From a virus: DNA of 40,801 bases. Position numbers and translations under genes: made by a program. The stretch covers positions 1 to 40,801 of IMG/VR virus record IMGVR_UViG_3300029448_000107, one strand, 5' to 3'. Positions 1 through 40,801 of this stretch are shown piece after piece. The notes below the pieces were generated by a model that saw nothing but the letters and a program-made list of their open reading frames with translations, was not told the DNA's origin and made no database searches. Numbering within the stretch: the stretch's first letter is position 1; each line of letters opens with the position of its first letter.

Positions 1-1
1 C

Positions 2-1214
2 AGGAAGTACTGCTTTAATGGCGTCATTTGATAATACTCGATCTACTGGTGGATATCTAAGATGGATGGAAAATGGTTCAGCCTCATTCTTTATAGGTAC
101 AAGTGATACGGTTGGAGGCGGAACTGGAGGATTCTACGATCTTTACGCGGTTGCAGGCCTAGGACAAAGATTCTTTACGGGTGCGGCAGAGCGAATGCGT
201 ATTACTAGTGCGGGCAACGTGTTAATTGCTACTACTTCTACATCTACACAAACCCTTACCTCTGGTGGCGGCACAGTAATAAGTACTCTAGGAGCAATAG
301 CGAGTGCATATCAAAGTCAAAATTCTGTTGATCCAGTAGTTAGTTTAAATAACACTGGTGTAGATGGTCAGATAATTTGCCTTAAAAAAGACGGCTCAAC
401 CGTAGGTAGTATTCAGTCCAGAGCAGGTCTTGTTTCTACAATAGTTTTAGACCCTCGTTCTGGGCAAGGCGCAGGTTTAACAGGAGCAGGCGCAGGCGGA
501 GATACACTACGTCACATAACCCCAACTAATGAGTCTGGCGTTGAAGTTAACGGTAAAGTTTCTTTAGGAAATTCATCTAACGGTTTCCGTGACCTCTACC
601 TATCAGGCGCGGCTTACATCCATGACGTTCGATCTACAGGAATCCAATATTTTACACACGCAACTGACGTTAGATTCAGAACGACAGGTGGAAGTGAGCG
701 TTTACGAATAGATAATGGTGGAAATGTTATTTATGGTATGTCTGACATTAACAATACGGAAGGTGGTTTTTTTAGACCAGATGGTAGAGCATCTTTTATA
801 GCTACAGGAGTGTCGGGTGCAACCTTAGAGGTAGCAAGAGGCTCAAACGGAACAGCCATTAATTTTCAGCAGATAAACGGAAACGTAGATGTTGGTTCTA
901 TAAGTGTTACAGGAACAGCAACCGCATATAACACATCCTCAGATGCAAGATTAAAAGACAACATAGAAGACGCAAAAGACTCTGGCGAGATCATAGACAA
1001 AATTAAAGTACGTCAGTTTGATTGGAAGACAGGCAAGCACCAAGATTACGGCATGATTGCACAGGAGCTTATCTTAGAAGTACCTGATGCAGTATCAACA
1101 CCAACCGAAGATCACGAGATGATGGGAGTAGATTACAGTAAATTAGTTCCTATGCTCGTTAAGGAAATTCAACAACTAAGGGCGAGAGTCCAAACTTTAG
1201 AAGAGGAGAAGTAA
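2..1214 (+). CDS. Tail fibre C-terminal part with S74 self-cleaving chaperone (partial)
   Basis: The reading frame is open from the first bases of the window (the first ATG at 18 lies inside the protein), so this is the 3' end of a longer gene, almost certainly the one starting at 37086. Most of it is beta-rich, repetitive fibre sequence with patterns such as ERMRI and SERLRI that recur in fibre shafts. The last 100 or so residues form a Peptidase_S74 intramolecular chaperone: counted from the ATG at 18, SDARLK places the catalytic Ser at 308 and Lys at 313, followed by YGMIAQE, the conserved VDYSKLVPML and a terminal coiled coil. In this family the chaperone trimerises the fibre and then cuts itself off in front of that serine. 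The product would be the host-recognition fibre. The exact adhesin type cannot be told. Confidence 0.85.
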   Translation, partial: GSTALMASFDNTRSTGGYLRWMENGSASFFIGTSDTVGGGTGGFYDLYAVAGLGQRFFTGAAERMRITSAGNVLIATTSTSTQTLTSGGGTVISTLGAIASAYQSQNSVDPVVSLNNTGVDGQIICLKKDGSTVGSIQSRAGLVSTIVLDPRSGQGAGLTGAGAGGDTLRHITPTNESGVEVNGKVSLGNSSNGFRDLYLSGAAYIHDVRSTGIQYFTHATDVRFRTTGGSERLRIDNGGNVIYGMSDINNTEGGFFRPDGRASFIATGVSGATLEVARGSNGTAINFQQINGNVDVGSISVTGTATAYNTSSDARLKDNIEDAKDSGEIIDKIKVRQFDWKTGKHQDYGMIAQELILEVPDAVSTPTEDHEMMGVDYSKLVPMLVKEIQQLRARVQTLEEEK

Positions 1215-1215
1215 A

Positions 1216-1545
1216 ATGGCAGTAACGTGGCAAGTAGTACAGCTCGAAAGAAATTCAAGTGACGATGGTGTAGTCGTTGCACATTGGAGGGTATCAGACT
1301 CAAGTGAAGTAGGCAATGGAGATGACGCAGTTCTACACCACGGTAGCTCCTATGGCACCTCTAGCTTTAGCCCAAACCCTGAAAGCGAATCATGGGTAGA
1401 ATTTGTAGATATTACAGAAGAATTAGCGATTCAATGGTGTAAAGATTCTATGGGAGAAGAAGCCGTAACTTCTATTGAATCTTCTATCGCTTCACAGATT
1501 GAAGAGTCAAAGGCTCCTTCAGTAATTGCAGAAGTACCTTGGTAA
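1216..1545 (+). CDS. Hypothetical protein downstream of tail fibre
   Basis: A 109-residue acidic protein starting one base after the fibre stop codon, with GAGGAG at the end of the fibre gene as ribosome site. The N-terminal half (AVTWQVVQLER, VVVAHWRVS) reads as beta strands with conserved Trp residues, and the C-terminal half has a helical stretch with WCKDSMGEEAV. I do not recognise a catalytic motif, signal peptide or membrane segment. Small proteins of this look commonly follow tail-fibre genes in marine phages. A role as fibre accessory protein is plausible from position only. It is cotranscribed with the fibre and lysis genes. Confidence 0.75.
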   Translation: MAVTWQVVQLERNSSDDGVVVAHWRVSDSSEVGNGDDAVLHHGSSYGTSSFSPNPESESWVEFVDITEELAIQWCKDSMGEEAVTSIESSIASQIEESKAPSVIAEVPW

Positions 1546-1551
1546 TTAATT

Positions 1552-1743
1552 ATGGCTAATAGACTAACAACACGCGACATTTTAAGTAGGTTAGAAAAAC
1601 ACGAAGATGAATGTAGTATCCGTTATGAAAATATTCAAAGACAGCTTGATAGCCAAAAGAAAGTTATAGACAGAATGCAATTGATGTTGTGGTCAATGTA
1701 TCCATTTATTTTAGCTTCATTAGCGTTTGCAAATTACGGGTGA
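1552..1743 (+). CDS. Small coiled-coil protein with C-terminal TM segment, possible holin
   Basis: 63 residues. Residues 1-42 are charged and predicted helical (LEKHEDECSIRYENIQRQL), compatible with a coiled coil. Residues 43-60 (LMLWSMYPFILASLAFAN) form one hydrophobic membrane segment at the extreme C terminus. This soluble-coil-then-TM layout is that of XhlA-type haemolysin/holin proteins, which act with a peptidoglycan hydrolase. The gene lies directly upstream of the M15 endopeptidase, supporting a lysis role. No strong Shine-Dalgarno sequence is visible. The start is chosen because it sits six bases after the previous stop. Function is inferred from layout only. Confidence 0.65.
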   Translation: MANRLTTRDILSRLEKHEDECSIRYENIQRQLDSQKKVIDRMQLMLWSMYPFILASLAFANYG

Positions 1744-1746
1744 TTT

Positions 1747-2103
1747 ATGTCTGAGTTTAAATATTTCAAATTGTCAGATTTTGACTGTCAAGAGACAGGC
1801 GAAAACAAAATGGATATAAAATTCATTTATAAATTAGACGAATTAAGAGGTCTTTGTGGATTTCCATTTTACATTTCAAGCGGCTACAGATCTCCCAATC
1901 ATAGTATTGAAAAAGCTAAACAAATTGCTGGTACTCATGCTCAAGGTATTGCAACTGACATTTATGTAAATGGTGGCAGACAGCGTATGCAAATAGTTAG
2001 ACAAGCAATATCAATGGGATGCTTTCATGGGATCGGAGTAGCCAAAACTTTTATTCATTTAGACACTAGGAATGCTGAGAAATCAGTTCTTTGGTGCTAT
2101 TAA
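1747..2103 (+). CDS. M15-family zinc peptidase, phage endolysin
   Basis: 118 residues, the full length of a compact Peptidase_M15_3 domain. The family signatures are present in order: SGYRSPNHS at 45-53, GTHAQGIATDI at 62-72 with H64 and D71 as zinc ligands, and FIHLD at 102-106 with H104 as third ligand. Such enzymes cut peptide stems or crosslinks of peptidoglycan (D-Ala-D-Ala or L-Ala-D-Glu type). In phages they are endolysins that act after holin opens the inner membrane. There is no signal peptide, so export through a holin is expected, and holin-like genes flank it. The specific bond cut cannot be read from the sequence. Confidence 0.88.
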   Translation: MSEFKYFKLSDFDCQETGENKMDIKFIYKLDELRGLCGFPFYISSGYRSPNHSIEKAKQIAGTHAQGIATDIYVNGGRQRMQIVRQAISMGCFHGIGVAKTFIHLDTRNAEKSVLWCY

Positions 2104-2117
2104 CTAGGAGAAAAAAA

Positions 2118-2423
2118 ATGTCAGAAAACACCATCTCTATTCCAACTTGGGCTTTACCGTTAGTAGTTTCACTTTTTGTAGGAGCTATAAGCTACGGAGC
2201 GGCTCAAGCTAATGCACAGGCCACCGCAAAAGAAGTTGAGCGTGTTGAGAAAATTGTTGAAAAAGTACAAGAAAGCACGACCGACAATTCTAAAAAAACA
2301 GCTTTAAACGAGCAGATGATACAGCAGATAGCAGATGGGTTATCACAGCAAGTAGAGATATCTAAAGCTACTGATGAAAAGCTATCTAGACTGATAGATT
2401 TAATGATTGAAAATAGGCGATGA
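2118..2423 (+). CDS. Membrane-anchored coiled-coil protein, candidate inner-membrane spanin or holin
   Basis: 101 residues from the ATG at 2118, preceded by AGGAG; a longer reading frame from 2091 has no ribosome site and overlaps the peptidase gene. Residues 8-27 (IPTWALPLVVSLFVGAISYG) form an N-terminal membrane segment, followed by an Ala-rich linker and a long charged helix (KEVERVEKIVEKVQ...) with heptad-like spacing. N-terminal anchor plus periplasmic coiled coil is the architecture of an i-spanin (Rz-like). A holin or another lysis accessory is also possible. The gene overlaps the next by ATGA, indicating translational coupling within the lysis cassette. Confidence 0.7.
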   Translation: MSENTISIPTWALPLVVSLFVGAISYGAAQANAQATAKEVERVEKIVEKVQESTTDNSKKTALNEQMIQQIADGLSQQVEISKATDEKLSRLIDLMIENRR

Positions 2424-2662
2424 AATTAGTAATTGCTTTAATAGTTTTAATAGATGGTGTACCTGACGAAACAAAAACAACTTACTACATTAACCCCAAT
2501 CATTGCGAATACGTTGCCCAAATGCTTACTCGACAGCGCAGATATTATATGGGCGTGGAAGAAGGCACAGTATTTTGTCGCCCAGCTTGGGTAGAAGAAG
2601 ATACTAAAGTAACTAGAGTAAATGTAATTCCTAAACCAGAGGTCGAAGAAGATGCTGAATAA
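2420..2662 (+). CDS. Hypothetical small protein with hydrophobic N terminus
   Basis: 80 residues. It starts with a short hydrophobic stretch (MKLVIALIVLIDGV) that could be an uncleaved anchor or weak export signal, and has no lipobox. Two cysteines (NHCEYV and VFCRPAW) could pair if exported. The C terminus is very acidic (PEVEEDAE). It overlaps the previous gene by four bases and the next by eleven, so it is a tightly coupled member of the lysis cassette. I do not recognise the family. An outer partner for the coiled-coil protein upstream is one possibility but unsupported by motif. Confidence 0.65.
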   Translation: MKLVIALIVLIDGVPDETKTTYYINPNHCEYVAQMLTRQRRYYMGVEEGTVFCRPAWVEEDTKVTRVNVIPKPEVEEDAE

Positions 2663-3023
2663 CTTGATTGCACCTGTAAGTAATTTAGTCGGTGGATGGC
2701 TTAAAAATAAAGCAGAGCAAAAACAGGCTGAACATAAACGCAAACTTACCATTATTGAAAACGATAGTAGTTGGGAAAAAATAATGGCTGAAAATTCAAA
2801 AGACAGTTTAAAAGATGAATTTTGGACTCTCGTTTTAAGCATCCCCATTTTTATGATCGGCTATGCGATTGCATTTGGCGATGTAAGTGTAATTGAAAGA
2901 GTTCACTTAGGATTTGAGGCTTTAACAAAACTTCCTGAGTGGTATCAATATCTTTTATTTATTGCGATATCAAGTTCATTTGGGGTACGTGGCGCAAGCA
3001 AAATAATGAATCTAAGGAAATGA
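2652..3023 (+). CDS. Holin-like protein (3-TM, GTA/phage release type)
   Basis: 123 residues. An N-terminal amphipathic segment (LNNLIAPVSNLVGGWLKNKAEQKQAE) is followed by a polar region containing DSSWEKIMAENSKDSLKDEFW and then hydrophobic segments near residues 57-75 (FWTLVLSIPIFMIGYAIAF) and 99-112 (YQYLLFIAISSSFG). The order W-x-x-x-M-A-x-x-S-x-x-S-x-K-D-E-x-W before a membrane block is what I associate with the 3-TM holin family found in marine phages and gene transfer agents. It would make inner-membrane lesions that release the endolysin. The assignment rests on this recognised pattern and on position after the M15 endolysin. Confidence 0.75.
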   Translation: MLNNLIAPVSNLVGGWLKNKAEQKQAEHKRKLTIIENDSSWEKIMAENSKDSLKDEFWTLVLSIPIFMIGYAIAFGDVSVIERVHLGFEALTKLPEWYQYLLFIAISSSFGVRGASKIMNLRK

Positions 3024-3025
3024 TT

Positions 3026-3133
3026 ATGAGTTGGCTGGAAGACTATAATGGTGATGGTGCTAGATGGTGGCACATGATCGTTATATTGATTCCCGTCATT
3101 GGCTTTTTTGTGTATGGTTTTTTCTTGCGTTAA
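3026..3133 (+). CDS. 35-residue single-TM protein
   Basis: The ATG at 3026 follows AAGG at 3014-3017 with good spacing and lies just after the stop of the holin-like gene. The product has a short charged N terminus with two Trp (SWLEDYNGDGARWW) and one membrane segment, HMIVILIPVIGFFVYGFF, ending in Leu-Arg. It is the last gene before the promoter and attP region. Tiny single-TM proteins in lysis cassettes can be holin regulators (antiholins or pinholins). This is inferred from position and size alone. A longer reading frame from 2939 overlaps the holin gene and is unlikely. Confidence 0.55.
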   Translation: MSWLEDYNGDGARWWHMIVILIPVIGFFVYGFFLR

Positions 3134-3160
3134 ACTTTATGTCCACCCAAATAAAAAAAA
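3131..3160 (+). promoter_or_regulatory. Putative phage RNA polymerase promoter P1 (upstream of attP and int)
   Basis: Copy one of a recurring element: AAACTTTATGTCCACCCA followed by an A-rich tract. The nine-base core GTCCACCCA is at 3141-3149. It matches exactly the cores at 4265, 7003 and 16906, all on the same strand and between transcription units. It starts at the stop codon of the lysis cassette and would drive attP and int in the free phage. No other intergenic copy was found by eye. Confidence 0.7.
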
Positions 3161-3161
3161 C

Positions 3162-3190
3162 TTGATTACTTAAATCCCCACGTATATCCT
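3162..3190 (+). promoter_or_regulatory. Possible host sigma70-type promoter upstream of the half tRNA
   Basis: TTGATT at 3162-3167 and TATCCT at 3185-3190 are separated by 17 bases, with four of six matches to each consensus box. Initiation would fall about 30 bases upstream of the tRNA-like segment at 3225. Its interest is that after integration this side would sit in front of the reconstituted host tRNA-Leu gene. Such weak matches occur by chance in AT-rich DNA. Confidence 0.35.
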
Positions 3191-3309
3191 TTGCGGTTCT
3201 GGAGTCGCTCACACGCTATCCCCAGCCAGTGTGGTGGAATTGGTAGACACACGGGATTCAAAATCCCGATAAGTCTTTAAAAACAACCACTTACAAACCG
3301 CAAGGGATA
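3185..3309 (+). repeat. Inverted repeat flanking the attP core, putative integrase arm sites
   Basis: TATCCTTTGCGGTT at 3185-3198 is matched 13 of 14 by the reverse complement of AACCGCAAGGGATA at 3296-3309. The midpoint of the pair (3247) coincides with the midpoint of the tRNA-like segment (3247.5); the gaps to it are 26 and 25 bases. A second short pair, GGAGTC at 3201-3206 and GACTCC at 3319-3324, is also inverted. Such flanking repeats are typical of arm-type binding sites of tyrosine integrases. Binding is not shown. Confidence 0.65.
3225..3270 (+). other. attP: attP core: 5' half of a tRNA-Leu gene
   Basis: These 46 bases fold as the first half of a leucine tRNA: acceptor 5' strand GCCAGTG, TG, a D arm closed by GTG/CAC around GAATTGGTAGA, then an anticodon arm CGGGA-TTCAAAA-TCCCG at 3252-3268 with anticodon CAA. 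The variable arm, T arm and acceptor 3' strand are absent; the sequence diverges after 3270. So this is not a functional tRNA gene but a phage copy of a host tRNA segment, as expected of attP beside an integrase. Integrases of this type often recombine in the anticodon arm, whose inverted stem would supply the core sites around a 7-bp loop. It sits 77 bases upstream of int. Confidence 0.8.
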
Positions 3310-3347
3310 GTTAAAAGTGACTCCTTAAACTAAATAAGGAGAAAACT

Positions 3348-4208
3348 ATGACTGTTACCATCGATAAATATTGCGAAGAAAACGCAAGAAACATCTGGTC
3401 AAACGAAGAAAACGCTCATAAAAGCTACAGAAAGATAGTTCTTTTTTCTAAATTTTCTGATTTTGACACACGCTTAATAACTGAGTATCTACCATCCCAC
3501 GTTTATTCTTTTTTTAATTTTTTAGAAGATGAATTAGACTTTTCCGATGCGACAATAAACAGATATCACTCAGCATTAAACTCTGTATTCAAACACTACA
3601 ATCATCAACATAAAACTGACATTTTACCCAAAGTCTCTTGGAAAAAAGAAGACCAAGGGAGAGTACGTTTTTTTTCAGAGACAGAAATAAATCAACTATT
3701 ACTTTTTTTTAACAAATCTATTCATCCTTGGATTGCAGATTATGTACTTTTCATGCTTAAAACGGGTATGAGGCGAGGAGAAGTAAATGGCATTGGTTTG
3801 ACTAAAGAACAAGTCGGCAAGAATGGTTGTTATGGGACAATTTTTATTGACCACAAAACTGGAAGAAAAGCAGTCCATCTTAAAAAGACAAAGAACAATG
3901 ATGATCGAATTGTACCTTTAAGTGAGACAGCAGAAGCGGCTTTAGCAAATTTAGATTTTTGTCCTTCTAAGTATTTTAGACATCATGCTTATTATGATTC
4001 ATGGAGATATGCAAGAGAAAAGATTTGCCCAAATGATCATACGTTTGTATCACACGTATGCAGACATACGGCTGGCACTAATCTTGCTTCATCTAAATAT
4101 AACGATACACAAATTGGGAGATTTCTTGGGCATAAATCGCCTTTGACAACTAAAAAATATGTACACGAAGATCGAGAGACTACCTTGAAAATGGTAGATT
4201 CTCTCTAG
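3348..4208 (+). CDS. int: Tyrosine recombinase / phage integrase
   Basis: 286 residues. The N-terminal 100 are a SAM-like core-binding region (ATINRYHSALNSVFKHYN). The catalytic domain carries every active-site residue: R142 in TGMRRGEV, the beta-hairpin Lys near 182 (KKTKNNDDRIVPL), H236 and R239 in SHVCRHTAGT, H262 in LGHKS and the nucleophile Y271 in KKYVHED. The ATG at 3348 follows AAGGAG with good spacing. It would recombine the adjacent half tRNA-Leu with the host tRNA gene, making the phage temperate. No excisionase is recognisable nearby. The gene is bracketed by promoter P1 upstream and an intrinsic terminator right after the stop. Confidence 0.93.
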   Translation: MTVTIDKYCEENARNIWSNEENAHKSYRKIVLFSKFSDFDTRLITEYLPSHVYSFFNFLEDELDFSDATINRYHSALNSVFKHYNHQHKTDILPKVSWKKEDQGRVRFFSETEINQLLLFFNKSIHPWIADYVLFMLKTGMRRGEVNGIGLTKEQVGKNGCYGTIFIDHKTGRKAVHLKKTKNNDDRIVPLSETAEAALANLDFCPSKYFRHHAYYDSWRYAREKICPNDHTFVSHVCRHTAGTNLASSKYNDTQIGRFLGHKSPLTTKKYVHEDRETTLKMVDSL

Positions 4209-4216
4209 AAAAACTA

Positions 4217-4248
4217 GCCACCTCAGTTAAACGGGGTGGCTTTTTTTT
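4217..4248 (+). terminator. Intrinsic terminator after int
   Basis: Stem GCCACC (4217-4222) pairs with GGTGGC (4235-4240), followed by eight T (4241-4248), nine bases after the int stop. The next promoter copy starts eight bases downstream, so int and the polymerase gene are separate transcription units. Confidence 0.85.
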
Positions 4249-4255
4249 AGGCATA

Positions 4256-4284
4256 AAACTTTGTGTCCACCCATTGTATTGAAA
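4256..4284 (+). promoter_or_regulatory. Putative phage RNA polymerase promoter P2 (upstream of its own gene)
   Basis: AAACTTTGTGTCCACCCA, core GTCCACCCA at 4265-4273. The upstream AAACTTT is shared with P1 and TTTGTGTCCACCCA with P4. It lies between the int terminator and the polymerase start codon at 4324, which would make polymerase expression self-reinforcing. No clear sigma70 promoter was seen in this gap, so first expression may come from read-through or elsewhere. Confidence 0.72.
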
Positions 4285-4323
4285 TTTGAATATGCACCGA
4301 AAGAGAACAAGGGAGAGACATAG

Positions 4324-6954
4324 ATGAGCAACAAAGACTACACAGAGCAAATTTTGAGAGAAGAAGTAATGTTGGACAGGGGAACTTTAAGATTTCGTAA
4401 TAAAGAAGACCGACAGCAATCTAAGTCCAAGTCTATTATTTATATTAATAAAATTGAACAAGCCTTAGAAAAAGTTATAGAAGGACTAAAGAATGATATA
4501 GAAGAAGTTGAACAAGCGTCATCTGGTAGGAGACCACTTTGGTTGACTGAAATCAAAGATTTGTGTCTTGATAAAATCGTCTTTCAGGGTCTCAATTGTT
4601 TTGCCGATGCCGCTGGTGCTACTGAAAAATCTAGCTTAAATACCGTAATAAATAAAATAGGAAAACGCATTGAAGCTGAGAAATTACTTTTACTTATCGA
4701 CAATTTAGAGGATAGGACTTACGTTAATAAAAAGGGCGAGACAAAAAAGTTTAGCGTAAAAAATGATATTAAGAAAAAGGCATTTGAACATTCTGGAGTT
4801 TATGAGAAGAGAATTTCTTATGCTAAACACCTTTCAAATTTACAAGGTGTTATATCACCAAATTGGAGTATTTCTAGAAGAACTCATGTGGCTACTCCGA
4901 TATACAATGCAATTTTAAAATATTCAAAGTTATTCGATAAGCGAACAATTCACGGTTTTAAAAATACAAAAATATATCTTGAGTATAAACCTGAGATTCA
5001 AAAAGAAATTGAAAATGAATTAAACAGAGTGGATTGGATGAAACCACTTTGGGATTTTATGTGGGTTGAACCTAGAGATTGGACAAGTATGTATGAGGGT
5101 GGTTACTTAACACCTCGTCTTTCTGGTTTATGCCGAATGGTCAAGCAGAGTACCTTTAAGCAAGAAGAACAGATAAGAAATGATTTTGAAAAAGCAAAGC
5201 GACTAGGGACACTTCCTAAGTATGCCCTCGCTTTAAATGCGCTACAAAAAGTACCCTTAAAGATTAATAAAAGATTAGTAGAGATAGTTGAGTATTGTTG
5301 GAAGAACGATATTCGTGTGGGTAGTAAATTTCCAGTTAAAAAAATATACGAAGAAATGCCAAAGTTATCTGTAGAAGATTGGCGCAAATTAAGTAAAGAG
5401 GCAAAAGCTCGTCACGTATTTGCCTCGAAGAAAATTATAAGTAGAAATAGTGAAGCTAGATCTAACAGAGATATTATGGCTAGAGATCTTGCAACTGCTA
5501 AAGAAAATTTCAATAGGATTTTCTGGATTGTCTGGAACTTAGATCATCGCATGAGGTTTTATCCTATGACTTCTCTTAATTATCACAGAGATGATCACAT
5601 TAAATCGTGGTTTCTTTTAGGTAATGGTAAAAAGATAGATCTAACAAATGATCATTGGTTAAGAATTCATTTAGCGAATACAGGTGATTTTGAAAAGATC
5701 AGTAAAAAATCTTTAGACGATAGAATTCAGTGGGTAGCAGACAACGAATATTTTATTATGGAAATTGCCAGAGATCCTGAAGGTACAGTAGACGATTGGT
5801 CGCAAGCTGATAAACCATTCCAATTTTTAGCCGCTTGTATTGAGTACAGTAATTATATAACTACTACTGAAAATGGAGAGGATTACATTTGCCATTTAGC
5901 ACCCGCACTTGATGGTCAAAATTCTGGTTGTCAGCATTACAGTGCCGCATCAAGAGATAAAACCACAGGAGATTTAGTTGGTCTTGTACCTAGTGACCGA
6001 CCAAAAGATGTTTATCGAAAGTTAGCTGACTTAGTAAATGCAGAATTAATTAAAATTAGCAAAGAAAGAAAAAAACATGAAGGTGAAACCCAAGAGGATT
6101 TTGAAGAACGATTAAATTATATAGACAAATGGTTAGCATTCGGTGTAACCCGAAAGCACCTCAAGACAAACTGCATGACCTATGTTTACTCAAGCAAACT
6201 GTATGGATTTCAAAAGCAAATCAAAAAAGACATCATGGATGAAGAAGATCGAGAAATACATGAGTCTGGAGATCCTAATAGAACTCACTCTTGGGGTAGC
6301 GAAAAAGAGCAAAAAGCCGCTTGTTTAGTTTTAGCTAGGATATCTTTTGATTGTGTTCAACAAGTTCTTACGAGTGCGAAAGAAGGCATGGAGTTTTTTA
6401 TTGAGCTTGCAAGTGCGCTCGCAAAAGAAAACAAACCTGTTTCTTGGAGAACTCCGATTGGTTTTCCAGTGGTTCAAAAGTACACAAAAAATAATGTAGT
6501 AAAAATCAAATGTTTTCTTTACGACATGGAAATTAAAAAGTTAAAACGTAGTCAAATAACACTCAAAAACGAAAGTGATCGTAATGGAGAAAAAGCTACT
6601 GCAAATCCAATAGATCCTTTTGCAAGTCGAAATGGAATTTCTCCTAATGTCATTCACTCATATGATGCAAGTCATATGGCACTAACAATATTGGAATTAA
6701 AAGAACAAGGAGTGAATGATTTTATGATGATACATGATTCTTTTTCCGTCTTACCTGAACATAGTTGGTTGCTGTATGACATTGTGAGAGAAATGTTTGT
6801 ATATCAATATCAAGATCACTGTATGTACATGAATTTATACAAGTCAGTTATAGCTAAATTAAAAGATCCTGATGTTCTTAAAAATTTAAAATTTCCAACA
6901 AAAGGTGATTTAGATCTTAACTTAATAAAACAATCTGACTACTGCTTTTCCTGA
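4324..6954 (+). CDS. T7-type single-subunit DNA-directed RNA polymerase
   Basis: 876 residues, close to the 883 of T7. Landmarks in order: the WNLDHRMRFYP block (T7 DWRGRVY), motif A at LDGQNSG with catalytic D530, motif B in GVTRKHLKTNCMTYVYSS with R610, K614 and Y622 (T7 R627, K631, Y639), and motif C MIHDSF with D805 (T7 D812). The C terminus YCFS mirrors T7 FAFA. The base after Y622 encodes Ser where T7 has Gly640. The specificity-loop region (about 720-740, YTKNNVVKIKCFLYDMEIKK) differs from T7 at the positions that read the promoter, fitting a distinct promoter. It transcribes middle and late phage genes. GGGAGAG precedes the ATG. Confidence 0.95.
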   Translation: MSNKDYTEQILREEVMLDRGTLRFRNKEDRQQSKSKSIIYINKIEQALEKVIEGLKNDIEEVEQASSGRRPLWLTEIKDLCLDKIVFQGLNCFADAAGATEKSSLNTVINKIGKRIEAEKLLLLIDNLEDRTYVNKKGETKKFSVKNDIKKKAFEHSGVYEKRISYAKHLSNLQGVISPNWSISRRTHVATPIYNAILKYSKLFDKRTIHGFKNTKIYLEYKPEIQKEIENELNRVDWMKPLWDFMWVEPRDWTSMYEGGYLTPRLSGLCRMVKQSTFKQEEQIRNDFEKAKRLGTLPKYALALNALQKVPLKINKRLVEIVEYCWKNDIRVGSKFPVKKIYEEMPKLSVEDWRKLSKEAKARHVFASKKIISRNSEARSNRDIMARDLATAKENFNRIFWIVWNLDHRMRFYPMTSLNYHRDDHIKSWFLLGNGKKIDLTNDHWLRIHLANTGDFEKISKKSLDDRIQWVADNEYFIMEIARDPEGTVDDWSQADKPFQFLAACIEYSNYITTTENGEDYICHLAPALDGQNSGCQHYSAASRDKTTGDLVGLVPSDRPKDVYRKLADLVNAELIKISKERKKHEGETQEDFEERLNYIDKWLAFGVTRKHLKTNCMTYVYSSKLYGFQKQIKKDIMDEEDREIHESGDPNRTHSWGSEKEQKAACLVLARISFDCVQQVLTSAKEGMEFFIELASALAKENKPVSWRTPIGFPVVQKYTKNNVVKIKCFLYDMEIKKLKRSQITLKNESDRNGEKATANPIDPFASRNGISPNVIHSYDASHMALTILELKEQGVNDFMMIHDSFSVLPEHSWLLYDIVREMFVYQYQDHCMYMNLYKSVIAKLKDPDVLKNLKFPTKGDLDLNLIKQSDYCFS

Positions 6955-6972
6955 GTTCTCCCAACCCCCTTT

Positions 6973-6998
6973 AGCCCTCTCAATGAGGGCTTTTTTTT
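6973..6998 (+). terminator. Intrinsic terminator after RNA polymerase
   Basis: AGCCCTC (6973-6979), loop TCAAT, GAGGGCT (6985-6991), running into an eight-T tract at 6991-6998. A perfect stem with a textbook U tract, just after the polymerase stop. Promoter P3 begins at once afterwards. Confidence 0.9.
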
Positions 6999-7025
6999 AT
7001 GTGTCCACCCAGAGAATACATTTAA
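6996..7025 (+). promoter_or_regulatory. Putative phage RNA polymerase promoter P3 (replication operon)
   Basis: TTTATGTGTCCACCCAGAGAATACA with core GTCCACCCA at 7003-7011. It overlaps the end of the terminator T tract and lies 40 bases before the SSB start, so it would drive the operon from SSB to DUF3310 (7051-13253). Confidence 0.72.
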
Positions 7026-7050
7026 TTTTTTTAAAACAGGAGAGAGACAA

Positions 7051-7587
7051 ATGGGAGCTAGACAAAAGTTCACATCACCGCAAGGTACAGCAATTTACCC
7101 ACACCTTAACAAACCAGATACACAGTTTAATCCAGATGGTATTTATAAAGTTGATTTATCAATGGAGGACGCTGAGTCATTAGAAACACTTTGTCAAAAT
7201 GCCGCGATATCTGAGTTTGGTAACAAGGCAAAGTTTAGGATGCCGTTTCGTCAAGACGAGGAAAGCGGTCAGACAATTATGAAAGTTAAAAGTAAGTACG
7301 CACCAAAGATTTATGATTCTACTGGTCAACTTATGCTTGGCGATCAAATACCCCAATTGTGGGGAGGCTCAACTCTAAAAGTTGGTGGATACATTACAAC
7401 TTACAGCGTGAGTGGTTCAAAAGGAGTTTCACTTCAGCTTACAAAAGTTCAAGTAATTAACCCCGTGTCTGGAAATAGTGATGATGGTTTTGACTCAGTA
7501 GACGGTGGCTACGTTGCTGAAGAAATCACTGAAGAGGCATTTGAAGATGACGAACAAGTTGAAGTTGAAAAAGCAGATAGATTCTGA
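7051..7587 (+). CDS. Single-stranded DNA-binding protein, T7 gp2.5-like
   Basis: 178 residues. The first 140 form a predicted OB-fold with the gp2.5-type opening (FTSPQGTAIYPHLNKPDTQFNPDGIYKVDL), a mid-segment YAPKIYDSTGQ and LWGGSTLKVGGYI. The last 35 residues are strongly acidic (EEITEEAFEDDEQVEVEKADRF) and end in Phe, the hallmark tail by which gp2.5 contacts polymerase and helicase. It would coat single-stranded DNA and coordinate the replisome. GGAGAGAG precedes the ATG. It is the first gene of the replication operon behind P3, and its 3' end overlaps the endonuclease start. Confidence 0.88.
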   Translation: MGARQKFTSPQGTAIYPHLNKPDTQFNPDGIYKVDLSMEDAESLETLCQNAAISEFGNKAKFRMPFRQDEESGQTIMKVKSKYAPKIYDSTGQLMLGDQIPQLWGGSTLKVGGYITTYSVSGSKGVSLQLTKVQVINPVSGNSDDGFDSVDGGYVAEEITEEAFEDDEQVEVEKADRF

Positions 7588-7978
7588 GAAACGAGGAATT
7601 AAATTTGGTTATCGGAGCGGGTTAGAAAAGACGATTGCATCTCAGATTCGCGGAAAAGGTTTACAGGTTCAGTATGAGGCAGAAAAAATTGTTTACTCAA
7701 TACCTACGTCATTACATACGTACACACCTGATTTCAAAGTACCTACTCAGCGCGGATTCTTTTATGTTGAAAGCAAGGGAAGGTTAATGCTTGCAGATCG
7801 TAAAAAGCACATTCTTATCAAAACACAATTTCCAAAGATTGATATAAGGTTTGTGTTTTCTAACTCAAAACAAAAACTCTATAAAGGATCGCCTACATCG
7901 TATGCAGATTGGTGTATTAAGCATGGATTTAAGTACGCTGACAAGGAGATCCCAGAAGAGTGGCTGTCTGAAAAATAG
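7547..7978 (+). CDS. Endonuclease I, Holliday-junction resolvase (T7 gp3-like)
   Basis: 143 residues from the ATG at 7547; the frame is open upstream to 7505, but this start gives an N terminus close to T7 length. It aligns with T7 endonuclease I throughout: YRSGLEKT (E27, T7 E20), HTYTPDF (D62, T7 D55), YVESKG (E75 and K77, T7 E65 and K67), then DRKKHILIKTQFPKIDIRFVFS and KLYKGSPTSYADWC. The residue at the T7 E35 position is Gln42, a difference at a functionally important site. It resolves branched replication intermediates and can degrade host DNA. It overlaps the SSB gene by 41 bases; a hairpin terminator follows. Confidence 0.9.
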   Translation: MTNKLKLKKQIDSEKRGIKFGYRSGLEKTIASQIRGKGLQVQYEAEKIVYSIPTSLHTYTPDFKVPTQRGFFYVESKGRLMLADRKKHILIKTQFPKIDIRFVFSNSKQKLYKGSPTSYADWCIKHGFKYADKEIPEEWLSEK

Positions 7979-7994
7979 ACAGTAAGGAGAGCGA

Positions 7995-8019
7995 GATGCC
8001 TCGAAAGGGGCATCTTTTT
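7995..8019 (+). terminator. Weak intrinsic terminator between endonuclease I and primase-helicase
   Basis: GATGCC (7995-8000) pairs with GGCATC (8009-8014), loop TCGAAAGG, followed by five T. The short U tract and downstream genes on the same strand suggest partial termination that tunes expression. Confidence 0.65.
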
Positions 8020-8032
8020 CAAGGTTGGGATT

Positions 8033-9652
8033 ATGGAACAGACACACGAAGATTCAAATTTTGTAAGACACATTCCATGTGAGAAGTGTGGGTCAAAAGA
8101 TAACGCTGGTTTATTTGATGACGGTCACATTTATTGTTTTGGATGTCATCATTATGAGCCGCCAGATGGTAGTGATAAAAGTAATTATTATACTGTGGGT
8201 AGGCGACCAGCTAGTTTAATTGATGGTTATTATTCAGCTTTACCGACAAGAGGTATTAAAGAAGAAACTTGTAGAAAGTTTGATTATCAAATTACAGATT
8301 CATACAACGGAAGACCTCATCAAATAGCGAACTATAGAAACAGTGATGGTCAAGTCGTTGCACAAAAGTTACGCGATGCTAAGAAGAATTTTTCTATTTT
8401 AGGCGAAGCAAAACAAATGACTTTATTCGGTCAACACCTTTGGAACGGTGGTAAGAAGTTACCGATCTGTGAGGGTGAGATTGACACGATGACAGTCTGT
8501 CAAATGACAGGTTTAAAATATCCTTGCGTTGGACTTCCTAATGGTGCGTCTAATGCAAAAAAAGCAATCTTAGCCCAATGGGATTGGCTTCTAAATTTTG
8601 AAGAATTAATTTTAATATTTGATCAAGACGAGGCTGGTCAAAGAGCCGCTAGAGAGGTCGCAGAGTCTTTACCTGTAGGTAGAGTCAAAATAGCACAGCT
8701 TCCCCACAAGGACGCGAATGAGTGCCTACAGAGAGGCGATGGTAAAGCTATTGTAGATGCAATTTGGAACGCTAAAGAATGGCGACCAGATGGCATTGTT
8801 TCTTCCGCTGATTTTGAAGACATGATTGGTGAGCGAGAAAAAGATTCATTAATTACTTACCCATTCCCAAAGCTACAAGATATGACCAGAGGAATTAGAA
8901 CTGGAATTATTACTATCTGCGCTGGAAGTGGTGTAGGAAAAACTACTCTTATGCGTGAGGTCGCTTATCACTTAATGAACCTAAAACATGAAGGATCTGA
9001 AGTTTGCAAATGTGGACTTATGATGCTTGAGGAAAACTCATTACATAGTGTACGTGGGCTTGTCGGTATTCACATAGACAAAAATATTAATGATCCAAAA
9101 GTGCCTACTTCAAAAGAAGAAATTGTCACGGCTTTTAGAGACTGCTTTAAAGAACGTCACATATCTTTATTTAATCACTTTGGATCTACGACAGTCGAAA
9201 CAATAGTTCAGCGCATACAATTCATGGCTTTAGCTGAAGGATGTAAGGTAATTATTCTTGATCACATTTCGATGATCGTGGGCGGTCTTACAGGCAATCT
9301 CAAGCAAGTCTCAGAGCGTCAACTTATAGATTCAATAATGACTACTCTCAGAATGCTAGTACAAGAGCTTGGCATTACTTTATTTCTAGTTAGCCATTTG
9401 AAAAGACCAGAGGGAAGTAAGGGACACGAAGATGGAGCCAGAGTTCGTTTAGGAGAACTAAGGGGCAGTCACAGTATTGCTCAATTGTCTGACTTTTGTA
9501 TTGGGATGGAAAAAGATCCTGAGAACCCCAATAGCAATTTGAGATTTCTACAAGTGATGAAAAATAGATTTACTGGAGAAACTGGTGAAGCAGATACGCT
9601 TGAATACGATTCATTCACAGGAAGACTTTCAGTAGTTGAAGAAAGATTTTAA
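8033..9652 (+). CDS. Bifunctional primase-helicase, T7 gp4-like
   Basis: 539 residues. The N-terminal zinc-binding module has C16, C19, C35 and C38 (CEKCG, YCFGC). The TOPRIM primase core follows with ICEGEIDTMTV and LIFDQDEAGQRAA. The C-terminal RecA-like helicase shows Walker A at 297-305 (AGSGVGKTT), the acidic block LMMLEEN, Walker B VIILDHISMIVGG, and SHLKRPEG with RLGELRGSHSI and the arginine-finger region MKNRFTGETG. It unwinds the fork 5' to 3' as a hexamer and lays primers. The C terminus ends VVEERF, an acidic-aromatic tail as in gp4. It follows a weak terminator and is followed closely by a small gene behind AAGGAGAG. Confidence 0.94.
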   Translation: MEQTHEDSNFVRHIPCEKCGSKDNAGLFDDGHIYCFGCHHYEPPDGSDKSNYYTVGRRPASLIDGYYSALPTRGIKEETCRKFDYQITDSYNGRPHQIANYRNSDGQVVAQKLRDAKKNFSILGEAKQMTLFGQHLWNGGKKLPICEGEIDTMTVCQMTGLKYPCVGLPNGASNAKKAILAQWDWLLNFEELILIFDQDEAGQRAAREVAESLPVGRVKIAQLPHKDANECLQRGDGKAIVDAIWNAKEWRPDGIVSSADFEDMIGEREKDSLITYPFPKLQDMTRGIRTGIITICAGSGVGKTTLMREVAYHLMNLKHEGSEVCKCGLMMLEENSLHSVRGLVGIHIDKNINDPKVPTSKEEIVTAFRDCFKERHISLFNHFGSTTVETIVQRIQFMALAEGCKVIILDHISMIVGGLTGNLKQVSERQLIDSIMTTLRMLVQELGITLFLVSHLKRPEGSKGHEDGARVRLGELRGSHSIAQLSDFCIGMEKDPENPNSNLRFLQVMKNRFTGETGEADTLEYDSFTGRLSVVEERF

Positions 9653-9662
9653 GGAGAGATAT

Positions 9663-9986
9663 ATGTCTAGATTAGAAGATAAATTTACAAAGTTCCATGC
9701 CCAGAACCCTCACGTTTGGAGAGAGTTTAAAAGGTTAGCTTTTGATGCCTTAGAAAAAGGACACAGGAATTATTCAGCAAAATTAATTATCGAAATGATT
9801 CGATGGGAATCAAAAATTGAAACAGAAAAAGTAGATGCTTTTAAAATTTCAAATGAGATCACCTCTTTTTACCCAAGGATGTTTCACAATAGTTTTCCTC
9901 AACTCAAAGGATTTTTTAAGACAAGAGAAGTAGAAGAGTTTGATCCAGAAAAACACTCTCCTAAACAAAAAGAGTTGGAGTTATAG
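9663..9986 (+). CDS. Conserved phage protein, possible DNA-binding
   Basis: 107 residues from the ATG at 9663, chosen for the AAGGAGAG site just upstream; the longer frame from 9636 overlaps the helicase. The pattern DKFTKFHAQNPHVWREFKRLAFDALEKGHRNYSAKLIIEMIRWES ... KISNEITSFYPRMFHNSFPQLKGFF is one I know from many phages and some bacteria as a conserved uncharacterised family. It is helical and basic in the centre, compatible with nucleic-acid binding. It lies between helicase and DNA polymerase in the replication operon. No enzymatic motif is visible. Confidence 0.8.
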   Translation: MSRLEDKFTKFHAQNPHVWREFKRLAFDALEKGHRNYSAKLIIEMIRWESKIETEKVDAFKISNEITSFYPRMFHNSFPQLKGFFKTREVEEFDPEKHSPKQKELEL

Positions 9987-9987
9987 A

Positions 9988-11778
9988 ATGACTATCTATC
10001 GCAGAGTCATATGGGATATAGAGACAAACGGTTTGTTGAAAACAATGGACAAAATACATTGCATTGGCATCCAGTGTTTAGACACGTTGGAGTACACAGG
10101 ATTTAAACCTGATCAAATAACTGAGTCATTAGACATCATTAAAAATGCTGAATGGAATATAGGACATAACACAATTGGGTTTGACATTCCCGCTGTACAA
10201 AAGATTTACCCAGATTGGAAACCAAAAGGGAAATCCATAGATACTTTAGTGTTGTCTAGGCTATTTAAAGCCGATTTATTTAATGATGATTTTACATCAA
10301 AAAGTTTACCCGAAGGATTTCAAAAAAAGCTCTATGGATCTCATTCTTTAAAGGCTTGGGGGATGCGCTTGTCTGATCACAAAATTGATTACTCAGGAGG
10401 CTTTGAGACCTTCAACGAAGATATGTTTACCTATATGGAACAAGATGTGAGACTTACTACCCTCCTGTACACAAAGCTCATGCAAGACAAAGACTTTACA
10501 CAAAAGACTATTGATCTTGAGCATGACTTGGCAGAAATATGTTATCGAATTGGAAACAATGGATGGACATTCAATATGCAAAAGGCCAGTAAACTTTATG
10601 GCAAATTGTCACAGCGAAGGTTAGATCTTAGTAACGAGCTAGAAACTTTATTTGAACCGTGGGAAATCAAAACACCTTTTACTCCCAAACGAAACGATAA
10701 AAAACGTGGATACGAAGCTGGAGTAACAATTAACAAAATTAAGACTGTCTATTTCAACCCGAACTCTCGTAAGCACATAGCTAAATGTCTGAAAGACAAA
10801 TACAAGTGGAAACCAGAGAAATGGACACCTACTGGAGAGCCTAAAGTTGATGAAAATATTTTAATTAATCTTCCTTATCCAGAAGCTAAAAAATTAGCTG
10901 AGTTTTTCTTAGTACAAAAGAGAATCGCTATGTTGGCAGAAGGAGAGCAAGCATGGATGCGTCTTACTGATGACGATGGAAAACTTAGACACACTATTAT
11001 CAGTGGATCTTGCGTTTCTCGTAGAGCAAGCCATCGATCACCAAACCTTGCTCAAGTACCTTCTACTCGCGCTGTGTACGGAAAAGAGTGCAGAGAGCTA
11101 TTTGGTGTACCTGATGGATGGAAGCTCGTAGGAAGCGATTTAAGCGGTTTAGAACTGCGTTGTCTTGCGGCTGTATTAGACGATGGTGGAGACTATGGTA
11201 AGCAAATTATGGAAGGTGATATACATACTCACAATATGCTCATGGCTGGCATCGATGATTCAGATGGAAACGGCAGAGCAAGATCAAAATCTTTTATTTA
11301 CTCGCTCATCTTTGGCGGGGGTGATGCCCTCATAGGAAAGATTGTAGGTGGTAACGCAAGTGCGGGTAAAAAACTAAAAAATCAATTTAACCAAAATGTA
11401 CCCGCTTTCAAAAGTTTACAGGAGGAACTACGAGCGGCTTACAAAAAGAAAGGATTTATTAAAAGCATTAGCGGAAGCAAGTTGTATTGCAGAAGCGAAC
11501 ACAGGCTTTTGTCCCAACTTTTACAAAGCTCTGGAGCGATCATTGCTATGGAGTGGTTACGATTGATGGACAAGAGAATTCAAGACGAGAAATTAGATAG
11601 CAAGATAGTAGCTTGGGTACATGACGAGGTTCAAATTGCGTGTCCAGCTACGGAGGCAAATTATGTCGGAAATAATATCACTAGCAGAACTGCGGAAGAG
11701 GCGGGAAAGGCGTATCGCTTTACTATCCCGATCGAGAGTGAATTTAACATTGGAGAAAATTGGGCAACGACACACTAG
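9988..11778 (+). CDS. Family A DNA polymerase with 3'-5' exonuclease (T7 gp5-like)
   Basis: 596 residues from the ATG at 9988, the first start after the preceding stop. The exonuclease has D10 and E12 (WDIETNG), NIGHNTIGFDIPA and YMEQDVRLT. The polymerase has motif A GSDLSGLELR (D384, E389), motif B R430, K434, Y438 and F442 (RARSKSFIYSLIFGGG), and motif C WVHDEVQ (D546, E547). The C terminus IGENWATTH mirrors T7. It is over 100 residues shorter than T7 gp5, largely because the stretch before VYFNPNSR, where T7 inserts its thioredoxin-binding domain, is short. So processivity may not depend on host thioredoxin. The Tyr438-Phe442 pair is unusual (T7 Tyr526-Tyr530). Confidence 0.95.
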   Translation: MTIYRRVIWDIETNGLLKTMDKIHCIGIQCLDTLEYTGFKPDQITESLDIIKNAEWNIGHNTIGFDIPAVQKIYPDWKPKGKSIDTLVLSRLFKADLFNDDFTSKSLPEGFQKKLYGSHSLKAWGMRLSDHKIDYSGGFETFNEDMFTYMEQDVRLTTLLYTKLMQDKDFTQKTIDLEHDLAEICYRIGNNGWTFNMQKASKLYGKLSQRRLDLSNELETLFEPWEIKTPFTPKRNDKKRGYEAGVTINKIKTVYFNPNSRKHIAKCLKDKYKWKPEKWTPTGEPKVDENILINLPYPEAKKLAEFFLVQKRIAMLAEGEQAWMRLTDDDGKLRHTIISGSCVSRRASHRSPNLAQVPSTRAVYGKECRELFGVPDGWKLVGSDLSGLELRCLAAVLDDGGDYGKQIMEGDIHTHNMLMAGIDDSDGNGRARSKSFIYSLIFGGGDALIGKIVGGNASAGKKLKNQFNQNVPAFKSLQEELRAAYKKKGFIKSISGSKLYCRSEHRLLSQLLQSSGAIIAMEWLRLMDKRIQDEKLDSKIVAWVHDEVQIACPATEANYVGNNITSRTAEEAGKAYRFTIPIESEFNIGENWATTH

Positions 11779-12064
11779 GCATTTAGGTAAAATTACAGAC
11801 GAAGAGTTAGAACATTTATGTTCATTCTGGTTAGTTATAGATAAAGCATCTAGAAATCCATTCAAATTAAAATCTAACTTTGCAAGGGAAGCGGCACTGT
11901 ATGTCGCTACGTGTGCATCTTTGGGTTTTATATCTAACCAAATTGAATATAACGAATTCATTAACGTGTGGGGATCGACCCCCGCTGGAGAAGATTTTTT
12001 GGAGGAACTAAATGAAATCCTTGACGTTATCTACCGTTGGAAAAACCCCAACCCTACTAATTGA
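11663..12064 (+). CDS. Hypothetical protein overlapping the polymerase 3' end
   Basis: 133 residues. The ATG at 11663 lies within the last 116 bases of the polymerase gene and is preceded by GGAGG at good spacing (ACGGAGGCAAATT), so out-of-frame overlap is likely real; no ATG or clear alternative exists nearer the polymerase stop. The N-terminal part is very basic (ELRKRRERRIALLSRSRV). The C-terminal half (AREAALYVATCASLGFI ... FINVWGSTPAGEDFLEEL) looks like a winged-helix arrangement with the WGSTPAGEDFL turn. A DNA-binding role is possible. I do not recognise a named family. Its 3' end overlaps the exonuclease start by 53 bases. Confidence 0.65.
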   Translation: MSEIISLAELRKRRERRIALLSRSRVNLTLEKIGQRHTRHLGKITDEELEHLCSFWLVIDKASRNPFKLKSNFAREAALYVATCASLGFISNQIEYNEFINVWGSTPAGEDFLEELNEILDVIYRWKNPNPTN

Positions 12065-12782
12065 TGCTGATTTATTTTTGTATCGTGCGGCTTGCATAGC
12101 CGAAGAAGCTACGGATTGGGGAGATGACATTTGGTCTTTATCAACTGATTTAAAAATTGCTAAATCTGTTTTTACTGATCAAATTAATTCATTTTATGAT
12201 CGTTTAAAAAGCACTGATTCCATCATGTGTTTATCAGATTCTCAAAATAATTTTAGAAAACAAGTATGCGATAAATACAAAAGTAACCGAAGGAATACTC
12301 GAAAACCTGTAGGTTATAAAGCACTGGTTAAATGGTGCGAAAGCACTTTTGTTAGCCATAGGCAGAACAATTTAGAGGCAGACGATGTAATGGGAATACT
12401 AGGTAGTAATCCAAGTTTTTCAACAATCATTGTTTCCGATGATAAAGATCTGAAAACTGTCCCATGCACTCTCTATCGACCAGCCAGTGACGAACTGATG
12501 AAGATAAGTTTAGAGGAAGCAGATAGTAATTTTTACGCTATGACCCTACAGGGAGATTCTACAGATGGTTTCTCTGGATGCCCAAGAGTAGGCGCGGTTA
12601 CTGCAAGGAGAATCCTTGGTACAAGACCAGATTGGTCTCTGGTTGAAAAGGCTTTTGTAAAAGCTGGTTTAGATCGAGACCATGCAATACAACAAGCTCG
12701 TCTAGCAAGAATCTTGAGAATGGACGATTACAACCTTGATTATGGTGTTCAACTTTATGAGCCACCCAGACTAACCGCATAA
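12012..12782 (+). CDS. 5'-3' exonuclease, T7 gp6-like (FEN family)
   Basis: 256 residues. Metal-binding landmarks of the FEN/5' nuclease fold appear in order: LLIDADLFLYRAA near residue 15, the helical-arch segment DKYKSNRRNTRKPVGYKALVKW, NLEADDVMG near 119, IIVSDDKDLKTVP near 137, and the helix-hairpin-helix region QGDSTDGFSGCPRVGAVTARRIL. In T7 this enzyme removes RNA primers, helps make recombination ends and degrades host DNA. The ATG at 12012 is preceded by TTGGAGGAACTAA, a strong ribosome site inside the upstream gene. Part of the replication operon. Confidence 0.92.
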   Translation: MKSLTLSTVGKTPTLLIDADLFLYRAACIAEEATDWGDDIWSLSTDLKIAKSVFTDQINSFYDRLKSTDSIMCLSDSQNNFRKQVCDKYKSNRRNTRKPVGYKALVKWCESTFVSHRQNNLEADDVMGILGSNPSFSTIIVSDDKDLKTVPCTLYRPASDELMKISLEEADSNFYAMTLQGDSTDGFSGCPRVGAVTARRILGTRPDWSLVEKAFVKAGLDRDHAIQQARLARILRMDDYNLDYGVQLYEPPRLTA

Positions 12783-12795
12783 GGAGGCAGTTTTA

Positions 12796-12975
12796 ATGAG
12801 TACAGTAATTGATTTTAATCATAAAAATGAAAAGATACGTGAAGCCGCCAAACAAGTAGACATGGCGAGATCAAAAGTAAGAGATCTTGAGGCAGATATA
12901 ATTATTGCTAAACATGAACTCGATAGATATTTGTCTCAATATCATATAGCCACATATAGACAGGAGGTTGAATGA
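12796..12975 (+). CDS. 59-residue coiled-coil protein
   Basis: A small gene with AAGGAGG upstream of the ATG at 12796. The product is almost wholly helical and charged: residues about 10-50 (KNEKIREAAKQVDMARSK, then VRDLEADIIIAKHELDRYL) have hydrophobics at heptad positions, suggesting a short coiled coil. There is no signal, membrane segment or cysteine. It ends with ATGA overlap to the DUF3310 gene, whose ribosome site lies inside it. Probably a replication-module accessory protein; function unknown. Confidence 0.7.
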   Translation: MSTVIDFNHKNEKIREAAKQVDMARSKVRDLEADIIIAKHELDRYLSQYHIATYRQEVE

Positions 12976-13253
12976 TGGTGACTGCTACAGTTTTTACAAA
13001 CGCTTCTCTTGACTCTGTTACCCCTGCTGAATGGGATAATGTCAGTAAACCCAAGCACTATAACTTTGGAAAAGTAGAGTGTATTGAGGCAATTGAAGAG
13101 TCTATGACGAAAGAAGCATTCAAGGGTTATTTAAAAGGTAACTGTTTGAAATATCTTTGGAGAATGGATTACAAGGGTAAGGATTTAGAAGATTTAGAAA
13201 AATCAATTTGGTATCTAAACAGATTAAAAAGTGTTTTACTAAAAAATAAGTAG
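12975..13253 (+). CDS. DUF3310 family protein
   Basis: 92 residues from the ATG at 12975. An ATG also occurs at 12972, but AGGAGG at 12962-12967 is better spaced for 12975. The family core is clear: KPKHYNFGKVECIEAIEESM, then FKGYLKGNCLKYLWRMDYKGKDLEDLEKSIWYLNRL. DUF3310 proteins are widespread in phages and are often labelled nucleotide kinase-like, though their activity is not settled. Here it is the last gene of the rightward replication operon, before a large hairpin and the convergent leftward cluster. Confidence 0.87.
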   Translation: MVTATVFTNASLDSVTPAEWDNVSKPKHYNFGKVECIEAIEESMTKEAFKGYLKGNCLKYLWRMDYKGKDLEDLEKSIWYLNRLKSVLLKNK

Positions 13254-13254
13254 T

Positions 13255-13333
13255 AAAAAGCGGTGTAGGGAGGCGGGGATTCAGCAAGCCAATTGATCTA
13301 AGCAACTGGAAGAAACCCTAGCCCCCCTACACC
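13255..13333 (-). terminator. Large hairpin at the convergent junction; probable terminator of the leftward cluster
   Basis: GGTGTAGGG (13262-13270) pairs perfectly with CCCTACACC (13325-13333). Inside, GGC and GG pair with CC and GCC (13272-13277 against 13316-13323), giving a long imperfect stem with a roughly 40-base apical loop. Read leftward, the stem is followed by GCTTTTT (T run at 13255-13259), so it can stop leftward RNA before it runs antisense into the replication operon. Rightward there is no clean T run. A small structured RNA is an alternative. The rest of 13334-13453 is AT-rich with TTTAA repeats; I see no gene there. Confidence 0.55.
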
Positions 13334-13453
13334 TCTACACAGACTTAAAGTCTCTTTATATTACTTTTTAAGTACAATATGTCCTTCTTAAAGCGCCAAA
13401 TTTAATTTAATTTAATTTATATGTCAACTTACAATAAGTTATTTGTAGTAAAT

Positions 13454-13687
13454 TTATTTTCCATTTGGTTTAACAAAGAATTTTGATTTAGAAATAAAAA
13501 ACTTACTAAATTTTTCCAAAACTAAACCTTTTAATACTAGATGAAATCTTCTCTCATGGTCTTTAGTACGGCTCCATTTTATTAAAGTTTTTGCACTGAT
13601 TTCGCTTTCCCTCGATACTTCATTCAAACTTTTAAATCCATATTCTTTACATATGTCACTTGGCTTTTTTTGTTGGGTGTCTTTCAT
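13454..13687 (-). CDS. Small HTH-like phage protein
   Basis: 77 residues. The start is the ATG at 13687, chosen for AAGGAG seven bases upstream; an ATG six codons earlier has no such site. The segment SLNEVSRESEISAKTLIKW is a helix-turn-helix pattern of the kind found in small phage proteins (LxEVSxxxGxSxxTLxxW), followed by a helix KDHERRFHLVLKGL. The C terminus is basic (KFFISKSKFFVKPNGK). It could bind DNA and regulate the cluster or host genes. It is the last gene of the leftward cluster and overlaps its upstream neighbour by 32 bases. Confidence 0.7.
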   Translation of the reverse strand: MKDTQQKKPSDICKEYGFKSLNEVSRESEISAKTLIKWSRTKDHERRFHLVLKGLVLEKFSKFFISKSKFFVKPNGK

Positions 13688-13847
13688 CCAAATACTCCTT
13701 TTCATTGCAGTAATAGGCTCCCGCTACTTCTGGTTGGTCAGACAACTCGGACATTTTATGTAAAGCCTCTTCTATGCTGTCAAAATATAGATCTTTATAA
13801 TTGTTTAAATCTTTATGGAGATGATATCTAACAATGTTTTGATACAT
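13656..13847 (-). CDS. Hypothetical 63-residue protein
   Basis: Starts with AAGGAG well spaced upstream; that site is embedded in the stop region of the preceding gene. The sequence is rich in Tyr, His and acids (QNIVRYHLHKDLNNYKDLYFDSIEEALHKMSELSDQPEVAG) and ends in a basic tail (RHPTKKAK). One predicted helix covers SIEEALHKMSELS. There is no membrane segment or known motif. It sits between two HTH-like proteins. Function unknown. Confidence 0.6.
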   Translation of the reverse strand: MYQNIVRYHLHKDLNNYKDLYFDSIEEALHKMSELSDQPEVAGAYYCNEKEYLDERHPTKKAK

Positions 13848-14051
13848 TTAAGTTCTCCTTAAAGATCGAATACCATACTCCAATTTACTTAAAGTTGTAA
13901 CAGAAATGTTGTGTCCGTAAGTAAATCTCCGAATGATATTTATGTGTACGCCTGATTTATCAACCAGCCTATTTTTATTCTTCATTTTAATTACATCCAT
14001 CCTTAGTTTTTCAACATACTTCCAAATGTCTGTCTCTGTTTCAATAGTCAT
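13848..14051 (-). CDS. Small HTH protein, candidate transcription regulator
   Basis: 67 residues from the ATG at 14051, with GGAGA seven bases upstream; a TTG one codon earlier is less well spaced. Residues 30-65 (RLVDKSGVHINIIRRFTYGHNISVTTLSKLEYGI) match the Cro/CI-type helix-turn-helix pattern (LxxxSGVxxxTIxxFxxGxxxxxxxTLxKLExAL). No oligomerisation or cleavage domain is attached, so it is Cro-sized rather than a LexA/CI-type repressor. As the clearest regulator in a temperate phage it is the best candidate for lysis-lysogeny control. A terminator hairpin inside the overlapping upstream mini-gene may gate its expression. Confidence 0.7.
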   Translation of the reverse strand: MTIETETDIWKYVEKLRMDVIKMKNKNRLVDKSGVHINIIRRFTYGHNISVTTLSKLEYGIRSLRRT

Positions 14052-14139
14052 CAAAAAATCTCCTTACTATCAGTTCTAAAAAAAGGGCGACTCCAAAAAA
14101 GCCGCCCATAACAACACCTAATAAAAATAAACCTTCCAT
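14041..14139 (-). CDS. 32-residue hydrophobic peptide overlapping a terminator
   Basis: The ATG at 14139 overlaps the stop of the previous gene (TAATG) and has GGAGGAGG upstream, so translation would be coupled. The product starts MEGLFLLGVVMGGFFGVALFLELIV, one membrane segment, and ends RRFFDDY. The frame passes through an intrinsic terminator (14078-14107) and ends inside the start region of the HTH gene. It may be a real small membrane protein, a leader peptide that controls read-through, or both. The alternative is that the hairpin is the only real feature here. Confidence 0.45.
   Translation of the reverse strand: MEGLFLLGVVMGGFFGVALFLELIVRRFFDDY
14078..14107 (-). terminator. Intrinsic terminator inside the 32-codon mini-gene
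   Basis: Read leftward: GGGCGGC (14107-14101), loop TTTTTTGGA, GTCGCCC (14091-14085), then seven T (14084-14078). A seven-pair stem with one G-U pair and a U tract. It lies just upstream of the HTH regulator gene. Confidence 0.7.
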
Positions 14140-14432
14140 TACTTTTCCTCCTCCGCAATCTCCTCAACGAAAAAATATAATTCATCACATTCACCAAAAT
14201 GTAAGCGGTAATTCTTATATTGTTTTTTCTTTGGATCTGGTATTGCACAACCCTTTTCGTCCCTAAGATATCCGTGTTTATCATTGTCATCCTTAAGGTA
14301 TTTTGGTTGCCAATCGTTAATATCCACCATACAAGGAGACTCTAAATCTACCTCTAGTTCAGCACCATATTTAGCTTTAGTATATAAAGATATAGCTTCA
14401 AACAACTGAAATCCCATTAATCTAATTCTCAT
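14139..14432 (-). CDS. Hypothetical acidic protein
   Basis: 97 residues. An N-terminal helix (MRIRLMGFQLFEAISLYTKAKYG) is followed by ELEVDLESP, a lysine/aspartate-rich middle (KYLKDDNDKHGYLRDEKG, PDPKKKQYKNYRL) and an acidic end (CDELYFFVEEIAEEEK). There is no membrane segment or known motif. It is coupled at both ends: ATGA overlap with the upstream gene and TAATG with the mini-gene downstream. Acidic small proteins in early clusters often bind host enzymes, but nothing specific supports that here. Confidence 0.65.
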   Translation of the reverse strand: MRIRLMGFQLFEAISLYTKAKYGAELEVDLESPCMVDINDWQPKYLKDDNDKHGYLRDEKGCAIPDPKKKQYKNYRLHFGECDELYFFVEEIAEEEK

Positions 14433-14656
14433 GCTATTTCTCCTTGAAATCCATACGCATCTATCTGGTTCTTTTCAATCCATTCAAGATTTATTTCTGC
14501 TTGCCTTTTGGCTTGTTCAATTTGTTTCATAGACAAATGCAAAGCTAATCCTTCAGCCATCTTTAGGCACTCTCTACTTTCTTTTTTAGTTGGCGCGGTT
14601 ACTGCTAAAGTTAAAGCTACAACTAATGCTTCATAACCGTTTTTAATCTCTTTCAT
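14429..14656 (-). CDS. Hypothetical helical protein
   Basis: 75 residues, predicted mainly alpha-helical: GYEALVVALTLAVTAPTKKESRECLKMAEGLALHL, then MKQIEQAKRQAEINLEWIEKNQIDAYGF. The first part is moderately hydrophobic but amphipathic, more like a helical hairpin than a membrane span. It overlaps both neighbours by four bases. The start has AAGGAGAAAGAA upstream. I do not recognise the family. Confidence 0.65.
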   Translation of the reverse strand: MKEIKNGYEALVVALTLAVTAPTKKESRECLKMAEGLALHLSMKQIEQAKRQAEINLEWIEKNQIDAYGFQGEIA

Positions 14657-14937
14657 CTTTCTTTCTCCTTTTGATTTAAAGTCATTGAATATTGTTTGCA
14701 GATTTTAAATGCTTGACGTTGAATTTCGCGGCTAACTTGCCAAAGTTTGCGGCCACTATTTATTCCATAACCCTTAATACGCGCATCACCGCAATGATCA
14801 AGCCATTGATGAAAAGCCGTAATAACTAAGCCGTCATCCTCTGCACGTTCTTTATCAAACATACTGTCTATCCAAACCTGATATATGTCGTTGTGAGTTG
14901 CCATTTCGACATCTACCGCTAGTGGAATTGTTTTCAT
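14653..14937 (-). CDS. Hypothetical protein
   Basis: 94 residues, with GGAGGTGG upstream and TAATG overlap with the preceding gene's stop. Features visible: ATHNDIYQVWIDSMFDKERAEDDGLVITAFHQWLDHCGDARIKGYGINSG, then a basic helix (KLWQVSREIQRQAFKICKQY) and a charged tail ending KEKER. No catalytic motif, membrane segment or export signal is recognised. It is a member of the coupled leftward cluster. Function unknown. Confidence 0.65.
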   Translation of the reverse strand: MKTIPLAVDVEMATHNDIYQVWIDSMFDKERAEDDGLVITAFHQWLDHCGDARIKGYGINSGRKLWQVSREIQRQAFKICKQYSMTLNQKEKER

Positions 14938-15248
14938 TACTCCACCTCCTTTTTGTTTTGTCTCAAAGATTCAGAGTTTGATGCAAAGTTTTCGAAGTAT
15001 TTTTGAACGCTTGAAAATCTGAAAGTCTTATCAAAATGCTGATAACAATTTTTAGATTTTAAATACTCGCTGATTGCGTTGTGAGCCTCATCCAAATACT
15101 TCTCGGCCTCATAAAGTTCTTGGTCATCTCTAAACTGCTCCATCTGCCCTGACACAAAGTAGATTGCATCGTATAGAGTCATCAAGTGATCGGCTTTTCT
15201 CTGATCAATTTTTAAAGGAAATCCCGCAAGTTTAATCTTGTTGCTCAT
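14937..15248 (-). CDS. Hypothetical helical protein
   Basis: 103 residues, largely helical and charged: QRKADHLMTLYDAIYFVSGQMEQFRDDQELYEAEKYLDEAHNAISEYLKSKN, then a region with HFDKTFRFSSVQKYFENFA and a basic tail. AAGGAGG lies upstream of the ATG, and the start overlaps the upstream gene by ATGA. There are no transmembrane segments. The family is not recognised. Confidence 0.65.
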   Translation of the reverse strand: MSNKIKLAGFPLKIDQRKADHLMTLYDAIYFVSGQMEQFRDDQELYEAEKYLDEAHNAISEYLKSKNCYQHFDKTFRFSSVQKYFENFASNSESLRQNKKEVE

Positions 15249-15565
15249 CCCGCCACCTCCTTAGAACTAACATCAATACCGCTGTCATCTATTGATATAT
15301 GCTCGAAACGACCTGATTTTGTCAGATGACTATCTATCTGAACAAAATATGCATTGCTAGAGTCAAGATCTTCTTCAATCAAGGCTTTAATATCACTAGC
15401 CCACCATTTAAGCATCTCTTGAGACCTTTTACTCTCAATCAAATCATCTTCACGCCATCCAGAAAATGCGCTCGACTTGCATTTAGAAAGTAACTCTTGT
15501 CGAATCATTTCGAGACCTAATTTATTTACTGTATGCTTTTGAAACTTTGTATTTTCTTCTAACAT
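15245..15565 (-). CDS. Hypothetical protein
   Basis: 106 residues from the ATG at 15565, chosen because AAGGAGAG precedes it; the frame is open further upstream but runs through a terminator hairpin. The sequence has helical parts (KLGLEMIRQELLSKC, RSQEMLKWWASDIKALIEED) and a beta-like end (NAYFVQIDSHLTKSGRFEHISIDDSGIDV). No known motif. It is the first gene downstream of an internal terminator in the leftward cluster, so its level is probably lower than that of the genes before it unless it has its own promoter. Confidence 0.65.
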   Translation of the reverse strand: MLEENTKFQKHTVNKLGLEMIRQELLSKCKSSAFSGWREDDLIESKRSQEMLKWWASDIKALIEEDLDSSNAYFVQIDSHLTKSGRFEHISIDDSGIDVSSKEVAG

Positions 15566-15581
15566 TTTTCTCTCCTTAATT

Positions 15582-15615
15582 AAAAAACGGCTTCTATGGG
15601 TAACCACAAAAGCCG
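15582..15615 (-). terminator. Intrinsic terminator within the leftward cluster
   Basis: Read leftward: CGGCTT (15615-15610), a 16-base loop, AAGCCG (15593-15588), then six T (15587-15582). It falls right after the stop of the gene ending at 15626 and splits the cluster into a promoter-proximal and a distal part. Confidence 0.75.
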
Positions 15616-15625
15616 CTCGTTCTGT

Positions 15626-15901
15626 TTAAAGTAAATTTAGTTGTTCTGCGATTTCTTTTGAAACGTAGCCAGAAACGCTGACAACATCACACGGATCACC
15701 AAACAACGGACAAGAATTAAACTTGGGATTATCTAAACTGTCGTAATCATAATCCCAGTCTAAAACGTCCGAATGACAATTGATGAAACCATTGAATAGC
15801 TGAGAATCTTCCCGATTAAAAGAAGACTCATCGCCATTAATTAAAGCTGACATTGCCCAAGTTGGGAAATTGTCGTATTTATATTTTAGTTTAAGGCTCA
15901 T
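15626..15901 (-). CDS. Hypothetical acidic protein (YDNFPTWAMSALINGD type)
   Basis: 91 residues from the ATG at 15901, which overlaps the upstream stop as ATGA. The opening KYDNFPTWAMSALINGDESS is a pattern I associate with small, very acidic proteins on phages and plasmids; it is followed by FNGFINCHSDVLDWDYDYDSLDNPKFNSCPLFGDPCDVVSVSGYV. Overall charge is strongly negative, with several Asp-Tyr repeats and four cysteines. DNA mimicry or protein binding could be imagined, but nothing demonstrates it. A terminator follows. Confidence 0.65.
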   Translation of the reverse strand: MSLKLKYKYDNFPTWAMSALINGDESSFNREDSQLFNGFINCHSDVLDWDYDYDSLDNPKFNSCPLFGDPCDVVSVSGYVSKEIAEQLNLL

Positions 15902-16182
15902 TCGTCCACCCCCACAAATTTCAACACACAATCACTCTTGAGCTTCTCTGGGGCGATGATTGCCTTTTTGACTACCTGACCATCAACATAGAATCGGAAC
16001 TCCTGAGAGCCGTCCTGATGCGTTCTATGTGTGGTGCAATGGCTAACGAATGAGTGAGAGTTTTGCGCTGATGTGCCGACCTTTACATCGACTGAACAGT
16101 TTTCCCTCGCTCCCCACGATTTCCCGCTTTGATATATACAAGCCTGAACTTGATTCCATATAGGGTAACTTCTAGATCCCAT
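15898..16182 (-). CDS. Hypothetical protein
   Basis: 94 residues from the ATG at 16182, with TAAGGAGG upstream; the longer frame from 16251 would run through a hairpin. The sequence is beta-rich: SRSYPIWNQVQACIYQSGKSWGARENCSVDVKVGTSAQNSHSFVSHCTTHRTHQDGSQEFRFYVDGQVVKKAII. The His/Thr-rich centre is unusual. No metal-binding or enzyme signature can be assigned with confidence. Its leader repeats the 15-base sequence found in front of the first gene of the cluster. Confidence 0.65.
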   Translation of the reverse strand: MGSRSYPIWNQVQACIYQSGKSWGARENCSVDVKVGTSAQNSHSFVSHCTTHRTHQDGSQEFRFYVDGQVVKKAIIAPEKLKSDCVLKFVGVDE

Positions 16183-16188
16183 AATTGC

Positions 16189-16203
16189 CTCCTTAGATAA
16201 GAC
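16189..16203 (-). repeat. 15-base leader repeat, copy A
   Basis: CTCCTTAGATAAGAC at 16189-16203 is identical to 16739-16753. Read leftward both give GTCTTATCTAAGGAG and hold the ribosome site, in front of the genes starting at 16182 and 16733. The bases around are also similar, so the leader was probably duplicated with its gene or is a shared translational control site. Confidence 0.7.
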
Positions 16204-16228
16204 ATTGATTAAGTTAAGTTCGCGACAA

Positions 16229-16274
16229 TTGCCACGCAATAGCACCCTCAAGAGAAGGTGCTAAAGCTTGGCAA
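16229..16274 (-). other. Intergenic hairpin after the first leftward gene
   Basis: Two nested perfect stems: TTGCCA (16229-16234) with TGGCAA (16269-16274), and TAGCACC (16240-16246) with GGTGCTA (16257-16263), separated by symmetric five-base internal loops. It abuts the stop of the gene ending at 16275. There is no T tract on either side, so RNA processing, stability or protein binding are more likely than termination. Confidence 0.6.
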
Positions 16275-16733
16275 CTATCTGAGTTCTAATTCGAAACTAT
16301 GAATGCTGAAGTCTGAATTATTGACAACTTCCTTGACTGCATCCTCTATGATTTCTGGATCATCATTAATGGACTCGACAACATTGCTTGAGATATCGCT
16401 AGTGTCTAGGTGAGTGTTTATTAGGTCGTCCCAAGGTAGATTGTCTAGCGCATCGTCAACAAGTTTCTCCAGTCTTTCCTCTACAATAGGAGCGATCATT
16501 GAGCGGATAAGATGCTCATTTGAGTTTGATTGTAGGTTATGGATGTATTTCCGCAAAATATTATTAACCATGTTTAGGCTATCTATTAATTGCTGTTCAA
16601 TGCTTCGATCTTCTGCCATGCGCTTCTGGTCTTCTACTGAATAACCCCAACTAGCAAGGCCGTGGTTTTTTTCGTACTCTTCCTTGGAGTCGTAAGCTCC
16701 AAATCCTTTTTCTTCTTCGTTTAAGTTTTCCAT
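16275..16733 (-). CDS. Hypothetical acidic protein, first gene of the leftward cluster
   Basis: 152 residues, very acidic (many Glu and Asp) with little aromatic content. The opening MENLNEEEKGFGAYDSKEEYEKNHG is followed by predicted helices (QLIDSLNMVNNILRKYIHNL, SMIAPIVEERLEKLVDDALDNL) and an acidic end (IEDAVKEVVNNSDFSIHSFELEL). There is no export signal or membrane segment. AAGGAG precedes the ATG. As the promoter-proximal gene of an early-type cluster it may be a host-takeover protein; this is inference from position and charge. The family is not recognised. Confidence 0.7.
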   Translation of the reverse strand: MENLNEEEKGFGAYDSKEEYEKNHGLASWGYSVEDQKRMAEDRSIEQQLIDSLNMVNNILRKYIHNLQSNSNEHLIRSMIAPIVEERLEKLVDDALDNLPWDDLINTHLDTSDISSNVVESINDDPEIIEDAVKEVVNNSDFSIHSFELELR

Positions 16734-16738
16734 GTTGT

Positions 16739-16753
16739 CTCCTTAGATAAGAC
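16739..16753 (-). repeat. 15-base leader repeat, copy B
   Basis: Identical to 16189-16203; holds the ribosome site of the gene starting at 16733. Confidence 0.7.
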
Positions 16754-16786
16754 GTTAATTAATTAACTGTGTATTCATACAGTATG
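16754..16786. promoter_or_regulatory. Operator-like palindromes in the leftward leader
   Basis: GTTAATTAATTAAC at 16754-16767 is a perfect 14-bp palindrome. CATACAGTATG at 16776-16786 is a perfect 5-1-5 inverted repeat. Both lie between the candidate leftward promoter and the first gene, where a repressor could block transcription. The HTH protein encoded at 13848-14051 is an obvious but untested candidate to bind. The first palindrome is of low complexity and could be chance. Confidence 0.4.
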
Positions 16787-16813
16787 CATATATCACCTGT
16801 CTGGCGATGGGCA

Positions 16814-16844
16814 ATTATAAACATAGATCGTAAGAGAATGTAAA
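16814..16844 (-). promoter_or_regulatory. Possible sigma70 promoter for the leftward cluster
   Basis: Read leftward: TTTACA (16844-16839), a 19-base spacer, then a perfect TATAAT (16819-16814). The spacer is longer than the ideal 17. It is the only TATAAT with a recognisable partner in the control region on this strand, about 80 bases before the first gene, so early transcription by host polymerase is plausible. Confidence 0.45.
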
Positions 16845-16896
16845 GAGTTTATTTATTCTCCTAAAGTCCTTTTTATTAAACTGGATAAAAAGTCTA

Positions 16897-16925
16897 ATGT
16901 TTTGTGTCCACCCATATGATAAAGA
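16897..16925 (+). promoter_or_regulatory. Putative phage RNA polymerase promoter P4 (late operon)
   Basis: AATGTTTTGTGTCCACCCATATGATAAAG, core GTCCACCCA at 16906-16914; TTTGTGTCCACCCA is identical to P2 apart from its first bases. It faces the virion genes and is the only copy ahead of them in this window. A long structured leader of about 400 bases follows. Confidence 0.7.
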
Positions 16926-16963
16926 ATGCATATGTTGTCGCGGCTTGTCGGGAGCTGGACAGA

Positions 16964-17044
16964 CGACCAAGTGATCGAAAGGGTTAATTAAATTTATTAA
17001 TTATTTCGTCTTACCCTAATTTTAGGAAATGGTCGCATTTTTTG
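16964..17044 (+). other. Structured leader downstream of P4, attenuator-like
   Basis: CGACCA (16964-16969) pairs with TGGTCG (17030-17035), and AGGGT (16980-16984) with ACCCT (17013-17017), with AT-rich loops. The outer stem is followed by CATTTTTT. The shape resembles a long-loop terminator or attenuator in the late-operon leader. Its stability needs calculation. Confidence 0.4.
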
Positions 17045-17127
17045 TTAAAGATAACCGCATCACTCCAATAATTCCCGCGTCGCCAAATGTCTGACGTTTT
17101 GGATTTTGGTTTTTGCTCTAGATGTAT

Positions 17128-17144
17128 CGGGATAATTAATCCCG
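17128..17144. repeat. Inverted repeat resembling the attP anticodon arm
   Basis: CGGGATAATTAATCCCG has the same six-base arms and the same 17-base length as CGGGATTCAAAATCCCG in attP (3252-3268); only four of the five central bases differ. It may be a chance hairpin, a secondary integrase core-like site or an unrelated operator. Confidence 0.35.
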
Positions 17145-17316
17145 TGATTAATAATTACAACAATATCAATGACTTACATTAATTTACTAAATTTTTTAGG
17201 ATTCCTAGCGATTTTTTTTGACCCCCATGCCGTTTTAAATGTTTTTAATTCAAAAATGTCGATAAAGGTTGTTGTTGTTGTTGTTATTGTCGGACTTTTT
17301 TAAAGGAGGTCTAATT

Positions 17317-17466
17317 TTGGAAATTGATTTAAGAAACGATTTTGCTCTATGTGGGAACTTCCACGTTCTCCCAGAGCTAGACGTTCAGATAAGTAAAAAA
17401 AGAATAAATTACATACGCATTGCTTTTTTAACTCACGAACTCTGGTTCACATTTAACAAGGAATAG
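17317..17466 (+). CDS. Hypothetical 49-residue protein with TTG start
   Basis: The frame has no ATG in this stretch. A strong ribosome site, AAAGGAGG at 17302-17309, lies seven bases before TTG at 17317, giving a 49-residue product that ends just before the lipoprotein gene. The sequence (EIDLRNDFALCGNFHVLPELDVQISKKRINYIRIAFLTHELWFTF) has no known motif. The frame extends upstream through a GTT repeat, but translation from there is unlikely. If real it is the first gene of the late operon. Confidence 0.5.
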   Translation: MEIDLRNDFALCGNFHVLPELDVQISKKRINYIRIAFLTHELWFTFNKE

Positions 17467-17475
17467 ACAAAAAGG

Positions 17476-17685
17476 ATGAAAATAAAACTTTTATTTTGTT
17501 TGCTTTTAGGAGCGTGTACTAACATTAATCAATCTAGTTTTAATGAAAAATCTTTATTAGATTTAAACGACTTACATTGTCCGAAAAATAAGATTTTATA
17601 TTGCGAAGGACGTAATAGACATACTATGGATTGTCAATGTGTAGATAATAGATTTATATCAAATGTAATACCAGTGTTTAGATAA
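17476..17685 (+). CDS. Small lipoprotein
   Basis: 69 residues. Residues 1-14 (MKIKLLFCLLLGAC) are a signal peptide with lipobox LLGAC, so the mature protein would begin with lipidated Cys14 followed by TN. The mature part is short, with a cysteine cluster (LHCPKNKILYCEG, MDCQCVDN) suggesting disulphides in the periplasm. AAAAGG precedes the ATG. It stands apart from the lysis cassette, at the start of the virion operon, so an o-spanin role is less likely. Phage lipoproteins can block superinfection at the receptor or DNA-entry step, which is a possibility only. I do not recognise the family. Confidence 0.7.
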   Translation: MKIKLLFCLLLGACTNINQSSFNEKSLLDLNDLHCPKNKILYCEGRNRHTMDCQCVDNRFISNVIPVFR

Positions 17686-17701
17686 CTAAAGAGGAACAGA
17701 A

Positions 17702-18499
17702 ATGGCATTAGAAAACAGTGGGAGCCATTCGGGAAGATACATTACCGATTTGGACTCGAATAACCCAGCCGCCACAGATCCACTTGCTCAAGCAGATGAA
17801 CATTTACGTTATATCAAAGGAATTCTTAACAATTCTTTCGGTTCCATCACTGGTGCTGTCACAGCTACCCATACCCAAATTAACAATAAGTGTGCAGAGC
17901 CTTTGTCTGCAATTACGTCTGACGGAGCGAACCCAGCGGTAGTATCTCTAGGCACTAATGTTACTCAAGCATCCTTAAAAACACTTATAGGCGTGGATGG
18001 TTTACCAGATCCAGCTATAGTAAATAACGCTGGAACAATAAGCATAGCCAGTACAGCAACCGAAGCTAATGTTTGGAATGCTATAAAAAACGAAGCCTTT
18101 AAAACTATATACCCTGTAGGTTCAATTTATGTATCTGTAGACAGTACCGATCCTACTAATTTATTTGGAGGCACTTGGTCAGCTATAGGTGAAGGTCAAG
18201 TATTAGTCGGACATAGTGGAACAGATAGTGATTTTAATGCGGCAACTCCTTCACAGGGGGGAGCAAAAACGGCAACAGCTAGTATTACAGTACCTAGAGA
18301 TGGTTGGGGAAATGAACAAACTGGAAATTTACTTACTGAACCCACTCCAGAAGGTAGGCTAATTACTGGAGATGGAAATTCAGATAATCAAAATTTTAGT
18401 AATTTAGCAACAGCTTCAGGAGATAGAACTTTGACAGGAAGTGTTTCTACTTTACAGCCTTACATTGCTGTCTATATGTGGAAACGAACAGTTCTTTAA
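17702..18499 (+). CDS. Tail fibre/collar protein with gp10-like C-terminal domain
   Basis: 265 residues. The N terminus (GRYITDLDSNNPAATDPLAQADEHLRYIKGILNNSFGSITGAVTATHTQIN) is a common phage tail-attachment opening. The C-terminal part (from about 139) begins IYPVGSIYVSVDSTDPTNLFGGTWSAIGEGQVLVG and ends LQPYIAVYMWKRTVL, which is the hallmark of the T4 gp10-like C-terminal/tail-collar fold. It is probably a short fibre or spike attached near the tail tip. GAGGAAC lies upstream of the ATG. It is the first clearly structural gene of the late operon. Confidence 0.85.
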   Translation: MALENSGSHSGRYITDLDSNNPAATDPLAQADEHLRYIKGILNNSFGSITGAVTATHTQINNKCAEPLSAITSDGANPAVVSLGTNVTQASLKTLIGVDGLPDPAIVNNAGTISIASTATEANVWNAIKNEAFKTIYPVGSIYVSVDSTDPTNLFGGTWSAIGEGQVLVGHSGTDSDFNAATPSQGGAKTATASITVPRDGWGNEQTGNLLTEPTPEGRLITGDGNSDNQNFSNLATASGDRTLTGSVSTLQPYIAVYMWKRTVL

Positions 18500-18511
18500 T
18501 AGGAGATAAAT

Positions 18512-18601
18512 ATGCCTGTAGTAAACGGAAAGAAATACGCTTACACCAAAAAAGGTAAAGCTCAAGCATCAAGAGCTAGGAAAAAAGCTAAAAAGAAATA
18601 A
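18512..18601 (+). CDS. 29-residue strongly basic peptide
   Basis: AGGAGATAAAT precedes the ATG at 18512. The product starts MPVVNGKKYAYTKKGKAQA and ends in a run of Arg and Lys (SRARKKAKKK), with 13 basic residues out of 29 and no acidic ones. Peptides of the same plan (GKKYxYTxxGKAxA then poly-Lys) occur beside virion genes in many phages, and this is too well embedded between two genes to be chance. Nucleic-acid binding, perhaps DNA condensation in the head, is an inference from composition. Confidence 0.75.
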   Translation: MPVVNGKKYAYTKKGKAQASRARKKAKKK

Positions 18602-18612
18602 AGGAGTTTAGT

Positions 18613-20307
18613 ATGGGACAGCTAGTGCCTGTAAGAGAATTAGGCTCTATAGGAGTTGTCACAGATATACGTCCCGCCTCCTTACCTATACCAGCTTTTA
18701 CTAGAGCAAAAAATGTACGCTTTACTGAAGGTAAAATTAGCAGAAGCCCGTTGTTTAGAGAAATAGAATTACTTAGTGTAGATCCAAGATTTGTATTTTC
18801 TATACCGTCTAATTCACAGAATACTTTTTCTTCTGTAGTAATAGTTACTAAAAATTATTCTATTTTAAAATACACAGGATCAAGCACTCTAGCTTCTATA
18901 GCTGGCTCTAGCATACCTTCAACATCAAATTCTGCTTTAGTTTTTACAGCGGCTAGTTTAGCTGATGTTATTTACATAAACAGAGAAGACAAAGTACCCT
19001 CTTACATGGCTCACGGAGGATCTACTTTTGAGGCTTTACCGAATTTTGGAGCTACTGATAGTAGCAATAATCCAATTCAGTGGAGAGCTAAAGCTATTAG
19101 ATCTTACGGTGATTTTCTTATTGCTTTAAACATGGACGAAGGTGGAACTCAGCATACTTCCAGAGTTCGCTTTTCTACTCCAGCTTTGTCAAATGCAACA
19201 CCAACTACTTGGGATGAAGGTGATACTACTGCATCTGCTGGATTCAATGATTTAGTACAAATGAAGACAGGTATAGTAGATGGTCTTTCGCTAGAAAATA
19301 AATTTATTATTTATTCTAAAGATCAAGTATGGCTAATGGAATTTGTCGGTGGTACTTTCATACATAACTTTAGAAAAATATTTAACAACTGCGGTGTAAT
19401 CAATCAAAACTGTATTGTGGAGGTTGAAGGTGTACATTATGTTTTTGACCATGACGATATCTACATTCACGATACAAACACCCGTCAAAGTATTTGCGAT
19501 CAAAGAGTTAAAAGATTTATTTTTGATGGCCTAGATACTGCTCAAACTTCAGTTTGTTTTGTCCATCATAATGTTGCTCTAAATGAAATATTATTTTGCT
19601 ATGTGTCTAACGATGATATGGCAGATTATCTTTCTACAGATGAATACACATCAAGTGATTATGAAAGAAGATGTAACAGAGCGGCAGTATATAACTATAG
19701 AAGTGAAACATGGTCATTTGTAGATTTACCTAATGTTTCTTCAGCAACTAACGGTAGCGTAGATACCTCAGAAACTTATGCTTCAATTGATTCTACAATT
19801 AGCTATAGCTCGTTTGGTGGTACATATAATACCCAAGGATCAGGCTACAACTTACACGAAATGTTTGTCGGATCTAATCTACCACATACCGATTCTACTA
19901 AGAAAATAACGCAAGCTACCTTATACGGATTAGATTTAAGTAGCACAGGATCAATACTGTCTTCTCCTATTTCTGTGGAGGGAAACAGGAGTCCATTCAT
20001 TGAAAGGCAAGGTATTGATTTAGATGAACTATCAAGTATTAGTGGATACAAAGTTATAAACAAAGTTGTACCACAGATCGAGGTGTCAGATGCGAATAAG
20101 AATTTCACATTTAGTTTTGGTTCTAGTGATTTTATTAATGGTACTCCTATCTACGGTTCCTCTATAACTTTCGATTCGGGTAATAATCATAAGATTGATA
20201 CGAGAGTATCTGGTCGTTATTTGTCTTACAAAATGACAGTAGACGATACAAAAGATTTTGACTTTTTAGGATTTGATTTTGATGTTCTCACAACTGGAAG
20301 GAGGTAA
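18613..20307 (+). CDS. Tail nozzle/tubular-type structural protein
   Basis: 564 residues, rich in beta strands and Ser/Thr/Asn, with no membrane segment. The opening MGQLVPVRELGSIGVVTDIRPASLPIPAFTRAKNVRFTEGKISRSPLFREI is typical of tail nozzle or stabilisation proteins of short-tailed phages (T7 gp12 or P22 gp10 type), and internal stretches such as NKFIIYSKDQVWLMEFVGG and VEVEGVHYVFDHDDIYIHD fit a beta-propeller. It would form the distal tail tube below the adaptor. Assignment is by pattern and position; the long separation from the adaptor gene at 34800 is notable. AAAGGAG precedes the ATG. Confidence 0.7.
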   Translation: MGQLVPVRELGSIGVVTDIRPASLPIPAFTRAKNVRFTEGKISRSPLFREIELLSVDPRFVFSIPSNSQNTFSSVVIVTKNYSILKYTGSSTLASIAGSSIPSTSNSALVFTAASLADVIYINREDKVPSYMAHGGSTFEALPNFGATDSSNNPIQWRAKAIRSYGDFLIALNMDEGGTQHTSRVRFSTPALSNATPTTWDEGDTTASAGFNDLVQMKTGIVDGLSLENKFIIYSKDQVWLMEFVGGTFIHNFRKIFNNCGVINQNCIVEVEGVHYVFDHDDIYIHDTNTRQSICDQRVKRFIFDGLDTAQTSVCFVHHNVALNEILFCYVSNDDMADYLSTDEYTSSDYERRCNRAAVYNYRSETWSFVDLPNVSSATNGSVDTSETYASIDSTISYSSFGGTYNTQGSGYNLHEMFVGSNLPHTDSTKKITQATLYGLDLSSTGSILSSPISVEGNRSPFIERQGIDLDELSSISGYKVINKVVPQIEVSDANKNFTFSFGSSDFINGTPIYGSSITFDSGNNHKIDTRVSGRYLSYKMTVDDTKDFDFLGFDFDVLTTGRR

Positions 20308-20309
20308 CA

Positions 20310-20609
20310 ATGACCTCACCATTAAAAGGCTATAAAAAGAATCCTTTACCAATTTTAAAAAGAAACAGTAACACGCAGTTATTCCCACCTGTAAATCCTT
20401 TGTCTATTAAAACTTCAGTAGGCGATAAATATTTAGGTGATGAATTACAGAGGTTAGAAAACACTTTATCTAAGGGTGATATTCCTGAAATGTCTGTAAC
20501 AAATTTTAGTGTGACTAGAACTGCTGATGCTACCACACCAGACTTAACAACTACTACTAATTTACTTATGACCCTTATTCAAGATTTAAAAGATGCGGGG
20601 GTGATTTAG
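20310..20609 (+). CDS. Hypothetical virion-operon protein
   Basis: 99 residues behind AAGGAGG. The N-terminal half is Pro/Lys/Asn-rich and extended (SPLKGYKKNPLPILKRNSNTQLFPPVNPLS); the C-terminal half is Thr-rich with a final helix (TNLLMTLIQDLKDAGVI). It resembles small linker or fibre-anchoring proteins of tails but shows no identifiable domain. The stop overlaps the GTG start of the next gene (TAGTG). Confidence 0.7.
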   Translation: MTSPLKGYKKNPLPILKRNSNTQLFPPVNPLSIKTSVGDKYLGDELQRLENTLSKGDIPEMSVTNFSVTRTADATTPDLTTTTNLLMTLIQDLKDAGVI

Positions 20610-21079
20610 TGAGCGGTTTTCTCAATATAAGTTTACGGTCAAAAATAAATAACTTTGAAAAATCTATTGAGCAAGAAAAGGCTTCTGGAAGAAAAAAATG
20701 TGCTATTGACCAAACATCTTTACGGCATTTTTTTACTGAAATTAATGAAGATTATGGTTGTGGAATGTACACCAGAGAATTGACTGTACCTAAAAATATG
20801 TCTTTTACTGGAAAAATACACAAACAATCTCACATGACTTTTTTAATGAAAGGAGAGTTATTAGTTGTATCTGAGTCTGGTAAAAAACACATCAAAGCAC
20901 CCTACACTTGGGTAACTCCAAAAGGTGCTAAAAGAGCGTTTTTTGCTATTAAAGATTCTATTCTTACTAATGTTCATTTTACTAAACATTTAGGAGAAGA
21001 AAACCTTGCAAAAATGGAGGAGGAAGTTATTGCCCCCTCTTTTACTTCTATTGGTTTGGAAGAACCAAGAGATGAATAA
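20609..21079 (+). CDS. Cupin-like protein
   Basis: 156 residues with a GTG start at 20609; the next ATG is more than 50 codons in. The central region (YTRELTVPKNMSFTGKIHKQSHMTFLMKGELLVVSESGKKHIKAPYTWVTPKGAKRAFFAIKDSILTNVHFT) has the two-strand-block layout of a small cupin: GxxHxxxHxxxLxxGxxxV, then PxxxxxPxGxxR. H75 and H78 (IHKQSHM) could bind metal. Cupin-like proteins of this kind are encoded among structural genes of several phages; whether they are enzymes or virion parts is not known to me. The last codons overlap the next small gene. Confidence 0.72.
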   Translation: MSGFLNISLRSKINNFEKSIEQEKASGRKKCAIDQTSLRHFFTEINEDYGCGMYTRELTVPKNMSFTGKIHKQSHMTFLMKGELLVVSESGKKHIKAPYTWVTPKGAKRAFFAIKDSILTNVHFTKHLGEENLAKMEEEVIAPSFTSIGLEEPRDE

Positions 21080-21218
21080 ATGGTGGACAATATGGAAACA
21101 CGCGATTGGTAACACTGTGGATCAAGATGATGCTGAAGCAATCATTCGCACTGTTATCGTTTTAATCAATGTAATCACTTGTTGTTTTATATGTATAAAC
21201 ATAGTCAAAACGTGGTGA
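21072..21218 (+). CDS. 48-residue single-TM protein
   Basis: The ATG at 21072 overlaps the end of the cupin-like gene in another frame. The product has a Trp-rich N terminus (MNKWWTIWKHAIGNTVDQDDAEAIIR) and one membrane segment (TVIVLINVITCCFICINIV). Its position between virion genes suggests a virion membrane or accessory protein, but function is unknown. A longer frame from 21006 lacks a ribosome site. Confidence 0.6.
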   Translation: MNKWWTIWKHAIGNTVDQDDAEAIIRTVIVLINVITCCFICINIVKTW

Positions 21219-21233
21219 AATTTGGAGGATATT

Positions 21234-22259
21234 ATGGGTTTTGTAGCGGCCGCAATAATCGGAGGCAGTGCTCTTGGTGCTGTAGGAGGCTACCTCGGAG
21301 GCAGAGAAGCACGAAAAGGACAAGAGGCGGCCGCAAGAGCGCAAATGGAGTCTTTTCGATTTAGTAAACCTTACATTCAAAGGTCTTATGACAATGCAGA
21401 GGATTATTTAGCTAGATCTCAAGAAATGGGCGCATACGGTGGACAGACATACGCTGGTATGAATCCATATTCGACACTAGGCAACACTTACATGGGCAAC
21501 ATGGGGCTAATGGGAGCGCAAGGTGCTTTTGATTTGTCCCAAACTGGTCAAGGTTTTGGTCAAAATTACCAAACTATGTTTGATGAAGGCGGTGCGGACA
21601 GAATGGGTGTAGCTAGAGACTACGCATTGGCAAATTCTCAACCACTTGTTGATGCCGCAATGCGAGATGACAGGAGAAATCTACTAGAAAACACCATGAC
21701 AGGAATAAACCTCGGTGCATCTGGCTCTGGAAACATGAACTCGTCCCGCGCTGGTGTTGCCGAAGGTGTTGCTATGCGAGGTTATGGAGATAGGCTTGCA
21801 GATACAACCTCAATGATAAATGCAGACTTGATGGACAAATCACTAGGCGCACAAGAAAAGCAATTTAGAGACAGAATGTTAGCAAACGAAGGTCTAAAAG
21901 GTAGTTACCTAACAGGTATTAACGCTATGGGTGCTATGGGTGACTTTATGACGGGTGCTGGTAGAAACTTTAGAAATTATGATCAAGGATACTTAGATGA
22001 CCAACGTGGTAGATTTGAAAGAGATCGTGATTTTGCTCTAGATCAGCAAATTAAGTATCAGCAAGGTATTTTAGGACAAGCAGATTACACAAGTCCTCAA
22101 AATCCTTTACAAGTAACGGCTAGTCCGTTTGCAAGTACCTTTGGTGGTGCTATGGCTGGATCTGGAATGGGCATGGACATAGCTAAATACTTGCGAGGAC
22201 AGGGAGAGCCTACAGATACAGGTTCAAATGGCTCTGGATACAGTGGAGGAGGTTTTTAA
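21234..22259 (+). CDS. Glycine-rich ejection/internal virion protein
   Basis: 341 residues from the ATG at 21234, with TTGGAGGATATT upstream. The N terminus (GFVAAAIIGGSALGAVGGYLGGREARKG) is a glycine-zipper hydrophobic helix suited to membrane insertion, followed by Gly/Ala/Asn/Gln-rich sequence with repeated MG and YG motifs (NTYMGNMGLMGAQGAF, GINAMGAMGDFMTGAG) and a charged helix. This composition is typical of DNA-ejection proteins packed in the head of short-tailed phages and released to build a channel through the envelope. It is the first of three consecutive genes of this type. Identification is by composition and order, not by a defined domain. Confidence 0.7.
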   Translation: MGFVAAAIIGGSALGAVGGYLGGREARKGQEAAARAQMESFRFSKPYIQRSYDNAEDYLARSQEMGAYGGQTYAGMNPYSTLGNTYMGNMGLMGAQGAFDLSQTGQGFGQNYQTMFDEGGADRMGVARDYALANSQPLVDAAMRDDRRNLLENTMTGINLGASGSGNMNSSRAGVAEGVAMRGYGDRLADTTSMINADLMDKSLGAQEKQFRDRMLANEGLKGSYLTGINAMGAMGDFMTGAGRNFRNYDQGYLDDQRGRFERDRDFALDQQIKYQQGILGQADYTSPQNPLQVTASPFASTFGGAMAGSGMGMDIAKYLRGQGEPTDTGSNGSGYSGGGF

Positions 22260-23983
22260 TGGCTACTGCACAAGATTTTTATAACTATAGAATGACAGGG
22301 CAATACCCTCCTTCTATTTACTCTCCTAGAGATGACGCAACAATGCGTAAAATAAGAGAGCAAGCGTTTAGAAATAAAGTTAGTGCATCAAGAAACACTC
22401 CAGAAATGATTGCGGCAAGAGTTCAAGATCAAAAAAATAAAAGGATGGAAGCTGATTCCTTCCGAAGCGCACAGAAAGATATTGATAAGAGAAATCGTCT
22501 TGCGCAATTAGGTAAAGTACGTCCTATGGGGACAATAAGTGGTATTAACTATTTAGACCCAGCTACGGGTCAACCTCATACTAGAGATATACCTAAGTCA
22601 TTGTATGAAGCTGGAAGTTTAACTGGAGATGCGGTAGTAGATCTAGGAAAAGGAATTTATGACATGGCGGCAATAGGAACGCCCCCTGTTCTTGATACTT
22701 TTGCTGATGTTACCGAGGGAGTACGTGATTTTGGTATGGGTGCTTTAGGTATGGATCAAATGCCAGAAGGTAAAAGATTTAGAAAAGGCGATGATTTTAA
22801 TCCTTTTAATGTAAAAGGTGGAATTAGATACATTAGAGATGCTTTTGGAAATATGATTGCAGAAGAGGATTTAGGTACAGTATCGGATGCTGAATTAGTT
22901 AGTGGAGGAATGAACACTATTCCAGACATGGGTGGTGCTGGAGTTCTCCGTAGACCAGATCAGTTAGAAGAAGTAGCCGAAGAAATAAATGAAGAGTTAA
23001 ACCCCGTTACTGCAATAGATACTAATGATGGTGTTCTTACTGAAAGCACTATTGTAGAAAATACACCTGAAGGCACTGAAGTTACAACAGAGACAGTAAA
23101 AGAAAAAAATGGTAAAGAAGGTGCGCTTAGTGCAATTGCCGATGCCGCTACTATTAATCTAGAAGGTACAGCTTCAGGTAACAAGAGAAACAACACAACT
23201 ATGAACATCCCTAGAACTTCTTTGGCTGAAAAGCTAATAAGAATGGGTGGCGCAGTTATGGGTGCTTCTGAGCGAGGCGGTCTAGCCGCTATGCAAGCTG
23301 GAACGTCTGCTTATGGTGCTTTGCGAGATGAAGATAGAAGATTAGCTCAACAAGAAAGAGAAAATCAATTAGCAGAGCTTCAAGCTATTCAAAGAATGAC
23401 TGCGCCTACTGCCGCAACTGCTAAACAATTAGAAAACCAAGCTGAAACAAAAAAAGCCGCTCAAATGGCTTACGATGACGCTAGTAATTTTGATTTCTTA
23501 GCAACTCAACTTGAAGCCGCTGGAGATAATGTAACTGGATTCTATGATGGAATAATTCAGAAAACAGCCGATGACATGAGAGGACATCCTAGAAGTTTAC
23601 TTAGATTAGGATTACAAAATGCAAAAGTTCAAGCGGCACTTAAAAATGTTGCCCAAACAAAAGGTGCAATATCTAACCGAGAGATGGAACTATTCTTATC
23701 TCCTTTACCTTCTTTAGTCAAAAACCAAGAACACGTTTGGATTGCTTGGTTAAAACTTCAATCTGCTTTAGCTAAAAGGGCTGGTGCAAGATTATCTGAT
23801 CAATCAAACCTTAATCCAGATGGATCGCTTATTAATAGAGTTGATTTAGATTCTGGAACGAGCGATGAAATCGAGGCTTTATATTCTGATTATATTAATG
23901 CTGTAAAAACTGCGGATGATAAAGGTTCCTCAACTCAAATATCACAGGAAGACCAAGATGCAGTAAATTTCGCAAACCAGTAG
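22259..23983 (+). CDS. Internal virion/ejection protein
   Basis: 574 residues, starting in a TAATG overlap with the previous gene. The N-terminal 60 residues are basic and helical (RDDATMRKIREQAFRNKV); about 120-240 holds a hydrophobic and Gly-rich stretch (GDAVVDLGKGIYDMAAIGTPPV); a Thr/Glu-rich acidic linker follows; the second half is Ala/Gln-rich helix (EDRRLAQQERENQLAELQAIQRM). No enzyme motif is visible. Length, helical content and location between two ejection-type genes support an internal core or ejection protein. Confidence 0.68.
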   Translation: MATAQDFYNYRMTGQYPPSIYSPRDDATMRKIREQAFRNKVSASRNTPEMIAARVQDQKNKRMEADSFRSAQKDIDKRNRLAQLGKVRPMGTISGINYLDPATGQPHTRDIPKSLYEAGSLTGDAVVDLGKGIYDMAAIGTPPVLDTFADVTEGVRDFGMGALGMDQMPEGKRFRKGDDFNPFNVKGGIRYIRDAFGNMIAEEDLGTVSDAELVSGGMNTIPDMGGAGVLRRPDQLEEVAEEINEELNPVTAIDTNDGVLTESTIVENTPEGTEVTTETVKEKNGKEGALSAIADAATINLEGTASGNKRNNTTMNIPRTSLAEKLIRMGGAVMGASERGGLAAMQAGTSAYGALRDEDRRLAQQERENQLAELQAIQRMTAPTAATAKQLENQAETKKAAQMAYDDASNFDFLATQLEAAGDNVTGFYDGIIQKTADDMRGHPRSLLRLGLQNAKVQAALKNVAQTKGAISNREMELFLSPLPSLVKNQEHVWIAWLKLQSALAKRAGARLSDQSNLNPDGSLINRVDLDSGTSDEIEALYSDYINAVKTADDKGSSTQISQEDQDAVNFANQ

Positions 23984-23991
23984 GAGTTTCT

Positions 23992-26900
23992 ATGAATGTT
24001 GGTGAACTAAAACAATTAGTTATAACCGCGCACAAAGCGGGAGACATAGAGAAAGCTACAAAACTTAGAGAAATTTACAGAAAATATAAGCATTTAGATG
24101 TACCTCAAGATCGTGACAATGCTTTTGAATATGGTATAGATCAAGGTCAAAAAGTTCTTGGTAAAGGTATTGAAGTTGTTGGTAGAGCAACTGGTATCCC
24201 AGCAATTGAACAAAAAGGTACTCAAATTGTTGAACAGCAAGATAGAGATATTGCTGAAGGAGGATACGTTCCTCAATACACTGGTTCTTTACGAGATAAT
24301 TACCGAGAAGGAGGTTTAGGACAAGCTGTAAAAGCTACAGGTGAAAGATTAGCTGAAATGGCTCCAGTAACAACCGCTTACGCTGGCGGTACTATTGGCT
24401 CTGCTCTTTTAGCAAAAGCATCTGTACCTTTAGCTCTACTTTTAGGCGGTGGTACTACTATTGCTGGTGGTGTTATGGGTGCTGGTGAAGCCGCTTTTGA
24501 ACAGGAAGAAAAACTTGGAAATTACGATGAAAAACTAGCAACTGGACAAGGTATTCTTATCGGAATTTTGGAAAGATTTGGTATTTCAAAATTAATACCT
24601 CAAGCTAAATTAAAAAATATTACTGGCAAAGAATTAGTAGAAACTCTACAGAAAACTGGTAATGTCCAAGCCGCAAAAGAAGTGACTAAAAGAATGGTTG
24701 CTGAAGGTGGAACTGAAATGGTACAGGATGCAGTATCTATAGGCGGTGCGGCTTCTAGAGGTGCTACCTATACTCAAAAAGAATTAGAAGATAGGGCAAT
24801 TGATACTTTTGTCCTTGGTACTACAAATGCTGGTGCAACAATAGGTGCTGGAAGATTAGTTTTAGGCAAGCCAGCACCTCTTAGTAACCGTCTTGTACAA
24901 GCTACTTTTGCTCAACGTCTTGATGCTACTCAAAAAGCTGGAGATCAAAATGGGAAACCTTTTAATCTTAATGATTTTGAAGTTGGATCTCGCGGTGGCG
25001 TTGTCGATCTCATGGACAAAGTTCATTCTGACATTAGCGGTGAGATAACAAACTTAGAGCAAGACTTAAAAGATCTTCTCAACCCTAATAGAAAAAATCT
25101 TACTTCCAAAGAAAAGAGTGATCGGGTAAAAGTCAAAAAAATGCTTCAACAAGCACGTAACAAAACTAAATCAGTAGTTGGCAAATCTGATTTTGAAATT
25201 TTTAAAAGATTGGTTGAAGGAACTCCAGATGGAAAAAGATTAATCAATTTAGTTATGGAATCTCAAGAACAAACTAAAATTTGGAACTCTGGATTAAAAG
25301 GTGGAATATCAAAATACACTGATAATCTTAGCCCTCTTCCCCAAGGTAATTTATATAGTGGTCAAGCGGCATTAACAAATGCTGTAAGAGGTTTAACTTT
25401 TGCTGGTGTAGCTGGTGCTACTGCTGGACAAGCTATCCCTTATCAAATTGGTGGCGTAATGGCTGGACGGGCTATTGATGCTATTACAGGTCGTAGATCA
25501 AAAGTTAAACGATACATAAACAAAAATAAAAAGAACCCAGCTTTTAAGCCTGTGGTTGGCCTTGGTGAAAGAGACAAAGATGTACTGAAAGCCGCTAAAG
25601 CTAAAGCTAAATCTCAACAAGAAGCAGAGGAAAAAATAGCTGAAAGACGAGCAAAAGCCTTCTACAACTACGAGCAAGGAAATCCACCGACAGGTACTAG
25701 CCCAGAAGGTATTTATCAAAGATTTACTGGTATGGATAGGTCTGGACTTGAGGCTACTATTGCAGAAGCACTTGCTGACCCTAACCTAGATCCATCTGTA
25801 CGAAGAGATTTAGAAAGTCTTGTAGAAAGTATGAAGTATGGAGAACAGGTTACTGGATTTTCAGTTAGACACATAAGAGGAATGGCTGAAAGAAATCCTG
25901 AGACTGTAGGTAAAAGAGTTATACGTCCTATTGAGGGAGAAAACGGTCTTCCACTAGCAATTGCTCAGTATGGCGCAGAGAATCCCGCTGTAGTAAGAGG
26001 CAGAGAAGCAAATAACGAAAGAGTGCAAGAACTTATTGCTCAACTGAAAGATGACAACTCAGTTTCGAAAGAAGACAAAGAAAATATTAATTATGTTTTG
26101 AATGAACTTTTAAAACCTTTGTCTGATCCTGTAAGAATGATTTCTACTTATGAAAAAGGTTTAATTAATAAGGGTGTACCTGTTTCTGCTGTAGAAAGAT
26201 ATATAGGTAGTTATAAGCAAATTGTAATGCAACAACAAGCACGTACAAAAGCTCAAAATACACCACCTCAAAATCCTGATGGAAGTCCTACACCTACAGC
26301 TACTCCAACAACACCTCAAGAACCTACACCTCCTGTAATTCTTGGTGCTGATGGAAGACCTTTGCGCGGAACTACACAGACAGGAGGTGCTAGACCAAAT
26401 CCTAATGTACCTGTAGAACCTGATCCTCCGTTACAAGGCGAATTACCTTTAACTCCAAAAGCTATTGTAAAGCCTACTCAGAAAGCTGTAAAAAAAGCAT
26501 TAAAAGCCGCAAAATCAGTAGTAAAACAATTTGATATTGGTAAAAAAGGAGGTCTATATCAAGATGGTGTTGCTACCGTAGCAGAACTTAGAGAATTAGC
26601 TGAAGCATTGAATTTGACTGTTTATGTTTCTAACAGTGTGGCAGAAATGAAAGCTACAGATAAAAAGTTAGGAGAAAGGTACGATCCAAACAGGAGAGGT
26701 TATCACCTACGCAAAAGCGGTCAAAAGGGAATCATTCATGTTAAAAACACTTCTGATTTACAATTTTTAATTACTTTTGCTCACGAAGTATCACACGCTT
26801 TAGAATCTAGAAAATTAAATTATAAAAATGATTTTTCAGGAGCTAGTGCATCTGGAAGACTTGAATTTGGATCGCACCCAAAAGCAAGTAAAGCATTAGG

Positions 26901-27495
26901 AACTAAAATGCCAATTTTAGAAAATTCTTGGCGCGAACTAATTCAAAAAGAAGTAGCTGAAAATAAACATTCTGTAATTAAAGCTGAGATTGATAAATTA
27001 CAAGATCAATTAAATGTATTTGTTGCCAGAAGACCATCACTAGGTACACAAGCAGTAAGACAAAGTGGATACAGAGATTTTTATCAAATGCTTGCAGATC
27101 CAGAAGCGGGAAGAAGATTTGAAGAGTTATCTAAATCAAGACAAGACAAAATAAAAAAGGAATATCTAGGAGAAGGTGGCCGCCAAAGAAAATACAGACA
27201 GTACAAGAAAAATTCTCCAGAGTTTGCAGTAGATCCAGTATGGGTTTATTTAATCAATCCAACTTTTATGAAAGAGAATTTGCCTGAGACTTCTAAGGCA
27301 ATACAAACATTTTTTAATCAAGACAAATCACATTTTCCAGTAACTTTTCAAGCTAATCCTGTAGTGACAATACTTGCAATTATTATGGCTGGTATTGCGG
27401 CTAGAGAAGGCTATGAAGAAGATGAAGAAAGTGAAGTAAACCAACCCCCGTCTAATCAACCATTACCTGAGAATATGGGGATTCTTTCAGTATAA
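23992..27495 (+). CDS. Giant internal virion protein with HExxH metallopeptidase domain
   Basis: 1167 residues, the largest complete gene here. A helical N terminus (GELKQLVITAHKAGDIEKATKLREIYRKYK) is followed by Gly/Ala-rich hydrophobic segments near 125-165 that could cross a membrane, a long helical middle, a Pro/Thr-rich linker near 755-800 (SPTPTATPTTPQEPTPP), and a C-terminal zinc peptidase-like domain. There AHEVSHALE gives H931, E932 and H935, and E1077 (SPEFAVDPVWVYL) is a candidate third ligand, as in phage and toxin metallopeptidases. A last hydrophobic segment (VVTILAIIMAGIAA) lies near the end. It is probably ejected with the DNA and may cut cell-envelope or host proteins; the target is unknown. 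Confidence 0.78.
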   Translation: MNVGELKQLVITAHKAGDIEKATKLREIYRKYKHLDVPQDRDNAFEYGIDQGQKVLGKGIEVVGRATGIPAIEQKGTQIVEQQDRDIAEGGYVPQYTGSLRDNYREGGLGQAVKATGERLAEMAPVTTAYAGGTIGSALLAKASVPLALLLGGGTTIAGGVMGAGEAAFEQEEKLGNYDEKLATGQGILIGILERFGISKLIPQAKLKNITGKELVETLQKTGNVQAAKEVTKRMVAEGGTEMVQDAVSIGGAASRGATYTQKELEDRAIDTFVLGTTNAGATIGAGRLVLGKPAPLSNRLVQATFAQRLDATQKAGDQNGKPFNLNDFEVGSRGGVVDLMDKVHSDISGEITNLEQDLKDLLNPNRKNLTSKEKSDRVKVKKMLQQARNKTKSVVGKSDFEIFKRLVEGTPDGKRLINLVMESQEQTKIWNSGLKGGISKYTDNLSPLPQGNLYSGQAALTNAVRGLTFAGVAGATAGQAIPYQIGGVMAGRAIDAITGRRSKVKRYINKNKKNPAFKPVVGLGERDKDVLKAAKAKAKSQQEAEEKIAERRAKAFYNYEQGNPPTGTSPEGIYQRFTGMDRSGLEATIAEALADPNLDPSVRRDLESLVESMKYGEQVTGFSVRHIRGMAERNPETVGKRVIRPIEGENGLPLAIAQYGAENPAVVRGREANNERVQELIAQLKDDNSVSKEDKENINYVLNELLKPLSDPVRMISTYEKGLINKGVPVSAVERYIGSYKQIVMQQQARTKAQNTPPQNPDGSPTPTATPTTPQEPTPPVILGADGRPLRGTTQTGGARPNPNVPVEPDPPLQGELPLTPKAIVKPTQKAVKKALKAAKSVVKQFDIGKKGGLYQDGVATVAELRELAEALNLTVYVSNSVAEMKATDKKLGERYDPNRRGYHLRKSGQKGIIHVKNTSDLQFLITFAHEVSHALESRKLNYKNDFSGASASGRLEFGSHPKASKALGTKMPILENSWRELIQKEVAENKHSVIKAEIDKLQDQLNVFVARRPSLGTQAVRQSGYRDFYQMLADPEAGRRFEELSKSRQDKIKKEYLGEGGRQRKYRQYKKNSPEFAVDPVWVYLINPTFMKENLPETSKAIQTFFNQDKSHFPVTFQANPVVTILAIIMAGIAAREGYEEDEESEVNQPPSNQPLPENMGILSV

Positions 27496-27515
27496 ATCCA
27501 CATAAGGAGAGTTAT

Positions 27516-27839
27516 GTGAACGCTAAATCTTTAGATTTAATACGTTATTTAAATGCAATACAAACAGTAATTGATAGCAATTTAATTTCCGATTCTGACC
27601 GCTTAAAAATTTTTTCTGAGTTAAAAGCAGAATTACCGCCCACTATGTTTTGTCCATCGAGTCTATGGACTAGGACAATCATAGAAGAAATTTTAGGAGG
27701 AAAAATAGCTGATGCAAAAAAGGAAACAACGAGCAAAAGCAGTCAAAGTATTAAAAGTCCCAAAGAACTCAAGAAAAGGAACCTCAAACCACCTAGTAAA
27801 ACTTCAGCAAACACCCGAAGGGAGAGAGCAGTTAGCTAA
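27516..27839 (+). CDS. Hypothetical protein before terminase
   Basis: 107 residues with a GTG start at 27516, supported by AAGGAG six bases upstream; the ATG two bases earlier is followed at once by a stop. The N-terminal half is helical (SLDLIRYLNAIQTVIDSNLISDSDRLKIFSELKAEL); the C-terminal 45 residues are very basic and Ser/Thr-rich (KKETTSKSSQSIKSPKELKKRNLKPPSKTS). It overlaps the small-terminase gene by 128 bases in another frame. Basic tail and position suggest nucleic-acid binding or packaging, but no family is recognised. Confidence 0.6.
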   Translation: MNAKSLDLIRYLNAIQTVIDSNLISDSDRLKIFSELKAELPPTMFCPSSLWTRTIIEEILGGKIADAKKETTSKSSQSIKSPKELKKRNLKPPSKTSANTRRERAVS

Positions 27840-28203
27840 GTGGGCAAAACTACCTAAAAAAGCGGGTCGTCCTAGAGGAGTTCCTGATGGGTTTACGCGA
27901 GAAACTATTGCACCAATCAAAGCTGAAGCCCAAATTTACGCTAAAAAGGTAGTCGAAATTATGAGTGATAAATACATCATTGAAGACCAGTATCAAAAAG
28001 AGGCATTGACCACAGCCGTAGAACTTATGCGAATGGAAGGTCAAGCAAGAGAAAGACTTGCGGCCGCACGTTTGGTTTTAGACTTTACTAAGTCAAAACC
28101 CGCTACTAAATCCGATGTTTCAATTTCAAAGGCTGAAGATTTTCTTGCCTCTTTACTAGAGGAAGAGAAAAAAGATGGAAAAGAGACTAGCGAAAATACG
28201 TAA
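27712..28203 (+). CDS. Terminase small subunit (putative)
   Basis: 163 residues. A basic N terminus (KRKQRAKAVKVLKVPKNSRKG) precedes AKLPKKAGRPRGVPDGFTRETIAPIKAEAQ, a GRPRG-type DNA-contact motif seen in small terminase subunits, and a helical region (QKEALTTAVELMRMEGQARERLAAARLVLDFTKSKPA) suited to oligomer formation. The acidic C terminus (FLASLLEEEKKDGKE) could contact the large subunit encoded directly downstream with a 29-base overlap. It would recognise phage DNA for packaging. AGGAGG lies upstream of the ATG. Confidence 0.75.
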   Translation: MQKRKQRAKAVKVLKVPKNSRKGTSNHLVKLQQTPEGREQLAKWAKLPKKAGRPRGVPDGFTRETIAPIKAEAQIYAKKVVEIMSDKYIIEDQYQKEALTTAVELMRMEGQARERLAAARLVLDFTKSKPATKSDVSISKAEDFLASLLEEEKKDGKETSENT

Positions 28204-29752
28204 AAGGCTATTAGACGAATTTAGTTTTTATTCAAAATCAGCATTAAAAATACGAACAAAAGAAGGCAATATTGCACCTCTAAAACTTAATGCGGCTCAA
28301 GAAATTTTAGATAAAGCTGTGACAGATCAATTATCTACTGAAGGTAAAGTAAGAGTAATTATTTTAAAAGCTAGACAACAAGGTTTGTCCACTTATACAG
28401 GTGGTTATCTTTATTTTTCAGTAAGTCAAAAAACAGCCTGTAAAGCGATGGTAATTACTCATCACGCAGATTCTACTAGAGCTTTGTTTGATATGACCAA
28501 AAGATTCCATGAACATTGCCCAGACATCTTAAAACCTCATACTAAATATTCTTCACGAAGAGAAATGAATTTTGACGTTTTAGACAGTAGTTATGTTGTT
28601 GCAACTGCGGGTGGAGACAGTATCGGCAGAGGAGAAACTTTAACTCACGTTCATGCAAGTGAATTAGCTTTCTGGCAAAAATCAACTAGCTTGGATAATT
28701 GGAATGGATTGACTCAAGCAGTACCAAATTCAAAAGGTACAGCTATTTTTGTGGAATCTACAGCCAATGGAGCTACTGGTATTTTTGCGGATTTATGGCG
28801 AGGTGCTGTAGATGGTAGCAATGGTTTTGTTCCTGTTTTTATTCCTTGGTTTGTTGACCCAGAATACAGAGAAAAAGTACCTGAAAATTTTGAAAAAACA
28901 CCAGATGAAATTGCTCTTTCAGATCTCTACGAATTAGACAATGAGCAACTTATGTTTAGAAGAAGAAAAATAGCTCAAAATGGTATTGATTTATTTAGAC
29001 AAGAATATCCAAGTGAGCCAGATGAAGCCTTTCTAACTACTGGTAGACCCGTATTTAATCCAGATCAAATCAGTAAACTACTTAACAAAACTAGAGATTT
29101 AAAAGAAAGACTAGCTCTTGAATCTGACGATTGGGAAAACAATGCTAGAGGAGAGCTAAGTACATATTTACCTCACGATGAGGGTGAAAGGTATGTAATC
29201 GGAGCCGATGTTGCTATGGGACTTGTTGGGCGCGGTGGAGATTATTCGGTTGCTCAAATTTTAGATTCAAAAAAGAGGCAAGTAGCTGTCTGGAGAGGAC
29301 ACGCTCACCCAGATTATTTTGCAGAAGTATTGTATAGGCTTGGAGAATATTATAACGAGGCTTACATTATTGTTGAAAATAATAATCACGGAATTCTAAC
29401 TTGTACCCGTCTTGGGAAAGATATGGCATACCCTAACTTTTTTACTGAGCAAGTAATTGACAAGATAACTGATAGAGAAACGACAAAATTAGGATTTACA
29501 ACTTCTAGTAAATCAAAGCCTTTAATTATTGATCAACTTAGAGCTTCAATGCGGGAAAATGAAATAGAAGTAAATTGTAAAGTCACTTTGCGAGAAATGT
29601 TGACATACATAGTTACAGAGAACGGTGCTATGCAATCGGAAGCTGGGTGTTTTGATGATTGTGTAATTGCATTAGCTCTTGCTAACCATATACACACTGG
29701 AGCTTGGACTCCTGTGGAATCCACAGAATCTTTTTATATTGAGATGATATGA
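28175..29752 (+). CDS. Terminase large subunit
   Basis: 525 residues. The ATPase domain shows a non-classical Walker A, VIILKARQQGLST near residue 62, the adenine-binding and coupling stretch AMVITHHADSTRALF, and THVHASELAFW near 155 as the Walker B/catalytic acid region, then GTAIFVESTANG. The C-terminal nuclease has VIGADVAMGL with GDYSVAQIL near 340 and a late Asp pair (GCFDDCVIALALA) typical of the RNase H-like fold. It pumps DNA into the procapsid and cuts it. The KARQQGxST form is common in terminases of P22-like and SU10-like podoviruses rather than T7. It overlaps the portal start by four bases. Confidence 0.9.
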   Translation: MEKRLAKIRKRLLDEFSFYSKSALKIRTKEGNIAPLKLNAAQEILDKAVTDQLSTEGKVRVIILKARQQGLSTYTGGYLYFSVSQKTACKAMVITHHADSTRALFDMTKRFHEHCPDILKPHTKYSSRREMNFDVLDSSYVVATAGGDSIGRGETLTHVHASELAFWQKSTSLDNWNGLTQAVPNSKGTAIFVESTANGATGIFADLWRGAVDGSNGFVPVFIPWFVDPEYREKVPENFEKTPDEIALSDLYELDNEQLMFRRRKIAQNGIDLFRQEYPSEPDEAFLTTGRPVFNPDQISKLLNKTRDLKERLALESDDWENNARGELSTYLPHDEGERYVIGADVAMGLVGRGGDYSVAQILDSKKRQVAVWRGHAHPDYFAEVLYRLGEYYNEAYIIVENNNHGILTCTRLGKDMAYPNFFTEQVIDKITDRETTKLGFTTSSKSKPLIIDQLRASMRENEIEVNCKVTLREMLTYIVTENGAMQSEAGCFDDCVIALALANHIHTGAWTPVESTESFYIEMI

Positions 29753-31791
29753 CTATGACTAAAACTGAAGACTACAAAAAATTAACAGACACAGAGATAG
29801 TCGCACTAATAGATGACAACGTGTCTCGCGCTGTAGGATATCACGATAGCGAATTGAGTAGGGAAAGAGCAAAAGTAATGGATTACTACGCTGGAGACAA
29901 ACCTAAACCAGTACATGATGGTAATTCAAAATATGTATCTATGGATGTACAGTCAAGCGTAGAGGCAATGAAAGCGGCATTACTAGAAACATTTTCCGCT
30001 GGAAACAAAATAGTTAAATTTTCTCCACAAAACGCTGATGATGTGCAGATGGCTAATGTGTGTTCTGAATACACAGATTATGTTGCTCACAGACAAAATG
30101 ACCTCTATTCAATCATGTCCTCAGTTATTCACGATGGGCTTATTGCTAGAGCGGGAATATGTAAAGTTTTTTGGTCAGAGCAAAGTGAAACTGTTTCTGA
30201 ATATTTTGAATCATTAACTGAAAATGAGCTAGACGTTTTGATTGCACCAGATAACGTAGAGCTTGGAGAAACAGAAGAAGATGCTCTAGGTCTTATTACT
30301 GGTGAACTAAGAGTTACTAGAGATACAAGTCAAGTAGTAATTGAAAATGTAGCACCCGAAGAATTTCTTATTGAAAATCAAGCTAAATCTTTGGATTCAG
30401 TTTTGTTCTGCGCTCATAGAACTAAAAAGACTCTTTCAGATTTGCGTAGGGATGGATACAACGAAGAACTCCTATCTAAGATTGGAGATCATGGAGATGT
30501 AACTTTTGATTCTGATCCAGAAGTTTTGTCTAGGCATGATTCTATAAATGACGATAGAGGTACAAATAATTCGCAAGGATACCAAGATCAGATACGTTCC
30601 GTAATGTGTATGGAAGTGTATATTGAGTTAGATGTTGAAGGCACTGGAGTAGCAGAATTATACAAAGTAATAAAAGCGGGTAATGTTTTACTGGACAAAG
30701 AAAAAGTCAACCGAAAGCCATTTATTACCTTTGTACCTTTGCCTACTCCCCATGCGTTCTACGGTCAAAACTTTGGCGCAAATTTAATACCAACTCAAAA
30801 CGCTAGAACAGTTCTTACTAGGTCAATTCTTGATCACGCTATGATAACTAATAATCCTAGATATCAAGTCTTGAAAGGAGGATTGACCAATCCCAAGGAG
30901 TTAATTGACAACCGTGTTGGCGGTTTGGTTAATGTAACGAGACCAGACGCAATAAGTCCTATGATGCAGTCTCAATTAAATCCTTTTACTTTTCAATTAT
31001 TGAATTTATTAGAGTCCGACAAGGAAGAAAATACAGGTGTTTCTAAACTTTCACAGGGATTAGATAAGAACGCTCTTTCTAAGCAGAATAGCGCAACAAT
31101 GGTAGAGCAGTTAGCAACTATGTCTCAACAAAGACAAAAAATAATTGCTCGTAATTTCTCTAACCAATGGCTAAAACCTTTGTACCAAGAAATTTATCAA
31201 TTGTGTTTAGAATTTGAAGATCAAGAAAAGGTAATTGATATAGGCGGTGAGTACGTCAAAATTAAACCTAGTGATTGGGCAGACAAAAGAGATGTAACTA
31301 TTGAATTAGCTTTAGGTTATGGCGAACAACAACGTGAAGCTCAAAAGTACATGGCAATGCACCAGCAATTCGCTAATGATCCAAATCTTGCAAAAATGTA
31401 TTCACCTCAAAATCAATACGCGGTTATGGCAAAAGTCATGGAGTTAAATGGAATTAAAAATGTTACTGAGTATTTAACTAATCCTAATGACTTACCACCA
31501 GAGCAACCAGATCCAGCCCAAGAGCTTCAATTAGAAATGATGAAGAAGCAACTTGAAATGCAAGAGAGACAAACAGCTATTGGAGAGATGAAAGCTCAAA
31601 TGCAAGCTCAAAATGCTCAAATGAAGTTAGAGCTAGATAGAATGAAAGCTGAAAATAGCTTTGCAATTCAATCTGACACTGTAGATCTAAAAGAAGCTCA
31701 ATTAAATCATAAGAAACTAATCGACAGTGCTGAATTGGTTCTTGCTCAACAAGCAGACGAGATAACAGCAATTGCAAGTCCAAATGCTTAG
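29749..31791 (+). CDS. Portal protein
   Basis: 680 residues, in the range of P22-type portals (about 725) and longer than T7 gp8 (536). Recognisable portal stretches: VMDYYAGDKPKPVHDGNSKYVSMDVQSSVEAMKAALLETF, VIHDGLIARAGICKVFW, VAPEEFLIENQAKSLDSVLFCAHR, and TRSILDHAMITNNPRYQVLKGGLTNPKELIDNRVGGLVNV. The C terminus is a Gln/Met-rich coiled coil (about 580-650), the place of the barrel in P22. It forms the ring at the packaging vertex. ATGs at 29749 and 29755 are both possible; the first overlaps the terminase stop as ATGA. Confidence 0.88.
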   Translation: MTMTKTEDYKKLTDTEIVALIDDNVSRAVGYHDSELSRERAKVMDYYAGDKPKPVHDGNSKYVSMDVQSSVEAMKAALLETFSAGNKIVKFSPQNADDVQMANVCSEYTDYVAHRQNDLYSIMSSVIHDGLIARAGICKVFWSEQSETVSEYFESLTENELDVLIAPDNVELGETEEDALGLITGELRVTRDTSQVVIENVAPEEFLIENQAKSLDSVLFCAHRTKKTLSDLRRDGYNEELLSKIGDHGDVTFDSDPEVLSRHDSINDDRGTNNSQGYQDQIRSVMCMEVYIELDVEGTGVAELYKVIKAGNVLLDKEKVNRKPFITFVPLPTPHAFYGQNFGANLIPTQNARTVLTRSILDHAMITNNPRYQVLKGGLTNPKELIDNRVGGLVNVTRPDAISPMMQSQLNPFTFQLLNLLESDKEENTGVSKLSQGLDKNALSKQNSATMVEQLATMSQQRQKIIARNFSNQWLKPLYQEIYQLCLEFEDQEKVIDIGGEYVKIKPSDWADKRDVTIELALGYGEQQREAQKYMAMHQQFANDPNLAKMYSPQNQYAVMAKVMELNGIKNVTEYLTNPNDLPPEQPDPAQELQLEMMKKQLEMQERQTAIGEMKAQMQAQNAQMKLELDRMKAENSFAIQSDTVDLKEAQLNHKKLIDSAELVLAQQADEITAIASPNA

Positions 31792-32422
31792 TTATGAAGA
31801 TTTTTTAACTAAGACAGGATTTACCGAAAAACAACTACAAACACTTTCTACAAATACAAAAGACTTAATACCTTTTGAAAAACCTTATCCAATAGAAATA
31901 AGAAAATCTTCTATTCATGGTAAAGGTCTTTTTACTACTAAAGCTATTAAATCTGGACAAATTGTTTGTAGTGCAAGAATAAAAAACAAAAGAACTTCAG
32001 GTGGTAGATACATTAATCACTCTGGTAGTCCTAATGTTTTTTTAAAGCAACAATCTAGTAATTTTTATTTTGTTGCATTAACTGAAATAGAAAGCGGAAG
32101 TGAATTAACTGCTAACTATTTTGAAAATTTAAAACTCATAAGGAGAGTTAATATGAATGAAGAACAATTAATTACTTTAGGAAACGATTCTGAAAATTTA
32201 CTAAAAAACGAAGGTTTTATAAGAGTAATCAATTTAATGATGGATTCCTCTGTACAAAATTGGGCGCAGTCTGAATACGAAGACACTACTAAAAGAGAAC
32301 AAAGTTATTCACATTTTAAAGCTCTTTCAGACGTAATTGCTACGCTTAATCAGAATGTAACTGTAAGAGATCAAATTAACGACAAAAACGATGAAGAATC
32401 AACCCCAACTGAAGAGGAGTAA
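31784..32422 (+). CDS. SET-domain protein fused to a small phage protein
   Basis: 212 residues from the ATG at 31784, overlapping the portal stop by eight bases (a TTG at 31772 is in frame but less likely). Residues about 32-118 are a compact SET lysine methyltransferase-like domain: IEIRKSSIHGKGLFTTKAIKSGQIV, then YINHSGSPNV (the NHSxxPN cofactor/active-site motif), and GSELTANYF with the late Tyr. From about 124 the protein continues as an unrelated, acidic helical segment. An AAGGAGAG site and ATG at 32153 lie in frame at this boundary, so the C-terminal 89 residues may also be made alone. It sits between portal and scaffold; a virion or host protein could be the substrate. Confidence 0.78.
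   Translation: MLSYEDFLTKTGFTEKQLQTLSTNTKDLIPFEKPYPIEIRKSSIHGKGLFTTKAIKSGQIVCSARIKNKRTSGGRYINHSGSPNVFLKQQSSNFYFVALTEIESGSELTANYFENLKLIRRVNMNEEQLITLGNDSENLLKNEGFIRVINLMMDSSVQNWAQSEYEDTTKREQSYSHFKALSDVIATLNQNVTVRDQINDKNDEESTPTEEE
32153..32422 (+). CDS. Possible internal start: 89-residue acidic protein within the SET-fusion frame
   Basis: The in-frame ATG at 32153 is preceded by AAGGAGAGTTAAT, a ribosome site as strong as those of the neighbouring genes, and the SET fold is complete before it. The product (MNEEQLITLGNDSENLLKNEG ... ESTPTEEE) is helical and very acidic at the end, resembling the small proteins often encoded just before scaffolding genes. So independent translation of this segment is likely, with or without the fusion product. 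Confidence 0.5.
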   Translation: MNEEQLITLGNDSENLLKNEGFIRVINLMMDSSVQNWAQSEYEDTTKREQSYSHFKALSDVIATLNQNVTVRDQINDKNDEESTPTEEE

Positions 32423-32427
32423 GCACT

Positions 32428-33462
32428 ATGTCTGCGGATAACGTGCAAAATACTACAACTCAGCCCCCTGTTCAGCAAGATCTAGATTTAGATGGAGCGG
32501 CAGAAAGCATACTGAGTAACTGGACGGACGCTGATGAAAATCAGCCATCTGAAGAAAGTAACGAAGAGGCAACGGAAGAATCTACTGAGGAGACTGAAGT
32601 AGAGGAAACCGAAACAGACGAAGATCCTGAACCAGAAGAGGAAGTAGAGTCTGAGAGTGACCCTGAAGAAGACGAAGAACCTGAGACTGAAGAAGAAACT
32701 ACAGCCGAATTATCGGAAGACACTGTAGTTGAAATTTTAGTTGATGGAGAATCAAAACAGGCATCTATCAAGGATTTAAAAAGGCTCTATGGACAGGAAA
32801 AAAGTCTAACGCAAAAGTCTCAACTAATGGCTAACGAGAGAAAAAAAGCCAATGAAGCCTTGCAACGAGCAGAGGCATCATTACAAGCTATGTTGAATCG
32901 CGCTGAAGAACGCTATAAGCCTTATGCTGAAGTGGATATGCTAGTGGCATCGAAACAGATGAATACGGATGAATTTGCGGCTTTACGTGAAGAAGCAAGG
33001 GCGGCAGAAAGCGATTTGAAATTTTTACGCGAGGAAGCAGATACTTTTTATAAAGATATGCAAGTACAAGCACAAGAGCAACAACGTGAAAGTGCTAAAA
33101 GTTGTGTAGAAACTTTAAAAAAAGATGTACCTAACTGGTCTACTAAATTGTATGACGAGATTAGACACCATGCGATAAAAAATGGTCTACCAGCCGAAGC
33201 GGTAAATAATTACACAGATCCAAGTGTTATTAAAATACTGCATAAAGCAATGATGTTTGACAAAACAAGACAGGTAGCCAAAGTGAAAAAAGCAAAAGCC
33301 CCCGCAAAAGTTCTTAGGAGTACAAAAGCACCGCCATCTAAAACTGATCAAAGACTCAGCAAGCAGAAAGCCGCGCAAGATAGACTCCGAAGTTCACCAG
33401 AAGCAAGTAATGATCTCGATTCTATAGCAGAAGCACTCATGGCAAATTGGGAACTCGATTAG
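32428..33462 (+). CDS. Scaffolding protein (putative)
   Basis: 344 residues between portal and capsid. Residues 35-95 are an extreme Glu/Asp/Ser/Thr-rich stretch (EEATEESTEETEVEETETDEDPEPEEE). The middle is a long charged helix (MANERKKANEALQRAEASLQAMLNRAEERY ... LREEADTFYKDMQVQAQEQQRE), and the C-terminal region is basic (KVKKAKAPAKVLRSTKAPPSK), as in scaffolds that bind the capsid shell. Curiously both ends carry a similar short motif, AAESILSNW near residue 24 and IAEALMANW near 333. It would guide capsid assembly and leave or be digested before DNA packaging. GAGGAG lies upstream of the ATG. Confidence 0.82.
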   Translation: MSADNVQNTTTQPPVQQDLDLDGAAESILSNWTDADENQPSEESNEEATEESTEETEVEETETDEDPEPEEEVESESDPEEDEEPETEEETTAELSEDTVVEILVDGESKQASIKDLKRLYGQEKSLTQKSQLMANERKKANEALQRAEASLQAMLNRAEERYKPYAEVDMLVASKQMNTDEFAALREEARAAESDLKFLREEADTFYKDMQVQAQEQQRESAKSCVETLKKDVPNWSTKLYDEIRHHAIKNGLPAEAVNNYTDPSVIKILHKAMMFDKTRQVAKVKKAKAPAKVLRSTKAPPSKTDQRLSKQKAAQDRLRSSPEASNDLDSIAEALMANWELD

Positions 33463-33493
33463 CTGTAATTTTACTTTTTAATTATAGGAAATA

Positions 33494-34381
33494 ATGATGA
33501 CACAGTTAATCTCATACAACGTAACTGGGCAAGCTGAAGATGTCTCTAACATTATCAGTTCGATATCTCCAACTGCCACACCTTTTCAGTCAATGATAAA
33601 AACTGAAAAAGTTCATGCTAGAACATTTGAATGGCTAGAGGACTCTTTACGCACAGCCACAAATACCGCGCTAGTCGAAGGAGCTAGTAGTTCAACTACA
33701 GCAATAGGTCAGCCTACCGCAAGATCTAACACCACTCAGATAATTGGTGAAAGTTTCGCTGTCAGTGCTACCTCAGACGCGATCAAGACATACGGTAGAG
33801 CGCAACAAACAGCGTATGCACTAGCCAAGACCCTAAAAGTTTTGAAGCTCGATTTAGAAGTAAGTATGTGCGGTGTATCTCAAGCGGCAGTAACAGGAGA
33901 TGCTTCAACTGCTCGTAAGATGGCTTCCATTGATCAGCAAATAAGCACAACTGTAGATGCTGGAAATTCAGCAACCGATGCTCTTACAGAAGCAAAAATA
34001 TTAGAACTTGGTCAAACTCTTTACACGGCTGGTAGTGAGCCTTCAGTGCTAATGATTAAACCAGCGGATTCTACAATTATTGCTGGTTTTGCATCTAGTT
34101 CTAACCGTCAGAGAGACATTGCGGATAAGTCTACATTAGTCAATACAATTGACGTACTGGTGACTGCTTTTGGTCAATATAAGGTCGTCCTTAACAGGTC
34201 ACAGACTACAGACCAAGCGTATTTGATAGATCCGTCCATGTTTAAGCAAGCTACTTTACGACCATTTACAAGAACACTCCTTGCAAAAACAGGAGACTCA
34301 GATTCTCATCAGGTGATCGGGGAATTCTCTGTAAAACATAGTAACTTTGGAGACTCAGGAAGAATTACTGGTCTTTCATAA
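33494..34381 (+). CDS. Major capsid protein, SU10/DUF5309-like HK97 fold
   Basis: 295 residues. The opening (TQLISYNVTGQAEDVSNIISSISPTATPFQSMI) and the stretch KVHARTFEWLEDSLRTATN, followed by QIIGESFAVSATSDAIKTYGRA and the alanine-rich spine helix EAKILELGQTLYTAGSEPSVLMIKP, match the SU10-type major capsid family. T7 gp10 is different. The end (HQVIGEFSVKHSNFGDSGRITGLS) is the usual P-domain strand. It builds the icosahedral shell. The ATG at 33494 is followed by another; TAGGAAATA lies upstream. A large hairpin follows the gene. Confidence 0.88.
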   Translation: MMTQLISYNVTGQAEDVSNIISSISPTATPFQSMIKTEKVHARTFEWLEDSLRTATNTALVEGASSSTTAIGQPTARSNTTQIIGESFAVSATSDAIKTYGRAQQTAYALAKTLKVLKLDLEVSMCGVSQAAVTGDASTARKMASIDQQISTTVDAGNSATDALTEAKILELGQTLYTAGSEPSVLMIKPADSTIIAGFASSSNRQRDIADKSTLVNTIDVLVTAFGQYKVVLNRSQTTDQAYLIDPSMFKQATLRPFTRTLLAKTGDSDSHQVIGEFSVKHSNFGDSGRITGLS

Positions 34382-34403
34382 GTTTATTTAGCTTGTACCT
34401 ATT

Positions 34404-34465
34404 GTGGGGGTGGTTCGAGAGATTGCTTTTTGCTCTCCTTAACTTTTTCTCGTTTCTGCCCCCAC
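34404..34465 (+). other. Hairpin after the capsid gene, possible partial terminator or processing site
   Basis: GTGGGGG (34404-34410) pairs perfectly with CCCCCAC (34459-34465). Inside, GAGAG (34418-34422) can pair with CTCTC (34433-34437). There is no T tract after it, so full termination is unlikely. T7 has its late terminator in the same place, right after the capsid gene, so a role in setting capsid-to-tail ratio is plausible. Confidence 0.55.
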
Positions 34466-34487
34466 TTCATTATTTAAGGAGTTATTT

Positions 34488-34796
34488 ATGAGTGGTTTAA
34501 CCCCTCGATGGTTTGATGTTCAAAACAGAATTTTAAACACCCAAGGCGATGACATTGTTATTAAAAAAACTCAAGAAATACCAAAATCTTTTTTAGACAC
34601 TTTAAAAAGAGAGAGAGAAGATTCTTTAAATAAAAAGGAAGGAGAATTTATGCGTGTTGCTTCTGTACCTGTACAAGTACATGAGCAATGGCTAAAAGAA
34701 GGTTTTAACATGATGGAGGAATCACCAAAGGCAATTTTGTCGAGGCTAAATAGTCAAGATCTAAATGCCTTCATCACAACTAAAAAGAAGGTATAA
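34488..34796 (+). CDS. Hypothetical protein between capsid and adaptor
   Basis: 102 residues behind AAGGAG. The sequence (MSGLTPRWFDVQNRILNTQGDD, IPKSFLDTLKREREDSLNKKEGEFMRVASVPVQVHEQWLKEGFNMMEES, AILSRLNSQDLNAFITTKKKV) is helical and charged, without membrane segments. Small proteins with the VASVPVxVHExWxxEGF-type centre are familiar to me from marine podoviruses at this location, but I know no function. Probably a virion accessory or completion protein. Confidence 0.75.
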   Translation: MSGLTPRWFDVQNRILNTQGDDIVIKKTQEIPKSFLDTLKREREDSLNKKEGEFMRVASVPVQVHEQWLKEGFNMMEESPKAILSRLNSQDLNAFITTKKKV

Positions 34797-34799
34797 ATT

Positions 34800-35408
34800 A
34801 TGAATAAGGGCAACCTAAGATCTCATTTTAAAGCTGTCCTCAATCGTAGCGACATTACAGATGCACTTGCTGATACCTTCATTGATCAAGGCATAGCAAG
34901 AATACAAAGATCTTTACGAATACCATCAATGGAAAAAAAACATACATATACAATTTCGTCTTCTACAGATTCAGTAGTAATTCCTTCAGATTTTTTAGAA
35001 GCAATTGATATTTATTTTGATGGAAAAGTATTAGCTCGATTACCCATGCGAGATATGCAGTCTCTTAAAAAAAATGCACATAATGGAAGCCCACTTTATT
35101 TTAGTAGAGAGCAAGGAAATTTTTTACTTTACCCTTCGCCAGCAAGCGGAACTTTAGTTATTAATTACTATGCAAGCTACGCAATAATGGTTGCTGATAC
35201 AGATGAAAACGTCTTAGCTTCTATTGCCTCAGATTTAATTATTTATTCTGCGCTGACTTATGCAAGTGATTACTACTTGGATGAAAGATCTGTTGTTTTT
35301 GATAATAAATTTAGTCAATTTATGCTTGAACTACAAGAGCAAGCAAATGATCAAGAACTCACAGGAACTTTGCAAAAAGTTAGGCCAGCCTATCAATTGG
35401 ATTATTAA
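34800..35408 (+). CDS. Head-tail adaptor protein, SU10-type
   Basis: 202 residues. The helical bundle opening (NKGNLRSHFKAVLNRSDITDALADTFIDQGIARIQRSLRIPSMEKKHTYTI), the strand pattern VVIPSDFLEAIDIYFDGKVLARLPMRDM, the segment FLLYPSPASGTLVINYYASY and the C-terminal helix SALTYASDYYLDERSVVFDNKFSQFMLELQEQA fit the adaptor family that bolts to the portal (SU10-like, T7 gp11 analogue). It forms the ring between portal and nozzle. It starts three bases after the previous stop. Confidence 0.82.
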   Translation: MNKGNLRSHFKAVLNRSDITDALADTFIDQGIARIQRSLRIPSMEKKHTYTISSSTDSVVIPSDFLEAIDIYFDGKVLARLPMRDMQSLKKNAHNGSPLYFSREQGNFLLYPSPASGTLVINYYASYAIMVADTDENVLASIASDLIIYSALTYASDYYLDERSVVFDNKFSQFMLELQEQANDQELTGTLQKVRPAYQLDY

Positions 35409-35417
35409 GGAGTCCCT

Positions 35418-35768
35418 ATGGCTAAAAGTTCATTTTTTACTCAAAGTGGCGTGTCTTCTTCGAGTTCATCTTCTACTCAAAATAATAATAGTACAACTTC
35501 GTCAAGTTCATTTTTTACCCAAAGTGGAATAAGTCCAACTTCTTCTGTATCCATACAAAGTAGTATTGACGCGGCAAAAAGTTTCGCTACTCAAGCATCA
35601 AACTCTTTAAGTTCTTTGACCAGTGTGGCTTTGCTTAAAGCGAACAACCTTAGTGGAGTCGCTAGTGTCTCCTCCGCGAGAACAAACTTAGGATTAGGGA
35701 CAGCGGCCACTACGAGCAGTAGTGATTATTTATCAGCGACATCTAATCTTGATGGCGGTCAATTTTAA
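35418..35768 (+). CDS. Ser-rich fibre-associated protein with duplicated motif
   Basis: 116 residues. SSFFTQSGVS at about 4-13 is repeated as SSFFTQSGIS at about 30-39, each followed by a long Ser/Thr/Asn run. The second half (SALLKANNLSGVASVSSARTNLGLGTAATTSSSDYLSAT) has the KANNLSxxAxxxxARTNLGLGTAA pattern that is common in tail-fibre shafts. It therefore looks like a short fibre or a linker between adaptor and fibre. The low-complexity serine tract is unusual and could be prone to slippage. AAGGAG precedes the ATG. Confidence 0.7.
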   Translation: MAKSSFFTQSGVSSSSSSSTQNNNSTTSSSSFFTQSGISPTSSVSIQSSIDAAKSFATQASNSLSSLTSVALLKANNLSGVASVSSARTNLGLGTAATTSSSDYLSATSNLDGGQF

Positions 35769-35788
35769 AATTTTAATGAGGATTAAAC

Positions 35789-37072
35789 ATGGCACAAACT
35801 ATTCAAATCAAAAGAAGTACAAGCAATGCGGCTCCAAGTTCATCTTTAGCGACTGGAGAATTAGCATATAGTTTTCTAGGAACTTCACATAAGTTATATA
35901 TAGGCGATGGTACAGATAACCATGCAATAGGTGGTAAGTCATTTACAGATAAAGTAAATGCCGCTACTGCTTCTAATACTGCCAGCGTTATTGTTATGCG
36001 AGATGCTAATAAAAACATCAATGCTGATAAATTCCAAACGCCTAGTGGCAACTCAGATGATTGGAATACAGCCGCAGGGTACGGTAATCACGCTACGCAA
36101 GGTTACTTAACCTCGCACCAAGATATTTCAGGAAAAGTAGATGCCGCTGGAGATTCGATTACAGGAGATTTATCTTTTGGAGACAATGTAAAAGCATCTT
36201 TTGGTGCATCTGGAGATTTAAAAATATTTCACGATGGAACATCAAATCCAAATGCTTCGATGATTGAAGAAAGTGGCGCTGGTAATTTAATAATAAAAGG
36301 CTCCAATATTGAAATGCAAAGTAGCACTGGCGATCTGTATGGTCAGTTTGTTCAGGGTGGAGTAACTCAGCTTTATACAAATAACATTGTATCTTTAATC
36401 ACTACTGCTGATGGAATTACAGTTAAGGACAGTGCTGGTGCTGTAGGTACAGTCAACGGTAAAATTTCTACTTTATCTAATCATACGACTAATGATCTTT
36501 CTGAAGGAACTGGAGCCAGTGCAAACCTTTACTATACAAATGCCCGTGTAGATACTCGTGTTGACACAATTTTAAATCACAGCAATCACGTTAATATAAG
36601 TGCGGCTAATGGAAGTAATGGAGAAGTAATACTTACTGCCGCATCTCAGTATGGTGATTCAAATGTCACAAACTTACTTGCCAACGCGGCAACCGTAAAC
36701 TTTACTCATTTTACCTTTCAGGGTAGCACCCTTAAATCTGGCGGTACGATGACTCTAGATCCAGCCGCACACGTAGGCGATTCAGGTGCGGTTGGTACTG
36801 TAGTTATTGAAGGAGATCTACAGGTCAAAGGAACTACCACCACTATAGATTCCAACACGGTCGCAATAGGTGACAGCGAAATTTATCTTAATTCTGATTT
36901 AGCCAATAATACGGCTCCTTCTCAAGACGCTGGTTTTAGAGTAAACAGAGGTAACGCCAATGCAGTTTATTTAAATTGGGACGAAAGTGCTGATAATTGG
37001 ATGTTGAATGATGGTAGCACTAGCTCAGTAATTACTCACAGTAATAGCACTATAGATGGCGGCACTTTCTAA
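35789..37072 (+). CDS. Tail fibre protein 1
   Basis: 427 residues. The N terminus (AQTIQIKRSTSNAAPSSSLATGELAYSFLGTSHKLYIGDG) is the phage tail-attachment motif also present, in related form, in the next gene. A shaft with SGNSDDWNTAAGYGNHATQGYLTSHQDISG, then GDNVKASFGASGDLKIFHDGT and LSEGTGASANLYYTNARVDTRVDTIL follows; these are common fibre-shaft repeats. The end (DNWMLNDGSTSSVITHSNSTIDGGTF) lacks a chaperone. It probably forms a trimeric fibre or the proximal part of a branched fibre with the following protein. AATGAGGAT lies upstream. Confidence 0.82.
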   Translation: MAQTIQIKRSTSNAAPSSSLATGELAYSFLGTSHKLYIGDGTDNHAIGGKSFTDKVNAATASNTASVIVMRDANKNINADKFQTPSGNSDDWNTAAGYGNHATQGYLTSHQDISGKVDAAGDSITGDLSFGDNVKASFGASGDLKIFHDGTSNPNASMIEESGAGNLIIKGSNIEMQSSTGDLYGQFVQGGVTQLYTNNIVSLITTADGITVKDSAGAVGTVNGKISTLSNHTTNDLSEGTGASANLYYTNARVDTRVDTILNHSNHVNISAANGSNGEVILTAASQYGDSNVTNLLANAATVNFTHFTFQGSTLKSGGTMTLDPAAHVGDSGAVGTVVIEGDLQVKGTTTTIDSNTVAIGDSEIYLNSDLANNTAPSQDAGFRVNRGNANAVYLNWDESADNWMLNDGSTSSVITHSNSTIDGGTF

Positions 37073-37085
37073 TAAGGAGTAGTAA

Positions 37086-40000
37086 ATGACTCAAACAATT
37101 TTATTAAAAAGGAGCGGTAGCTCTAGCGATACCCCTTCCTCTTTGAGTTATGGTGAGCTTGCTCTAAATTATGCAGATGGTAAATTATTTTATAAAAATT
37201 CATCTGGAAACATAGTTGAATTTACAACTACTAGCGGCTCCTTCCTACCCTTATCAGGCGGCGTTCTCACAGGCAACCTATCTCTTGGCGATAACGTCAA
37301 GGCTCAGTTTGGTGCGGGTAATGATTTACAGATTTATCATACTGGCACAGAGTCAATTATAGCTGATACAGGTACAGGTCATTTATTTGTAAGAGGTCAA
37401 AATTTACTGCTACAAAACGCTGATGGTTCAAAGGCATACTTCTCAGGAATAGGTGATGTAGCAAGTCTTTATTATGGGACTTCAGAAAAACTAGCCACCA
37501 CCTCCACAGGCATAGACGTAACAGGCTCAGTTGTAGCCGATGGGCTTACTGTAGAAACAGCAACTGGAACTGCTACGCCAACACCTAGCCAAATAACTAT
37601 AGCAACTTCATCAGCAGGTGGAAATTGGTCTGAAACTGACCCGTGGGGACGGTTAGCTTTTTACAGCGCGGACACTTCCGCTGGTGGTGCAAAAGAAGAA
37701 GCAACATTAGACGTAGTTGCGGCTCAAGCGGTTGGTGGTGTTTCTGACTTTTTTGTAAAGACGTATAACTCCGGCTTAAAGAATAGAATAAAAGTAGGGT
37801 ATCAAGGCGATGTGTCATTCTACGATAGTTCGGGGTCAAATCAAAAGCTGTTCTGGGATAGTTCTACCTCTCAATTGTTTCTTGGCGCTACATCTGCTTC
37901 CGCTTTAAATAGCTTTGGTGATGATTTAGTTATTTCTAATACTGCCTCTGGAACTGGCGCAGGAATAAGTATTATAGCTAACGCTACTAATGGGTATTCT
38001 AATTTGTACTTTGGAGACACCGCTGATGGCGATGTTGGTAGAGTGCAATATAACCATGCTGACAATTCGCTTACGTTTAGAACAAACACGCAAAATGCTT
38101 TAGTTATTGACTCCTCTCAAAACGCCACATTCTCAGGTAGCGTGAGTGCGACAGAAGTTAAAGTCGGTAATTTAGTGAACAACGGAACAATTTCAGCAAA
38201 TGCGGTCAGCGGTAAACAAGCCCTCACTGCAAAAGTTAATAATAACGGAAACAGTATTTTCCAAGGCTTTAACGCTAGTGATGCTCTGATAACTCAAATT
38301 ACTGGGGCAGGTGTTTTAACTCATAATGGTAATGCGATAATTTCAGGTAGCGTGACAAGCTCAGGGCTTGAAGTAAATGGTTCAAGATTTTTTGATAGTG
38401 ATTACAATATTACTTACTACAGAAAAGCAAATCACACTGCGCTCGGATATCAACTGTTTAGAGATAATGGCATAAATTACTATGAGTGGAATAGTGGTGG
38501 AACGCATTCTCACGATTTACAGTTTTTATCAAACAACTCGCCTGTTATGCAGTTATCAACAAGTTATAACGTGAATATTCCGAATGGTGGATTGGCTATA
38601 GCTAAAACGTCCGCACCAAATGCTCTACTTGACATAGATACTGGAAGTGTAAGTGCCTCCCCCTCTGCTAGATTTAGAAGAAATCATGGAGCGCAAGCGT
38701 TTCAACAATTAAGTGGACTTTCTTTTTATTGGAATACTAGCGGTGGACTTCAAGATAACACTATTGTTTATGGAGCATCCACACACTCAAGTTTAAAGTT
38801 TACACACGCAACTGGTTCAGCGTTTCACGATAGATTAACTATCAACTCATTAGGGTCGGTGGGTATTGGTTGCTCACCAGTTACTCTTAAATCTTCAACA
38901 ACCTTACAAGTCTCAGGTAATGCAAAATTAGGTGATGACAACGGACGAGGCTTATTGTCTTTAGGTGATATTAACTCTACTGGTGCTAACGTAGGAATTT
39001 GGCGTGGTGCGGCAGGAGCATACGCAGGTGTAGGTAACTACTTAAATCTTGGTGGTTATGACGGTATTACTTTTACAACTGGCGCATCTGAAATTGCGTC
39101 TCAAACAGAGAGACTCCGCATCAACGCTGACGGCTCATCAGTCTTCTCAGGCGATATCACACTGTTAGGTGATAAAGATATACATCTAACAGCAACAAAT
39201 CCTAACTCTGGATCAGCTTTTCAATATGGCGAAATTACGTTTGGCGACAGTACCTCTGGTCAATTTGCTAACCACGCTAAGATTATTTCTAAAGGTAATT
39301 ATGCAAATAATTCAACCCTAGAATTTCATACATCAACCAACAATTCATCACCATTAAATATGAAATTAGATCAAAGCGGCAATTTGAATTTGATCAATGG
39401 CTCACTTATGGTCGGAAGTACCACTGCGGCTAGTGCAAAAGTCCATATTGACGGAGCAACATCATCGGGATTGTTAAAATTAGATGTAAATGCAGGAGTT
39501 ACAGGAAATATTTTATTTAGGAAAGACGACTCAAGAAACACTTCATTAGTTGAGTGGACTATTCAACATAAAAATGATAATCAAGATTTTATTATTTATG
39601 GGTATGACGGGACAACTTTTAAAAATTTAATAGAATATGATTGGTCAGCAAGCACTACAAAGCTTGGATCAGGCAATGCAACTATTCCAAACGGTGGGCT
39701 AACTGTTAATGGGACTATTTCTAGTGGTGATATATCAATTGTTGGTCAATCTTCTGGAGTTGAAGGTGGTCAAATTAATTTACTTGGTGTCGGTTCTATT
39801 GAAGATATACGCGTTGATAATTATGACGGTATTTTTAGAATATTTGATGCGTCAAATCCGCAAGTAAGATTGTCTTTAGATACATCTGGTAATGGTACTT
39901 TTAGTGGTCAATTAGAGGCAAAATCATTAAACCTTGCTCATGGTTATCAATCTGATCCCATAGAAGGCAATCGTTTTACGTGGATGTATACGAGCGCGGT

Positions 40001-40801
40001 AGCTACTGATAATAATTGGAAAAAGGTTGCTGATGTAACTGTAAGTACAGGCTCTTACAAAGCATTGTTGATGAATGTTGAAGCTCGTTCAATTAATACA
40101 AATTTCGGACACGTTACTAGCACTGAAATTTCACAATATGAAATTACTTTTTACCGTAGCGCATTAACACAAGATGGTGAAGATAGCGCAAGTGTTGAAG
40201 GGTACGATACTACTAACCATCAATTAAGGGTTGTAAAAACTGCGACAGGTGTTTATGAATTACAAGCTCTACAACTAGATAATTACAAAGATTTAATTTT
40301 AAATATACAAGTTGAGAGTACAAATAACGGTGCTGTAACATTTACAGATTCTATCGTTAATGGAACAACCACAGGTACTTTTTACACAGCTGCCCAATCC
40401 TCAGTAGGTAATAAACATTTATTTAACAGAGTAAAAACAAGTGAGCTAACGGTTGCGGGTAGCGTGAATGCCACAGAAGTTAGAGTTGGCAATTTAGTAA
40501 ACAACGGAACAATTTCAGCAAATGCGGTTAGCGGTAAACAGGCACTTACTGCAAAAGTTAATAATAACGGAAACAGTATTTTCCAAGGCTTTAACGCTAG
40601 TGATGCTCTGATAACTCAAATTACTGGGGCAGGTGTTTTAACTCATAATGGTACAATTACAACTACTGGTAGTTTGTTTGTTGATGCGCCTTCTGGTAAT
40701 CCGGATATTACTCTTAAAACAGCAGGTGCAGGTAATAACCCTTTAATAAGAATACAAGCCGCTACTAATTATTGGGATATTCAAACCATCTTCTCAAATA
40801 C
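37086..40801 (+). CDS. Tail fibre protein 2 (partial; continues at the window start)
   Basis: The frame is open from the ATG at 37086 (AAGGAGTAGTAA upstream) to the window end, 1238 codons. The N terminus (TQTILLKRSGSSSDTPSSLSYGELALNYADGKLFYKN) is a paralogue of the previous fibre. The body is a long series of beta-rich shaft repeats, with GDNVKAQFGAGNDLQIYHTGT near residue 65 also shared with fibre 1. A 196-base segment occurs twice in frame (38136 and 40458). If the single terminal C is shared with base 1, the frame runs on into the S74 chaperone ending at 1214, making 1642 residues. This would be the main receptor-binding fibre. Confidence 0.85.
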   Translation, partial: MTQTILLKRSGSSSDTPSSLSYGELALNYADGKLFYKNSSGNIVEFTTTSGSFLPLSGGVLTGNLSLGDNVKAQFGAGNDLQIYHTGTESIIADTGTGHLFVRGQNLLLQNADGSKAYFSGIGDVASLYYGTSEKLATTSTGIDVTGSVVADGLTVETATGTATPTPSQITIATSSAGGNWSETDPWGRLAFYSADTSAGGAKEEATLDVVAAQAVGGVSDFFVKTYNSGLKNRIKVGYQGDVSFYDSSGSNQKLFWDSSTSQLFLGATSASALNSFGDDLVISNTASGTGAGISIIANATNGYSNLYFGDTADGDVGRVQYNHADNSLTFRTNTQNALVIDSSQNATFSGSVSATEVKVGNLVNNGTISANAVSGKQALTAKVNNNGNSIFQGFNASDALITQITGAGVLTHNGNAIISGSVTSSGLEVNGSRFFDSDYNITYYRKANHTALGYQLFRDNGINYYEWNSGGTHSHDLQFLSNNSPVMQLSTSYNVNIPNGGLAIAKTSAPNALLDIDTGSVSASPSARFRRNHGAQAFQQLSGLSFYWNTSGGLQDNTIVYGASTHSSLKFTHATGSAFHDRLTINSLGSVGIGCSPVTLKSSTTLQVSGNAKLGDDNGRGLLSLGDINSTGANVGIWRGAAGAYAGVGNYLNLGGYDGITFTTGASEIASQTERLRINADGSSVFSGDITLLGDKDIHLTATNPNSGSAFQYGEITFGDSTSGQFANHAKIISKGNYANNSTLEFHTSTNNSSPLNMKLDQSGNLNLINGSLMVGSTTAASAKVHIDGATSSGLLKLDVNAGVTGNILFRKDDSRNTSLVEWTIQHKNDNQDFIIYGYDGTTFKNLIEYDWSASTTKLGSGNATIPNGGLTVNGTISSGDISIVGQSSGVEGGQINLLGVGSIEDIRVDNYDGIFRIFDASNPQVRLSLDTSGNGTFSGQLEAKSLNLAHGYQSDPIEGNRFTWMYTSAVATDNNWKKVADVTVSTGSYKALLMNVEARSINTNFGHVTSTEISQYEITFYRSALTQDGEDSASVEGYDTTNHQLRVVKTATGVYELQALQLDNYKDLILNIQVESTNNGAVTFTDSIVNGTTTGTFYTAAQSSVGNKHLFNRVKTSELTVAGSVNATEVRVGNLVNNGTISANAVSGKQALTAKVNNNGNSIFQGFNASDALITQITGAGVLTHNGTITTTGSLFVDAPSGNPDITLKTAGAGNNPLIRIQAATNYWDIQTIFSN
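38136..38331 (+). repeat. Direct repeat in tail fibre, copy 1
   Basis: Matches 40458-40653 without gaps at an offset of 2322 bases (774 codons). The last 106 bases (38226-38331) are identical; the first 90 show scattered, mostly silent changes. Confidence 0.9.
40458..40653 (+). repeat. Direct repeat in tail fibre, copy 2
   Basis: Second copy of 38136-38331, in the same reading frame. The encoded segment includes NNGTISANAVSGKQALTAKV and GNSIFQGFNASDALITQITG. Confidence 0.9.

Follow-up and report, generated by a model that had tools for sequence, protein, structure and literature searches.

The virus record of 40.8 kb examined here (the window, that is, the whole stretch of 40,801 bases that was analysed) carries one short word at four places, and the question raised by this locus is what kind of signal this word represents. 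An earlier note on this DNA had proposed that the phage's own RNA polymerase uses it as a promoter. The gene order starts with the end of a tail protein holding a Peptidase_S74 domain, an endolysin, copy 1 of the element, attP, int, a terminator, copy 2, and the RNA polymerase gene. It continues with a terminator, copy 3, SSB, endonuclease I, primase-helicase, DNA polymerase, and exonuclease, followed by a leftward block of small genes, copy 4, structural genes, and tail proteins. The main features are the following:

3136–3153, + strand: predicted promoter copy 1 (TTTATGTCCACCCA...), upstream of attP and the integrase gene; predicted start at ~3152–3153
3225–3268, + strand: attP core of 44 bp, identical to nt 1–44 of tRNA-Leu(CAA) of SAR92/Porticoccaceae
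3348–4208, + strand: tyrosine integrase gene (Pfam PF00589, E=1.7e-15)
4216–4248, + strand: intrinsic terminator between int and copy 2 (stem 4216–4241 plus T-run)
4260–4276, + strand: predicted promoter copy 2 (TTTGTGTCCACCCATTG); predicted start at ~4276
4324–6954, + strand: gene for the T7-like single-subunit RNA polymerase (Pfam RNA_pol, E=4e-85)
6973–6999, + strand: intrinsic terminator directly before copy 3 (stem 6973–6991 plus T-run)
6998–7014, + strand: predicted promoter copy 3 (TATGTGTCCACCCAGAG), before SSB (ATG 7051) and the replication genes; predicted start at ~7014
7051–12782, + strand: replication operon with SSB, endonuclease I, primase-helicase, DNA polymerase A, and 5'-3' exonuclease (Pfam)
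16901–16918, + strand: predicted promoter copy 4 (TTTGTGTCCACCCATATG), before the late operon, with a long leader (~390 nt); predicted start at ~16918

The nine-base core GTCCACCCA occurs exactly four times in the window (3141–3149, 4265–4273, 7003–7011, and 16906–16914), always on the + strand and always in intergenic DNA, which makes up 4.2% of the window. Dinucleotide shuffles give an expectation of 0.12 copies, and four copies were reached in 0/100 of them. When any 9-mer with at least four G/C was counted in Markov shuffles of the intergenic DNA, a test that thus allows for looking everywhere, a word present four times was seen in 0/1000 shuffles and a word present at least three times in 5/1000. 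The longer 14-mer TTTGTGTCCACCCA is found without mismatch at 4260 and 16901, and with a single one at 3136 and at 6998; elsewhere in the window, three-mismatch matches do not exceed the chance level, and no weaker copies stand above background on either strand of the whole window. The number of copies, their strand, their intergenic location, and the exact nine-base core described in the earlier note are all borne out by this count; its coordinates (3134, 4259, 7000, and 16903) lie a few bases off the starts of the 14-mer. Two copies had also been placed directly after terminators, in agreement with the stem and T-run found before copies 2 and 3, and the downstream genes are those that had been named, as judged by Pfam for the integrase, polymerase, and replication genes, by PHROGs for the late module, and by the 44-bp tRNA-Leu identity for attP.

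The 876-aa polymerase of the window can be aligned with T7 RNAP along its length and conserves the catalytic residues D530, K614, Y622, and D805 (T7 D537, K631, Y639, and D812). Its loop holds K727, K729, R742, and Q744 at the positions of T7 R746, N748, R756, and Q758. An AlphaFold2 model of this protein (pLDDT 85.7, pTM 0.73) has its best PDB matches in T7 RNAP structures, with TM 0.60–0.68 and a large rmsd, so that domain positions differ, and exhibits a beta-hairpin at residues 725–748 (strands 725–734 and 739–748) at the place of the T7 specificity loop. The nearest named polymerases are only ~28% identical to it. A near-DNA search of annotated phages gave no match, and no prophage of this kind was found in the genome contigs scanned for the window polymerase.

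The association between the word and the polymerase is observed in both directions. In a blind scan of IMG/VR, where TTTGTGTCCACCCA alone was the query and the polymerase was not used, 118 stretches were retrieved, mostly with single matches, as chance would give. The contigs with two copies ~2.5–2.8 kb apart (L021, L040, L062, and L051) hold a related polymerase, 37–67% identical, exactly between both copies, and L099 bears one copy just 3' of a polymerase fragment; this 14-base tag finds such phages in metagenomes. For the reverse test, 80 loci were picked by polymerase sequence alone, and dereplication at 95% of the RNAPs long enough to be compared left 48, window included. The word [T]TGTCCACC lies upstream of the gene in 25/25 polymerases with K748/R756 (T7 numbering), with a chance of 0.65% per locus, and mostly at 18–52 nt from the polymerase ATG (52 nt from the core end in copy 2 of the window, and 143 nt in L140). 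A second copy is found just after the gene in many of these loci. Conversely, among loop types of a different kind from outside the clade, the word was absent upstream of all 14 that had enough upstream sequence. TGTCCACCY is present in nine of ten whole records, the tenth being the genome of L170, which bears a variant core, and 41/41 matches are on the polymerase strand. There are three to six copies per genome, intergenic and upstream of genes. In a maximum-likelihood tree of the polymerases built without the loop columns, the carriers form one clade (SH-aLRT 97), which also includes the non-carrier L158, with T7, SP6, Syn5, VSW-3, LUZ100, and the pelagiphages outside. The word is recovered beside the polymerase gene across the clade, down to ~32% polymerase identity.

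Two variant cores, recognised after the fact, accompany other residues in the specificity loop. Among the three R748 polymerases, two (L148 and L149) are associated with TGTACACC, and L170 (V748/S758) with four copies of TGTCGTCC. If the G of TATAG is taken as +1, the change in TGTACACC falls at −10 and those in TGTCGTCC at −8/−9. The contacts described for T7 are N748 at −10/−11, R756 at −9, and Q758 at −8 (PMC5937735); the change in TGTACACC matches the N748 contact, and the changes in TGTCGTCC match those of Q758/R756. The fit is good, not perfect. L170 retains Arg756 although −9 differs, and L141–143 have Val at 758, yet retain the common core, so the loop–core code is not one-to-one. No recognisable motif flanks the polymerase gene in L157/L158/L160, an Arg748 lineage inside the clade, and no convincing word flanks that of L193. 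The core thus appears to co-vary with the promoter-contacting residues of the loop, and this natural series of loop/core variants (K–C, R–A, and V/S–GT) makes promoter-specificity change in T7-like polymerases directly testable. Judged from sequence, the interpretation put forward in the earlier note is strongly supported by the conservation beside the polymerase gene across the clade, by the strand and position rules, and by the co-variation with the loop, and the element very probably serves the phage's own T7-like RNA polymerase as its promoter.

After CCACC, the relatives show TATAG, CTATAG, TTTAG, CATTAG, TATTAG, or TAAATG, and because of these TATAG-like words, transcripts are expected to start, probably, 5–6 nt after CCACC. 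A clear TATAG start is found in none of the four copies of the window, so the positions predicted here are uncertain by 1–2 nt. They provide a start-site map for this phage, with predicted leaders of ~48 nt to the polymerase and ~37 nt to SSB.

From the sequence, position, strand, conservation, and co-variation observed, a mechanism can be proposed that covers binding, start sites, timing, and a read-through step. The site would span 17–18 bp, with the fixed core TGTCCACC at approximately −12/−13 to −5/−6, an A/T-rich stretch (TTTG) ahead of it, and a start region that is weak, and its core would be read by the specificity hairpin with K729, R742, and Q744 (T7 748, 756, and 758). Host RNA polymerase, via read-through of the int terminator, would make a little phage polymerase, which would fire copy 2 and amplify its own gene in a positive feedback; the same polymerase would fire copy 3 for the replication genes, copy 4 for the late genes, and copy 1 for attP and int. 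We infer the roles of copies 2, 3, and 4 in polymerase amplification, replication, and late genes by analogy with LUZ100. A scan of 2900–4324 for host-type promoters gave no consensus site on the + strand, and Rfam has no match anywhere in the window, late leader included. No copy of the element lies on the strand of the leftward genes, whose transcription is presumably the work of host RNA polymerase.

The architecture of the element matches that of the T7, LUZ100, VSW-3, and Syn5 promoters, and it represents a new specificity rather than a new kind of promoter. It had been described as unlike T7, T3, or SP6, which holds for the −13 to −5 core (TGTCCACCC in the window, against the consensus core CGACTCACTATAG / GTGACACTATAG of those phages), but not for the layout, as the relatives show the core followed by a TATAG-like start. 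Its likeness to the T7 and SP6 promoters comprises a length of ~17–18 bp, a core predicted to be read by the specificity loop, and a putative start just 3' of it; if +1 lies 5 nt after CCACC, it also shares with T7 the C at −9 and −5 and the G at −11. The differences reside in the core sequence and in the Lys of the window polymerase, in contrast to the Asn at T7 position 748.

Cores nearer to the element than those of T7, T3, and SP6 are found in VSW-3 (CCACCTATAG) and Syn5 (CACCC), although the element has TGTGT before CCACC instead of the ATTGGG that precedes (C)CACC in their consensus. The VSW-3 RNA polymerase promoter, TTAATTGGGCCACCTATAG, has been experimentally mapped, with the G of TATAG as +1 (PMC9624206), and is close to clade relatives such as TTAGTTATGTCCACCTATAG. 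The clade members L184/L185 (TTAGTTATGTCCACCTATAGCG) and L145 likewise have TATAG after CCACC, and both systems have a copy directly after the polymerase gene and few copies per genome. However, the VSW-3 core is GGGCCACC versus TGTCCACC here, and its polymerase is 24% identical and falls outside the clade. The Syn5 RNA polymerase promoter, ATTGGGCACCCGTAA (PMC3950665), has in common with the element the CACCC core, the marine phage, and the low number of promoters, while it differs in the GGG before CACCC, in its location inside the Syn5 polymerase gene, and in a polymerase that is 21% identical. The phage-specific promoters of LUZ100, AATTACCACACAG..., with start sites mapped by RNA sequencing, include phi1 and phi2, located before the polymerase gene behind the int terminator and just after the gene, and a positive feedback loop, set going by host read-through past this terminator, has been proposed (PMC10134795). 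This temperate T7-like phage therefore resembles the window in the two places of its promoters and in the proposed feedback; it differs in its core, its MarR-like gene, and its T7-like virion, whereas the virion of the window is LUZ24-like.

In other temperate T7-like phages, predicted motifs occupy these two places on either side of the polymerase gene, with different words, as expected for orthogonal pairs: CCC[CT]TATTAGAACC in HTVC120P, GGTTGCACATA in BB8, TTAACCCCCACT in YIMV22061, and CGATTAGGTTGCACCATAG in CRP-113. No obvious shared word was seen by eye around the polymerase gene of HTVC021P. The polymerase and element of the window likely form an orthogonal pair too, in a clade without a cultured member in the collections searched. 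No paper on SAR92 phage promoters was found in the literature searched, and a text search for TGTCCACCC returned, among the matches listed, titles that looked unrelated; the T7-like promoter survey of Zhu et al. 2025 (doi 10.1093/nar/gkaf140, cited in PMC12272871) lies outside this comparison.

Operator, primase/origin, sigma-factor, and integrase-arm readings of the element were judged unlikely on the evidence of orientation, position, loop co-variation, and the relative G001. The core contains GTGTC, the T7 primase recognition word, and copy 3 is at the same place as the phi1.1 promoters behind gene 1, the primary origin of T7, as would suit an element that acts chiefly in replication, as an origin or a primase site. 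Nevertheless, this is extremely improbable, given only 3–6 intergenic copies per genome, a distance to the polymerase ATG that is fixed at 18–52 nt in most of the clade, and a flanking base that is not always G (ATGTCC, TTGTCC, CTGTCC), so that the primase word is lost. The same site could, however, serve both as a promoter and as an origin. The element could also be read as an operator, bound by a repressor or activator with which the phage controls lysogeny and acting on host-type promoters. This would fit a temperate phage (int, attP) with sites at key control points, and in LUZ100-type temperate phages MarR control is placed at the gene for the RNA polymerase (PMC10134795). This reading is nonetheless highly improbable: the core is asymmetric and in a single orientation (41/41), unlike dimer operators, it follows the specificity loop of the polymerase, and the window yielded neither a MarR gene nor a clear repressor gene.

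The spacing to the start codon suits any promoter, including one that host RNA polymerase would recognise through an unusual sigma factor. However, where the polymerase loop of a relative differs, so does the core found at this place (TGTACACC, TGTCGTCC), the words that other T7-like phages carry there are different again, and the pattern tracks the phage polymerase, which makes a sigma-factor promoter barely credible. Equally hard to credit are integrase arm-type sites or packaging/recombination words: copy 1 is 75 bp from the attP core and copy 2 lies behind int, but the distance grows to 3.8 kb for copy 3 and 13.7 kb for copy 4, and G001 keeps its integrase and attP without copy 1.

Copy 1 is dispensable, because G001, whose polymerase is 95% identical, lacks window 3025–3153 including this copy, with attP and int kept and the other three sites persisting. 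Relatives with the same polymerase and no element, which the earlier note had regarded as evidence against its proposal, thus occur for copy 1 only. The 37% relative G004 carries a copy before its int, at the same place as copy 1 (26290), and copy 4 has counterparts in G001 (995) and G004 (39504). All genome matches of the attP core (15/15) are to nt 1–44 of tRNA-Leu(CAA) in SAR92/Porticoccaceae or Pseudomonadales, so the host of this phage probably belongs to the SAR92 clade. Integration would put the rebuilt tRNA gene behind copy 1.

The T7-like polymerase adjoins T7-like replication genes, as in phages classed as Autographiviridae in GenBank records, but the T7-like portal/head module is missing. 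The portal of the window belongs to phrog_1216, with the Pseudomonas phages tf and UFV-P2 (LUZ24/PaP3-like) as the nearest, and the same portal family is found in 12/12 clade genomes. Filing this phage simply under Autographiviridae would be wrong, because its portal is of the LUZ24/PaP3/tf type. A broader reading, which is possible but rather doubtful as a whole, is that the clade represents an unrecognised lineage of temperate marine podoviruses in which transcription and replication of the T7 type are joined to a LUZ24-like virion, where the polymerases would have their own promoter code, with Lys or Arg at T7 748 selecting C or A at approximately −10, and the phage polymerase would be able, from copy 1, to transcribe the tRNA-Leu gene of the host that is rebuilt at the junction in the lysogen.

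The attP core (window 3225-3268), upstream of the tyrosine integrase gene, is identical to nt 1-44 of tRNA-Leu(CAA). Attachment sites in tRNA genes usually occupy the 3′ half, whereas the core of this phage matches the 5′ half instead. Integration would separate the tRNA-Leu(CAA) gene from its own promoter. The phage DNA contains a conserved host-type sequence at ~3164-3191, TTGATT-15-TATATC, that may stand in for the one that is lost. In G004, a relative whose polymerase is 37% identical to that of the window, the minus strand carries a 5′ tRNA half, resembling tRNA-Tyr, at the place corresponding to attP (26290-26700, equivalent to L133:6290-6700).

Three further features lie around the predicted promoter copies:
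3026-3133, 35-codon ORF within a segment missing from G001
13454-16733, cluster of small leftward genes that have no homologues
16918-17310, late leader after copy 4, ~390 nt, conserved and apparently non-coding

G001 (IMGVR_UViG_2823148864_000017), with a polymerase 95% identical to that of the window, lacks the 129-bp segment matching 3025-3153, which holds copy 1 together with the ORF, and the junction is clean. The leftward cluster, whose strand carries no promoter copy, is very different in this relative. The late leader ends with a GACCCCC block plus a (GTT)n run, both also conserved in G004; an Rfam search of the leader returned no match.

Among the named temperate T7-like phages CRP-113, HTVC120P, BB8, and YIMV22061 (L243, L218, L219, and L220), a repeated word, different in each phage, stands on either side of the polymerase gene, and these words are predicted from sequence to be likely promoters too. 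No flanking word was recognisable at L157, L158, and L160, which encode in-clade polymerases with Arg748.

The T7-like transcription and replication genes are combined with a LUZ24/PaP3-like head module (17702-36000; portal phrog_1216), a combination found in all 12 clade genomes examined. The tail protein gene (37086-40801) contains a near-identical internal repeat of ~190 bp, at 38150-38330 and 40470-40660.
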